From positions 35,636,821 to 35,700,820 of the forward strand of contig OX344750.2 of the NCBI GenBank assembly GCA_947034885.2: 64,000 nt of DNA, read 5' to 3'. The position numbers were made by a program, and so were the translations under genes. This DNA is from Thuidium tamariscinum. Lineage: Eukaryota; Streptophyta; Bryopsida; Hypnales; Thuidiaceae. The notes beneath the pieces are model-generated. The model was not told the DNA's origin, did no database searches, and worked only from the letters and a program-made list of their open reading frames with translations. Shown piece after piece: positions 1 to 64,000 of the stretch. Each line of letters starts with the position of its first letter. The first letter of the stretch is position 1.

Positions 1-350
1 ATGGAATGGCGGCACTGGAGAAACAAATGGCTTCTGCCGCGAAAGAGGGCATGAAATCATTGGGTTTTGTTAGTGCAGGAGTTCAGTCGCAGACTGATGG
101 TGCAGCAGGTCTTGAGAGGGGCAAGAATGATGCAAACGACGAAGAGATTGGACTAGAGGATGACGAAGAGGAAGAAGAGGGTGCAGGTGTAGACGTGACT
201 GAAAAGTCTGTTCCCGACAGTGTGTTTGGAAACCTGGCTAAGGTTAGGACCGCAGAAGATGAGAGTCATGAGAGAGGAGACAAGAGAGAACTCACAGATG
301 CTGAGCCTTTGGGTGCGAAGGAGAGGTTCAAGAGGCTAAAGAAGCAGTAG
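1..350 (+). CDS. SYF1: SYF1/XAB2-like pre-mRNA splicing factor, C-terminal end (partial)
   Basis: The frame is open at the left edge (codons from base 3) and ends at a TAG at 348-350, so only about the last 115 residues are seen. The tail runs through a GFVSAGVQSQ stretch, a long acidic run (EDDEEEEEG), an EKSVPDSVFGNLA motif and a basic end, GAKERFKRLKKQ. From memory, plant and animal SYF1/XAB2 proteins end in this order: acidic patch, (K/S)VPxAVFGxLA, then LGALERxKR. SYF1 is a HAT/TPR-repeat scaffold of the NineTeen/Prp19-associated complex in the activated spliceosome, and XAB2 also acts in transcription-coupled repair. The HAT repeats would lie outside the window. The identification rests only on this tail; another acidic nucleolar protein is the alternative. 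Confidence 0.7.
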   Translation, partial: GMAALEKQMASAAKEGMKSLGFVSAGVQSQTDGAAGLERGKNDANDEEIGLEDDEEEEEGAGVDVTEKSVPDSVFGNLAKVRTAEDESHERGDKRELTDAEPLGAKERFKRLKKQ

Positions 351-2585
351 GTTAGAGGTAAACGTCAGCTGCAATATTGCTTTTGATGGCAGGTAGTTTT
401 CACGTGGCACAGTTGTAATTAATTTGTCAAAGAAATGTGTTAAAGATGTAATTTTGGAGTTTTAGTGTCGCGTTTCAACGCGCCGTGAAGTGAACACAGT
501 TTCCATGCCCATAATTTTTCGATGTTCTCGATAAGAAGAAACATTATGTTCCTGGTGTGGAGCTCATTTTGCGCGTTCGTTAGCCAGTAAGTCAATTCGC
601 TTCTGCCCAACTACTGGTGTTTACGACTGTTTTATTTTATAGCAATCGATGGTTTCTTATTTTTGGCAACTTATTTTTGAAGTCCTACTTTAATCATCTC
701 ATTTTGTACAGGATCTGAACCATTGAAGCTGTTTTGGCCTCATTGATGCAGGACGGACGAACCACTCAGGACTCTGACTGATGATGCAACTTGGGATTGA
801 TTTGGCTTTATCCTTCTTTTCAAGGAAATTGAGTTGGAAAATATTTTGAAGGATTGTATACCTTGAAAAAATGAGATAATAGTGCAATTTTTGCCTAGTA
901 GATATATCATTTCAAAACGGTTAAAGAAATTCTTTTATTTCATGCATGTTGAATGGTACTAAGAATTTTCATTATTATGATGGAGTGAGGAATTTCATTG
1001 CTTTGCATTTTATCGCCTTAGGTAAAGTGGGTGGAAGATGGAAGAGAGTGATGGTAGGTAACTTGAGCATACCAAAAGTTGTAGTGCGAATAAGCAATTT
1101 TCAAAAAATCATTAAAAAATAGTTTTGTGGCCATGTTTTTTGACATTTTATAGTCTTTGAAATATGATTTTAAAACATGAACATTGAAAGCTACAAGATT
1201 ATATAGATAAGTCCATTTTATTCGTATGTTTAAAAAAATCAACTCTATATTAATAGAATATTATATCAATTGGACTACCAAGTGTTATTTAAATATCAAT
1301 TCAAATGTGTGGATTGAAGGTATAACAAATCAAATGTTCAATCCATAAAGATTATTAATAAATTTCTTCACATATTTAAAAGTGAATCTATAAACATTAT
1401 GCAAAGATTGAACAATTAAGAAATCTTTGAAGGTTGATAGTGAAATAGCAATACAAATGATAAATAATCTAAAAAAGTATAAATCATAAGATTCATGAGA
1501 TTCCAAGGATAATATGAAAAGTCTCTAGTGAATAATGTATACAATAAAAGATTTGCACTATTTGATTAAAAACATGCAATATGGTTGAAGACAATTAAAA
1601 AAATAAAGCAACAAGAGGTTTTAAAAGTGAAAACCTATATAAAAAAAATAAAGTTCACCAACTATTGTAGATTAGATTAAAGTACAAGAATTGAGTACAA
1701 TTGATAGAATCCATTCAAAAAGCAAAAAAATAGAATTTAGATATAAAGAGGAGCCAAAATGGAATAAAGATATTAGAGAGTATTGTTGATTAAATAGTCA
1801 CAAGGTCTTTATCTACAAATTAGGGACACATGTATAAGTGGCCAATATTAAATTTTGGTCATTGGATAGTTTTGTGAAACATATCTAATCATCTTTAAAT
1901 ATTATTGGTTTTGAATTATTGAAGGGTGTTTCAAAGAACCTTCTAGTTATTGTATGATGATTAATTTTGAAGGTTTTTAGAAAATCTTTCAATTCTAAGA
2001 ATGACATTTAGACAACAATCTACAACTTTTTTCTAATATCATAGAGATGAAATGAAATTTATTAAAAGCTTTCTATATAATCAAACCTTCCGATTTTTTT
2101 TATTATAGAATTTTATTACATACAAGAATTTAGATTACATTTCACTTTTCATTTATAATCAATTCTTGAATGTATTTGGCATGAGTAAATGTAGATTCCA
2201 TATTATTATAGGAATATGTTTTTTTGTTTTGATTATGTAGCATCTAGGACTTTAAGATATTCTTGATAACTACGAAATTAAAGGGTAATATTTGAATCCA
2301 CTCAAAAGTCTTTAGGATAGAAGTTTGGATACAATAAATTCATGTTGTTTCACTTAAGGAGTCAAAAGATATGAAACTTTGAAGAAATTTTGTCACCTAC
2401 ATTCAAAAAGTCATTAGAGGGGATTTGAGGCAAGGGAGGATTGTTTTAGGCTTGTACCCCTTGTTGTTTCCAAAATAGATTAAAAAAATGTCTAGCTAAT
2501 GTCAAGCCAGTAATTACAAAAGAAAAAAAATTGAAGTCCTGAAATGTAAAACAAAAGTCCATTTTTTTCCCCCAAAAAAAAAAAA

Positions 2586-2612
2586 TGATGTGGCCAAGTC
2601 TTGGCCACATCA
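2586..2612. repeat. Perfect palindrome, 13-bp arms, 1-bp spacer
   Basis: TGATGTGGCCAAG at 2586-2598, one base, then its exact reverse complement at 2600-2612. It sits just after an A-rich run in otherwise featureless AT-rich DNA. It could be the centre of a decayed foldback element; no function can be assigned. Confidence 0.8.
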
Positions 2613-3135
2613 CATTTCTACCACTCAACAATTCCTTTGTTCCTTGTAGTCCAAGAATTCACAATCTTATTTTGGCCTCAATCTCTTCTATTGAGATAAA
2701 TAAATAATGAATACTTTTGATCTCTAATGTAAACTTAACATCACAATAATTAATGATATTCTATTCTTAAAGTCATTTTAAGAGTCATTGCTTAATAAAC
2801 TTATACATCTATGCAAGTTCAAATATTAAGAGAAACATGATCATTCCTTACAGATAGAATTATTTTGTCACTAAATTTTTATACATACACTTTTAGAATA
2901 TGAAAGCAATAATACTAAGGTAGAAGCACTAGTAACCATCTACATCCCCAAACCAACTTGTATGGTATACTATTTCCAACCTTAGGAGACAAATGAAGCT
3001 TGGAATGTTTTGTTTTTTATTTTCTTTTTGTCCTTTTCTAGGTTAGGACTAAGGTACTAAAGTACCCATAGTTGATCATTTAAGCGATTTTTAGGCAAAT
3101 CATGGGAAGTATGAGGCAAATAAAAAAAATTCCAA

Positions 3136-3340
3136 GTAGAAAGACAGGAAATATAGAAAGACCACAAATTTTGAAATTTTATTCTAAAAATTGAAATTAT
3201 TGTGGTATTTGGGAGTCAAAAAGTTATCAAATAGAGATGGGTGTAAGATACTTCTTGGCTCCCAAAATTCACAATAATTTTGAATTTGAGGATAAAATTT
3301 TAGAAAATTCTCTATTTCCATATTTTCTATCTTCTTACAC
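3136..3340. repeat. Foldback (hairpin) repeat, about 205 bp
   Basis: The sequence from about 3136 to 3225 (GTAGAAAGACAGGAAATATA ... TTTGGGAGTCAAAAAGT) reappears as an imperfect reverse complement from about 3250 to 3340 (ACTTCTTGGCTCCCAAAATT ... TCTTCTTACAC). The arms are about 90 bp around a short loop. This is typical of a small non-autonomous DNA transposon. No target duplication was identified with confidence. Confidence 0.7.
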
Positions 3341-3491
3341 GGGGGAAAATTCTATAAGCTCTTATTTCTCACCATCTGCTTTAATAATGCTTAAATAATT
3401 GGTTATTGGTGCTTCTGCCTTAGGCTAGAAAGCAAAAAATGCTTTTACTTTCTAAGAGCAAAGACAATCCCTCTAAAGAAATGAAATTGGA

Positions 3492-3831
3492 TTTGGTAGT
3501 TTTTGCCACATTTTAGGACATTGTTGTGTGACAATTGAGTTATTTGTAAAGTCCCCCCCACTTTGGGCATGACTTTTTTTGAAGATGAAAAGGCAACTAT
3601 AGTTGAAGTGTCAAACTTTTTTGCAATATACTTATGTCACACGACTTCAAAAGTGGGGACCAAAATTTTTTAGGCACTATTTTGATGGAAAAATAAGTTT
3701 CATACCTACTTTTATTTCAAATTTTTTAACTCAACCAACTTTTTTACAAAACTCATGGGTTTAAACCCCGACTTAGGATACTTTACAAATTACTCAAATG
3801 TCCTGAAATGTGGCAGAAATTGCCAAAAAAA
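3492..3831. repeat. Inverted-repeat element, about 340 bp
   Basis: Left arm 3492-3551 (TTTGGTAGTTTTTGCCACAT ... TTTGTAAAG) matches the reverse complement of 3781-3831 (CTTTACAAATTACTCAAATG ... TTGCC). Both contain TGCCACATTT(T/C)AGGACAT. The interior is non-coding. It is interpreted as a miniature inverted-repeat transposon; the superfamily is unknown. Confidence 0.65.
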
Positions 3832-4299
3832 ATAAAAAATTTAGATTTTCATCTCCCTCCTCCCCTCTTATAGTTTTTGGAAATCAATTTCATTGACAAA
3901 CAATATGGGACAATTCATCCCATATTTGTATTTGTATTTGTATCTCAATAATGTATCCACATCCCTATATATTATTCGTATTTATATGCATATCCAATAT
4001 ATGTATCTGTATCCAATATGTACTATATATTCACATACGATATTATATCCATACTCAATATTCATGTATGATATTTTATCCGTATCCATATTCAAAGAAA
4101 TCCCACAAGATCAATGGCTTATGATTTTTTGGGAAATCAACGGTGATTTTAAGGGTAAACATTTAAAAAAATAGAATCTATGGCCTATAATTTTTTTTTA
4201 GAGTGGTGGGCTAATTAATTGACAGGGGTGTGTAGCCACTTTCCAGACATTGTCCCTTCAAAGAAATGTACAAAAAGTGTATTTGCTTTCAGCTATTAA

Positions 4300-6881
4300 A
4301 TTCCTGAAACGATACAATAAGGGGTCATTTCAAATTTTCAATCAATAAGTTACAAATGAGCACCGATGGCAACAATGATATTGCCAACGACTGCCCGGAA
4401 GGAAAAGGCAAAAGGCAAAAGGCAGACCCTCAAAAGGCCCAATACGAAATAAAAGCAAAAGGTAAGCCCCGAATATTAAATGTTATCCCAACGATTCGAT
4501 TTAATTGGTACTGCTGGATCGCCGTCATCATTGACTCATCACTGGCCCAATCCACGCTGGAGACCGCAAAGCCCGCAACTTCAAAACCCTAGTCTATCGT
4601 TTCATCATTCATCCATTCCTACACATTCATCCACTGCACGCGCCTGCACCGAAGACTTTTCATCCAACAGACCTGCAAGGAAACCTGGGAACCCTAGCGT
4701 GGGGAGAAGGGTCCGAGGACGTTCGCATCGCGGGCCGGGTGGGAAGTCCCGGGTCTCGCCCGGCCCGTGGCGGTCCGCCCGGGAAGGGCAGCTCGTGAAT
4801 GCGGGAGCAGGCTGGCAGGCGAGCGGTAACTTAGTGTAAGCATTCTAGGGTAGAAAGCATCTGGGAACGCAATCGGGACGCCGGGGATGGAGATGACGAT
4901 GATTCGGAGACTTATGAGCGCAGGATTGATGGCGCTGCGGGGATTTTCACTGCTGCTGCGGCGAGCTTAGATCATGCGAATATTTTGGGAGCTTTTTGGG
5001 ACGTTCGAGGCCAGATTGCGTGTGGAGCGAGCTCGGCGAGCTATGTTCGGGAGAGTAGGGTTTGGATGTTCCAGGCCGTATTTTCTGAGGTAGATGCGTG
5101 TCTTCTCTCCGGGAATGTGATGTGTGCGTTATTGTGTGAACTTTTCCAACCTTTATGAATTTTGTGCGTGCGTGAGGGTTCTAGGTGATATGGATGGAGA
5201 ACGTCGGCGTCTCTTTTCGGGGTTGGTCGTTTGGAGCGCGAGAGTGACGAAAGCCGAAAGTTAGGTTTTCGTGTTGTCGGTAGGTCGAAGTTCCGTGTTT
5301 AGCAGGCCCTCGGTGCATTTTCTCGTCGAAATTGCCGCATCAAGGACGGGATGCCGTAGAGATGCCCTCAGAATTATCTTAAAAGAGCGGAAATTTTGGC
5401 CTAGTTTCGTTAGGTGTTTTAAGGTTTTGAGTGGAGATTGGATTTGGAAGATCCATATCGGGCGCCTCGGTTTTTGTGCGGAGTTTGAGGTGAATCCCTA
5501 TGTGAATCAGTGAATAGGAACCAGGGGTTGGAATTGAGGAATTTAGAGGTGTTTAGTTAGGCTGGGTTGCAACGGGGATCCTGAGCACCAGCGCGAGCAT
5601 CCTAGGTGACTTTTAGTTTGGGCTTGGGGCGAGGAACTTCAGGTTCACTGTGGAGTTGGGGTCCTGTGGTGGTGGCTTGGGCTTGTAGAGAGGAAGTTTC
5701 TGGTGACTGTTTTCTCTGATTCCTTTTTATTTAGATCTCTACCGTGGGCAGTTGAAAGTTTCTTAATTTAAGGGCTTAGTGAGGTAACTGACTTTAAACA
5801 GACTCAGCAAGGGGTTCCCGCCAGGTTGGAATGTACAATTGTGAAATTGGACTTGGAATTAAGCAGCTCGAGTGATGGGATTACTTTTTAGTGATTATTT
5901 GAAGACCTTTTTTTGGATCCCACGAGTGTTGCCTAGTTAGTGAGTTCCAGTGATAGTTTTATGATGCGCTGTACGCTCATTGAAAGAAAATCATAGTTTT
6001 TCAGCGTTTTGGGACCAATATTCGTGTTTGCATGGACGAGTTTGCGGAATCACGCATTCAGCCAACATGATGGGAAGTTGTGCTACAGAAGAGGCATGAC
6101 TGAGATTCTCGCGCATCTGGACCTGTTGGTTTGTAAGGTTTCCTGGTAGGATCCCTAGCTTGTTTTTGTGTCTCTGGCGGGGCTCACGAATGTACAGATT
6201 ATAGGGTTACGAGTATGTCGAATATAGAGACAATTCACTTGAGGGAATGTGAAAGTAAGTTCCAATAGGGCAGATGTGTATCGTCATAGGTTACCTAAAC
6301 TCTATTATTAGAGTGCTTCTACATATGTAATTAACTTCAATCAGCAGCTCTTATCTACTTATGTTACTATCGTGAAGTCATACTATTAGTGTTAGGGTCG
6401 GTTGTCCTGATGGACAGGGTCGTAGGATATTTTCAGGGTATCTTTATGCCGAGGATATACTTCTTTGGGCTGCTTGTGAATTTATCGCACGATTATGGCG
6501 TTTAATTATGTGTAGTTGGTTTGCGTTGCAGCTTGGATTAGGTCGAAAGGAGCCTTTACTCTCTTTCAGTATGTTCTCAGCGAACGGAGCTGGAGCTAAG
6601 TCATGTTGAATTGGTGGTAGCTGGAATTTCTTTATGATTGGCGTTGCTGACTAGGTTTTTAGGACAGTTGTTATCAATCACCCATGGTCTCTCGAGCAAA
6701 CAGATTGTGCTTTGTGGATGTCAGCCGAATAGAGGGATACTCAAGAGAAGGTCCCTGATGCGAACTTCCGAAAGTGCGATGTCTGTTGGGATGTCCAACA
6801 AAGGTTGGTTCAATGCGTTTTCTGTCAGGTAGTTTTGTTTCTAAAAGACATCATAGAGCGTAGCTGTTTAGACGAGATCAG
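4300..6881 (+). promoter_or_regulatory. Promoter and long GC-rich 5' leader of the PWR-like gene
   Basis: Base composition changes sharply near 4560-5100, from AT-rich intergenic DNA to a GC-rich stretch with CCGGG/CGCG words, as expected for the start of a transcribed region. The first well-supported coding ATG is at 6882. The intervening 2 kb therefore should be promoter plus non-coding leader, probably with one or more leader introns: a GTAAG donor-like site near 4836 and several pyrimidine-AG acceptors precede 6882. In-frame stops (for example 6861-6863) prevent simple upstream extension of the main frame. The start of transcription cannot be placed by eye. Confidence 0.5.
4887..4970 (+). 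other. Possible upstream ORF in the PWR leader, 27 aa
   Basis: ATG at 4887 opens a 27-codon frame ending TAG 4968-4970. It begins MEMTMIRRLMSAGL and ends LLLRRA. If the leader is transcribed from upstream of this point, the peptide could be a translation-controlling upstream ORF. It is Arg- and Leu-rich and looks like a targeting peptide by chance or design. Conservation is untested. Confidence 0.25.
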
Positions 6882-9800
6882 ATGTACAAACCATCTGGGG
6901 GAGAGTCCCCCGCAAATGCAAGGGAGACGCCTACGTTTCCTCCTGATAACTCTACTTGGCACCGGGAGCCCTACAACAGAGACTCCAGAACGGATAGAGC
7001 GGATCGAGATAGAGTTGGTGCAGGAAAAAGGCATTGGAATGGAGAACGGTCGTCCAATATGTCTTTTCCGGGCGCTCCTGGCGGAACTTCTCTGAGTGGC
7101 AACGGTTATGTGCCTCGCAGCAAGCCAAGGTTTCAAGGTACGTTCTTTGCAGTCACTGGGTTCGTCTGTAATTTTTCTACGGCTTGAATATCGTCTCAGA
7201 AGTGATTTTGTGTTCACTAGTCTTATTCTATTTGGTGGTCCTATGTAGAGATGCAGTGCTTTTGTCTTCAGATGTTTTCCTGAGCTTTTGGTAGCTTTTA
7301 CTCCTATTATTTTAGTCTTATATTTTGTTGATGTCTTTTGACGTTTGACTTTGAATGATCTCACAGGGCACTATGCCGGGTTCATTGCGGAGAGTGGACG
7401 GAATGGACCATCCTTCTCGGCTACCAGTCCTGTGGACACTAGTTTGGGTCGTCGATATCACAGGAATCCTTACCCGTCTGGAACTACTCCTACTGTTAAA
7501 AGCCAAGCTTTTAGTGGGAGTACTGTCGTCGATTATCGAGCAAGTGATATGGAAGAGCGACACACTCGAGACCAATTTCTTCCTTCTGTTGATGATAAAG
7601 AAGGACGTGATCAACCCCTACCTCCGCATACACCGCAAGTACACTCCGATGCTCCTTTACTGCGGAATGGAGATAGGGCTAGGTCGCTTGGTGGTAGGAT
7701 GAACTGGGAAAACTCCACAAGGATTGACAGGGACACTCTTACAAGGTCCCATAGTAGTGCTGATATTTATAGCAGCAGAAGGAGAAGTATTGTGACTCAA
7801 TTGGACAGTGGAAAGGACTGGGTTGTAGGCGACAAGAGATCAGAGGTAGGTCGATTTGAAAGGTATGGGAGTCGAGATGGTCCTCGTGTAGATTATGAAA
7901 ATAGTAACAAGGACTCTGGTTTCTCTCATGGATGGCGCCGTGAAAGGGGCAATTCAGGTGGCATTGCGAGACATTCTAGTTTTACACCTGGTACCAGAAA
8001 TGTGGGAGAGACTGGGGCTAGAGGTTCCCTGCCAGTTGGTTCTGCACATGACTCCCTCCATATCACCTCTTTGTCTCCGAACTTGGATTTTGACCAACCT
8101 TCCCCATCCAAGCGTCCACGCCTTGGCTGGGGCCAGGGGTTGGCAAAATATGAAAAGAAAGTTGGGGACAATGATGATGTGTCTCCGGTTGCTAAAGCTG
8201 ACGTGAAAAAGGACGGAGAGGGCGATCCTTGTCCGACTGTGGAAGAGTTTGAGAAGAAGCTTGAATTAGAAGACGAAAGGCGCCCCGTGCTAGGGTGGGA
8301 GCATGTAAACAAAAGAGAGGATGGGGAGAGTTTCATTGATACCCTTGAAATCAGAGGAGAGAAAGAGAAGAAGACTGTCCCGGAGCGAGAGGCACGGGAA
8401 TTTAGTGGTCAAGATTCGAGCTCTTATATATTTTTGGGAGATACTCTTGAAAGAGTAGGGGAAGATGAAAGAAAGCACGCTCCAGCTCAGAAACATCTAG
8501 GGCTTGAAGAAAGTACTGCATCTCCGGTTGGTATGGAAGACCACGAAAAGACCATCAGAGAAGGGAACAACGAAAAGAGAGGTGCAATTCTTAATTATAT
8601 TGAAGAGCTGGAGCTGAATGGCTGGGGTCTTACACCACCTATCTTAGCGGCAAATAGTGAGAGCAGGAGAGAAGACGAAGGGACATTTGGAGTTCTTCGA
8701 GATCATGAGCTGCGGGAAGGGATGGTTCAGAATCCGACGTCACCTGTTTTTTCAGGAGAAGCCGAGAGGAGGCAGGGAGATGTCGCCAAGAGCTCGACCT
8801 TATTTGAAAAGCCTGAGGAGATTTTGGGAGGGAGTCTCCCAAAAACTACAGCAGCAATAGAATCTACACATAGTACCAAAAATGACTTTATTCTTTCCGA
8901 CACCTTAGTCAATGCTAAATGGTCAAGAGGTCTCTGCGCAAAGTCTACTTCTGTGACCGAGCGTAAGACTGGTGGGAATGTGATTGAGGGCGCTGTACCT
9001 TCCTCACCAACAACGCACTTAGAGATGATCGCAGAGGACAGTGATGTTGTTTCTCCTGTTGAGACTTCTCCTGGGCGGTCATCCTCTGGATGTGACAATA
9101 GTCCGCGTTCTCATGTTGCGGATGACCCTTCGGCTACTACTGCTCCACTCGGACTCTCTGAATTAATTGCGCTGCCGGTATCATCCCCAATTCCCATATC
9201 AACCTGTAAGTAAATGCTTGTCCACTGTGCATCATTACAAGTCTGAAGCAAGAGGATTTCGAATTTCCTTTAGAACCCGGGCTTGTGTACTGTTTCTGTA
9301 CGATTGCTTCTCATTATCTTCGCTGCTTTTTTTAATTTTCGATTGGGATCTTCGGATATTTGAAATGGAAAGAACTGTATGTTGACATAGATTGCTACTT
9401 ATAAATCTGCAGGTGAACCTTCATCAAATCAACAGTATGATGAGCAAGTTGTTAATGATTTGTCTATGGATGAGAGATATCTGAAAGTTGCACAGGGAAA
9501 TAATCTTACAGTATTCGGACATCCACCTAAGGATATCCTAGTAGAGGCTGAAATTAGGCAGGAGCCGGAATCGTCTCATTTGCTTATACGTGAGGAAACA
9601 AAGTTACTGGATCCAGAGTTAGTAAGTGCAATGTTGCAGACAGAGTCTACAATTGTACATTGCGCTGCCAGCTCAGACCCTTCCATGTCTCAGGTTCGTG
9701 AGAAGGTTGTCGTGACTACCAAATCTGATCCAATTTTACCCGAATCAGAGCCAGCGAGTCAAGGGTCTTTAGTAACAAAACTTTCCAATGTGAAACCATG

Positions 9801-12800
9801 TGTTTCAGACCCGCCTGTTTTGGATCATACAGTCCCATTGGGTCCTGCAAATCAGACCGAAAATTCAATCCTTCAGACAGTGGAAAGGGTACAGTCTGAA
9901 ATAGACTCGGTCAAGAAAGAGATTGCCCAAATTGAATCAGAGCTTACTGGAGATGTTGGTTTGGAAATACGTGGCACTGACCAAGTAAGAGTTTCAACCT
10001 TGGATTCAAGAGTTGCTGAAGAGGAGGATGTTCCCACTCCTATGGAGGAAGACACAATAGAGTTGGTTCCTTGTTCTATCGACACTAGGGTGGTGTGTCC
10101 TTCCTTCTCTCAGTCCTCACCGACCGCTGTCTCTGCTAGATTGGAAAAGTCACCAATCTACACTGAAAGAGATATCTCCAGCACACCTGCTGTCTGTGGA
10201 CATGTAGATGTTGGAAATGAGATATGTTTACTTGGAGGATTCAGTATGACTCCTATGCCTGAGAAGGGAGTGGAGTTGGTGCCTGGAGGGGTACTCAAAT
10301 CAGCGAGGGTTGACAAGGACATTGAAGACAAGAATATCAGAGGTGCACTGAGTAGAACTGTGTCACAGTCTCTCGGATCAGAAGATTCAGCCTATTCTGA
10401 GAACCAGTTTGGCAATGAGGTGGCTACAGATGGCGGCTCACTACTGGAGCGTAATCAAACAATGTTCGAGTCTCTCATGATGGAGAACAAAGAGAAAGCT
10501 CGCTTGTCTGGAGTTCCCTTTGTACCCCTTCTTCCTCAATGTCCGACGGGATTGGTCGTCCAGCAGTTGTACCACTCTCCTATCGAAGCGCCTGTTTGGC
10601 ACCGTAACGTGGAAACTCATAAGATTATACACGATAGGTTGCTGAAAAAGCTCTCTGAAAGACATCATTTCATCAAGTTCAAAGAACGTGTTTTAACCTT
10701 GAGGTATAGAGCGCTGACAGAGGTATGGAGGCGAGAACAGAAAGGTCTTTCAGACAGGAGGAATCGTCCTAAAATGGTTGGCAGATGGGACAGCGAGGGG
10801 CGGTGCGGTCATGGACCTCCAAGCCAACGGCCTTCTTCTCGGTTGCGACCTCTTAGTAAGTTGGATATGTGAATTTTTTGGAACAGCTTATAATATGGGA
10901 CGGTAGGTTCTTTTGTACAGCTGATTGTATGTTGAATCTAATGACTCGTATTCGTGGTAGGTTTGGGCAGGCTCGATGCTGAATCAGATGCTGCACAGGC
11001 CATGAAAATGTTGATGAAGGATCCTCAGGTGGAAGCTTTACGACCTGTTTTAAAAATGCCGGCTATGATCTTGGATGAGAAGGAGCGTCAGGTTCGCAAG
11101 TTTGTGAGTAGGAATGCACTTGTGGAGGATCCTATTGCTCTGGAGATGGAGCGCAAGACCCTCAATCCATGGACAGCAGAAGAGAAGAAGATTTTTGCTG
11201 AAAAGTTTGCAGTTTACAACAAAAACTTTAAAGAGATTGCCTCGCACATTCAGTACAAGACTACAGCTGATTGCATTGATTATTACTATCGGAATCAAAA
11301 ATCAGAAGAGTTCAGGAAATCTCAGCGTGGTGTACAATTGAAGAACCGATGGGATTATACGAAGACCTGTTCTTCATTTCTTACACCAACTGCAGCGGGG
11401 ATCAAACGGAATCATGAAGCAAATTGTGCTAGATTTGAGGCTTTGAATGTAGCCAACATGAACATGAAACTGTCTCAGAGTAGTAATCATCTCCTGCTCT
11501 CAGAGCACGCAAATGCTACAACTTCTCCAATTGATCCTTTCTCAATGCCATCCTCTGTCGAGACGCCGAAGCTTCTTCTGAAAGAAAGCAAGGCGCTAGA
11601 AGTGGCACTTCCGTCGGGAGCAACAGCGGAGACAGCCACATCTAGTTTGATAAGCACGCCTTGCAGTGTGAGTTCTACTGCTGCTCTGGTAATCGATCAA
11701 TGCAAAGAGAAAGACTCTGTGAAGGAGAGGATTAGGAATGGGCCTTCAACGACTAGAAACTCAGAGCAGCACACTACTGGACTTAAGGGTACACGGAGCA
11801 CACATCTACGGCGCATGTCATCGAGGGCAGCTGCACTTGAGGTGGGTTCAGGGTGCTTGCAAGGTGGGAAGCTATGTTTAGTGTTTGGTGTTTATTTATG
11901 GATGTAGACTTTCCAGTAGAATGCGTTTCAAGCGCAATTCTTCTTCAGATTGTGCATCTTGTTCTTGGGCGTTTCAGGTTTGAATACGTTTTCTTCCTTC
12001 ATTGCAGCTTGGATGTTGTATTACCTCATTCTGTAAAGGTCTCTTAGAATGTGAAGGGAGGTACTAAACGATGTGGAAACAGCTAGCATTTTATAAACAT
12101 TCTTATCGCCTTCTCATCTTGTCATGATCGTCACAGCAGGAGTCGCAATGGACCGATGGTGAAAGAGAACTATTCACAAGTGCAGTCGCTACGTATGGGA
12201 AGGACTTCCGACTCATTGCTCAGCATGTTGGTTCGAAGAGTCAGAATCAATGTAAAGCATTTTTCAGCAAATCCCGGAAGCGTCTTGGTCTTGATGAGTT
12301 GGTGGAGCAGTTTCAAGCTAACGAAGCTGCTGCTATGTTGGTGCAAAGCTTTAGGCACGATGCAGACCTTGCGCAAGAGGTGAAATTGATCAGCAACGCT
12401 GAGGTGAGGGTTGATGTCTTAATTGTTCGTCCTACTCTGCACCCCAAACCCCCCCACCCCCTCCCTTTCTCGTGTACTATGTTTAATTAATGGGCTGCAA
12501 GCTTTTTTTTTAATGTTCATGGTATATATGTTGTTCTGTTAAGATATCAGATGTAAACTTCTGACTCTGATGAGTCAGAATGTGCAGATGGACGCTTCTG
12601 CTGGAGTTATTGCGGAGGAGCTTATTGACACTGCAGCAGCTGTGAGCACTTTAGAGAGCCTCAAAGAGTTGCCGAGATGCTTGCCAAATGACATGTCGGA
12701 TTTGAGCTTGGTTGCCGATGCAGCAGCAGTGATGGAAGAGATCACGCTAGTGACGCCGGAGTGTCCAACACTGGATTTATTTTCAAATAGTAAATCACTG

Positions 12801-15800
12801 ACGACAAGCGAAGACCTTGCGTGTGAGCTTTTAAAGGTCAATCAGTCAACAGTTCCTTCCACTCTGTTGATGAAAGAGGACGAGGAGGACAGTGAAGCAA
12901 CCAAGTCAGATGATAGCTATCAGCTTGGGACAGAGGCTGAAACTGACGTCGTCGTGGATCAGGCAGCAGCTGCCTTGGTTGGAATGTCTGAAATGGTATC
13001 AGGGCTAAAGAGGAGCATGTCTGAGGCCAAGGTTGATACCAAGTCATCGCCTGTCAGTGTCTTCTCTCGGTCACAGTCAGCTCGTTTACCAACTTCGTCT
13101 CCCCCATTACATGCTGTAACGGAGGCAAACCTTTGTCTGACATCTACGAGAACTGCGCGACATTTCAAAGAGAGATTAAATACAACTTTATGCAAACCGA
13201 CCACCAGGGATAAACCTCAAGACATGCAAGATGCTCACACTGGGAGGAAATGTAGGGAGCCGGCAGGTGGAGAGCCGAAGCCTCGGAGAGAGCCTACTTC
13301 ATGGACACAAGAAGAAAAGGAGAAATTTGCTGTGATTCTTCAAGAATATGGCAAAGACTGGGCACTCCTGCACGAGAGTTTACCTTCAAAATCATTGACT
13401 CAGATTAAAACCTACTTTCAGAATTCTAAAGCTAGATCAAGGTTGCCTGCATCAGACAAGCTTTTGACTGGGGCTCGATGTGATTCAGCAAGTCGAAAGC
13501 GAAAAGTTGATGACTACGAGTCATCAAGGAGAGCTGCGGAATTGGCACTACCTGTTAAACAGAAGGTCCGAGGCAATGTGGCCGTTCCTGATGTAGATAA
13601 TACTGCTCAGAAAGAAGATACCCTTCTGGGGTCTGCATCAGTTTCAGGAATGACCGGAGCTGGAGCGGATTTACTTGCATATGCAGCTCGTTTTGGTACT
13701 TTTCCTGGACAGCCAGTTGATCAGGACACATTAAGTCTGAACGGGATGCAGCACTTAGCTCGCCAAAGAGTTTCTGCAAATTCTTATACCCAGGTATATT
13801 GACATAGACGCTCTTTGTATTCCTTTTTAATGCTGTGGACTGGTTAGTTGTCAGTTTAAAGATATGTTATTCTCTTTGTCTACTACTGAGTTTGGGAGGG
13901 AAACGAATTTAGTTATGGTAGAGCGTGCAGATACTGTCTTTGCATTCTTGCCCATCGTAGATATTACTGTGAACATGTTCCCATTCCTAACAGTTTTAGC
14001 ACCCTCTTTCAGGGCCTTTAAGGACGAAGATGCCCATATAAAGCATGTAGTTTAGTAGTTTTGAATACTTCATATAGGGATTTCCTTAATTCAATTAATT
14101 ATTCTTTTTAACCTTCACAGGCAATGTTCTTCACACAGTCTAATGGTAGAAATATATTCCCCATATATATTTTACTTCCCACAATATGATAAATCAAAAC
14201 CATATATCCTTTTCCTTACAGGGCGAACCCCTGCATGCGTATAGGCTGAAACTACTGCCTCGAAGTTGTCCTTCCAATCTTCTTTTTTCTGTAAAAATTA
14301 GAAGAGTTAAATGTAAATTATTGTCTATTTGCTGGGAAAACTTCAGATTTTTCTATCACAATCTTCGGTCTCTTATCAGTCCCTAATCTTCATCTCAATA
14401 CAAAATCAGTAGAACCATAGGAACTCTTTGATTATACTTTTTCTTCCTTTCTGAAGATTTATTTTTTATCAAGAAATATATAATTTATCTTTAACTGAAA
14501 CATCCATTTACTAAGTCATTTGATTTAAAAGTGTAGTTTTTGTGTTTGTCCTTAATCCAATGATTTGTTGGACTCAAATTCAGAAGAGGTCATTAGCAAG
14601 TTGGCATCTCATTTCGATGACGAAGAGATATTTCGGTAAATTCTATCACCATGGTATAGTAAAACTCATCCCTGAGCTTGAACATGCCTTTTTTTGTAGG
14701 GAACTCACGACGGACATCAAGTCTTTCGACCTGGAGCGCGGCCTGCATTACCGTCCTCAGTCGCTCCCCGTCCTCACAGTGCGGGTGGTATTCTACAGCA
14801 GCTTTCTGGTCCAGGGCCATCGAAGGCAGTTGGCTCTGACCCTCAGTCACACTCTCCAGGTGTAGTACCCCAAGCTGGGCCACCAGAAGCAATTCACCAG
14901 GTTGCTCAGCAGGTGCAACAGGTAACTCCGATATAGTACAAGTTTATTTACTATTAAGTCATTTTCAAGCATTCTCATGTAATTTTCGAATATTATTATT
15001 GCGAATTATATTTAGTGGAGTCTACCGTTGCTTTCACAAATAGATCTATGTTTTTCTTTTTTCTTCAGAGAGTCGCGCATGTTAATTCATGTTCGGTTTT
15101 TCCGGAATCTCACATTGATCCACCTCCATCTGCTTATGTAATATTGGCAAGAATATTTCAAAGTCTGGAGTAGAAGACCGTACAATGACAGTGGAGGCTA
15201 TTTGTTTATTGCAGATGCTTCAACAGCAGCAACATCTTCAGAAGCAATTGACTCTTCTTATACAGCAACAAGCAGCTCTTCCACAGAATTTGTTGCCACA
15301 GCACCAGCAAGCCACTCAGCAAACTTTGCAAGCTGTACGGCCTCTTGAAGAGAAGGCACGTCTTGTTAAATTTTAGATATAGAATTAAGTTGTGACATTT
15401 TTAATGACAATTATTTGATGTCTGTAAGTAAACGCTAATGAGAAACCTTTTATTTGGGTACAGCTCCACCAAGTCGTACAACAATTACAACAGCAGTATG
15501 AACTTCAAGGGCGAGGTCAGACCCCGAGTCAAGAGGGAGAGATTCAAAGTACTATGCATTTTCAGCAGCAGCAGCAGGCACCTTCAGCACGGGGTATCTT
15601 GAAAGTGAAACCCATTCGAGGTGCTGTATCTAAACCTTTGGATCTGGCATCTTCACCACCCTCAGGGGTTTTCTCAAATCAAAATAAACCTCAAAATGAA
15701 GACATCCAATTACAGCAGGAGGATCACTCTTTGTCACTGGGAATAGGAACGATTCCCGCTGTGACAGCTGGGAGTTCTGCTAGACTCCAAGAAACCCTTG

Positions 15801-16672
15801 CCAAGACAGTTGAGCTACAGGACAGTGACACTGATACCGATTGTGAAGGCATGGGAAGTAGGCCGATTGTGACGGAGGATTCACACCAGCGTCTGAGTAT
15901 AGTTCATTCCACCTCTTCTGGACAACAGCAAGGCGCGGCGCAGAGCACCACCTCGACTTTATCGAGTGATTCGGAGCAAGTGAAATCTCGGGATGTGAAG
16001 CTGTTTGGTCAGTCTCTTTTATCCAAGCCCTCATCGTCGCCCTCAAGTGTGCCACGCTCCGCTGGTAGTGCTATGCAAGAATTTCTCAATCCCAACACCA
16101 CTTCCGTTCCCGCGGCCGCCGTGACATTTCCTACTGGAACTTTGTCTAAAGGGTTCAGGACTTCTGAATCTCTCCCTTCGGCGTTTGGGAGGGTTTCTTC
16201 TTCCTCGACTCTCGCAGAGGGGCAGCCGAATGCATGGCCGGGCGTGAGTACTCAGTTGGGTCAGTATGGAGCGTGGAGTACGACGAGCAGCCTTCAGCTA
16301 TCTGGTGTCACTGAACTGACCAGGAAAGAACCAGGGGATTCAGAAAGTATCCAAGAAACTGTGACATCCATCGCTGCAGCACGATTAGATCGTGATCATT
16401 CTGACGCTCAAGCCATAGTTTTGGCACCCCAGCAACAGGCTGTAGCAGGGGATCATAACAAGGATGATGAACACCTCGACAGCGAGAGTGGGAACTTGAG
16501 CACGGGTCCACTAGAAACAACACCAATGATTTGTGATGCTGCAAATGATGATAAAAGTGTTGAAACTACTTCAATTTCAGACCCAGCTGATCAATGTCAA
16601 ATGGAATCCGATCCAACAACTCAGCCAGCGTCCCTTCCGGCTGCGGTCGCAGGGCATGGGCAATGGGGGTGA
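6882..16672 (+). CDS. PWR: POWERDRESS/N-CoR-like triple-SANT nuclear protein (nine coding exons)
   Basis: Inferred coding exons are 6882-7137, 7367-9205, 9413-10855, 10961-11841, 12137-12403, 12588-13793, 14700-14921, 15215-15334 and 15464-16672. All junctions are GT-AG and keep one frame, giving about 2,480 aa. The N-terminus is Ser/Arg/Asp-rich and disordered. A coiled coil spans about 848-876 (EIDSVKKEIAQIESEL). A conserved basic block follows at about 1040-1145. SANT1 starts near 1248 (NPWTAEEKKIF), SANT2 near 1477 (SQWTDGERELF) and SANT3 near 1800 (SWTQEEKEKF). A Gln-rich region and a KLFGQSLL motif near 2257 come later. This order fits plant POWERDRESS (At3g52250), an N-CoR/SMRT relative that works with the deacetylase HDA9 in histone H3 deacetylation. 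The ATG at 6882 is chosen because the reading continues smoothly into exon 2 and an upstream in-frame stop lies at 6861. The exact C-terminus and exon 8 donor are uncertain. Confidence 0.85.
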
Positions 16673-17350
16673 AGACTTGGGGTCTGACCGTCTTCAAATT
16701 TATTCAGGCAGTTTGGTCGAGTGGCGTCTTGCAATCTCGAGCATGGACGTTGCAAGGGATGATTTCCCATCTCCCACACTTTCTGACAGCGAAGAGCTAG
16801 TGGAGGCTCCTCTGCAAATTAGAGGAGGTGATCCCGACCTGCTGGCTATTGCTTTGAGAAACCTCGACTCCGAATGGCGTGTGCTGTGCAAGTTGCATCG
16901 TCCCACAGTGACATCTGCAAGAGGAGAAAGGATGAGCGCGCGTGGGCTAGTTTGTGGAGTAGAGTTACGATGACTCTGGCTCCATGGACCCCATGTATAG
17001 AACGGGTTTTCCAAGATTATTGGCGAAGTCCTGCCTATGCTATTGAGAAACCGATCTGAGTTGTGGTTTAGCTGGATGGTGAAGCCAACAATAGGCGATT
17101 TGAATTCATGCCCTGCAGACCTTATAGCTGTTAGCATTGGTGTTGATAGTATGAAGCGTTTGCGCATTTGATTGAAAAGTCTTAGAAAGATGCATGAAAA
17201 TGCAGGTCTCTTCTTTGTACAGGGCAACCTCCTTATGCCTTCGTATTATATGCCCTCTTATCCCATTTTATTTTCTTTCACTATGGGTTGGTGAAGAAGT
17301 TGCTCGCGGTTTTGCGACCAACAAAAATCCTCTAGAGTAGGAAGCACGTG
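16673..17350 (+). other. 3' region of the PWR-like gene, with an alternative open frame
   Basis: After the stop at 16670-16672, another frame, overlapping from 16533, stays open to 16973. Its reading (SSMDVARDDFPSPTLSDSEE, then a Leu-rich stretch) looks protein-like. Either this is 3' UTR or the real transcript enters this frame by splicing. AT-rich sequence from about 17200 suggests the gene ends before 17350. No clear polyadenylation site was fixed. Confidence 0.45.
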
Positions 17351-17830
17351 ATCTTTTTATTCAGTATTTATTCAAGTTCCTGTGGTTCTTTCAAGCTTCG
17401 TTCAATCTCGAGACCACTGATCTGTCTGTGCGCTCTCTTATTAATTTCTTCTATTCTGAAGTCACTGAATTTCATTTTATTTTTGTTCCCTGTTTCATTT
17501 CCTTCTTCGATGCCAGTTCGGTTTACTAATTTCATTTCTTGTCGGTTTGTCAAATGCCATGTCATGCTGGTCTGAAATTTCTGCGGAATTTGCATTTCAT
17601 TTTCAGTTCTCAATTTGTGTTTCATTTTTTTATTTTGTGAATTTTCATTTTTCGTTTTTGTCTTCACAATTCGCATCAATTTTTGTTCTTGTTTGTTAAG
17701 TTTGATTTCACTTCTCTTTCTCAATTTTCATTTCCTTCTTCTATGTGAATTCTCATTTCTTTTTCTTTGTTCTCAATTTGCACTTGGTTTTCATTTCTGA
17801 GATTTCACATGAATCTCAATGAAAAAAATC
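17350..17830. repeat. Low-complexity TTCATTTC/GAAATGAA-type tract
   Basis: About 480 bp dominated by degenerate repeats of ATTTCATTTC, TTTCATTTTC and close variants, with interspersed CAATTTG words. Translation of the minus strand gives a Lys/Asn/Glu/Met-rich frame (17368-17724) that simply mirrors the repeat. It looks like a decayed minisatellite. Confidence 0.6.
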
Positions 17831-19349
17831 TGAGATTTCATTCCATTTCGGGTTTTGAGATTGCATCACCAATGTCTCTGACTTTCTATTTCATTTCTGA
17901 GTCTTGTGGTTCAATCACTTCTTGCCTTCTTCACCTATTATTCGTTTTGTCAATACTGCATAGACTAGATTAGTGAAGGAAATGCAAATTTACGTGACAA
18001 TGTTGTTGCTTCTGAGACATGCAACATTTGCAAATGTTAAAATGATATTGAAATGAAAGATGCTATCTATTGAGATATCAATCCACCAGTGCATGTCTTG
18101 TCATATCTAGCACAAATTCTGTATTAAAGTATTCAAATTTAACATTAAAAAGGTCTAATTTTGGTGAGCATCCACAAAGTACTTTGTAACAAATTTCTTA
18201 TATTTCTTATATAAAGCAAGCAATTAGAAAGCATGTGTATTATTTAGTAGCATAGTCATGTTTATAGTTCATAGTGTGTTGTACTAAGATAAAAGTGACA
18301 TGTTTCCTACTAAAGTAAATTTGGACATCAAACTATATACTTCGATTTTTCAATAACAAATACAAAGTATATTATTTAGAAAAATGCATTGATTTCAATT
18401 TTTTTCTTCATTTTTTGTAGGATTCCAAAGTTTGAAAATTGCAGTCCCTATACACAAATTTTGTTCTTATGAGGTGCACTTCAAAAAGATGAGGTCCCCG
18501 TATAGAAAGATTGTTGAAAAAAGCAAGTGGTTAGGAGTCATGTAAATAGAGCTAGAAATGGGATCTCTTAGTAAGTGTTTAGATCTTTATTCCAAATGCG
18601 GGCATCTGGCTTGAAAGATAAAAGACTCAACTACTACAAGCAATTTTAGTATGACTAAGGTCCAATATTAACCTCAAAAAAGTAGTCAATGACTACATAT
18701 TAGGTAGATGCCAACTTGTTGACAAAGAATCATCTAAGTGAAAGTATGGACACCATTATAGTAGAGGACTAGTACTCATTATAGTTGGATCTTAGTAGGA
18801 GTCAATAAAACACTTAAGAATCTCTTCAAATGCATTTTCTAAACAACTCACAAATAAATTATAAATTTTCACAATGCTAAAAATTAGTGATCCTATAAGA
18901 ATATGGTATATATTCGATATGAATTTGTAAGGGTCATGTAAGGAAAGGAATCACAATTGGATTCATATAAAATAACTACACCTAAAATTGCACAAATAAG
19001 CAATTGAGAACAATTGCCATTATAATATTGGAAAACGTTTTGTAGGGTCGTATTGATAGTGAAGAAGAGATTCTAAATTCCCTTAGAATGCATTTTTTGG
19101 ACACCAAATGAATAAACTATAAATTTTCAAAGTCATAAAAATAGGTGTTCCTAAAAGCAATCATAGACTCTTATGAACAATGAGAGTACATATTAGGCAA
19201 GAATATCCAATGTACAATTTTAGAAAGTGTGTGATTTTAGGTATAGTTACCTTAGTCAAGTAGGAAATTCTCCACCACTAAGATTGTATCATATTCATCA
19301 CTTTTTAGTTTTGATTACAAAAAATGAAGTTGCTCATAGTGAAGTGAAA
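17831..19349. other. AT-rich intergenic DNA with a dispersed repeat
   Basis: No gene is recognisable. A segment at about 18820-18900 (AATGCATTTTCTAAACAACTC ... AAATTATAAATTTTCA) resembles 19080-19145 and also 63360-63420. It is therefore a dispersed repeat family with at least three local members. Confidence 0.5.
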
Positions 19350-19730
19350 ATGTAGGAATTGTGTTAAAATTCATATTTCAAACCTCAATTAGGGATAGTA
19401 GAAAAAAAAAAATTTAATCCAATCTACAATAATTTAGGAAATCAAACTAAGTTTTACCTCCAAAAATCCATTTGAGGTTTCAAAACTCCACCCAAAAGTT
19501 ATGGACAAATTTTAGAGGGGTTGGAAGGGACATTTTTCTCAACTTTTTCAAACACCATCTTTGAAATTTGTTTGTAACTTTTTGGTGGAGTCTCAAAATC
19601 TCAAACAAGTTTTTGGGAATAAAACTTACCTTGATTCTCCAACTTTTTAAAGGTTACAATAATTTAAAAATATATATTCTACTATACCTAAATGAGGTTT
19701 GAAATTTGAATTTTAACACATATCCCACAT
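19350..19730. mobile_element. Foldback MITE, 381 bp
   Basis: The two halves are near mirror images. The left end ATGTAGGAATTGTGTTAAAA matches the reverse complement of the right end (TTTTAACACATATCCCACAT). Similarity continues through AAACCTCAATTAGGGATAGTAG, ACTAAGTTTTACCTCCAAAAA and CAAAACTCCACCCAAAAGTTA on the left and their complements on the right, so arms are about 170 bp with a loop near 19525-19570. No coding capacity. Superfamily not assigned. Confidence 0.75.
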
Positions 19731-20032
19731 GGGTTGTTTTACCTACCACTACCCCACTTGTATAAAGAGCTTCTCTTCTCACCCTCAATTATACAAAATT
19801 GACTTAGTGGCTTCAATTAAAACATGACCCAAAATTAAGTATGCAACACAAAAGCTACTTCAATGGTTAAATTTTCCAAGTGAATATTGTGTAGTCTAAT
19901 ACATTGTACTTAGCTCTATTACCATTTGTTGACTTGGTTGACAATGATCTCATAGCTTCTATTAAAACCACAATATTTGACATAACAACAAAAGGTGAGC
20001 AAGAATAGGGAATATAAAATCCTCAAGTTGTA

Positions 20033-20738
20033 GGGTGATTGCAAGAAACACTTGTCTATTTTTTGTCCCCTTGACCTCCAACAGGTAGTTTTTTGCACAT
20101 AACTTTTGCATAGTTTGTTTGTTTGTCTTGAAATTTGGAATGAAGGTGCACACAAAAGTTTTAGATGTTGAGTAATTTTTTCAATATTCTTAAAATTATT
20201 TTACTATTTTTAAACTGCCCTCAATTGGGTGTCTACTTTGGCCATTTTGGGGTTTTTAATCGTGTTTTTGACCCCAAAATCCAAATTTGAAGCCACAAAT
20301 TGGACAAGGTGGAGGTTTACTAACATTACAAGGATTGATGATGAATTTTTATGATATTAGAAACATGTCTATTACACACATGGGGTCAAAGTGACCTTCC
20401 TAGGTACAAAGGCTATGAAGAGGGAAAAGTTTTCCTAGAAGAATTTTTTATTGCACTGAGAGCACAATCTTGTCTAGAAAAATGAATTTTATAAAAATAA
20501 TTTTTTGAATTTTTTTTGAATTACTAAAAATGAAAAAGTTCACAACCCCCTTTTATGCTATTTTCTACTACTAGTGGCCTCTATAGTACTTTGTAGTAGT
20601 TTACAATACTATAAGACGGTTAAGATTTGCAGGTGTAGTGCTAACACACAGTACTAATAGTTTCATGCAGTATGGCTAGTCATGTGGCCAAAAACTACAT
20701 TTTTGAAACCAAAATGTAAAGTGTTTCTTGCAATCACC
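20033..20738. mobile_element. TIR element of the GGGTGATTGCAAGAAACACTT family, copy 1 (706 bp)
   Basis: The left end, preceded by TA, reads GGGTGATTGCAAGAAACACT; the right end is AGTGTTTCTTGCAATCACC. The same termini occur at 56266-57441 and 62100-63178. The interior has no credible ORF. TA at the left flank agrees with the TA duplication shown for copy 3; the right flank (TTG) has decayed. Confidence 0.7.
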
Positions 20739-20975
20739 TTGAAATTAAAGCAATCTACAAAGTCCTCGGAAGGTTGTGCAATGACCTTCCAAAGGGTTGA
20801 GATCGATTTTCTGTAATGACTTCTCCATAGCCCTCTAGAGAATCCACATTTTTTGTAATGCACAATGCCATTGCTACCAACATGGGCAATTGCTCTGAGC
20901 ATTCTCAGTTGGATCCTTCGTTCCTCGTGGTGAATTTGCAAACACTGAATGTGGCCTTCACCAACACGTAGTTTT

Positions 20976-21206
20976 AAATCCTACCATCGAAGGTGGGCCT
21001 ACTGGCTGGATTTACCCCAAGGGAAAAAGTTGAAATTTTTCATTTTTTTCAATTTCTGAATTCATCTTTAGAATCAGAGACCCCAAATTAGTTATAGAGG
21101 CCCCCGACATGTCAAAAAAACCAACACAAATATAAACCCTAAACCCTTGTCCACCCCTAGTAAATTGAGATTTATCCCGCTGGCCCACCTTCGATGGTAG
21201 GATTTT
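20976..21206. mobile_element. Short TIR element, about 230 bp
   Basis: AAATCCTACCATCGAAGGTG followed by GGCC at 20976-21000 is repeated in inverse at about 21182-21205 (GGCCCACCTTCGATGGTAGG, then ATTT). Termini are about 24 bp and nearly perfect, which suggests a fairly recent element. Inside there is no ORF of note. The flanks give no clear duplication beyond a T-run. Confidence 0.65.
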
Positions 21207-22540
21207 CCGTTCAGCTTCCCCAACTTGTGGCGAGCGAGGCTCATCCCGACAGAGCGACGGCTGTGAGCTAGTGTAGGGCCACATTTTGTGACGGAGAACT
21301 TCGCTTGAAATTTGCAATTGAATTGTGTGCGTGGAGGGTTCACTGATTCCTGTGGCTTGCATGCATTCTTCCGCCCATGCCAGGACTTGGCGTGTAAGGA
21401 GGGCAGATCGAAAGCAATGCAAGCAGGACGGTGATGCAATGTTTGGGGTTTTCGCAGTGGTGCTATATATGGGGCTTGTGGTGTTGCTTCTCATTTTCAG
21501 AAGCTACAACGTACGTACAGGCAGCCGCACCTCCCTCACTTGGAAATCAGTTCTGCACTCACCTTAGGATCGGGTCGGAGGAAAGCTCGTACGTGGACGC
21601 TGACATCGATCGTTTCACAGGGAAGTGCGCCACGCGCGCGCAAGGACGAGATCGACCGCAGCCTCGGAGGAAGAACATCTGAGCGGAGTTGGTGGTCGGG
21701 GCAAAGTGGACTTGGTCACACGTACTGCTTGGGAGAAACGAAGTTAACTGGGGAGTGTGAGGATAGAGGAGCTGCCATGCTTCAGGGTGGGAAAGTCCTC
21801 CGCTGGTACGGTTGCCAGAGGTTTCAATTGCCACGGAGTTGGTGCAGGCTTTGGCAAGTTTTGAGTCCATTTTCCATGCGCTGACTAGATTCTCCATTTT
21901 GATTGTGGGTGTGGTATTGTGGATTGGGTTCACTTTGCTTACTTGGATGGAGTGCAGGTGAAGACAATTATACTGCATTTGTCACTGGCACATCAAGAAG
22001 CTTTTGTGGAGGTGTAAGGGCCATCTTCCATGTGAACCGGGGCTGGTAGAACTTGCCAGGGAGAGCTACAGTGAGAAGTGGGTGATGACACTTCTATGTG
22101 GACCTGGTGGGTGGAGAGATGTCCAGTAAGAAAAGCACATGTAGCAGTTCCCTTGAAGTTCGATCAAGCTTCACCAATGGGCATGTTCACCAATATCAGT
22201 GAAACTTCAAACCCTCCTTCTCCGCTCACCAAGTCAGGTAACACATTTGGTGGGAGCTTCTTGTCTGCTAGCTCTTTTGCTACCGACCCAGTTCACATGG
22301 AAGTTGGGCCTAAGTTACCAGGGGCGAGATCATGGGCCAATTCAAAGGCCAAAATAGTCCCAAAGGAAAATGCTCTACAATATGGTTGTCATTAGATGTT
22401 TACAAGGCCTCGACATTGAATAGAGGTAGTAGCCCTTCACCCTATAAGGACGTGGCCCCTACAACCAAGGTAGTTTCCAAAATTCTTCAATTAGTATTTC
22501 AATTGGTGCATTTTCTTTATCTATAGTCAACAATGAAGTC
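21207..22540. other. GC-richer island, no recognisable gene
   Basis: This stretch has near-genic composition (GGCGAGCGAGG, CGCGCGCAAGG) unlike its AT-rich surroundings. Short overlapping frames exist on both strands; one at 21325-21567 (+) includes a hydrophobic run FAVVLYMGLVVLLLIF. None has a recognisable domain or clear splice structure. It may be a gene fragment, a non-coding transcript or decayed transposon sequence. Confidence 0.35.
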
Positions 22541-22799
22541 ATCCATCGGACCATTCTAGGCCGAAGCATCCTTGCAAGGTTAAACGTCTATATAGATGTT
22601 TTGTGTCCGATGGATGATAAAGAATCTTTCCTTGTAGGACAAAAGTGCAGCTATTCATCCTTAGTATTAGGGATGGAAAGGGGTGGACCTTCTACAATAC
22701 TTTGACTTCCAATAAGTCTATCTGACTTATTCAAAGTAAATAATGTCACAAGGTATCAGAATGTATGGTTTTCACGGCCACTCGTTCATCTTTCAAGAG

Positions 22800-23662
22800 T
22801 TAACCCCTCATTGTTCATGGCCTTTTTTGAGTTTCTATGAATTTGCTCGTTCTAAATTGAACAAAAAACCAACATTTTGATCAACTCACTACAAGAATGG
22901 GGTCTTTTAAGTAGTGCCCAAGACATCAAGTCTTTTAAGTAATGTCTTTTAATGCGTCTTTTAAGTAAAATTTTACTGAAAAGACAGTCTCTTTGATAAA
23001 ATTTTACTTAAAAGATGCATTAAAAGACATTACTTAAAAGACATGATGTCTAGGACACTACTTAAAAGACCCCATTCCCTTGTAGTGACTTCATCAGTTT
23101 AAAAAAAATGTAACCGTAGAAATTCAAACTAGACATGTTAAAGATTACTTTTGAAAAAGAAAATACAACAATATCACTTATGGGTTAAAAGATTATAATG
23201 TTTGATTATGAGGGTGTTAAAGCTGCAAAAGGGGCTCAAAGTCTTTGGATCCTTTTTTCGCATGTCAAATCTAAGAAGTTGGTTACTAAAAAAGTATGAG
23301 GTTAAAGGGCCTAACATGGGTAATCGCATTCAATTTGTGGCTTCTCAAAATCTACTCTACAATTTTTTGAAATGAATTTCTAATGTGTTTTTTTCTCAAA
23401 AATCTAGTATGTTTGAGGCTCATTTCCAAAAGCCCTCAATACTATAGAAAGTCAAGATTGCAACCAATGCCATTGCATAAAATCTTGAATTGAAAAATCA
23501 TAATCAATCAATTTCAAGATTGGAATTTGATCCTTAAACTAGACTTCATAATGAAGTTTTCAAAAGTATAAAATACTAAAAAATTGCTACTTGCTTAGGT
23601 TTTATTTATTTTCAAAGTTTTGCAAACACCAAATTTTGGTGCCTTAGGCAATTAGAGATCAA
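22800..23662. mobile_element. TTAA-flanked repeat, family B, copy 2 (interrupted)
   Basis: The element begins TTAACCCCTCATTG at 22800 and ends GCAATTAGAGATCAA at 23662. Its interior matches the reverse complement of 51107-51768 over long blocks, for example ATTTGCTCGTTCTAAATTGA and GTAGAAATTCAAACTAGAC. A CACTA-type miniature element (22887-23087) interrupts it. Removing that insert restores collinearity with the other copy. Non-coding. Confidence 0.65.
22887..23087. mobile_element. CACTA-type (En/Spm-like) MITE, 201 bp, with 3-bp TSD
   Basis: It starts CACTACAAGAATGGGGTC and ends GACCCCATTCCCTTGTAGTG, the hallmark CACTA terminus. The flanks carry a 3-bp duplication, ACT at 22884-22886 and ACT at 23088-23090, as expected for CACTA elements. 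Almost the entire element is a hairpin. Each arm holds three or four copies of GTCTTTTAAGTA or a close variant, resembling the subterminal transposase-binding repeats of CACTA elements. Non-autonomous. Confidence 0.88.
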
Positions 23663-25275
23663 GGGACTAAAAATTAAGGGATTTATAATGGAAAACTGTA
23701 GATGTTTGAAGTGTGATCTACAACCTCTAGACACTTTCGTAGATATTGATGTACAATACAACTAAATATTCATATAGTGTAGAATGGAAATTAATTAATA
23801 TGAATCCCCTTTAAACCACCATTCAGTGTAGTAGACTGCAAGTTCCTAAACTGTGAGAATGTGCTAGGAATGCTACAATGTAGGCAATTTAACGACTACT
23901 AGGTTAGAAAATATTAATTACTTAATTTTTAACATTAATTACTTAATGTGTGAAATTGATTATTATGTATTTTTAAAAATTAGTTAAAAAATAATTATTT
24001 TTTATTTTTTATACTTTTGGATTTTTTTGGAATTTTTTGTTTTAGTTTCATTTTATTAATTCAAAAATTTATACATGTAGTTGTTGGTCAATGCACGAGA
24101 AACAATTTTGGAGAGCAACCCAAAAAACAATCTTTTAAAGGGCTGAAAAAACATTTAATGAAGGACTGTTGCAATTTACATATCATTGTATGCTATCCAT
24201 CATATAATCAAATAGGAATTTTGACCACTCTATTTTGCACTGAATTGGAGTTTCTTTAGAGTCATGTATGTGCATAAGGGAGCCTTGAAAATAATCTTTG
24301 GAATTTGCATTTCATTAGGGGAGTTTTTAAGCCTTCGGAATACTATTTCAAGGCAATCCAAAATGCTACAAACTAGCAATGGCTACTCTAAGTTTCCAAA
24401 TTAAATAAGAATTAAAAAAAAAAATTCCTGAAATTTTAGAAAGTATTAAATACCCTAATATGATTGAAATTATAAAATATAAAACAAAATTGATAATTAA
24501 TTTAATAAATTTATTACTATAATCTAACATAGTAGTGGCCTGACTACATTAGATTGATGACATGATAGAGTTTCAAGTGCTCCCATAATGTTTCCACATT
24601 TTAGAAACTCATAGTTTCTTAGAGGTTCCAAAATTCCCCTAATGTTTATATTGGTAGAGATTGGTGTATGTGCACCTCAATTACTACCTACAAATTTGTC
24701 ACCGGGATGTTGACTTAAACAAGTGAAATTAGGCTTGAATTTCTTTCTTTGGGCAACGTTCAAAACTTACAAAGATCAATTTCAAAGGCTTGTAAGTCAA
24801 AGTCATATGCTTGTATGCTTTTCAACATTGAAGATTATATTAATAAGCTAATTGAGGAATATGTATACAAAGTTTCAATTCACTTGGACCTATCTATTAT
24901 CATTAAGGGGGATTTGAGGGCTAAAAAAGATTGCGAGTTCCCACAGTTTGAAAACACAGAAACTACCCTGGAAACGTGGAATTGTAGGAATTCTATGTAG
25001 TTGAGCGACTTCTACATTAAATTTTTTTTTTTCTTTTTGGACTTTTTTCATATTTCAAGACCCCCAGAAAAAAAAATTTAGGTAATTGTTGGCTGATAGC
25101 AACCAATAGTTCCCTGAATAATTTCGAGAATAGATTCTGAAACAACCCTGTAGAGGCCTCCAATCCCCCCTAATGGGTTACTTCATATAGCATTTAACTA
25201 GAAAAAATGCTTCTTTTTAGTGCATATATAGCTTTTAATTGCAAGTTTATACATTGATTTGAAATTCTTTAGACA
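23663..25275. other. AT-rich intergenic DNA, decayed repeats
   Basis: No gene is seen. A part around 24525-24640 (TAACATAGTAGTGGCC ... TAGAAACTCATAGTTTC) resembles 39455-39545 (GATGTAGCAGTCTCTTGGCC ... GGGAACTCACAATCTTC), so it is another dispersed repeat. Homopolymer A/T runs are common. Confidence 0.45.
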
Positions 25276-26162
25276 TTAACCCTTTAAGGACCAGTCGACC
25301 ACTTTTGGGTTGATTTTTGTACTCTCGATCAAATATTGTTCAAAATACACTTGATCACAAAAATCTCAAAGACTAATGCAATTAGAGTGCCTTCATGCAC
25401 TTCAAACAAAACCAATTTTAAGAAAATTGGAGCCTTAATGCATTAGCTATGAGGTTGCAAACTCAAATGGCTTGGACCCTCAAAAGGAAAGTGTTCAACA
25501 AAAGTACAAAAAAATATCAACCAATTTGTGAGATTTTTTTGTATCTTGATGTCTTGACAAAGCATAAGTGTTGCTTTATAATATCATGAATGTCTAAAGT
25601 AAACACATGCATTGAAATTTATATAGCTCAAATTCTAAAGGATCATTCAAGTCCTTGATTTTTGAGGATTAAGGGAACAACTCAAATTCCAACAAGGCTC
25701 TAAAAGCAAACATGATTTAGAGGTACATTTTGATTTCTTCAATGTACCGAATCTGCACATTTTAGAAGGGTATTGCTTTTAATGACCACAAATGACAATT
25801 TTCTGTGAACTTCAAAAATTTGTAACTAATTTCAAAAAGCTTCAAAAAAATATAAAACAACTTGGGTTAGATGCCTATTCTACTTCCTTCTCAATAAAAA
25901 TCTATTGAAAATATTTAAAGATGTTCCACTTCCCAAAAATTCAATTCTAGCTCTTAAAAGGTCGATTTATGGACCTTCTACTTTATTTATAACAATTTGT
26001 ACCATTGGATGAGTTTGATTTTTTGTTAGGTTGAAGAATCTCCCTTATGGCAACACTTTATATAGTTTGATCTAAGATTGCATCTTTAGAGTAGCCACAA
26101 AATTCACTTTCTTGAATAACTATGCCCACCCCACAAATCAACTACAATCCTTAAAGGATTAA
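25276..26162. mobile_element. TTAA-flanked repeat, family A, copy 1 (887 bp)
   Basis: The left end is TTAACCCTTTAAGGACC and the right end ATCCTTAAAGGATTAA, so imperfect inverted ends begin directly at TTAA on both sides. The interior is collinear with 37448-38355 over its whole length (for example GCATTAGCTATGAGGTTGCA occurs in both). No ORF. The TTAA site and CCC start are typical of piggyBac-superfamily insertions; that assignment is an inference. Confidence 0.75.
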
Positions 26163-26635
26163 GCTAACATTGAAACACACTTGTGGTAAAGTTTCAGAAG
26201 AATTCAACAAATACTATACAAATAAAGGCTTGCCCCAAAATGAATAATAGCCAATTGAAATAATGCCTCATGATTTCTTGGCCTCTAGAAGATTGTGAGT
26301 TTTTGGCCTATGGGAACTTGTTATATTCTACAACATAAGCAATTTGGCATGACCAAGTGACTACCATATTAGTTTATGATACATAATTAATTTTAATATT
26401 ATTTTTGGAAAAAAATTATTTTTTTCAATTTTTGAAAATAATTTTGTTATTTTTAATATTTTTTAATCTCACCAATTGTGACTAGTTCACAATAAGGAGA
26501 CGACCCTGAAATAGTCTATAAATGCCTTCAAAACTCCTCTTATGATGTGTACATTCCAACACAATCATCATCTTGAAACTATGTTATGGCACACTTTGAT
26601 AGATGGTTGTTGTAAAGTGGGGATGCTATTTTCTG
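26163..26635. other. AT-rich spacer
   Basis: No gene, RNA or clear repeat boundary was recognised. It includes poly-A/T runs near 26400-26460. Confidence 0.4.
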
Positions 26636-27400
26636 AACCTGTGAGCTTGTGAGCCTAGAATTTTTGGTGAAATTTTTAGTGATTTTTAGGGCATGGACCT
26701 ATTACCATGCTTTAAGAATTTAGGATTTTTATATCTAGTATCCCCCTCATGAGATTTGAAATTTGTGATTTTCAAAACTTTAAAAAAAAAAAAAAATCAA
26801 TTTTTTTCGGGTTTTTTTTCAGTCATTTTTTTGTTTTTCAAATTCTTTTGCAACTCCATCACCCTCCAAAATCCCTCTTGATATTGAAAGGGGTTTAGAG
26901 GTAGAGGGCTTTGGAGCTCTCAAAACTTTTTTTTTCATTTTTTTTCAACTTTTTTTTCTTTTTTTCTGACTATGTTACTAGTTCATTTTTGTTGCGACTT
27001 TTCACCCTTCAAAACCTTTTCTTGGTACTGAGAGATCAATTTCAAGGTGATAAAGTCGGAAAAAAAAAAAAAAAACTTTTTTTTTTTTTTTTTTTTTTTT
27101 TCCGACTTTATCACCCTCGAAAATCCCTTGTTGGATTCTGGATTTTGAACCTCAAAAAAAAATTCAAAAATTCAAATTCTTTTTGGAAGGTATTGAGAGG
27201 CCCTTTAGAGATAGTAGGGTTTGAAATTTTAAAATACATTAACCACATTTCCACGGTCATAGGTCCATGGTCATGAAGCTGAAATTTTACTATAAATAGA
27301 TTTTTTTTAAATGACTTCACTTTTTTTTTCTCTTGGCTTAAAAAATTCACAGTTTTTTTTGGTTAATTCTCTAGGCTCACAAAACCTACGCTCACAGCTC
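26636..27400. repeat. Repeat with inverted ends and T-rich tandem core
   Basis: The left end (CTGTGAGCTTGTGAGCCTAG) is mirrored near 27373-27400 (CTAGGCTCACAAAACC ... GCTCACAG). Inside, a phrase like CACCCTCCAAAATCCC occurs three times (about 26861, 27002, 27111), each separated by T-rich runs of about 110-140 bp. The core contains a perfect palindrome at 27046-27115. Probably a decayed non-autonomous element with internal tandem units. Confidence 0.5.
27046..27115. repeat. Perfect palindrome around A/T homopolymer runs
   Basis: GGTGATAAAGTCGGA then an A run, a single C, a T run and the exact complement TCCGACTTTATCACC. The arms are perfect over 15 unique bases plus homopolymer. Assembly error or slippage is possible because such sequence is hard to read. 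Confidence 0.75.
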
Positions 27401-28900
27401 GCAAACTCATGCTTTTAGGCTCACAAACTAGCGTCGTTGGTTTTAGAGGATCATTTTGTTTATTTTGATGTTTTTAGTTGATGGATTTTAATATTTTATA
27501 AGACATAAATCACTATCAAAATGATGTTTAAGAACATATTTGTGTTTTTTCTATCCTCTTGAAGTATCAAGCTTTAAGGTTTGACCATTTTAATTTTGGT
27601 AATTGAAAAATTTAGTCATAGTCAAATATAATGCTCTTAGGTTATATATTGGTATTCAAGATGCATATTGCATTACCTATAATAAAATAAATCTAAACAT
27701 TGAATAATGTCCTTATTTCCAAATACAAAATACATTGATTTTATTTTAAAAGCTAATGTATACTAGTCTTGAATAGGGATGCTAAAATGCCTTTCTATAA
27801 TGTCATTATATAAGGTATAATTCCTTTTTTACGAGCCCAAATTTCACAAACAAGCTTGAATTTAAGAATCTCTTCAATGAAAGAAACCTCAATTAATGGA
27901 ATTCAAAGTAACCCTTTCATTGAAATTGAAATTTTTTTAGTATAAAATAATAATTGCTTCAAATAAAAACTTCACTATTAATGCCTAAAAAACTAGTGGT
28001 AGCTCAAATTTCCAAAATTGTGAAGATGTATTATGATATGCATATTACAATCAAATTTAATGAAAAATCTCAAATCATAGTTGCAAAATGTGCTCTATAG
28101 ATCATTTCCATACAATTAGATCAACCACCACATTAACCAAAACTTTTCAATCAAATGTAAAGCCCCAAATTGAAAATTCCTTGTATAATCAATTGTAGAT
28201 TAAATATTTGTGATTTTCACAAGAATTTTTATTTCTTTATGTTTAAAATGTCAACTTCAAATTTGGTGATTTAAAAAGAATTTAATCCAATTTTTTTATT
28301 CAAGTTGTATTTGAAGGATCATATTTTGAACTAAATTTTCTTTTTTTGGCCAAACCTACTTGGTGACATTTGAATACAAAATACTTGCAAAACAAAGTCT
28401 TCAACCCTATATTGTAATAATGGTAAATAACTAACACAACAATCTTCAAGAAAATTAGTGATGAATGATAAAACTTATTTTTATGCATTTTGGATGTATT
28501 TGCGTTCATTTATTGTTTGAAATTTGAACATTTGGTCCTTCAGGGATTAATAAAAAGTATGAAATAAATTCTTCTTTCTATAGATGTATTTTGTACCTTC
28601 TCTAGAACATTATAAACAATTTAAGGTAGGAAGTCCATAAAGTGCCCATTTATTACTTGGAAATTAATTTGGGAAAGGATAGAATTTTGTGAAATATTTT
28701 TCAATAAATTTTCCTTGAAACACAAATGGAATTTGCATTTCATAACCCAAGTCATTTCATATTTTTATTGGAGCTTCATGGAAATAGTCATATAGATTTT
28801 TGAAGCAAAAATGCAGTACAGTAGTTCCCAAAAGCATCCACCTCTTGAAATGTAAACCTTTTGCACATTGCTTTGCATGAGAACACAAAATGTTCCTCCA
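27401..28900. other. Intergenic DNA with a family G repeat
   Basis: The segment from about 27980 to 28550 is homologous to 38550-39112, 50645-51106 and 53200-53800 (shared phrases such as ATTAGATCAA, ATTGTAGATTGAATATTTGT). It ends CTTCAGGGATTAA with TTAA at 28547-28550. Nothing gene-like was seen until the composition becomes more balanced near 28900. Confidence 0.5.
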
Positions 28901-29799
28901 TGTTACAGGATACTTTGTTTCAGCTCCTCCTGTCCCAGCATGGAAAACGCCAGTGGCTTTCGCCCCCGTCGGCAACATGAACCATTTTCAGAAAGCGTTG
29001 ACGCTGGCTTGTAAGTTAGCTGGAGTTACGTGGACACACCTCACAGGGTCTCAGGACGTAAGAAGCAGAGATCGATGTGGCAAGAGATGAGGCAGAGGAA
29101 GAGGATAGAGATCAGGACAGAGACTGGATTCCACATTGGCAGCAGGCCGAAACCTCGAAGGCGTAACCATGGTTAGCATCGTGTGTGTACGTGAAATTAG
29201 CAATATTTCTACCAATTTCGCGACAGCTCTATGATATGGAAATTGGGCATCCCGCATTCAGTCGTCGATTTGAAGTTTCAGCACTCTTTTTAGCAACGTG
29301 GGCTTATTCTGGAAAGTAAATTTCTCACGTTTGGGAAATTGGGATTGGCTGAGTGGCGGACGGAGGGATCTCTGGTATCAGTGTTAAGGTAGGTCCGAGG
29401 AAAGGCTGAGCTTTCGCCTTTTAAGGTCGGCGAGTGATTGGCGAGTGAGGTTTTAGGAAAAGGGCCAATAACCATAGCAATGCTGCCACACCAGCGGTGG
29501 TCATCCTCCCCGTGAATCGCATGTCTCCACAACACTGATCTCTCAGCGAACCCACTTCTCGCATTCCCACTTTGCTCATATGGGCTATGGAGATAAGTGA
29601 TAACACTTGTTCCAAGGGAAAGAACACCTCGAGTGGTACGAGAAGCGTATACTGCTTTGCAACAGGGGATTGGGCTGCTGGAGAAGCGCTTGGGTTTGGC
29701 CATGGATCACGCTGAATTGGCGGAATTTGCAGGAGGGGAAGGGGTGGAAGAGGCAGACTGGTGAAAGGAGGGAGTACGAGATTGATCGGAGTTGTAATC
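28900..29799 (+). promoter_or_regulatory. Promoter and 5' leader of the EF-hand carrier gene
   Basis: GC content rises from about 28915 onward and repeats stop, marking the upstream region of the next gene. Several short upstream ATGs occur. No in-frame ATG lies between 29761 and the chosen start at 29800. The transcription start cannot be placed. Confidence 0.4.
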
Positions 29800-32700
29800 A
29801 TGGAGGTGCAGGAGCAGCAGCAGCAGCAGGTGGGGGGAGGAGGGTGGAATCCCGTGGAGGCTTTGGTCCTTCATTGTCATAATGCTCACAAATGCTTCAA
29901 ACCAATTGCCTCGATTTCAGCCAATTCAAACGACCACCCGCTGAATTCCTTCGTGTCGGCAGTGGCTTCCGTGAAAAAAGGGATGGGGATGCATCCCCTC
30001 TTTCGGCAATCGAATTCCAATGACAGAGATAGCAGTCAATTAGCTTGCAGCTGCAGCAGCAACAGCAGTAATAGCATTAATAGTAGCAGTAGTGGCAGTA
30101 GTGTTATTAAGAGTCCTCCCGTGAAAGGTTTCTTCGGGCTTTCGTTTCCGAATTTGCGAGATTTTGATGAAAAGGCGGTTCAATCGTGTTCATGTAGTTA
30201 CCAAGATTCCGATAGGAAAGTTGTGAAGTTCCAGGGTTTCTCAATTCCAGGTTTGAATGTAGGCAAGAAGGAAGCTCTCGCTGTTCGTTGTTGCTGCTGT
30301 TGCGCGAAAGGAGAGAGTGGAGGGGATGTCAAGGAGCCGCGGTCGGACGGAATGACCAATGTGTCAATTTTGGTAATGTCGATGATGCTGGGGCAGCGGA
30401 AACCTGTTGCCCCTGTTCATTGTAGTGGTAGTGATATGTCCAAGGGTGCCAGTGTGGAGGAGGAACTGCATCCTTTGATGCGAATTCCTGTTCTAGGGTT
30501 TCTCTCGCATCGCTTTACCAAGCCTAAATGTGATCGGAAGAGGACACGGTTGGCGTGCACCTGCGGTCATGAAAGGCACGACCTCTCCTCTAGGAAAGCT
30601 GTGAAGAGATTTTCGTTCGCGAATTTTGTGCAGTTTAGGGATGATTTAGTTCAGAATGGAACGAAGAGGCTGAGAATAGGGACATTAGGGTTTGCCAGGC
30701 TGCACGGGCAGCCAGACGAAGCTTCTGCTTCTATTGTTGTCCCTGCTGAAGAATCCATGGAGACGGCGCCTTTGTTTGAGAAAGCGAAAAGTAATCCAGG
30801 CTCACAGATGGAGAGAGTGAAGAGCTTTGCAGCGCATTCGGCGTTGCAGCCAGTTCAGGTGAAGCTGCCCAATATGGGCGATTTGAGATCTTCGCTAGCT
30901 ACTCTCGGTGTAAAGGAAGGTTTGCAGGGGCTCGTGGATAGGGTGACGACGAGCATGACCAAAAGCTCATCGAAGTACCCGGACAAGAAGAAGTTGACAT
31001 CAGTGCAGGACTTTTTTAGATACACCGAAGCTGAAGGTATGGATTGCTTTTCAAGGTAGAGGATCAACTCTTTGTAATCATTTTGAAGCAGTTTATAGAA
31101 CTGTGCTTTCATTGAAGGAAGGATCGGTATAGAGAGCACTGCAGACATCACTGTGAATACGAAAAGAGCGAAATTGGAGTTTATCACCGTGGATAAATTT
31201 CTTTTGTAATCATTCAAAGTACGAGGTTGTAGACCACTGTTGAAGGGATAGAAGACAAGCCCATTTCCATTCTCAGATTAATGGCCATAGTCATATAACC
31301 AAGTGTTGATTGGAACCAGTTGAGTTGCTGTTGGAAACGGGTTTATTCAATAGCAGACTGGATCAGGCTCCCAACAGTTTGATTACCTGTTTCTTTAGAG
31401 AGAAACCCATTTCATTGTCCATTTGGATTTCTCATGAATCTCTCTTCTAATGGGGATGGTGCTGCTGTGCAGGAAAGAGGTTGTTCGATGAATTGGACCG
31501 CGACCGTGATGGCCAAGTGACTCTGGATGACCTTGAAGTCGCCATGAAGAAGCGAAAATTACCCCAACGGTACGCGAAAGAGTTTTTAAAACGGACTCGC
31601 AAGAATTGGTTTGCGAAATCGATTGGTTGGAGTGAGTTTCACTCGTTGATGGAGCAAAAGGAGCCCAAAATGCTGCGGGCGTACACCACCATGAGTTTGA
31701 GCAAGTCAGGCACTCTGCAGAAGAATCAGGTGTTGGCTTCCTTGCGGAACGCAGGGTTGCCTGCTACAGATGGGAACGCAGCGGCCATGATGAAGTTCCT
31801 GAATGTGGACGCCGAGGGGTCGATTGCGTATGGCCAATTTCGGAACTTTATGCTTCTGCTCCCACCAGAGCGTCTTGGAGATGATCCACGGTGCGATCAA
31901 TTGTTTCTTGACATTTTTTCCTATTGCAATTCCATATGAAATACTCCCCTATCTCAATCCTCTGAATTCTCTGAATTCTCTTAATTCTCTTGTGAAAGGT
32001 GGCTCATAGTTCTTTATGCCTGTGTTTGGTGATTAGGATGGTGTGGTTCGAAGCTGCGACTGTAGTGCCCATGGCGCCCCCTGTGGACATTCCAGCTGGT
32101 TCAGTTCTGAAGTCTGCTTTAGCTGGGGGTTTGGCGAGTGGTCTTTCGACTTCCATGTTACATCCGCTTGACACTGTAAAGGTGAGGCCGCAATAAAGGA
32201 ACGACAATTATTACAAGCCGGTATAGCTCTATTGTCTTCGTTGCAGAGGAAATAGCAATGTTGGATAGTTTGTGTACACTTTCATCAACTATGCTGCTTT
32301 CATTTGAAAAGCGAAACAGGAAACCCATCCCCTCCGCTTTCAGCTGTTTTAAGTGGTTTCTCTCACTATGGGTTATTAATGTGCGTCTTCAGGAGGATTC
32401 CAATGCATTTAAATTCTGTTTTACTTGGACATCGTATGAATAAGTTCTGAATTTTCAAAGTTTTGCTCACAGGGCAAGTAAATCGGTGGCTAGTCTTTGA
32501 CTCTTGCAGCTGTTGTATATTCTCGTAGATTCTAAATATGTACTTGTCAGTACTATTTACTGCACTCATGGCCTACCCATGGCAAAAGATTTTTTCCGCA
32601 AGAGTGGTTTCACTTTCCTTAATCTAGAAATCCACCTGTTTTGTGCAGACAAGGGTTCAAGCATCGACCTTGTCATTTCCAGAGGTGATTGCAAAGCTGC

Positions 32701-34410
32701 CTCAAATTGGTATCAGGGGCATGTACCGTGGGTCTATTCCAGCGATTGTAGGCCAATTCACCAGGTAAAGCCTCATATATCAATCTCCTCTTCTGTTATC
32801 TTTCTTTTGCTCTTGGAATCCATGTGGTCAAGCACCTCATCAGAAACGGAGTGTGGGAATCGTGGAAGGTGGGGTTTTGTATGATTTAAAATTCTGATAT
32901 ACCTCTGTTTTCTGGAATGTGCCAGCCATGGAATTCGGACAGGGGTCTTGGAAGCCAGCAAACTTCTTTTAAAAAACATGGCACCAAACGTTTCTGATCT
33001 TCAGGTACGCATGCAGCAGTTGTACGTGTATTTTCATTAACGACCCTCTGCTTGGATATTAACCCTAACGGCCAGTAGCAGCAACTTTCATAACGATAGG
33101 AGTTGAAGCAATAGGCTTCAAGGAAGGTAAATAATATCATGTACCAACAGAAAGTAGAATCGCATCCTACATTCTTTTTGAACACTAGAAATATTTTGGA
33201 AAGTTACTGTAGTCAACTATTAGCTTCCAAATTGAAAGTTATTTTTCAACTGGGGTGCTTAGGAGTTCGTTGTACAGATCCTGTCATCACATTCTGATAT
33301 AATCTATTTGTATATATATATGGCAACAGGTGCAATCTTTGTCTTCCTTTACGAGCACTGTAATTGGGACAGCTGTTCGAATTCCTTGTGAGGTATTGAA
33401 ACAGAGGTTGCAAGCTGGGTTGTACAACAGCGTGGGGGAAGCTATTGTAGCCACATATCAACGAGATGGCTTGAAAGGCTTCTTCAGAGGAACAGGCGTT
33501 ACCTTGTGTAGAGAGGTTCCATTCTATGTCGCTGGCATGAGCATCTATGAGGAAGCTAAGAAGGTAATAAAAGATCCATGTGCTCTCATTGCAAAAACCA
33601 TCAGATTTTGAAAGACTAGATAGAGCTTTTTATTACAAATCCATCTGAAGGTAGAGGATACTATTTACATCAATCAATGCATTTTAGCCAATATCAAAGA
33701 GTGTAATTTCATTGAGAGATCTTCAGTGCAGTAGAAAGATCTCTTTGGGTGTAAGAGCCAAGTGTTTCGACGTCAATTTTTCATCACTGTATGAATTTCG
33801 TATGCAATCATTCAAAGTTGGAGGTTGTAGATCACTGTTGAAAGGGTCGCGCATAGCGACAATCCCATTTCCATTTCCATTCAAAGATGCGTGTCCATAG
33901 ACAATTTAGCCCAGTCATACTTACTCCTAACTCGCTATTTGAAGGTCAACGGAGTGTTTGAAAGAGATGAGTTAGTGTAGATACTAAGGGTTAGTCAATA
34001 GGAGACAGGATTAGGTCGCTAAACAGTTCTAGTGTCTTCAATCTTAAATTCTGATGAGACTGGCTGTTTTTTTCCAGGTTGTCCAGAAGGTCTTGAACAG
34101 AGAACTGCAACCGTGGGAGACCATTGCAGTCGGTGGCCTCTCTGGTGGCCTTGCAGCTATTGCGACAACCCCTTTTGATGTGATGAAGACGAGAACGATG
34201 ACTGCAGCCCCCGGCATGCCATCCACCATGGGCACTATCATGGTTGCGATTGTGAAAGACGAAGGTCTACTGGCCCTTTTCAAAGGGGCAATTCCGCGTT
34301 TCTTTTGGATTGCGCCTCTTGGAGCAATGAACTTCGCAGGTTACGAGCTCGCTAAGCGAGCCATGGAGAACAAAGAAAAAGAAGTTCAAGCCTTAGAGAA
34401 GTCCAGATAA
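29800..34410 (+). CDS. SAMTL: EF-hand mitochondrial-carrier-family protein, SAM-transporter-like
   Basis: Inferred coding exons are 29800-31036, 31473-31890, 32037-32181, 32649-32764, 32926-33004, 33330-33563 and 34078-34410, with GT-AG junctions in one frame, about 853 aa. The first 400 residues are poorly conserved, with Gln and Ser runs. From about 400 the protein closely follows Arabidopsis At2g35800 (about 823 aa): PDKKKLTSVQDFFRYTEAEG, then one canonical EF-hand loop D421-D432 with D, D, D, G and terminal D. Three carrier repeats follow, each with the P-x-(D/E)-x-x-K signature: PLDTVK at 595-600, PCEVLK at 684-689 and PFDVMK at 775-780. The family moves metabolites across organelle inner membranes, and SAM carriers exchange S-adenosylmethionine for S-adenosylhomocysteine. 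The EF-hand suggests calcium sensing, but its substrate is not proven. The N-terminal ATG is the first in the open frame. Confidence 0.9.
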
Positions 34411-36126
34411 AAAACCTGCCCACCTGATGCCAATTTTCATGTATGAGAATATCTGTATCCCCACTCTCAACAGTTTCATTTCACAGGGAAGCAATGATAG
34501 AAAAATGCTGTACATATGTTTTGGAAGGGCCTTCGGGTGCAAAAGAGGAAAGATTTTGACAGTCCCAGTTTTAGTTTGCTGATTGCCGCAAGAAGTTAGA
34601 AGTCGACGTGTGCATATCAAAGGCTGTCAAGACCAGTGCATCAGAACTGAGGTGAAGAAATTCTTGGTTGCGTCCCACAATGTTTTCATTGTCGAGGAGT
34701 ATTTTCTGGCCTTTCTTGGACAAGGTCTCCTGTTTAGTGCTACATCTCCTCTTTTGGGAAACGCTGTGGCAACGAGATCTGTGCTTCTGGGGTAGATTCC
34801 AGAAGACAGGGCTCTGAAAATTTGCTCCGAAACTTCAAGTTTGATGGGGGATTTGTTTGAGCAAATGATCATGTTTTCAAAGGATTTGAGCTGCGAGGGT
34901 TGTTGAGGAATTGTGAATGTGTCTGCATTTATTGTTGGAGCAGCTTTTTTATCTATTCTTTTTAGATTCCTTGAGCGTATAGAAGCTTGAATGCCCAAAC
35001 TAGGCGAACTGAGATCAGGTTCGAGTAGTAATTACATCTGTTGTAAAGTTGGAACTTCTTGCGGCATCTTCATCAGTGGCGCATTCTGCTGGCCACGTTC
35101 GTGAATTGTCCATCTGCTCATGTGTATCTTCTCAAATGTTTCTCAGAGTTTCCCAAGCGGTTGAAATCTAGTGATTGGAAGCCGCAGTTGGATTTACTTC
35201 TGAGATTCTTCGTCTACACTTCGGTGAAGCGAAGTCGCAGACTTCGCCATGTACGCTAGAAGCTTGCATAAGCTTTGCGAGCACCGCGCATGGCTGCAAC
35301 TTTGCGCACCCTCAATCTTAATTGCACTCGTTGACTATCGAATGAAAGCTACCAGAGTCTTGATGCGGTGTTCTTGGAGGTGGGTACACCCAAAATCGCA
35401 CCCTGACTACAACAGCCATCGTACATCTCCAAAATCAACATACATATGATTGCGACCCTTCATAACTTTTGCATACTGAATCCAAAATGGCACGGTCTTT
35501 CACTTGCTGCCAACAAGAAAATATGAAAATCTGGGCAGTCTAATTATAGAAAGAAGACTGGCAGTTTGGGAGGTACCCACAGTACGTGACTGGATCCGCT
35601 TCTGTCACACAAATTGCACACCACAGTATTCCAGGAACAATTGGATCGAGTCTACAATAGTGCAACTAGCCGATTCTGGCAAGGGTCAAAGTAAAAAAAA
35701 AGACCCCCTATTTTGTGCCATGTTAATGCTGTTGTTAACAGCTCTCATAACAATCAGGGGACCTCAGATTGCAAATATGAACTCAAAATTTGCAAATTTT
35801 ATCATGTATCCCAAATAAAAAGTTCTTTAAGGATAAAAAAAAGGGGGCAAAACAGCCTCCGCAATCAGCTCGTTGCACTATTCTGAACAATTGGCACTGA
35901 CAACTAAAAGTCCATTGACATCAAAAAGAACACGAGATTCTCGGCAAATTGCCACATGCTTCGTAATCAAGTCGCAAGACTAATGAGGACGGGTGAAATC
36001 CTAAAACCCTCACTGGCTCCAAACTGTAAACCCTAAATTCTGAAACGCAAAACTGATACCTCTGCAATTGCACTGTGTAAGACGTCACGGGGATGTGGGA
36101 GTCCTGTGAGACATGGTTCTGTGACA
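34411..36126. other. 3' flank of the carrier gene and intergenic DNA
   Basis: The first 600-700 bases keep genic composition and probably include the 3' UTR. From 35370 sequence related to the GGTAGGTACACCC element at 60566 begins (GAGGTGGGTACACCCAAAAT ... TTTGGGAGGTACCCAC, about 35379-35590). The stretch 35830-36126 shows no recognised feature. Confidence 0.45.
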
Positions 36127-37018
36127 TTAAACCCTAAGGGCCAATTGCATCCTTGGGGACAAAATGGATTTCAGGCAGTTTTTATGACCCTAGTTTTCAG
36201 TGAAGTTTTTTGAAATTTTTCTTACAAGATACGAAAACTTATTAACTTCATGGGAAAATAACTTTAATTTCAACTAGTGACCAAGAGCAAAAGATATACC
36301 ACAAAAATTTGGTGGGTAGAAAAATAAAGCCACAAAAACTTGAAATGAGAGTTTTAAAGGGTTTCCTTCTCATAGATCATCCCCCCCTACATTTGAAGCT
36401 TTGATTCATTCGTTATGGATTAGCAATGTGAAAGTTATGAACAATCTTGGTTTCAGGGCAATTTGAGTAGCTTCTTGAAAAAATAACTCGTAGGATTCAT
36501 TTTGGAATGCCATTTTCACAATTTTTCAAAAAAAAAAATTTGAAAGGGTTTTTTTTTTCCTTAATTTTGAGATTAACGCAATTCAATTCCATCTTAGAAC
36601 TATTAACAATTTTGTTTTTTGTACACTCTTGGGCCTACTTCTACTACACAATTTAAAAAAAAATGAAAATCAAGTTGTTTTTAAAAAAAAATCCTAGACT
36701 TAAAAACTCAATTCATCAACAAAAAAAATTTAATTCAAAGTCCAAAAGGCAAAAAATCCAACAAATGGTGGTCAATCATTTGAAATTGTAGACCAAAGTT
36801 CAAAAAATTCTTTTATTTTTAGCTTTGAATGCTAATACCTTACAATCTATACGGTCAAACTTCATGAAATTTTTAACACATGATCTTAGACAAGTAAAGT
36901 GTAAAATCTTATAATTAGATTCAATAAGGGCATTTTTTGGTTCTCTTGGTGAACACGGTAGAAATGCTAATTTTGACTGTTTTTTCACCTTAAAATGGCC
37001 TTGGCCTTCAGGGATTAA
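36127..37018. mobile_element. TTAA-flanked repeat, family E (892 bp)
   Basis: It begins TTAAACCCTAAGGGCCAA and ends TTGGCCTTCAGGGATTAA; inverted ends share the pattern CCCT(A/G)A(A/G)GGCCAA right after TTAA. The interior is AT-rich, with no ORF. Phrases such as ATTCATTCGTTATGGATTAG and GTGAAAGTTATGAACAA are distantly like families F (52224, 55214). Confidence 0.65.
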
Positions 37019-37447
37019 ATAAGTATCTATTTTAACCCATAATAGACTAAATGCTCAAATTGCAAACAATTAAAGAATACAAGTCCATCCAAAACACACA
37101 ATAGTAAGTTTTCTTATCTATCAATACTTTTAAAGATCTTGGTATCAATTTATAAACATTTGGTATAGTACAAGGTATGAAGAATTTGTTTAATAAATAT
37201 TTTGTAATTAAAATAAGATGCTAGTAGGTTTGATCTGAAAAATTAGATTTTTCAATTTAAGAAATGATGATTCAAAAAACAACTTAAATTAAAAAGTAAA
37301 ATAAAAATCTTCAAAAATACTATCATTTTAACTCACCAATACTCAATCATCATTCAAACTATATTGAGAAATATTGATTTGTATATTACTTAATTTGATT
37401 GTATAGATATAGGGTCATCATGCAACTATTATTCTACAATTCTTTTT

Positions 37448-38355
37448 TTAACCCTTTAAGGATCGATTGACCACTTTTTGGTTGATTTTTTCACTCTTGG
37501 TCTAATATTAGTCAAAATACATTTGATCACAAAAAACTTAGAGAGTAAAGCAATTAGAGTGTCTTCATGTGCTTCAAACAAAACCAATTTCAAGGGAATT
37601 GGAGCATTAATGCATTAGCTATGAGGTTGCAAACTCAAATGGCCTGAACCCTAAAATGGGAAGTGTTCAACAAAAATATAGAAAAATATCAACCAATTTG
37701 TGAGATTTTTTTGTATCTTGATGTCTCAATAAGGCATAAGTTTTGCTTTGTAATCTCATGAATGCCCAAAGTAAACTTATGCATTGAAATTTATGTAACG
37801 CAAATTCTAAAGGGTCATTCAAGCCCGCATTCAAGTCATTGATTTTTGAAGATTAAAAGAAACAACTCAAATTCCAGTAAGTCTCTAAAAGCAAACATGA
37901 TTTAGAGGTACATTTTTCTTTCTTCAATGTACCAAATCTACACATTTTAGAAGGGTATTGCTTTTGATGACCATAGATGACCATTTTTTGTGAACTTCAA
38001 AAATTTGTAACTAATTTCAAAAAGCTTCAAAAAATATAAAACAACTTGGATTAGATGTCTATTCTACTTGCCTCTCAAGAAAAATTTACTGAAAAATATT
38101 TAAAGATGTTTTACCTCTCCAAATTCAATTCTAGCCCTTAAAAGGTTGATTTATGGACCTTCTACTTTATTTATAGCAATTTGTACCGTTGGATGAGTTT
38201 GATTTTTTGTTAGGTTCAAGAATCTCCCTTATGGAAGCACTTTATACAGTTTGATCTAAGATTACATCCTTAGAGTGGCCACAAAATTCACTTTCTTGAA
38301 AAACTATAACCAGTTTACCCACCCTCCAAATCCAGCACGGTCCTTTAAGTGTTAA
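37448..38355. mobile_element. TTAA-flanked repeat, family A, copy 2 (908 bp)
   Basis: It begins TTAACCCTTTAAGGATC and ends GGTCCTTTAAGTGTTAA. It runs collinear with 25276-26162, with scattered substitutions and a few small insertions. TTAA is present at both outer edges. Non-coding. Confidence 0.75.
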
Positions 38356-39112
38356 GTCATCTTTACCATTAGAAATGTGAACTATCCTACAGCCCTTAGG
38401 AGATTAACATCCTCAAATAGATAATTCAATATTTTAATTGAAAGGGCTTCAATTTTGAAATTTAGAATCATAAAAATATTCAATAAGATGAAAATATATT
38501 TTTTTCAAAGTTATAAAGATTGAATATCCTACAATTGCAAAAGTTGAAGATTTTAGCCCTTATGGATCTAAGAATAGTCTAGATTTCCAAAATTATAGAA
38601 ATGAATTACAAAATGTAACTTAGAATAATTAATTAATGATGACTTTGAACAAAAGTAATGAAATATAAAGCATAGATCATATCTATATTGTTAGATCAAT
38701 TGCTTCACTAACCAACATTTTCAATAAAATTTCAAACAAAGTATTAAAAATTCTTCCCACAATTTACCATAAAATGACCATTTGTAATTCCAACAAGTTT
38801 TTTTCTTTGAGTTCAAAATATTACGTCCTAATTATGTTGTTCACTTCAAATTTCTATTTTACTTGTTTATTAAAGTCACTTTGAAGGGTCATTTTCTAAC
38901 ATTGAAAAAGTTAGTTTTTGATATTATCATATATTTATGTCCTTTACACCATAGAAGGTTTTCAAAAAGGAATTGTGAAAATCTCTACACCATACAAATG
39001 TATGAAACTAAGACAAGAAACTACAAATATTTTAATGTATGGAATTGTTTGTTTGAAATATACTTTTGTTCATTTATTGTTTGAAATTAAACTTCCAAAT
39101 CTTCATGATTAA
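38356..39112. repeat. Family G repeat copy
   Basis: Homologous to 27980-28550, 50645-51106 and 53200-53800. The right end reads CTTCATGATTAA with TTAA at 39109-39112, the same type of end as at 28547-28550. The left end has decayed and could lie near 38400-38550. No genuine ORF. Confidence 0.5.
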
Positions 39113-40500
39113 TAGATATTAGACTAAGCAAAAGTGAACAAAAGACACCAATACCATCCAATCAAAAAACATATTGGGCACCTTATAAATAGTGAAAAAG
39201 AATGATACCATTTGCAAATCGTCTTCTTCATTCATTAATTTTTCCTCAATAGTGGTTGAATATTTTTATTCTTGAATATAATACCTTTCAATACCTTAAA
39301 TTAGTTTGTTTTTATAAATTTTTTTTGTTACAATAGGATCTCATAGATAGTGGCTCTATTGATCATCAAAAAGTTCTTTACAAAGAAAGGTGCATGAAAT
39401 TTTTAAAGAATAAAATTTTCTCAAAAAATATTAAAACATTAATTAAACATTATTATCTGATGTAGCAGTCTCTTGGCCACATTAGATCGCCAACATGGCA
39501 ACTTTCAACAAGTTCCCATAGTTTGGGAACTCACAATCTTCTAAACCAACTAAAAATCCTCTTATGGCTTTCCAAAGGTTGAATAAGAACATAATTGGCG
39601 AAGGTGTTTCTGAAGATCTCAATATAACAAACATAACAAATAAACAACCTGATTTAAAGTATAGATGTATGGACTAGTGTGTCCTATTTTATACATTTAT
39701 TGACAATATAAAATCTCTATATGATAAAATTCAAATATAATTAAAAAAACTAAATTGAACTTAGTGTCATAGTCGAAATTAAGATAAAGTAATTTTTTAA
39801 TTCAAAACCTTTTTGAAATTCAATAGCTTTCATATTGTGTCTCTACAAGGAAGATTGCATATGCTTTGATCCATGATATTTTGACCTATGGTATGAAAAT
39901 TATAGATTTTTGAATTGATTTCAAATTATATAAATAATATAAAAGTATTTTAACTTCTATTTTGATTGTGGTGACAATACATCGTAGACTAGTATACATA
40001 AGAACATCTTCAATGTGTTTAGTATAAATGCATTGCAATGGCAGGTTCTGTGCAGCTTGACAAAACCTTGCCCCAATGCACTCAACACTACTTATGTTAC
40101 TTTTAAGGCCACGGCATTTCTTGGCTCCTACTCGGCAAAATTTGGCCATTTGTTGTGCCCTCCAAACTCCTCTGCATTTCTCTGACAGCATCAAGAATAG
40201 TAACGATTCCAGATCCTCCTCACTTCACGCACCTTTGCATTCTATTTGTTGTCACGATGTCAACAACTAGGAACTGTAGCCAAGCTTTTGGGGTTCCAAG
40301 TATCGTTGTAGCATTGAGACACCTATAATGGCAAGAAACTCAGAAGAAATAAGGAACACAATCTTGTTTGTTGTAGTGGTGTTTTGATGTGCGGAGGATT
40401 GAGGATGCTCTACGAGCACACAATTGGTGTGTAGAAACCTAGACACTGAAACCAAAATGAATTCAAAAATCTTAAAACCCTAAAACCCGCATCCCAAACG
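39113..40500. other. AT-rich intergenic DNA
   Basis: No gene is recognised. It includes the dispersed repeat at 39455-39545 shared with 24525-24640. Composition becomes more balanced after about 40030, approaching the next gene. Confidence 0.4.
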
Positions 40501-40565
40501 AAGTCCCCAGCCAGAAGCCACAGCCAACGAGATACTCACTTGCGTCAGACAATCAGTCAATCGCA

Positions 40566-40573
40566 TGACGTCA
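40566..40573. promoter_or_regulatory. CRE-like TGACGTCA site
   Basis: Perfect eight-base palindrome about 1 kb upstream of the PNC ATG and 50 bp from a G-box. Bound by bZIP factors of the TGA/CREB type in plants. Binding here is not shown. Confidence 0.4.
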
Positions 40574-40622
40574 TCCTCAAAAACCATGTTCCCCCAAATC
40601 GATTTTATATATCCAAAACGGC

Positions 40623-40628
40623 CACGTG
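40623..40628. promoter_or_regulatory. G-box core CACGTG
   Basis: The sequence GCCACGTGGAC is a palindromic G-box with optimal flanks, recognised by plant bZIP and bHLH factors. It lies downstream of a TATA-like run at 40604. A functional link to the PNC gene is inferred from position. Confidence 0.4.
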
Positions 40629-41566
40629 GACATCCGAGTCAGAGTCCCGCGCAGTACACTCAGCATATTTCAACTCTTGCCAAATCTATGCCTCGAGTAC
40701 ATCTCACAATCACCCCAATCCCAAGCGAAGGGATTCCCTTGCATGGGGTAATACAATCTACAACTACCCTAGAGCCTTCACATCTTCGATTTAAACCCAA
40801 ATCTACCAGAACCTTTGGGGTCCAAATCCGAAAAGACAGGCGGCGCCCAAACCTGCTGACCCACGGTCACAGGAGATAAACACCCTACGACCATGCATTC
40901 CGACGACCGTGGCGCCGTATACTCACCGTCTCCGTTTTGTCACGCATTCGCCTACCTCTGTTGTTGTTGTCGTTGTTTTTGTTGTTGCGACGATCGTTCG
41001 TGGCGATGGCGTAGCTCGATCTTGTTTGATGTGAGTCCGTAGCGTAATTCTTAGAATATTCTTCTGTTGTGATTTCCCGCTTCCACCGACTCGCAAACAA
41101 ATTCCGTTTATTTTTGTTAGAGAATCGCAACAAATCGTAATTGGTGAGTTTTTGTGTTCACCTTAGCTTCGCTGATTTTTTCTGTTTCAGAACCAGGGTT
41201 TTAGTATCTGGAGTAGCGATCTCCGTGAGATCGCGCAACCTGAAAAGAAGTTCCTATTTATTGTGTACCAATTTCTGTAGATGTTTTCGTAAGAAGAGTC
41301 TGTTTTGTTTTTCGACGTATTGCTTTTGTTCTTGTTATGTGACTGAATTAGGTTGAAGTTTTTTGTATACAAGACCTTGTCCTGAGGATTTTATGAGTTT
41401 CTTTCAATTCTCTAATAAGTACCGGGTTGGTGAGAGAGATGAGAGTGGAAGAATTCTAGATTGTCTTTTTTCTTTTTCCGTAGCTGAGATTTTGGCAGGA
41501 ATAGAATAATTTTGTAAGTAGAATTGTAATGGAATCGTGTAGGGGGGGAATTGGAGAGCGTGCAAG

Positions 41567-44500
41567 ATGGCGTTGGATTTTAAGTCATTGACGGAAGCTA
41601 CTTCCGGTGCTGTTGGCGGCCTTCTTAGCACCACTATTCTTTACCCTTTGGACACGTGCAAGTCCAAGTATCAAGCGGAAGCTCGGGCTGGCGCATCACG
41701 CAAGTATACGTAAGCGTGACTCTTCTGGTTGAACATTGAAGTGATTGAAGTGACTGATTTGATTGAAGTGATTGTTGTATGGATGTTGATTTTAAGTTTT
41801 CTTTTGTTGATTACAGACTTCTTGTACTTCTCATTTGATTTAACATTCTTTAGTCCTTGTAAGCCCTGCATCCTTATTGGGAGGATTGGAAGCATGAGCA
41901 TGATTTTTTAACATTGCAAGAGGTTGTTGTATAGAAGTTGACATTAGGCTTTTCTTGCTATTAACAAACTTTTTTGAAGTTCTTAATTGCCATGCACTTT
42001 TAACTTTGAGAGTTGGAATGAACATCGCATTTTCGTTGGCTTTGCGAAGTTGAATTTCATTTAGCATTCTTTTACTCCTCTCAGTTGTTTGATCTGCTAT
42101 TACTGGCCAAATAGCAAGCCCGAATGCAAAATTTATTTACACATTTGATAGAGTTATAATAGTGAATCTGGATTCTTGGGCCTCTAAAGAATGTTATAGG
42201 AGCTCTCGGAATTGACCTTGGAAGGTTTATCTATCTTTGTGCTGATAGCTGGCTTTACCCCGTTTCTGGCATTTTATTCGCTTTAACAATCGCGTTGGAG
42301 ATTTGAATGATCTTGATTACTTTGTGCTGTATTAGGAATGGCAAGGTAGCAAAGCAACATGCAGTCTTTATCTAAACATTTGATAGAATAAGGATGATGA
42401 ATTTGAATTCTTCAGTTGGGTTCAGCAGTGTGGTTCTGAGGATGTTTTTGGAGGCTCTAGGAGTTCACATATTTAGTGCTCTTGGACAAATGCACATTTT
42501 TTATTGTTACTATACTTGGAACTCCACCTCTCTGTGTGCTCTGCAGTGGCTTTACCCTGGCTCTGGCTTTTGCGTTCGCTTCATTAGTGACGTTGTAGAT
42601 TCGAAGGATGTTGACTATGGGTCTCCTGATTTGTTTTGCACAGGTCTCCTTTTGATGTGTTCCGGGAGTCAGTAGCATCGGGCAAAGTGTTGTCATTATA
42701 CCAGGGTATTGGGACGAAGAATCTGCAGTCTGTGATTTCGCAATTCATTTATTTCTATAGTTACAGCATCTTCAAGAAATGGTATTTAGCGAAGGCGAGA
42801 GTATCGAAAATGGGCACCGGAACCAATCTCTTAGTTGCTGCTGCAGCTGGCGCATGCACTGTCGCGTTGACACAGGTTAGCTGCGTTGACACTGATTGAA
42901 AGTTTTAGAATTTGTATACAGGAAGTGTAGGCTATCTCTTGATGGTTCTTTTCAGTAATGAGTTGATTTGTAACGCTTGCATCTTCAACTTGCGTTTCTT
43001 TTGACAATCAATTTAAAAGGGACCACAGGAAGATGCAGTTATTGTTTTAGATTGCACATTTCATTTTTTGACCTTGCATTTTTTGAGTGCAGCCTCTGGA
43101 CACTGCATCTACCAGGATGCAGACTAGCGCTTTTGGAAAATCGAAATCTTTATGGGCTACATTGACAGAGGGAAGCTGGAGGGAGGCTTACGGCGGCTTT
43201 GGAGCGTCGCTTGTCTTAACTTCTAATCCTGCTATTCAGGTTCTAGACTTTTTGTCACATGGCTTATTTTTTGTGTTCATTCTTCTGTACTTGACTACAA
43301 GAAACTTTGTCTACGTTTGTATAATATTCTTGAATTGCTTACAAGCCATCCTCTAGTGGATTACTTCTAGATGTCTGTATACCATTGATATTCATTGCAA
43401 TAGTATGATGGAAGTCTTTGGCAGTTAACATCAATATTAGCAGAATATATGTTGCGTTCATTAGATCTAGAGCTCTCCTATATCCTAGCAGTAGTAGTAT
43501 GTTAGTATATATATGACAACATATGACAGGTGTTGGGTTCCCCACCTTAATTTGCACACAAAGTCGTTCTTTTTCGGCTCCTCCAAGTTCTCCATTCTCC
43601 CCTAGCCATTTGATTGTGTTCCAGCATCCTCTCCACCATTCTGTAGTCTTCTCATGACTCCTTATAAGCCGACACAGAAGGATTGTCTTTCGACTAGCTC
43701 AATAACATATGCGAGTCACTTTGGATTGTTTGGGAAACATTTTTGTTCTGTTCTTTAGATACACGTTTGCGTCTGAAAGTGAACTTCTTAGATCTAGAGG
43801 TGGTGTTTGTTCACCCAACTGGCTTGCTTGGTGATTTTCTCGATATAGATACTACACTCTTCATTCTATATAGTGTTGCTTTCAAAATAAAGTTACTTTG
43901 AACTACATGTTATTCTTAAAATTGTAATTTTTACTAAGATAGCTCAAGCAATGACCACCTTGTAGAACTATTGTAAAACAAAAAATTAGATACATATTTC
44001 TTCAATGAAAAGATATAGCCTAAATTAATTGTCTTTTGAAAGCAACAGACTGAAGATTGTAGTTAGCATTTGCTACTAGGATTTTGATCTTTACAACTGG
44101 TCGCCTTTGATCTTAACAGTCAACAAAAAGCCATTTTCTAAAGAATTCATTTGATTTGATTTTTGTAATCCCAAAGAACTAGTTGTAGAGGGTGAGAAGC
44201 CCACTAATAGTTTTGGCGGCAATTATTTTTTGTTCACTGGTATCAAATCAGGAATCATCTAACTGGTGATGATGGTATTGCAGTACACTGTATTTGAACA
44301 GCTGAAGGAGTTTTTGCTACGACCAGAAGTAGGTGTAGAGGCGGTGGGCACAGACAGTTCTCGTATCAAGCCCAAGGTCCTGACCGCTTTTCAAGCATTT
44401 GTTGTTGGAGCACTGGCGAAGACCGTAGCCACAGTTCTAACGTATCCAGCAATCAGGTGATATTCCTTTCTAACGTTCCTATACATGCCAATGAGCGATA

Positions 44501-45591
44501 TGAACATGTCGCACTCCATCTAGTCCCATGTCTGTATCCCAAGGAGTGCGTTGAAAATTCGTTGTTTGAATTGTGTACTCGAAGTCCATACTCTGGATGC
44601 ATGATAGAGTGATATTTTGTCCGAATAACTTCTCAGTCATTCAAAGTAATGTTTGAATCTTCAAAAAGAAACCAGCTTTTTATGACCAATTCGATGAAAA
44701 AATATTTGTACAAAGTTATGAAATAATCTGTATGAAGATATTAACAAAAGTACGCAAGATTATAAAACAGGCTTTGGGCATGTAAGGGTTAATGTCACAG
44801 CCCAGTGCATGTGACGGTAACGGAGTTTTATAGTACTCCGTATCCGACAATCAGTAGCGTTGCATGTAAACGTGGCATTAAGTGACTTTGAATCAACATA
44901 ACATTATAATACCATGGAGCCGTGTCCGAGGGTCGAAATAGAAAATGGAGGGTGTTCCTCTGCGGGATAACTGGGCAAGCAATGCATTAAAGTCGACTGT
45001 TCAGTTCATGGGCTCTCCTGTTCCTATATTCCTGCATTGTTCTTATATTCTTGACATGCAAGGACAATTTATAATCGTCCAACAATTTGGTGGTCCGGGT
45101 TGAAGCTTCAGCAGGTACTGCAAAGCCTGTTTCGTACATTTTTGAATTGGGTTGAAAGTCTTGTGATTTAAAGGACAAGTGTATTTATTTATCCATCAAT
45201 TTTCTTTCCTTGCAGGGCGAAGGTGATCATTCAAGCAGCCGAATCCGAGGAAGACAAGGCAATGCGGGTGAACGGAGAGTCAAACACGAAGGCAAGGCAT
45301 CGTTCTACAAACATGTTGCAAGCGTGGCAACAAATAGCAACAGAGGAAGGCTTGAAGGGTTATTTCAAGGGGTTGAATGCCCAAATTGTGAAAACAGTCT
45401 TGTCAGCTGCTCTCATGCTGATGATCAAGGAGAAAGTGGCCAGTGGCACATGGGTGACCATGTTGGCGTTTCAGAAGTGGTTGCAAGCTGGTGAACAGAA
45501 GCTGAAAACCAGCGTGGGAGTCTCTCCCAAGGCCATCGTTCCCATAGTCGGCATCGCTGCTCTTGCCTCACATTCTGCTACTAGTAGATAG
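41567..45591 (+). CDS. PNC: Peroxisomal adenine nucleotide carrier (PNC1/2 type)
   Basis: Inferred exons are 41567-41709, 42644-42875, 43093-43239, 44284-44456 and 45216-45591, all GT-AG and in frame, about 356 aa. The sequence follows Arabidopsis PNC1 (322 aa) from the start: [46 protein letters not shown] and TVLTYPAIR. The three carrier repeats carry YPLDTCK (26-32), QPLDTASTR (repeat 2, from 126) and YPAIR (228-232, the divergent third signature normal in PNCs). Known PNCs import ATP into peroxisomes in exchange for AMP/ADP, fuelling acyl-CoA activation for fatty-acid beta-oxidation. The tail is about 30 residues longer than in Arabidopsis and ends in a variable Ser/Ala stretch. No PTS1 is expected, because these are membrane proteins. 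The start ATG is the only one that preserves the conserved N-terminus. Confidence 0.92.
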
Positions 45592-47177
45592 ATCACCTCA
45601 CACCCGACTACATGACATTAAATTGATGAAGGTTTCATACCTTGGGTTCTTAGAATCAATTGCCATCTTGCGCAACCAATTCCTTTGCTACGAAGTAGCT
45701 ACTTAGAGCAGGGCTACCTAATGAACAAGTAGGCACTAATCATGGAACGTGAGCTTCTGTATTGCTACTTAATGTAATGTTATGTGGCAGCTCCCATGAG
45801 GGTAGAAACCAGAACTCATTGCGTTCTGTTTCTTGTTTCAATTTGACACCTTTACTAGCTGAGGAACGGAGTTTTGGAGACGTGAGTTCCAGGAATTATA
45901 GATCTGCAAGCTCTGTACGGAACTGTCAGCTTGGTGGTAAGCTTCTCTGTACAAATATTCGCTTTTTAAAACGTGAACGCTAGTTTGGGGTTGGCTGCAT
46001 ACAGTGTGGCTAGGTCTTCAAGTGCAGGTTAGCTGGGTACTGTAGTTTAGGACTCATGGGGTATCTTCCATTCAAGTGACTGAGTAGAAGCCAGTCACAT
46101 TTTCCGTAGTCGAGTAGATGGCCTACTACGAAATTTATTTGAAGGCTCAAACTCAGGCGGCTAATTTGTTGGAAAGAGGCTCCTGCCGGTGCCCGTTTCT
46201 GGAGTCATGCTCCTATGTTGGGCATGGAATAATTTGCACTTCTCGCTTGAATACTCTTGAACATATCAAAAAAATCTTGACTTGATCATCTGATGACTCT
46301 GGGGCAACTTTTGTTCGTACAGTTCATGTATTCATGACATGATGATTTTCATAGCATTCTTGAAGGGTCTGAAAACCCTAGGACATCCATGCAAAAGGAA
46401 TCCTTTTTGTGCATCATCTTGAGCTTATGTTAGGTGGGAGGGATAAATTGCGTCAGGAAGAAGACAGCTGTCGGCCTTTTCACTAAGCGTCATACAAGCT
46501 TTTTCAAGCTTTTGCGACTGTTTTTGATTATGTCGTCATCAACGATGGAGAAGGTTGAATTGCCTAGAAAAATTGTAAACGGAGTCAGAATACAATGGAC
46601 TACTTGTTCAACATCTCATGTATGATTTAAAAATCTTATTAACACAATGAAAGGGTCTGTCCCATTCAGTGTAGCTAGGCTCCGCAACTCCTATTGCAAC
46701 TGCACTGTTAAATTCCATGTCAGACTGGGACTCAATTTTTGAATATCAATAAGTATTGTTCATAAAATCTTGCTACTCCAACATAAGATTTACGTACTCA
46801 AACTTTCTGACTTCACTTTTGATGTAAGCTTAGCTTGAGTTGACGCAGTGCCTGCTTCCTTTTGGTTTAGAGCCAAAGTGAATGCCTCAGAACGAGAAAT
46901 CATCTTGTCCAATGTACCGCATGCAGTGCCGTAAACATGAATGCAAAATTACACAGCTGGCAGAACATACTACTGATGTTTACAGGTTTCAATTCTACAG
47001 CTTGATCCGTTTGGAAGGATTCCTGCCAACAACACTAAACTTTGATCCAACCCGTCTTCAAGAACCTACCAATTTCAGGAAGTAAAAGAGAGTGACCAAA
47101 AACGACAATCCAACGACTCACATCAGGATTCACAAAGAGGCAGGAGGATAAATCCAGGGCTTGATCCATGAACAAAT
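45592..47177. other. Convergent 3' regions of PNC and VIP3 genes
   Basis: The two genes converge here with about 1.6 kb between stop codons. Composition is intermediate, consistent with 3' UTRs on both sides. Short ORFs are scattered and unconvincing. No RNA gene or repeat with clear ends was recognised. Confidence 0.5.
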
Positions 47178-49901
47178 TCATGTGTATTCATACAGAGAAA
47201 TACTTTTATCATCTGATACACTGGCCAATCTGCCAGACCTAAGCCCCTCGCCACCCGGACGAAACGCCACAGCCCACACCTGATCAGTGTGATCCGTCAT
47301 GGTTTGGATGGCGGCCCTCATCTTCAAATCCCAGAGTCGAACGGTTTTGTCGCTGGAGCCTGATGCCACAGCTGCCCCATCAGGACTCACATCTACACTG
47401 AGAACCCAGCTGGCATGCCCTGAAAACGCACTAACCAGTACCCTACTCCTCGCGTCATACATGTGAATATGCTTATCATCAGAAGCCGTGTACAGAACCT
47501 GGTTGTCCACCGGAGAAAACACCAATGACCGAACTGGCATGTTGTGACCCTCCAGAGTGTGAATAAGCTTCCCTCGGAGAACGTCAAAAATCGCAACGGT
47601 CCCGTCCATCGTGCTGCAGGCGAGAAGCTTCCCGTCCAGGCTCCACGCAACTCCGAGAACAAATTTACCCAAGCCTACCTTGTCTGAGGCTTTCCCGTCC
47701 TCAGACTTGGGGACTGCAAGCGACTGCTCCAATTTCCATGTTGCCGTGTTCCATAACTTCACTGAGCAGCTTCCTCCACCCGCAACGGCCAGGACTTCAC
47801 CCTACACAAATCTCAAATAGTTCCAGAAGCGCTTTAGCTTTCTGACACAGATGCTGCATATGCATGAAAATGTTACGAGAAAGATAAGATGGCAACGTGG
47901 GGAGACCGATATATGATGGCCCATACACAATCGTATTACTAGATGATAATCACCACAATACAAACGTGGAAGATTTAGGCGGGCATAGACCAATATTAGC
48001 AAAGTATATCTCACATACATTTTATCTGAATCTCTCCTCTGTATTGGTCATACAGTAGTAGTATAGATGCAGTGGGTTTGGTTCCCCACCTCAATACAGT
48101 ATTGCCCTCTGAAAACCCCGTCACCTTGAACAGTTAGGGAAACCAAACATACCTTGGGATCAAATTGCATTAGCCACGCTTCTGAAGGAGGAGTCTCCAA
48201 GGTTGTCACGGTGGCATTAGAGTCGACCTCCCAGACACGAACAAAACTGTCAAGAGATGTTGAGGCGGCAATAGTGCCTCCTGGATGAGCAGCTACTGCA
48301 ACCACACCAAGAGAATGCCCTGCCAACAACATTGATGAATCGTCAGGGTAAAAATTCAGAGTGACACTATATTTGCATAAACCAGGGCATTCAGAGTTCA
48401 CACAAACAACCAGACTAGAGTCCACGGAAGATCCTCTTTGATCATCAGATCAAGCTGCGATAACATAATTGGTAGATCGCTGATTGCTTGTAATTCACAG
48501 TGATAATTTTCTCAACAGTCATGACGATAGTTGACAATATCACTGTAACCGCATCGCCCTAAATCCAAAGCTACCCACAGCACTGTAAACTTGCTTACAC
48601 TTGAACCCGGTTTAGAACTTTGTCCGATTCTAGTAGGTAATTCAAAATCACGAGGCTTAACGCAAACTGATTGGCAAAAACAGTCACTTTTCTCTGACAC
48701 AAGCTTTGTTTTCTGGAGAAAGAGGAATCTTCCTCGCGACCTACACAAGAAATCCTACACCGTTGTTGGTGGAAGAACATATTTCAGTTCTTTTAACCTC
48801 GTCTTCCATTTACCTCGTTTTCTTCAACTAGCCCAAGTAACAAGAATGAGCATGAAGACGTGATGCTTACAAGGCCCCTATGAGGCATGATAAAAACAGT
48901 TGAGATAACAAGGTTTCGAGTTCCCACTTTGAGGTAAATTGGACCTTCGTCACCTCATCAGGTGTCATAAAGGCTATGTGTTATCTTAAGTTTGTCACCT
49001 TACCCCCGTAATTCACTTTCCACAAGCACCTTGCTGAGCCACAACCTGTCCGAACAAATTGAAACTCGCATGTAATTGAATAAAAGGAGCTGCATTGGGC
49101 GAGAGGCGGATTAGGGTTATCCCTAATCAACTCCACTCGTGCATGGCTATTTCGTTAAATCATGGAGGGAAAGTTACACAAATCGGAGTTCCCAAGCTGA
49201 AATTTGCTAATTCGTAATGCAGCTAGATTTGATTGAATAGGATGAGTTCAAGGGTTTATACAAGGGAACATCACAAGTCGCTTGAAGTGACAATCTCCTC
49301 GTGCAAATTGTAGCAACGCATGTATTTGAATAAAAGGAACTGCATTGGGCGGGAGACGGATTGAACTTATCCTCGTGCAAGACGACTCCGTCAAATCACG
49401 TAAAAGAAGAAGTTACACAAAATTGGAGTTCCCAAGCTGCAGTAATGCAGCTAGATTTGACCGTAAGGCAAGAATTTAGGGTTTTGAAATCTACTCATAA
49501 AAATTGCAGCTACGCATGTACTTGAATAAAAGACGCTACATTGGAGATTAGGGTTTCCCTCACAGTCATCTTCACTAGTGCAGGACGACTCCACCAAACC
49601 TTGAAGAGAAACTTTAATGATATCGGAGTTCTAGTGTACCAATTCTGCTATTCCTTTTGATTCAGTAACAGAGATAAAAGCTGGATTAGATCCTAAAGCT
49701 TAGAGGTTAAGGGTTAATCGTCTACTAACCTGTATTAGTCCTGTCGAGCTCCAGCTCATCTCCTTTCCACAGCTTCACGGTCTCATCCACGGATCCGGTG
49801 ATGAGCAGGCCCGGGCGTGAATCCGTCGCGGGCGACCAAGCCGCCGCCCAGATGCCATCGTTGTGCGCCCCTGCCAAGTTCTTCAAACTGTTGATCTTCA
49901 T
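47178..49901 (-). CDS. VIP3: WD-repeat protein VIP3/SKI8 (WDR61)
   Basis: On the minus strand the inferred exons are 49901-49730, 48319-48153 and 47801-47178, giving about 320 aa; Arabidopsis VIP3 has 321. The protein starts MKINSLKNLAGAHNDGIWAA and contains the block VDETVKLWKGDELELDRT. Later blocks include GHSLGVVAVAAHPGG, GHNMPVRSLVFSPVD, SGHASWVLSVDVSPDG and WDLKMRAAIQTM, near-identical to VIP3. Seven WD40 blades fill the length. VIP3/SKI8 is a subunit of both the PAF1 complex (transcription elongation, H3K4/H2B modification, FLC control in Arabidopsis) and the cytoplasmic Ski complex that feeds the exosome. Intron 1 is unusually long (1.4 kb) and carries an internal triplication. Both intron junctions fit GT-AG on the minus strand. 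Confidence 0.93.
49060..49680. repeat. Three degenerate tandem copies inside VIP3 intron 1
   Basis: The phrase GCATGTA(A/T/C)TTGAATAAAAG occurs at 49068, 49318 and 49514. Each is followed by GGATTA/GATTAGGGTT-like sequence, a GTGCA(A/G)GACGACTCC-like phrase, GAAGTTACACAAA(T/A)(C/T)GGAGTT and TAATGCAGCTAGATTTGA (first two copies). Unit spacing is about 250 and 196 bp. All copies lie within the intron. Confidence 0.75.
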
Positions 49902-50644
49902 CACTCGATTTCAAATTTCAAAAGAAAAGACGATTGAGAAAAAATTCGTAGAGATGAAGGCTTCACAAGTCCATCGCGGGTTCAAGAGAAGGAGCGTCGC
50001 GGATGCATTGGTCCAGCAGCTGGGAAAACAGACGACATCGCCAACAAAACGCCGACGTCAAGCTGAAAGAGAGAGACGTGCAGTATTCGACTGAACTTCA
50101 TCCATAATTCATTCATCGCCACCGATATCTCATCCATTTCTTAAGGGGCTCCGTCAGTCGAACTGTGCGGGCAGTCGGGCACTGAACAAAGAAATTCAAA
50201 AGAATAGTTCTTAAATTCATAATTGAAGAAGGCACACCTGGGCTTTTTTTATTGGTTTTCAGGAGCCACATTGCACCAGAAAAGAATAATTTGGCTGAAA
50301 AACGGCAACAATTTGTGAAGCTTTTTGCCAAGTAAATTTGAATTAAAAAAAAACTCTTGGATGAAGTCACCAAATTGTGGATGAAATCAAAATTATGGAC
50401 ATGTGATATGTACTAGAGTTATGTTTTCTATCCAATATGTGGATGAAGGTTGAAATTTGGAGCACTACTATAACATTTTATATCTCCACTTTGACACTTC
50501 ATAAAAAAGGAAAAAAAAAAGAGCTTTAAGGCAAACCATTTATTTGAATTGTTAAATCCTCATATGATAATTTTAAATAGTACCCAAAACCACAACATTT
50601 TTTGCCCCTACTACATGAGTGGTTTAAGTGATGTGTTATTTAAC
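49902..50644. other. VIP3 promoter side and start of repeat desert
   Basis: The first 200 bases upstream of the VIP3 start keep balanced composition and should include its 5' leader and promoter. The sequence then becomes AT-rich. A plus-strand frame at 49798-50094 is only the antisense of the first VIP3 exon and leader. Confidence 0.4.
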
Positions 50645-51106
50645 TTAACCCGTGAAGATCTAGGGTAGTCGAGATTTCTAAGATTGTGAATAAAATGTAA
50701 CTTAGAAGAATATTAATGATAACTCTCAAGCAATTGTTGTGAAATGTGACTCATATATCATATCTACACAATTAGATCAATTAGTATACAAATCAATATT
50801 TTTCCAATAAAATTTGAAGTCAAAATCAGAAAATTCCTTCTAAAATTAATTGTAGATTGAATATTTGTAATCTCCACAAGAATTTTTTTTCTTGAAGTTC
50901 AAAATATTAAATTTTAATAATAGGTATTTTTGAAGATTTTTTTCTTAATCAAATCATTTTTAAGGGTTAAATGTCAAATTTAAAAGGGTTTTTTTCACAC
51001 TAGATCTATTGAATAATAGAATAATTACACAACAAAGCCTTTATATTAGACAAATGTTAAAGAACTAACACAAGATTTTTCCAATAAACACCTTATTTTT
51101 TAGTGG
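50645..51106. repeat. Family G repeat copy adjoining family B
   Basis: It starts TTAACCCGTGAAGATC (TTAA 50645-50648) and continues in homology with 53200-53800 (AAAATGTAACTTAGAAG, ATTGTAGATTGAATATTTGT). It ends at the TTAA (51107-51110) where the family B element begins. Confidence 0.5.
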
Positions 51107-51768
51107 TTAACCCCTAAATGCCCAAAGCACTAGAATTTGGTGTTTGCAAGACTTTGAAGTTAAATAAAACCTAACCAACTTGCTATTTTTAGTAGTTTGT
51201 ATTTTTGAAAAGTTCTTTTAGAAGCCTAGTTTTAGTGTCAACAATCTAACCTCGAAAATGAATGATGGTGATTTTTCTATTCAAGATTTTGTGCAAGGGT
51301 ACCTATGGCAAACTTGACTTCCCATAGTGTTGAGAGCTCTTGAAAATGAGCCTCAAATACACTAGATCTTGGAGAAAAAATCACATTCAAAATTCATTTA
51401 CAAATATTGTAGAGTAGATTTTGAGAAGCCATAAATTGATTGGAGTTATGAGTTATGCATGTTAGGCCTTATAACCTCATATTTTTTTGGTCACCAACTT
51501 TTCAGATTTGACTTGCAAAAAGAGGATAGAAAGACTTTACATCACTTTTGCAGTTTTTAATACCCTTATGGTCAAACATTACAATCTTTCACTCTATAAG
51601 CAAAATTGTTGTATTTTTTTTCCTACGCAATTTCTAACATGTTGAGTTTGAATTTATACGGTTATAATTGAAAAAAAATTGATACAACTTATCTAAATAT
51701 TGGCATTTTGTTCAACTTAGAGCAAATTCTAAGAAGTTCAAAATAAGCCTTAGGCATTTAGGGGTCAA
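51107..51768. mobile_element. TTAA-flanked repeat, family B, copy 1 (662 bp)
   Basis: Left end TTAACCCCTAAATGCCCAA; right end TTAGGCATTTAGGGGTCAA, giving good inverted termini of about 15 bp. The interior is homologous in inverse orientation to 22800-23662 and, in its right part, to 54440-54838. The right TTAA has mutated to TCAA. No ORF. Confidence 0.75.
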
Positions 51769-52223
51769 AGAGCTAGCTTTTGTACAAAAAAACAACTTAT
51801 CTAAGTCATTTTATAAATTTGTAGCATTCACAAAATAATCTATGAGTTTTCAAAGCTAAAAACACAAAATACCTTATAATTATGCTAATACCACAAATAA
51901 AGTGAGGATTGGTACAATTCTACAATATTCCAAACAAAAGCATATTTCTAAAAATTCCAAAATTTAGGCATCAATTTTGAGGGATATGTATATTTTTAAA
52001 TATCAAATAAATATAACATCTTGAGATTAATAATTAAAAATATTTTAAATTGATATTTACAAAGATATGGATATTAAATATTTAAATATTTCATTTATTG
52101 TACTATTTTTCAACTTTAATATGTTAAATTTTAGAATGATTTTTCACTTTACGAAGTATCTAAATCAGATTGAATGTTTGAATAAATTGCACAAATATTA
52201 ATAGAGATAAAAGGCAAATCTCT
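51769..52223. other. AT-rich spacer
   Basis: About 455 bp of A/T-rich sequence between two TTAA-type elements. No gene or repeat boundary was recognised. Confidence 0.4.
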
Positions 52224-53203
52224 TTAACCCCTAAATCCCTAAACTCCTACATCTCTAAACTGAGTTTTTTGGTAACATAGTGATTTTGGGCAATTTATTA
52301 CAAATGGGGTTTTTATTTTTTTCATTGAAATTTTCAAATAACATTTTCTTCAAGAGTAGCTTTAAGGTGCAACAATTTTCATAACTATTGATTACATGGT
52401 TAAAAAGTTATAGCATGATATATCATTTTCTTTTCTTAGTAGGCAACCCAAGAAGTAAGAAAAACATCTTTAAAATTTATTTTCTTAAGAAATAAAAATT
52501 TGAAATTTTTTATTAAATTAATATCAAAATGGAAAGCTTTGAATCATTCTATTTTTATCAATGAGTCAAAAGTTATAAAGGGTTTTAGTTTGGAGTAGTT
52601 TGCAGGTAGATATTGAATCTCTACACTACAAAAAAAAAGTTTGAAGTTCTTTGTTTAATTCTATTTTTATGTTTTTGAAAAAAATTTAAAAAGTGGATGA
52701 AGATTTTTTATTACAATATTACAACCATTAAGATTAGCGTTTTTCATTTCCATAAATAAATTGTTCACAATTTAGTATTTTGAAGCATTTGCTACTTCTT
52801 TCTACTTACTATTTTTCCCTATATGTTGTACAATTCCAAATGATTAAATTTTTTTTGAAAATATAGCCAAATTACATTGAAGGATGGACTCAAAGAGTAA
52901 CCACCATTTTGAAAAAAAATTCATCCAAATGTGATGTTGTGTGAAATGTAGCTGCTTGGGTTTTGGCAAGGATAAAAAAAATGATTTTTGTTAATTCAAA
53001 TGTAAGTATATTGCAATCTACACAATAGAAATTTTTGAGAAAAAAATTCTACATCTTTTCAAACTACCTTTCTTGAAGATCCTACGGTTACAAGTATCAA
53101 AAAATGATTTTTTTCTAAAAGTTTTGCACTTATATTAGAAATTGGAGTTTGGGAGCATTTTAGGTGAAAACATAGTCAAAAACCTTTAGAAAATAGGGAT
53201 TAA
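52224..53203. mobile_element. TTAA-flanked repeat, family F, copy 1 (980 bp)
   Basis: The left end is TTAACCCCTAAATCCCTAAA and the right end AAAATAGGGATTAA (TTAA 53200-53203). It is collinear with 55214 to about 56100 (shared AATTTTCATAACT, ACATGGTTAAAAAG, GCTTTGAATCATTC). Non-coding. A family G copy starts at the same right-hand TTAA. Confidence 0.65.
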
Positions 53204-53890
53204 AGGACTTGGGGTAGTCCATTTTTCCAAAATTATTGTAGAGGTGTATCATAAATTGAAATTAAGAAGCATAACTTGTACTACCTCTCAAGTAAAAGTT
53301 GTAAGATAATTTGATATTCATATGGTTTTTCCAATAGTCTCTATAATTAATATTTCTCAATGAAATTTCAAACCTAAAATTGTAGATTCTCTCTATTAAA
53401 ATTGACTAGAAATTGAAAATTTGTAATTGTTTGAAGAATTTTTCCACTTTGAATTCAAAATGTTAAATTCTAATTATGATGATATTTTAAGATTAATATT
53501 TTACTCTTATATTCAAGTTGTTTTTAAAGGATCATTATTAAAACCAAAAAAGTTAGTAAGTTAGTTTTCAAAGTTAGATATATTTTTATCCATTGAACAA
53601 TGCACATGAAAGTTGGAAAAATGTCTACTATACAAGTATAAGAGTATACAAGAGTATACAAGAGTATACAAGAGTATAATGTCTATTATACAAATATTTG
53701 TAGATTTAACACAAAACTCTACAAATATTTAAATGGAAGAAAAAAATTCAATAATTTTGAGTGATTAGGATTGATGTTTAAGAATTTGCCTAAGTATTAA
53801 TTGGCATTTTAGACAAATGAAATTGACTCATTTAGCACTAGATGCTAGTTCTTTATTTTTTTTTGTAATATTCAAACTCTTGAAGTAATG
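53204..53890. repeat. Family G repeat copy with tandem tract
   Basis: The region begins AGGACTTGGGGTAGTCC and is homologous to 50645-51106 and 27980-28550 until about 53600. It contains a 10-bp tandem tract at 53641-53679. The right end is unclear. Confidence 0.5.
53641..53679. repeat. Tandem repeat, 10-bp unit AGAGTATACA, four copies
   Basis: Four units with the last slightly changed. They are flanked by a near-duplicate phrase, ATGTCTACTATACAAGTAT on the left and ATGTCTATTATACAAATAT on the right. This suggests local slippage from a duplicated TATACAAG word. Confidence 0.85.
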
Positions 53891-53992
53891 GAATGGAGTG
53901 GTGCAATTCTTTTTGTCATGTTTAATTCCGTCTATGAAAGGAAGAGAGATGAAGCAATAGTTTGAAGATAAAGAAACATAACAAAAGCATGG

Positions 53993-54007
53993 TACTCCCT
54001 CCATTCC
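53993..54007 (+). mobile_element. Possible Stowaway-type MITE end (TA-CTCCCTCC)
   Basis: TA followed by CTCCCTCCATTCC matches the widely known Stowaway/mariner-type plant terminus CTCCCTCCGT(T/C)CC after a TA target. The other end was not found; TAATGGAATGGAGTGG near 53887 is a weak inverted candidate. The element may be truncated. Confidence 0.4.
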
Positions 54008-54439
54008 ATGAATATCTACTTTGAATGTTATATTTTTTCAAAGTTGTTCTAAGTAGGTAAAAAAATTCCTCTTTGTGACTAATTTTTCTTAGGTTGAAAT
54101 GAACACACGCCTTATGTTCTTTTTTTGTTCTAGTAATATAAAATTTGGAACCTTTATTAAGTATATCTTTCACAGTATAATCAATGAAACCAAGTAAAAA
54201 AAACCTAATAAAATTGTGGATAGTTATTTCACAACTAAGGGCCAATATTTTCTAATGGAATTGTTTCAAAAATAAAGTTTCAATAAAACAATGTTTTCTA
54301 AATATCGGTCATTAAAAATAATGGATTAGCTTTTGCCTTAACAATCTATTATTTTTAAAATTTCCAATCAAGCATTTTATTATATTAGACATTGCAGGGT
54401 TAGATTTTCAAAAAATATTTTGTAATAATTTTTCATATA

Positions 54440-54838
54440 TTGACATTTAGAATTGAGATCATGAAAAAATGATGAGGTTAAAGGACATAACATGCACAAG
54501 TATATTGATTGAAGGCTTTTAATAATCTATTTTCCAATTTTTTAAATGAAATTTCAATGTCATTTGTCTCCAAGATCTAAAATATTTGAGGCTCATCTCT
54601 AAGAGCCTCCAACACTAAAGAAATCAAGATTTGCAATTGAAAACCTTGTACAGAATTTTGAATAGAAAAATTATAAGCAATGTTTTTTTAGATGAAATTC
54701 TTTTGGTCTTTTAAAAAGACTTTCAAAGGTACTCACCCGTAAAGAATAATACCCAAACTAGCACTTTGTTTAAATTTTATTTAATTTCAAAGTTTGGTCG
54801 GCACTAAAATAAAGTGCCTTAGGCATTTAGGGATTGAA
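54440..54838. mobile_element. Family B repeat, copy 3, right part only
   Basis: Collinear with 23260-23662 (GAGGTTAAAGG, GATCTAAAATATTTGAGGC, AGTGCCTTAGGCATTTAGGG). The right end is GGCATTTAGGGATTGA, in place of TTAA. The left half is missing or has diverged beyond recognition. Confidence 0.6.
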
Positions 54839-55213
54839 GGTTTAGTAGGGACTATATACATGGTCATTTAGTTTAATCATAGAATGCAAAATTTGTACTA
54901 AATCATAGTAGAATATACACCATTAAATTGAATTATTAAATAATTAGCATCAATTAGTTGGACAACATTCAAATGTCTAAACCTTATCATGTTCAAATAC
55001 AACACCATAGATGAAAAATGCATGCCATTTTACAACTTCTTCAACATGCAAAAACTACAATAATGCTATTAGTTGCATGTATCATTGGATTCAACTTAGC
55101 AAGGATACAAACTTCTGTAACTATTTTATGTATAAATTTATACACTATATATTTCAAATATACAAAAAAACACCATGCTAAAACCCAAATTGGATTTCTC
55201 AAACCTTTAGTGG
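54839..55213. other. AT-rich spacer
   Basis: No gene or repeat end was identified in this stretch apart from its last bases, TTTAGTGG. The same bases (TTTAGTGG) also precede the family B left end at 51107. Confidence 0.4.
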
Positions 55214-56100
55214 TTAATCCCTAAATGCCCAAACTATGTTTTTTAGCAAAATATTGATTTTGGTTAACTCACTACAAATGGAGCTTTTGTTTTATTTCTT
55301 AAAATTTTCACACAACATGTGCCAAAGAAGTACCTTTAAGTCCCAATAATTTTCATAACTTTTGACTACATGGTTAAAAAGTTTTTGTAAGATATGTCAT
55401 TTTCATTGTTTGGAAGGTAACTTGGGTAGCTCAAAAAAATTCTTTAAAAATCATTTAAAAAATAAATAAAAACTTAAAATTGGTTTTTAGATTTATATAT
55501 ACATAGATAGCTTTGAATCATTCCATTTTGATCAATGAAATGAAAGTTATGAGTATTTTTAGTTTTCAAGTAGTCATATATTTTCTACTCTAAAATAAAC
55601 TTTGAAATAATTTATTTAATTCAATTTTCAATAATTTTGAAAAAACAAACAAACTATGCATGTAGATTGTTTATTACAACATTACAATTGTTGGGATTGG
55701 CATATTTCAATTGCGTAAATAATTTATTAACATATTAGTATTTTCAACTTCTTTCTAATTATTATATATATAACAACTCCAAGCGATTTGAAAATTTTCA
55801 AGCATGCAACTTACTTGCTTTGGAAAATGAATCCATAGAATTACCATCATTTTGGATATTTTTTTACACCAATGTAAGATTCTGAGGTGTAGTTACATGA
55901 TTTTTTGTAGGGCCAAAAAAATATGTCATTGAAAATGCTAATATCTAGCAATCTATATAGTGAAAAATTTGAAATTTTTTCTACGTCTTTTCAAACCATT
56001 TTACTGTAAGATCCTACAATTATATATGTCTTAGTTTTTCTTTTTCTAGAATTTGAACCTTGTACTAGTAATGGCATTTTGAAACATTTTCTCAATTAAA
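55214..56100. mobile_element. TTAA-flanked repeat, family F, copy 2
   Basis: It starts TTAATCCCTAAATGCCCAAA and follows family F copy 1 for about 850 bp. No right terminus is preserved, so the end is approximate. Non-coding. Confidence 0.55.
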
Positions 56101-56265
56101 TATAGATCTCTGCAAACAAATACACTTGGTCTTTTACTACTATATTGATAATTATGATTAACATTCGTTGACAAGTAATTAATTAAAGCTTGAAAATGTA
56201 AATCAATGGATGCCAATCAGTAATAAAGATTTATTGGCTATGTCTTTTGGACATAAATTGTAGCA

Positions 56266-57441
56266 AGGTGATTGCAAGAAACACTTGTTCTATTTGATGC
56301 ATTTTGCAATAATGCTTGTGGTTTTTTCTAAATTTTTGGAGTACTATAAAATAGGATTTTTCTTAAAGTTTAAAAATATGACCCATATATGCACCTTTAA
56401 GATGAAGGTAACTACCAAAGGAATTTTTTAAGAAAATCCCTAGGTAGGAGAATTAGAAAAGTGCCAAATCTGAAGAAAATAGATATTTCAATATTTTAAT
56501 CAATAATGTATATAAATTAAATAAATTAAATAAAAATTAGACATTTGCAACAACTTTATGTAGATGGTCATTCACCATTAGATAACACTAAAATCATTTT
56601 TTGCATGTTTCAAAATGCAAGCAAAAAGAGGCCCATTTTGTAAACTTCTATTCAATATTTAATTAGTTATTTTTGAAAATCCTTTATATACTAGCTACAA
56701 GTATACTACAAGACCATCTCTGCCAAATTTCCAGCCCTAAATTTTTTTATGGGTACTATTTTGTTAAAAAAAAACAAAAACATTGGAGGATTTTGAGCTT
56801 TAAAGAGTGCCTCTAAGAAGGGTAGTTAGAAGGGTGCTTTCATATTTAAATGTTGTCCTTCAAGAAGACTATTCCCCTCTCCCCGCTCATTGGAAAAGAA
56901 AGTAATTATATTGATACACTTTTGCGGGACAATAGCTCCCATTGGATGGATCAAGGAGACCATGACGAAGCTTTGTCATTTAAAATTTGGGTTCATGACA
57001 TGAAGACGACACAAGTACTATCCAACCATCAATGTTATATTGTACAACCATCAAGATAATAATATGGTACTATACATTCACACTAGTAATGGATTCTATC
57101 ATCTATTGTAGTCCTCACTTGAAGACAACAAGAAGCTAGTAGGTATTTGTGCTTCTAGATTTGCTCCTCATTAAATAGGAGTGCATGTCAATCTTTGGGG
57201 CCCTTCTATGCACCTCAAAAATCCTCTAATGATGGCAAGAGACTTAATGTTAGGGGCTACTATAAAATAGTAAAATATTTTTTGTAAATTCCAAAAAATT
57301 AGACAAGATGTACAATAGTCATAAGTACCTTAGATTTAAATCTTATGTCATTTAAAGCCAAAATGTAAAATTTATGGCCAAAAAAATGATCAATACTCAC
57401 CATGTGACAAAAAATAGTACTAATGTTTCTTGCAATGACTC
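56266..57441. mobile_element. TIR element of the GGGTGATTGCAAGAAACACTT family, copy 2
   Basis: The left end AGGTGATTGCAAGAAACACT matches copies at 20033 and 62100. The right end TAATGTTTCTTGCAATGACT is a decayed complement. The interior shares AAAGCCAAAATGTAAAATTTATGG-like sequence with the right part of copy 1 (20690-20720). No real ORF; frames inside are short. Confidence 0.6.
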
Positions 57442-57513
57442 ATTGTTGACTTTTGCATTCTCAATTTGAGCTTTCAAATCCTATCTACAACTACATTTAC
57501 ACTACACAACATG

Positions 57514-57974
57514 TCAAGGTTGGGTTGAAGTGGATGGAGCCTCGTCCAATACATGCACGTATTTACTAAGCTTGGCTACGCTAGCATCCTTTCCTGCACC
57601 GCAAACATCCTTCGTGTGTGCACGTTCAACATCATAGAAACAAGTCGCAATAAGCTCGTTGTTGGACGAGTCCATGTATACTGAAGCTGGAGCCTGCCCA
57701 TGCAGCTCGGAGGCCATCATAACATGCCTCATCCTGACTCGACCTCAATCTTACAGATACCAGGAGATCACTCTGCAGGGCCTGCTATGCGAATTCCGTT
57801 CATAGAGTAGCAGTTACAGAAATTACAGTTTTTAATCAGTCCATCGCCGGCTGTTACATTCGATTTGACAAGATTCAATTGAGGTACAGCTGATCGGGTC
57901 GACCCGTTGCATTGGCACTGATTGTGCGCAACACTCCGCGTAATCAATGCTGTTGTAGTGCTTAGGATTTTCAC
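57514..57974 (-). other. Two small minus-strand ORFs upstream of the glycosyltransferase
   Basis: Balanced-composition DNA here carries two minus-strand frames. One runs 57974-57768 (68 aa) and holds five Cys in QCQC and CNFCNC motifs. The other runs 57732-57514 (72 aa), with a run MASELHGQAPASVYMDSSNN. They are in different frames and I see no convincing intron joining them. They could be a small cysteine-containing protein gene, an exon fragment, or chance frames in the GT promoter, since the first starts only 21 bp from the GT start codon. Neither is recognised. Confidence 0.25.
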
Positions 57975-57995
57975 CTGAGGGAAGCAGATTGCACA

Positions 57996-59534
57996 ATGAC
58001 ATCAACGGAGAAATCGGGCAAACGGACACTGAAGCTTACCCACGTGCTGTTGATACTTTTCTTCATCTTCTTCGTGGTAATCGAAATTTGGGTGCAGCAG
58101 CAGCAGCTCGGGATCAAATTGAAGGCGTGCTCAAGCAGTGCATTCGCAGGAATAGCGAAGGAAGAATCGACTGCAGATGCAACCCGAATCCCCGTTCTTG
58201 CCAATTCGCCAACGGTGCACGAATTCTTCACCCGTGACAATGTGGTGCACTGGGACAACCTAACCGAGCTGGCTCCGGAAGGGCTGCGAACGTCCATCGA
58301 CACAAGCGACAGCGACGAAGCTCGCTTCATGCGGTACGGGCTATCCCCACTACGGAACGTCTGTATTCGCCCGAACGGAACGATCGTGGTGGTTGGGGTG
58401 TCCAAGGAGGAGTTTTCAAGCAGCCTACCTGAAGCCATGGCGCTTGAGTGGAAAGAGACTTACAATTGCTCTTGGGGTTGCAATGGCGCTGCATTTGAGA
58501 ACTCGACTCCTACAGGCGCACTCTGGATCAACGGCACCACGACGCACATCATTCCATACCTGGGAAACGTCTTCCACCATTTTGCAGAGCGCGTGTGGCC
58601 GCACCTAACAAGCGGGAACGTCCCATCCCAGTATTACGTGCACCACATGCACACATGGTTGGATCAAGCGCACCACAGCATCGACCGCAACACGCTCATG
58701 TTCCAACTCGCCTTACTCGCCGGCAACACGACGTTCCTCCAGCACACAGAAGACGAGATACGACCCCTATGCTTCGCGTCTCTCACTCTCTGCTCCGCCA
58801 CGGCTGGCAAAATGAGTCCCAAATTAGGGTTAAAGATTTTCTCCCCCGCCATTTCCCGATACCGCGAATCCGCATTCACTTCCTTCGCAATCCCAGCTCC
58901 TTCGCTCCCCCTCCCCCCCTCCCGTCTCCGCGTCACCCTCTACGGCCGCTCCGACGCCTCTCGCAGGCGCATCTCCAACATCGCCCAAGTCGCGACTTTC
59001 CTACGCAACTCCACCCACCCACCTCTCCTTGTGACTTCCGTCGACGACATGATGCAGAACGGACTCTACAACCAGACGCTTCCCGAAGTCGTGTCCCTCA
59101 TGGCCCAGACGGATGTTTTCATCACACCGCACGGGGCGAATACGTGGGCCACCCTTTTCATGCCGAAGCGAGCGGCGGTGATCGAGGTTTACGGACCTTG
59201 TGGTCCCTCAACGTGGATTGGGGAGACGGTCGTGAAGGCGTTAGCGCTCAAGCATGAGACGGAGGGCAATCCGTGGGGGCTGAGAATTCAGAGTGCGAGA
59301 GCGGGGAATACGACCGAGTGCCGAAATTCTCTGGAAACGCCGGACTTCACTATCGATTTGGAGAAGCTGGGGATGGTGATGAAGAGGCTGGGGAAGGGGG
59401 AGGGGACTGGAGATCGGGTGGCTTTGCATTGGAAGTTCGATTGGAGGAGGAACTCGCCCCAGCAGTCAATTCGAAGTCGCCAGGTCCACGGAGAATGCGC
59501 AAGATCCACCGAGGATTCCCAAGACTTCTGGTAG
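57996..59534 (+). CDS. GT61-type (DUF563) glycosyltransferase, intronless, type II membrane protein
   Basis: A single open frame of 512 aa. The N-terminus has a short basic cytosolic part (KRTLK) and one membrane anchor at about 14-33 (THVLLILFFIFFVVIEIWV), the type II layout of Golgi/ER glycosyltransferases. A long lumenal domain with many N-x-S/T sites follows. The C-terminal half carries SLMAQTDVFITPHGANTWA (His379-Gly-Ala-Asn) and then AAVIEVYGP, matching the HGAxxxN...VIE(V/I) signature of family GT61, which includes plant beta-1,2-xylosyltransferase, xylan arabinosyl/xylosyl transferases and animal EOGT. The donor sugar and acceptor cannot be deduced. The gene is markedly GC-richer than its surroundings. 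The first ATG is used; it directly precedes the anchor. Confidence 0.85.
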   Translation: MTSTEKSGKRTLKLTHVLLILFFIFFVVIEIWVQQQQLGIKLKACSSSAFAGIAKEESTADATRIPVLANSPTVHEFFTRDNVVHWDNLTELAPEGLRTSIDTSDSDEARFMRYGLSPLRNVCIRPNGTIVVVGVSKEEFSSSLPEAMALEWKETYNCSWGCNGAAFENSTPTGALWINGTTTHIIPYLGNVFHHFAERVWPHLTSGNVPSQYYVHHMHTWLDQAHHSIDRNTLMFQLALLAGNTTFLQHTEDEIRPLCFASLTLCSATAGKMSPKLGLKIFSPAISRYRESAFTSFAIPAPSLPLPPSRLRVTLYGRSDASRRRISNIAQVATFLRNSTHPPLLVTSVDDMMQNGLYNQTLPEVVSLMAQTDVFITPHGANTWATLFMPKRAAVIEVYGPCGPSTWIGETVVKALALKHETEGNPWGLRIQSARAGNTTECRNSLETPDFTIDLEKLGMVMKRLGKGEGTGDRVALHWKFDWRRNSPQQSIRSRQVHGECARSTEDSQDFW

Positions 59535-59596
59535 AATCAGAATCCCCCTTGGCGTCTGAATCGTTTCTTGAATTTCTGCATATTTTGGCTTACATA

Positions 59597-60565
59597 TTAA
59601 CCCCTCACCGCCCAAGGTCCAACCATGCTTAAAAACTGCCTGCCTTTGCAAGTCTGAAAATTCAAAATTAGAGTAAATTATGAAGATCTCAACCGTACAA
59701 TCTTGTAGTGTGCATCTTTTAGATGGTGTGGAACAAATTTTGGGTCATTTGACCGTATAGATTGAAAGATTATAATGTTTTAGTGTTCAAAAAAGGTGCT
59801 GAAATTTTCTTAAAAACACATTTGGAGGTGAAATTGGATTTCTAAACCAACTCCAATGAAAAAACATTAAACTACAAAGTGATTCAAAACCATAATATAA
59901 ACACTTCGGTGGAAAAAAAATTCAGAAAAATCACTCATTTCGTTTGAAAAATGGATTTGAAATGTCAAAAACCAGTGAAAAAAGATGAAAAAATCACAAC
60001 TGTGGCTGAAGCTCCTTCTACCAAAATGCTTCTTAGTCACTCAAAACGTCTTAGATGGATCTGAAATTTTAGCCACACAAAATAGATTAGCAAGTGAAAC
60101 TTTTCCAACAAATATTATTGAAAAGCAATCATGTATGAAGAAGTTACGAGCCGCCAAAGTTGACTGAAATGCAAAAATGTCTAGATTTTGAACTTCGAAT
60201 TGCTCCCAAACATTCAAAACAACTTGGATTGGCATGAAAATTTTAGCACAATAACTAGACCTTGAGAGGAACAAAACACAACAAATTTTATCAAAAAAAA
60301 AGATTTTATGAAAAAGATACAATCCCCCAAAGTTGCAGCCGTCACAATGCAGTGTGCTGCATCTAAATGAACCTGTGAACTTTGAATGGCTCTCAAAGAC
60401 TCAATATGTCTTTTATTGATTTGAAATTTCTTCCATAAGAATTAGATTAAAATGCGCAACTTTTCCAACAAGTTTCAATGAATTTGGACATTGGATGCAA
60501 AAGTTACAGCACTTTGAGTCTGACTGCATGGACACTTTTGGTCCTCTTGGGCGGTGAGGGGTTAA
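59597..60565. mobile_element. TTAA-flanked repeat, family C, copy 1 (969 bp)
   Basis: The left end TTAACCCCTCACCGCCCAAG and right end CTTGGGCGGTGAGGGGTTAA form perfect 20-bp inverted termini including TTAA. This is the best-preserved element of the set. The interior is collinear with 61189-63260 apart from an insert there. It contains three degenerate tandem units of about 175-187 bp (near 60037, 60211, 60398). No ORF of significance. Confidence 0.85.
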
Positions 60566-60836
60566 GGTAGGTACACCCAAAAGCGCCACTTATTCATACT
60601 GAGCCTAGTTCCTGCTATTAATTAGTTCAAATTTTTATGTAGTCTTGTTGGCAAGTGAAAGCATGTTCCAACACACCAAAGAATGCAGGATTTGGATACC
60701 GTATGCAAAAGTTCTTAACAGTCAAAGTCTGTTTCTAAAAGCACCATCTATAGTATGTGAACATGACTGATTTCGAAAATGTATGTGCACTATAGATGGC
60801 GCTTTTAGGAACAGGGTGCTTTTGGGTGTACCTACC
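60566..60836. mobile_element. TTAA-flanked repeat, family D (271 bp)
   Basis: GGTAGGTACACCCAAAAGC at the left and its exact complement at the right give perfect 19-bp TIRs. TTAA flanks both sides (60562-60565 and 60837-60840). A second internal inverted pair lies at 60728-60753 and 60790-60815. A decayed relative lies at 35379-35590. Its left TTAA is the right-hand TTAA of family C copy 1. Confidence 0.85.
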
Positions 60837-60849
60837 TTAATACACATGT

Positions 60850-60938
60850 ATTATTACCTCCCTTTGGACATGGTGTATCCATTTCATAGAGCAATAGTAC
60901 TGAGAATGGATACACTATTTCCAAATGGAGGTAATAAC
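60850..60938. mobile_element. Small palindromic MITE, about 89 bp
   Basis: ATTACCTCCCTTTGGACATG ... is mirrored by ... CCAAATGGAGGTAAT, with GTGTATCCATT and AATGGATACAC inside. TA at each side of CCTCC...GGAGG suggests a TA target, as in mariner/Stowaway MITEs. Confidence 0.65.
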
Positions 60939-61188
60939 TTATTTATTTTAAATTTCATCAAATTTAACATACTCAAAGTGTGGTTTTTGTGGAAGTCAAG
61001 CATTGGTTTTGATGAATGAGAAGCTTTGCGGTCAAAAATGCCCTTCAAGCCTCTTTGGTCATTGTCCAAAATTGGAATGTGAGAGTGCAAAGGAATAATT
61101 GTCTCTATGTCTTATAAGTGAGGATCGACCCTAATAAGTGCCCAATAAGTAGTGGCTTTCAATAAGTTTCTAGGGAAGGTAAGGTTTG
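60939..61188. other. Intergenic spacer
   Basis: About 250 bp, no recognisable gene or repeat end. Confidence 0.4.
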
Positions 61189-63260
61189 TTAACCCCTCAC
61201 CGCCCAAGATCTAACTATGTCAGAAAACAACCTTGGTTTTCAAGTGTTATAAGTCTAAATGTAAGTAAGGTATGAAAATCTAAACCATACAATCTTGTAG
61301 TGTGCATGTTGTAGATGGTGTAAATCAAATTTGAAATCATTTGACCGTATAGATTGAAATATTATAATATTTGAGTGTTGAAAAAAGATGTTGAAAATTT
61401 TACTAAGAACACATTTGGAGGTTAATTCGATTTCTAAATCTACTCAAATGAAAAAACCCTAAACTCTGAAGTGATTCAAAATCGAAACACTGTGCGGAAA
61501 AAAAATTCATTCAAAAGATTCATTGCGTTTGCAAAAGTGTTTTGAAATGTCAAAAAATAGTAAAAAGAGTAGTAAAAAAACACATCATTGTATGGCTGAA
61601 CCTACCTCTACTAAAATGCTTCTCAATCAATCATAACTTCCTGGATTGATATAAAAATTTCACCACAAGAATAAGACTAGTATGCACAACTTTTTCAACA
61701 AAAATTATTGAAAACAAACCCTGTCTAAAGAAGTTATAAACTGACAAAGTTTACTGTAATGCAAAAATGTTTGGATTTTGAACTTTGAATTGCTCCCAAG
61801 CATTCAAAACAACTTAGATTAATATGAAAATTTTACCACAATAAGTAGACTTTATGGGGAACAAAATCCAACAAATTTTATTGAAAAATAACATTTGATG
61901 AAAAAGATACAAGCCCCCAAAGTTGCAGCCATCTCAATGCAATGTGGTGAACTCAAATTGAACTTGCGAACTTTGAATGGCTTTCAAAAACTCAATACAT
62001 CTTGGATATATCTAAAAATTTTACCACAAAAACTAAATTAGAATGCAAAACTTTTCCATCAAGTTTTATTCAATTTGGACATTGGATGCAAAAGCTATAG
62101 GGTGATTGCAAGAAACACTAAGCCTTTTGTCACCCTAGTTTTTTATTTCTTTTTTGGCTATAACTTTTGTGTTTTAGCTCCAAGTGACTCAAAATTTACA
62201 AAGAAGATACTCATAGATATTATGTATTTATAATGAATTTTTGAGATTTTTTAAAAATTATTTATTATTTTAAATAGCCCCAAAAATTTCTCATAGTACT
62301 TGATTTAGGGGGTTTTAGCACCATTTATCTCCAAAAAAACGAATTTTGACCTAAAATTTTGAGAGGATGGTTTCATAGTAGACTTATAGCTACTATACAA
62401 AGGAATTCTAAAAATACTTATTTATATGTGTTGTAGAAGTCCACAAAGAAAGCTTCATTCTGCATTTTTTTCCAAAGGTATAAAACATTATTTTGATGAG
62501 TTTTTTGGTCAAATCTCATCACCAAAAAGTTTTTTTTAAATGTTATATTTTTAATTATTTCTTTTCCAAATTAAATGTCACAAGTTGTATATTCTTCACC
62601 GGAATTTTATGAGAATTCTATATCTAAAATTCCAGTGAAGAAAATACAATTTGTGACATTTAATTTGTAAGAAAAAGTATTATTATTTTTTAAATAAATA
62701 AAAATATAACACTTGAAAAAACTTTTTGGTGATGAGATTTGACCAAAAAACTCACCAAAATAATGTTTTATACCTTTGGAAAAAAATGCAGAATGAAGCT
62801 CTCTTTGTGGAATTCTACAATATATATAAATAAGTATTTTTAGAATTCCTTTGTACAATAGCTATAAGTCTACTATGAAACCATCCTCTCAAAATTTTAG
62901 GTCAAAATTCGTTTTTTTGGAGATAAATGGTCCCGTAAACGATGCTAAAAAAACCCTAAATCAAGTATTATGAGAAATTTTTGGGGCTATTTAAAAATAA
63001 TAAATCATTTTTAAGAAATCTCCAAAATTCATTCTAGACACGTAATAGCTATGAGTATCTTCCTTGTAAATTTTGAGTCATTTGGAGCTAAAACACAAAA
63101 TTTAAAATAATAATAAAAATCAAAAACTAAGGTGTGATGAAATGCAACAAATAGTACAAGTGTTTCTTGCAATCACCCTACAACACTTTAAAGCTGATCA
63201 CTAGACAGCTACTAGACTATATGAGGACACTTTTGGTCCCCTTGGGTAGTGAGGGTTTAA
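61189..63260. mobile_element. TTAA-flanked repeat, family C, copy 2, with nested insert
   Basis: It begins TTAACCCCTCACCGCCCAAG (TTAA 61189-61192) and ends CTTGGGTAGTGAGGGTTTAA (TTAA 63257-63260). Without the nested 1,079-bp element at 62100-63178 it is about 990 bp and collinear with copy 1. Non-coding. Confidence 0.82.
62100..63178. mobile_element. Long-hairpin TIR element (1,079 bp) inserted in family C copy 2
   Basis: It starts GGGTGATTGCAAGAAACACT and ends AGTGTTTCTTGCAATCACCC, flanked by TA (62098-62099 and 63179-63180). The whole element folds on itself: the segment 62330-62610 is repeated in inverse at 62625-62960 with high identity (AAAAAAACGAATTTTGACCT, TAGAATTCCTTTGTA and others). 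The loop is short. Same family as 20033-20738 and 56266-57441. No transposase reading frame. Confidence 0.85.
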
Positions 63261-64000
63261 GTTGTTTGGATGAGTATTTTGGGCATGGGTTCCATTATTC
63301 GAATGACAACATTATTTTTGGATCTTGTTGGGAGTCCAATAGGAAATTCGAAATTCTTTATTCATTGCATTTTTTAAATATTCAATGAATAAATTATGAA
63401 TCTTTGAAAGGGCTAAATTAGGTGTATGTCAAATCAACTTTGGACTCTTGTATTTGAATGGTGTGCATTGTAGGGAAGATTTAGAATGGTATGGTTTTGC
63501 AAATAGGTTACAATTAGCTGTAGATACCTTAGTCAAATATACCAAGAGAAAAAAGAAATTACATAAATTGCATTTAATTAGTAAATGTAGTGAATTTCTT
63601 ATTAGAGTATTAGATATTAATACTCAATGCATTGAAAATTATAGTGATCAAGTCAAAAATAATGATTGTAAAAGTTGTAAAGTATAAAGAATAAAATATG
63701 CACATTCAGAAGGAATCCATCATTTGTAATTTGAATACTTTCTTAATTTAATTTGTATCGACTTTTTAATCTTCTTGAATGACATCTATAATCTTTAAAA
63801 GTGTTCTATTACAACTACAAAAGAATGTTACAAAGTGGAGAAGTATATTGTTTTGTATCATTGTCATAGTTTGTACAATGGGGTACCAATCAAAATGTCG
63901 TTTTTGAATTCGCAATGAGAAAAATTTCAGTACTGCCAACTTTGAAAGCCTCCTGAGAGCTCAAAAATTGATATTTTACCACCAAATTTTTACCATAGCA
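63261..64000. other. AT-rich intergenic DNA to the right edge
   Basis: Part of it (63360-63480) is related to the dispersed repeat at 18820 and 19080. A 79-codon frame at 63448-63687 is low-complexity-like and unrecognised. Nothing else was supported. Confidence 0.4.

Follow-up and report, generated by a model that had tools for sequence, protein, structure and literature searches.

Five families of dispersed non-coding repeats (A, B, C, E and F) in the moss Thuidium tamariscinum are, with a probability of about 95%, non-autonomous MITEs of the piggyBac superfamily, and PF13843 elements elsewhere in the same genome encode transposases that would move them. The ends of these families lie at TTAA, which is followed by CCC-like bases. 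The families came to attention in a stretch of 64,000 nucleotides, here called the window, for which a sequence-only reading had suggested piggyBac-type MITEs in a plant genome. That the host is a plant was borne out, a LEAFY protein placing it among the mosses, and the piggyBac-type assignment of the repeats is now supported by their TTAA ends, by empty sites of family C and by the PF13843 elements. The copies in the window are as follows, and an Rfam scan of the window gave nothing above gathering scores.

22800..23662, minus strand: MITE family B, older copy, 79% to 51077-51664, with a nested 201-bp CACTA-like hairpin
25276..26162, plus strand: MITE family A, copy 1, ends TTAACCCTTTAAGGACC / TTAATCCTTTAAGGATT
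36127..37018, plus strand: MITE family E
37448..38355, plus strand: MITE family A, copy 2, 86% to copy 1
50645..51047, plus strand: family G member, candidate only, with ragged edges among other matches
51107..51768, plus strand: MITE family B, ends TTAACCCCTAAATGCCC / TTGACCCCTAAATGCC, in which the right TTAA has become TCAA by mutation
52224..53203, plus strand: MITE family F, copy 1, decayed
54464..54838, minus strand: MITE family B, decayed partial copy, 70% matches, TTAA disrupted
55214..56017, plus strand: MITE family F, copy 2, which aligns to copy 1 at 68%, only the left end located (TTAATCCCTAAATGCCC)
59597..60565, plus strand: MITE family C, copy 1, 969 bp long with terminal repeats TTAACCCCTCACCGCCCAAG that are perfect over 20 bp
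60565..60837, plus strand: family D, a TA-flanked MITE that is not piggyBac-type, ends AGGTAGGTACACCC
61189..63260, plus strand: MITE family C, copy 2, diverged, 79% to copy 1
62100-63178: 1.08-kb foldback nested inside family C copy 2

Whether the ends coincide with TTAA throughout the genome was scored with probes that carried 100 bp of flank, on 39 other copies per family from the best 40 of 4,170-8,096 loose candidates, and an edge was counted when similarity stopped at TTAA to within 2 bp on the left and 4 bp on the right. Both edges fell at TTAA in 35 of the 39 best other copies of family C (98-100% identical), in 27/39 for family B (87-89%), in 26/39 for family A (88-92%) and in 21/39 for family E (72-77%). 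Family F (77-82%) scored 0/39 because the copy in the window that served as its probe is decayed at its ends. Fetched copies give the same picture for C, B and E: TTAA flanks both sides in all ten of each, those of C being the ten best-scoring and those of B and E being picked from copies with an exact left edge. Among ten fetched copies of family F, TTAA was found on both sides in six and in eight for either end taken singly. The readable ends of other family A copies have TTAA in 7/7 cases on the left and 4/4 on the right; one further right end is interrupted by an F insertion and two lie beyond the sequence read. In one nested case, an F copy sits within an A copy (locus L003) with its TTAA duplicated. 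Inside the TTAA, the first bases are CCCT in A and CCCC in B, C and F, and the perfect terminal repeat of family C is 16 bp long. The coincidence of ends with TTAA that the sequence-only reading had put forward for most members of seven families thus stands for A, B, C and E and largely for F.

The other two differ. Family D is not piggyBac-type because its copies are flanked by TA: in five other copies, TA was present at 9 of 10 ends and TTAA at 2 of 10, which rules it out as a piggyBac MITE. Family G, which like F is decayed, has 39 other matches (71-82%) whose edges are ragged: only three start no more than 2 bp from the left edge presumed for it, six stop no more than 4 bp from its presumed right edge at 50967, and 12 continue beyond that point, as far as 51047. 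The same reading had cautioned about the boundaries at 51107 and 55214, as TTTAGTGG, outside the TTAA, matches at both. That this sequence is part of the family B end is ruled out by 30 of 39 other B copies that begin exactly at TTAA, and the caution about 51107 is thereby settled.

Sites that lack the insertion further define the target. For three of eight family C insertions tested genome-wide, uninterrupted sites with a single TTAA were found, at 12, 9 and 20 places, as the piggyBac-type assignment had led one to look for. The same genome-wide search gave no clear empty site among the matches listed for the other five family C insertions, nor for three insertions of full-length elements. 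In a comparison among the fetched loci only, the flanks of L029 had a single match that spanned the site, 81% identical across 242 bases and within the same locus; the genome-wide search is the better evidence of the two.

A DDD transposase, the remaining component that the sequence-only reading had asked for, is encoded elsewhere in the genome and is bounded by termini of this type. In the moss genome, no fewer than 116 strong matches to PF13843 exceed the cut-off, compared with none in 14 control genomes. The 20 transposase-bearing elements that were read are 4.0-5.7 kb long and have ends of the form TTAACCC...GGGTTAA. Ten of them, each 5,096 bp long with TTAA ends and at a different place, differ by 0-3 bases, and 21 of the 45 pairs are identical. 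The catalytic DDD residues are kept in 7/7 aligned transposases, and between two groups of transposases the identity of the catalytic regions is as low as 33-37%. A C-terminal cysteine-rich domain is a feature of piggyBac superfamily transposases, and such a tail is found in six of the seven aligned frames, the frame of L045 stopping short of it. Stops are present in several transposase frames. A search of the PDB with a moss transposase retrieved piggyBat (E 9.7e-28) and the Trichoplusia ni piggyBac (E 9e-23). The open frame has ~450 extra residues upstream of the matching region, for which the AlphaFold model is of very low confidence. In a Foldseek search, piggyBac (6x67) and piggyBat (9c0f) ranked first at 21-22% aligned identity; the AlphaFold model of this transposase has a mean pLDDT of 45.8, and the ranking is therefore weak support.

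How the MITEs may be paired with these transposases is suggested by shared termini, and for family C alone is such a pairing well supported: its terminal bases are common to two transposase elements, L046 and L047, over 16 and 18 bases. None of the 20 transposase elements read shares its terminal 16-20 bases with family A, E or F. Comparison of MITE interiors with 11 transposase elements yielded, apart from the C termini, nothing beyond short and weak similarities, the best being 26 bp at 92% (family A copy 2 in L041, E 7e-4). Nearness to PF13843 was rejected as a guide to the partner of family C: of the first 100 C termini listed, one is less than 8 kb away from any of the 116 PF13843 places that were scored, at a distance unsuited to the element sizes seen.

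We propose that DDD (PF13843) transposases from the ~4.0-5.7 kb elements would recognise TTAACCC ends, and that the transposase would cut the element out and place it in a new TTAA, so that a TTAA is left on either side. Cut-and-paste chemistry is probable for the moss elements, and some may be moving at the present day. The near-identity of the family C copies and of the 5,096-bp copies suggests that some lineages moved very recently, and as a comparison of sequences it is silent on today. Recent piggyBac activity in a land plant is indicated because gene-less families and near-identical full-length transposase elements share one genome.

Could the TTAA-CCC ends have arisen by chance or from base composition? 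The window itself would leave some room for this, as TTAACCC/GGGTTAA is present 16 times where dinucleotide composition would predict ~8.7, a modest, roughly two-fold excess. The genome does not: the terminal motif has 12,390 matches compared with 8 for its reversed control, the exact family C terminus has 270 compared with 0, and among the first 100 C termini listed, 23 of the 35 that neighbour one another closely span exactly 969 bp. These counts refute a chance origin, to which we assign a negligible probability. It is also very improbable that the MITEs come from a different superfamily with a TTAA or TTA/TAA target, such as Sola3 or PIF/Harbinger with its 3-bp duplication, and that the CCC start is a convergence. 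Sola3 does target TTAA, which is a point in favour of this explanation. On the other side, it is the full TTAA, beyond TTA or TAA, that flanks 10/10 copies of each of C, B and E, so that these families duplicate TTAA and not the three bases of a PIF/Harbinger type, and the same genome holds PF13843 elements with TTAACCC ends that have 16-18 terminal bases in common with family C.

A different matter is whether anything still moves. The MITEs could be piggyBac-type fossils that moved long ago, none of them moving now, and such a history would fit copies of E and F that are just 72-82% identical as well as the stops in several transposase frames. It sits poorly with family C copies at 98-100% identity and with ten 5,096-bp elements at different places, nearly half of whose pairs have no difference, and we regard it as a tentative alternative of some weight. 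We incline, if only slightly, to the opposite possibility, that the moss carries several distinct lineages of autonomous piggyBac elements, still transposing and mobilising MITE families of their own, which would make it a naturally active land-plant system.

piggyBac transposons are best known from animals. The catalytic region of the moss transposases is homologous to that of piggyBac from T. ni (6x67) and of piggyBat (9c0f), with the three aspartates aligned, and the animal elements likewise have a TTAA target and CCC-type ends. The animal piggyBac and piggyBat elements are shorter than the 4.0-5.7 kb of the moss elements. A closer parallel is offered by the piggyBac MITEs (CMITEs) and AmiPB of coral: according to the excerpted text of PMC2872659, they duplicate TTAA and have ends with CCC, as in CCCTTTAAGCCC and CCCCTCAGTG, one family has an autonomous partner with an identical terminus, and an empty allele is known, all of which is paralleled in the moss. 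The coral MITEs of that excerpt are ~100 bp long, whereas those of the moss are ~660-980 bp and their host is a plant. The same excerpt describes piggyBac terminal inverted repeats of 12-19 bp with CC[C/T]T, a start that the CCCC of families B, C and F does not match if taken strictly; coral CMITE III, in that excerpt, starts with CCCC too.

In land plants, the name PiggyBac has been recorded before. In the portions available, a 2015 survey (PMC4438587) gives it among the superfamilies in all taxonomic groups studied, and with PMC6890710 and PMC10004981 it covers land plants, ferns and angiosperm MITEs. The suggestion that few land-plant piggyBac populations are well documented is fair for described populations, but the superfamily as such is listed in the 2015 survey. 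The portions of these repeat surveys that we draw on have PiggyBac as entries in lists or tables, whereas the moss combines transposases and near-identical copies with defined ends and empty sites. No description of a moss piggyBac population appeared among the open-licence papers listed for mosses, bryophytes and early or land plants; a Niphotrichum paper was discarded as a source, its two text matches being the word piggybacking. Because PiggyBac had been listed for land plants (PMC4438587, as far as excerpted), the moss case is a dense, young population of an already known superfamily.

If other mosses are alike, an abundant class of plant MITEs may be misfiled or omitted. Moreover, near-identical full-length copies with TTAA-exact ends would open TTAA targeting to tests in a plant with a haploid body, and the silencing of young DNA transposons and the mobilisation of MITEs would likewise become testable in such a moss.

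The ends of the repeat families were first defined in the window, and the genome was then searched with probes extended 100 bp into the flanks, which makes the point at which similarity stops independent of the TTAA motif. For each family, we scored 39 other copies (the best 40 of 4,170-8,096 loose first-look candidates per family, which is not a count of full copies), with the window copy and secondary fragments excluded, and placed an edge at TTAA when it fell within 2 bp on the left and 4 bp on the right. Among these best 40 of the listed candidates, both edges lay at TTAA in 35/39 other copies of family C (identity 98-100%), 27/39 of B (87-89%), 26/39 of A (88-92%), 21/39 of E (72-77%) and 0/39 of F (77-82%). 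All ten fetched copies of family C have TTAA on both sides, and TTAACCCCTCACCGCCCAAG stands at either end of these copies with a single substitution at one end. TTAA followed by CCY-like bases was found at both ends in 10/10 fetched copies of B and likewise of E, selected for an exact left edge, while family A has the left TTAA in 7/7 other copies and the right TTAA in the four that are readable. The sequence-only reading had listed seven families, most of them beginning or ending at TTAA; edge scoring and fetched ends bear out TTAA ends for A, B, C and E, and largely for F (TTAA at both ends in 6/10 fetched copies, at each end in 8/10), but not for D, which has TA flanks.

At ten ends of five other copies of family D, TA occurs nine times and TTAA twice; TA at 9/10 ends rules out D as a TTAA-flanked element. 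It had seemed to be one because it adjoins C.

Window 60565-60837, also at L035 and the transposase-bearing loci L029, L044 and L046: family D, TA-flanked MITE, ends AGGTAGGTACACCC

C insertions adjoin a D end in the window and at the fetched locus L063, perhaps because a D end next to an adenine makes TTAA. Matches to family G are 71-82% identical with ragged edges: 3 of 39 start within 2 bp of the presumed left end, 6 stop within 4 bp of the presumed right end and 12 extend beyond it. G is an old family.

For the empty-site test, the two flanks of each site were joined through one TTAA, for 8 of the 10 fetched C sites plus 3 full-length elements, and the joined sequences were searched against the genome, with 42 rows listed. 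Empty sites with a single TTAA, a comparison proposed from the sequence alone, are present for three of the 8 C insertions. Among the matches listed, junction-spanning places number 12 for the site flanked by L067/L068 (9 at 100% over all 144 bp), 9 for L057/L058 (92-93%) and 20 for L061/L062 (89-95%); L055/L056 gave one short partial match. The remaining C sites and the 3 full-length elements gave no junction match among the matches listed, whose places repeats had taken up; this is no evidence either way. At locus L003, a copy of F lies within a copy of A at an internal TTAA, with the TTAA duplicated.

One L067/L068 match lies on that site's own contig, ~7 kb off and inverted relative to it, pointing to a larger inverted-arm element with C in one arm and not in the other. 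Inverted pairs of the 144-bp copy, ~6.8 kb apart and nearly identical, occur at five places, and one arm on contig C9 hosts a C insertion. We take each pair to belong to a larger element whose long arms are inverted.

Inverted 144-bp pairs in the moss genome (G000), by contig
C5:9099375/9106201
C3:26015052/26021878
C3:8843775/8850601
C1:49043845/49050670
C2:7532794/7539627

The transposase that the window lacks was found elsewhere in the genome: from 658 first-look candidates, the PF13843 profile gave 116 scored matches, all above the curated cut-off, whereas 14 control genomes gave zero. A 5,096-bp element occurs at ten loci, its alignment edges on TTAA or at most 4 bases past; all ten copies have TTAA at both ends and differ by 0-3 bases, with 21 of 45 pairs identical. 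At ten further transposase loci, ends were sought by the motif TTAA[CT]CC and a TTAACCC...GGGTTAA pair was chosen, which encloses the transposase in 10/10 (spacing 4,047-5,693 bp); L043 has inner termini besides the outer pair.

One protein of the 5,096-bp element has PF13843 as its sole profile match, and its PDB matches are limited to piggyBat, with an E-value of 9.7e-28, and T. ni piggyBac, with one of 9e-23. For a low-confidence AlphaFold model of one transposase (mean pLDDT 45.8), Foldseek ranks piggyBat and piggyBac first (E 2.7e-21 and 7.9e-20), before Tn5. Seven open frames from different elements were aligned, leaving out stop-broken frames and near-duplicates; they keep the three aspartates, in motifs of the types DE, DNFF and GVDxxDQ, and their catalytic regions form two groups with 33-37% identity between groups. 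A second open frame lies upstream of the transposase frame and overlaps it (nt 638-1492 of the L029 element, with similar starts in L043 and L044); it may be a spliced first exon.

Family C shares 16 bases at one end and 18 at the other with the termini of the transposase-bearing loci L046 and L047. Best scores over the first 20 bases are 15-16 for B, 13-17 for A, 11-15 for F and 13-14 for E; 7 of these matches are often the common TTAACCC, so that a partner for B is tentative and A, E and F are unpaired among the 20 elements read. MITE interiors have only short weak matches to the 11 transposase elements compared. Cut-and-paste chemistry is that of animal piggyBac elements. By analogy, the moss transposase would bind the terminal repeats, excise the element and insert it at a new TTAA. 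The MITEs lack a transposase gene and retain the ends.

The degenerate terminal motif TTAACCCYTWAANGMC occurs 6,252 + 6,138 times genome-wide, whereas its reversal has 4 + 4 occurrences; the exact C terminus occurs 136 + 134 times, against 0 + 0. Spacing is exactly 969 bp in 23 of the 35 close neighbours among the first 100 C termini listed.

Other elements are nested in the window copies; the 201-bp hairpin looks like a CACTA-type MITE.

22887-23087: 201-bp hairpin within an older B copy, ends CACTACAAG, 3-bp flank repeat ACT at 22884-22886 and 23088-23090
62100-63178: 1.08-kb foldback within C copy 2, ends GGGTGATTGCAAGAAACACT, flank repeat ambiguous
20027-20065 and 56254-56304: ends akin to those of the foldback

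The window also holds pieces of host genes.

47181-47801 (-): WD40 repeats
34048-34407 (+): mitochondrial carrier
57966-59531 (+): glycosyltransferase 61
10945-11904 (+): Myb-like domains

The genome comprises 363.2 Mb in 19 contigs, eleven of which are 17.5-54.2 Mb long, and window GC is 37.9%. Its LEAFY gene is located at C4:11159876. The top PDB match of the DNA-binding domain is 4bhk, from the moss Physcomitrium (242 bits vs 177 for the next), and the domain has Asp and Cys at two positions where mosses are unlike other land plants. The hypnalean moss Straminergon is described with a GC of 37.5%, largest chromosomes of 47.5, 46.5 and 45.4 Mb and, as in the host genome, eleven large chromosomes with three much the largest (passages in PMC11992514).

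Passages in PMC2872659 give the hallmarks of the piggyBac superfamily and describe coral piggyBac MITEs, whose ends are similar to those of the moss MITEs. PiggyBac is named among the superfamilies present in all groups surveyed in a passage of PMC4438587, has 1,230 matches in a fern repeat table in PMC6890710 and is counted among angiosperm MITE superfamilies in a passage of PMC10004981; as far as its passages go, PMC12550479 (207 plant genomes) leaves the PiggyBac class unused. Since earlier surveys hold plant PiggyBac entries, the moss population belongs to a superfamily already known in plants, and is notable for its host, its number and its youth.
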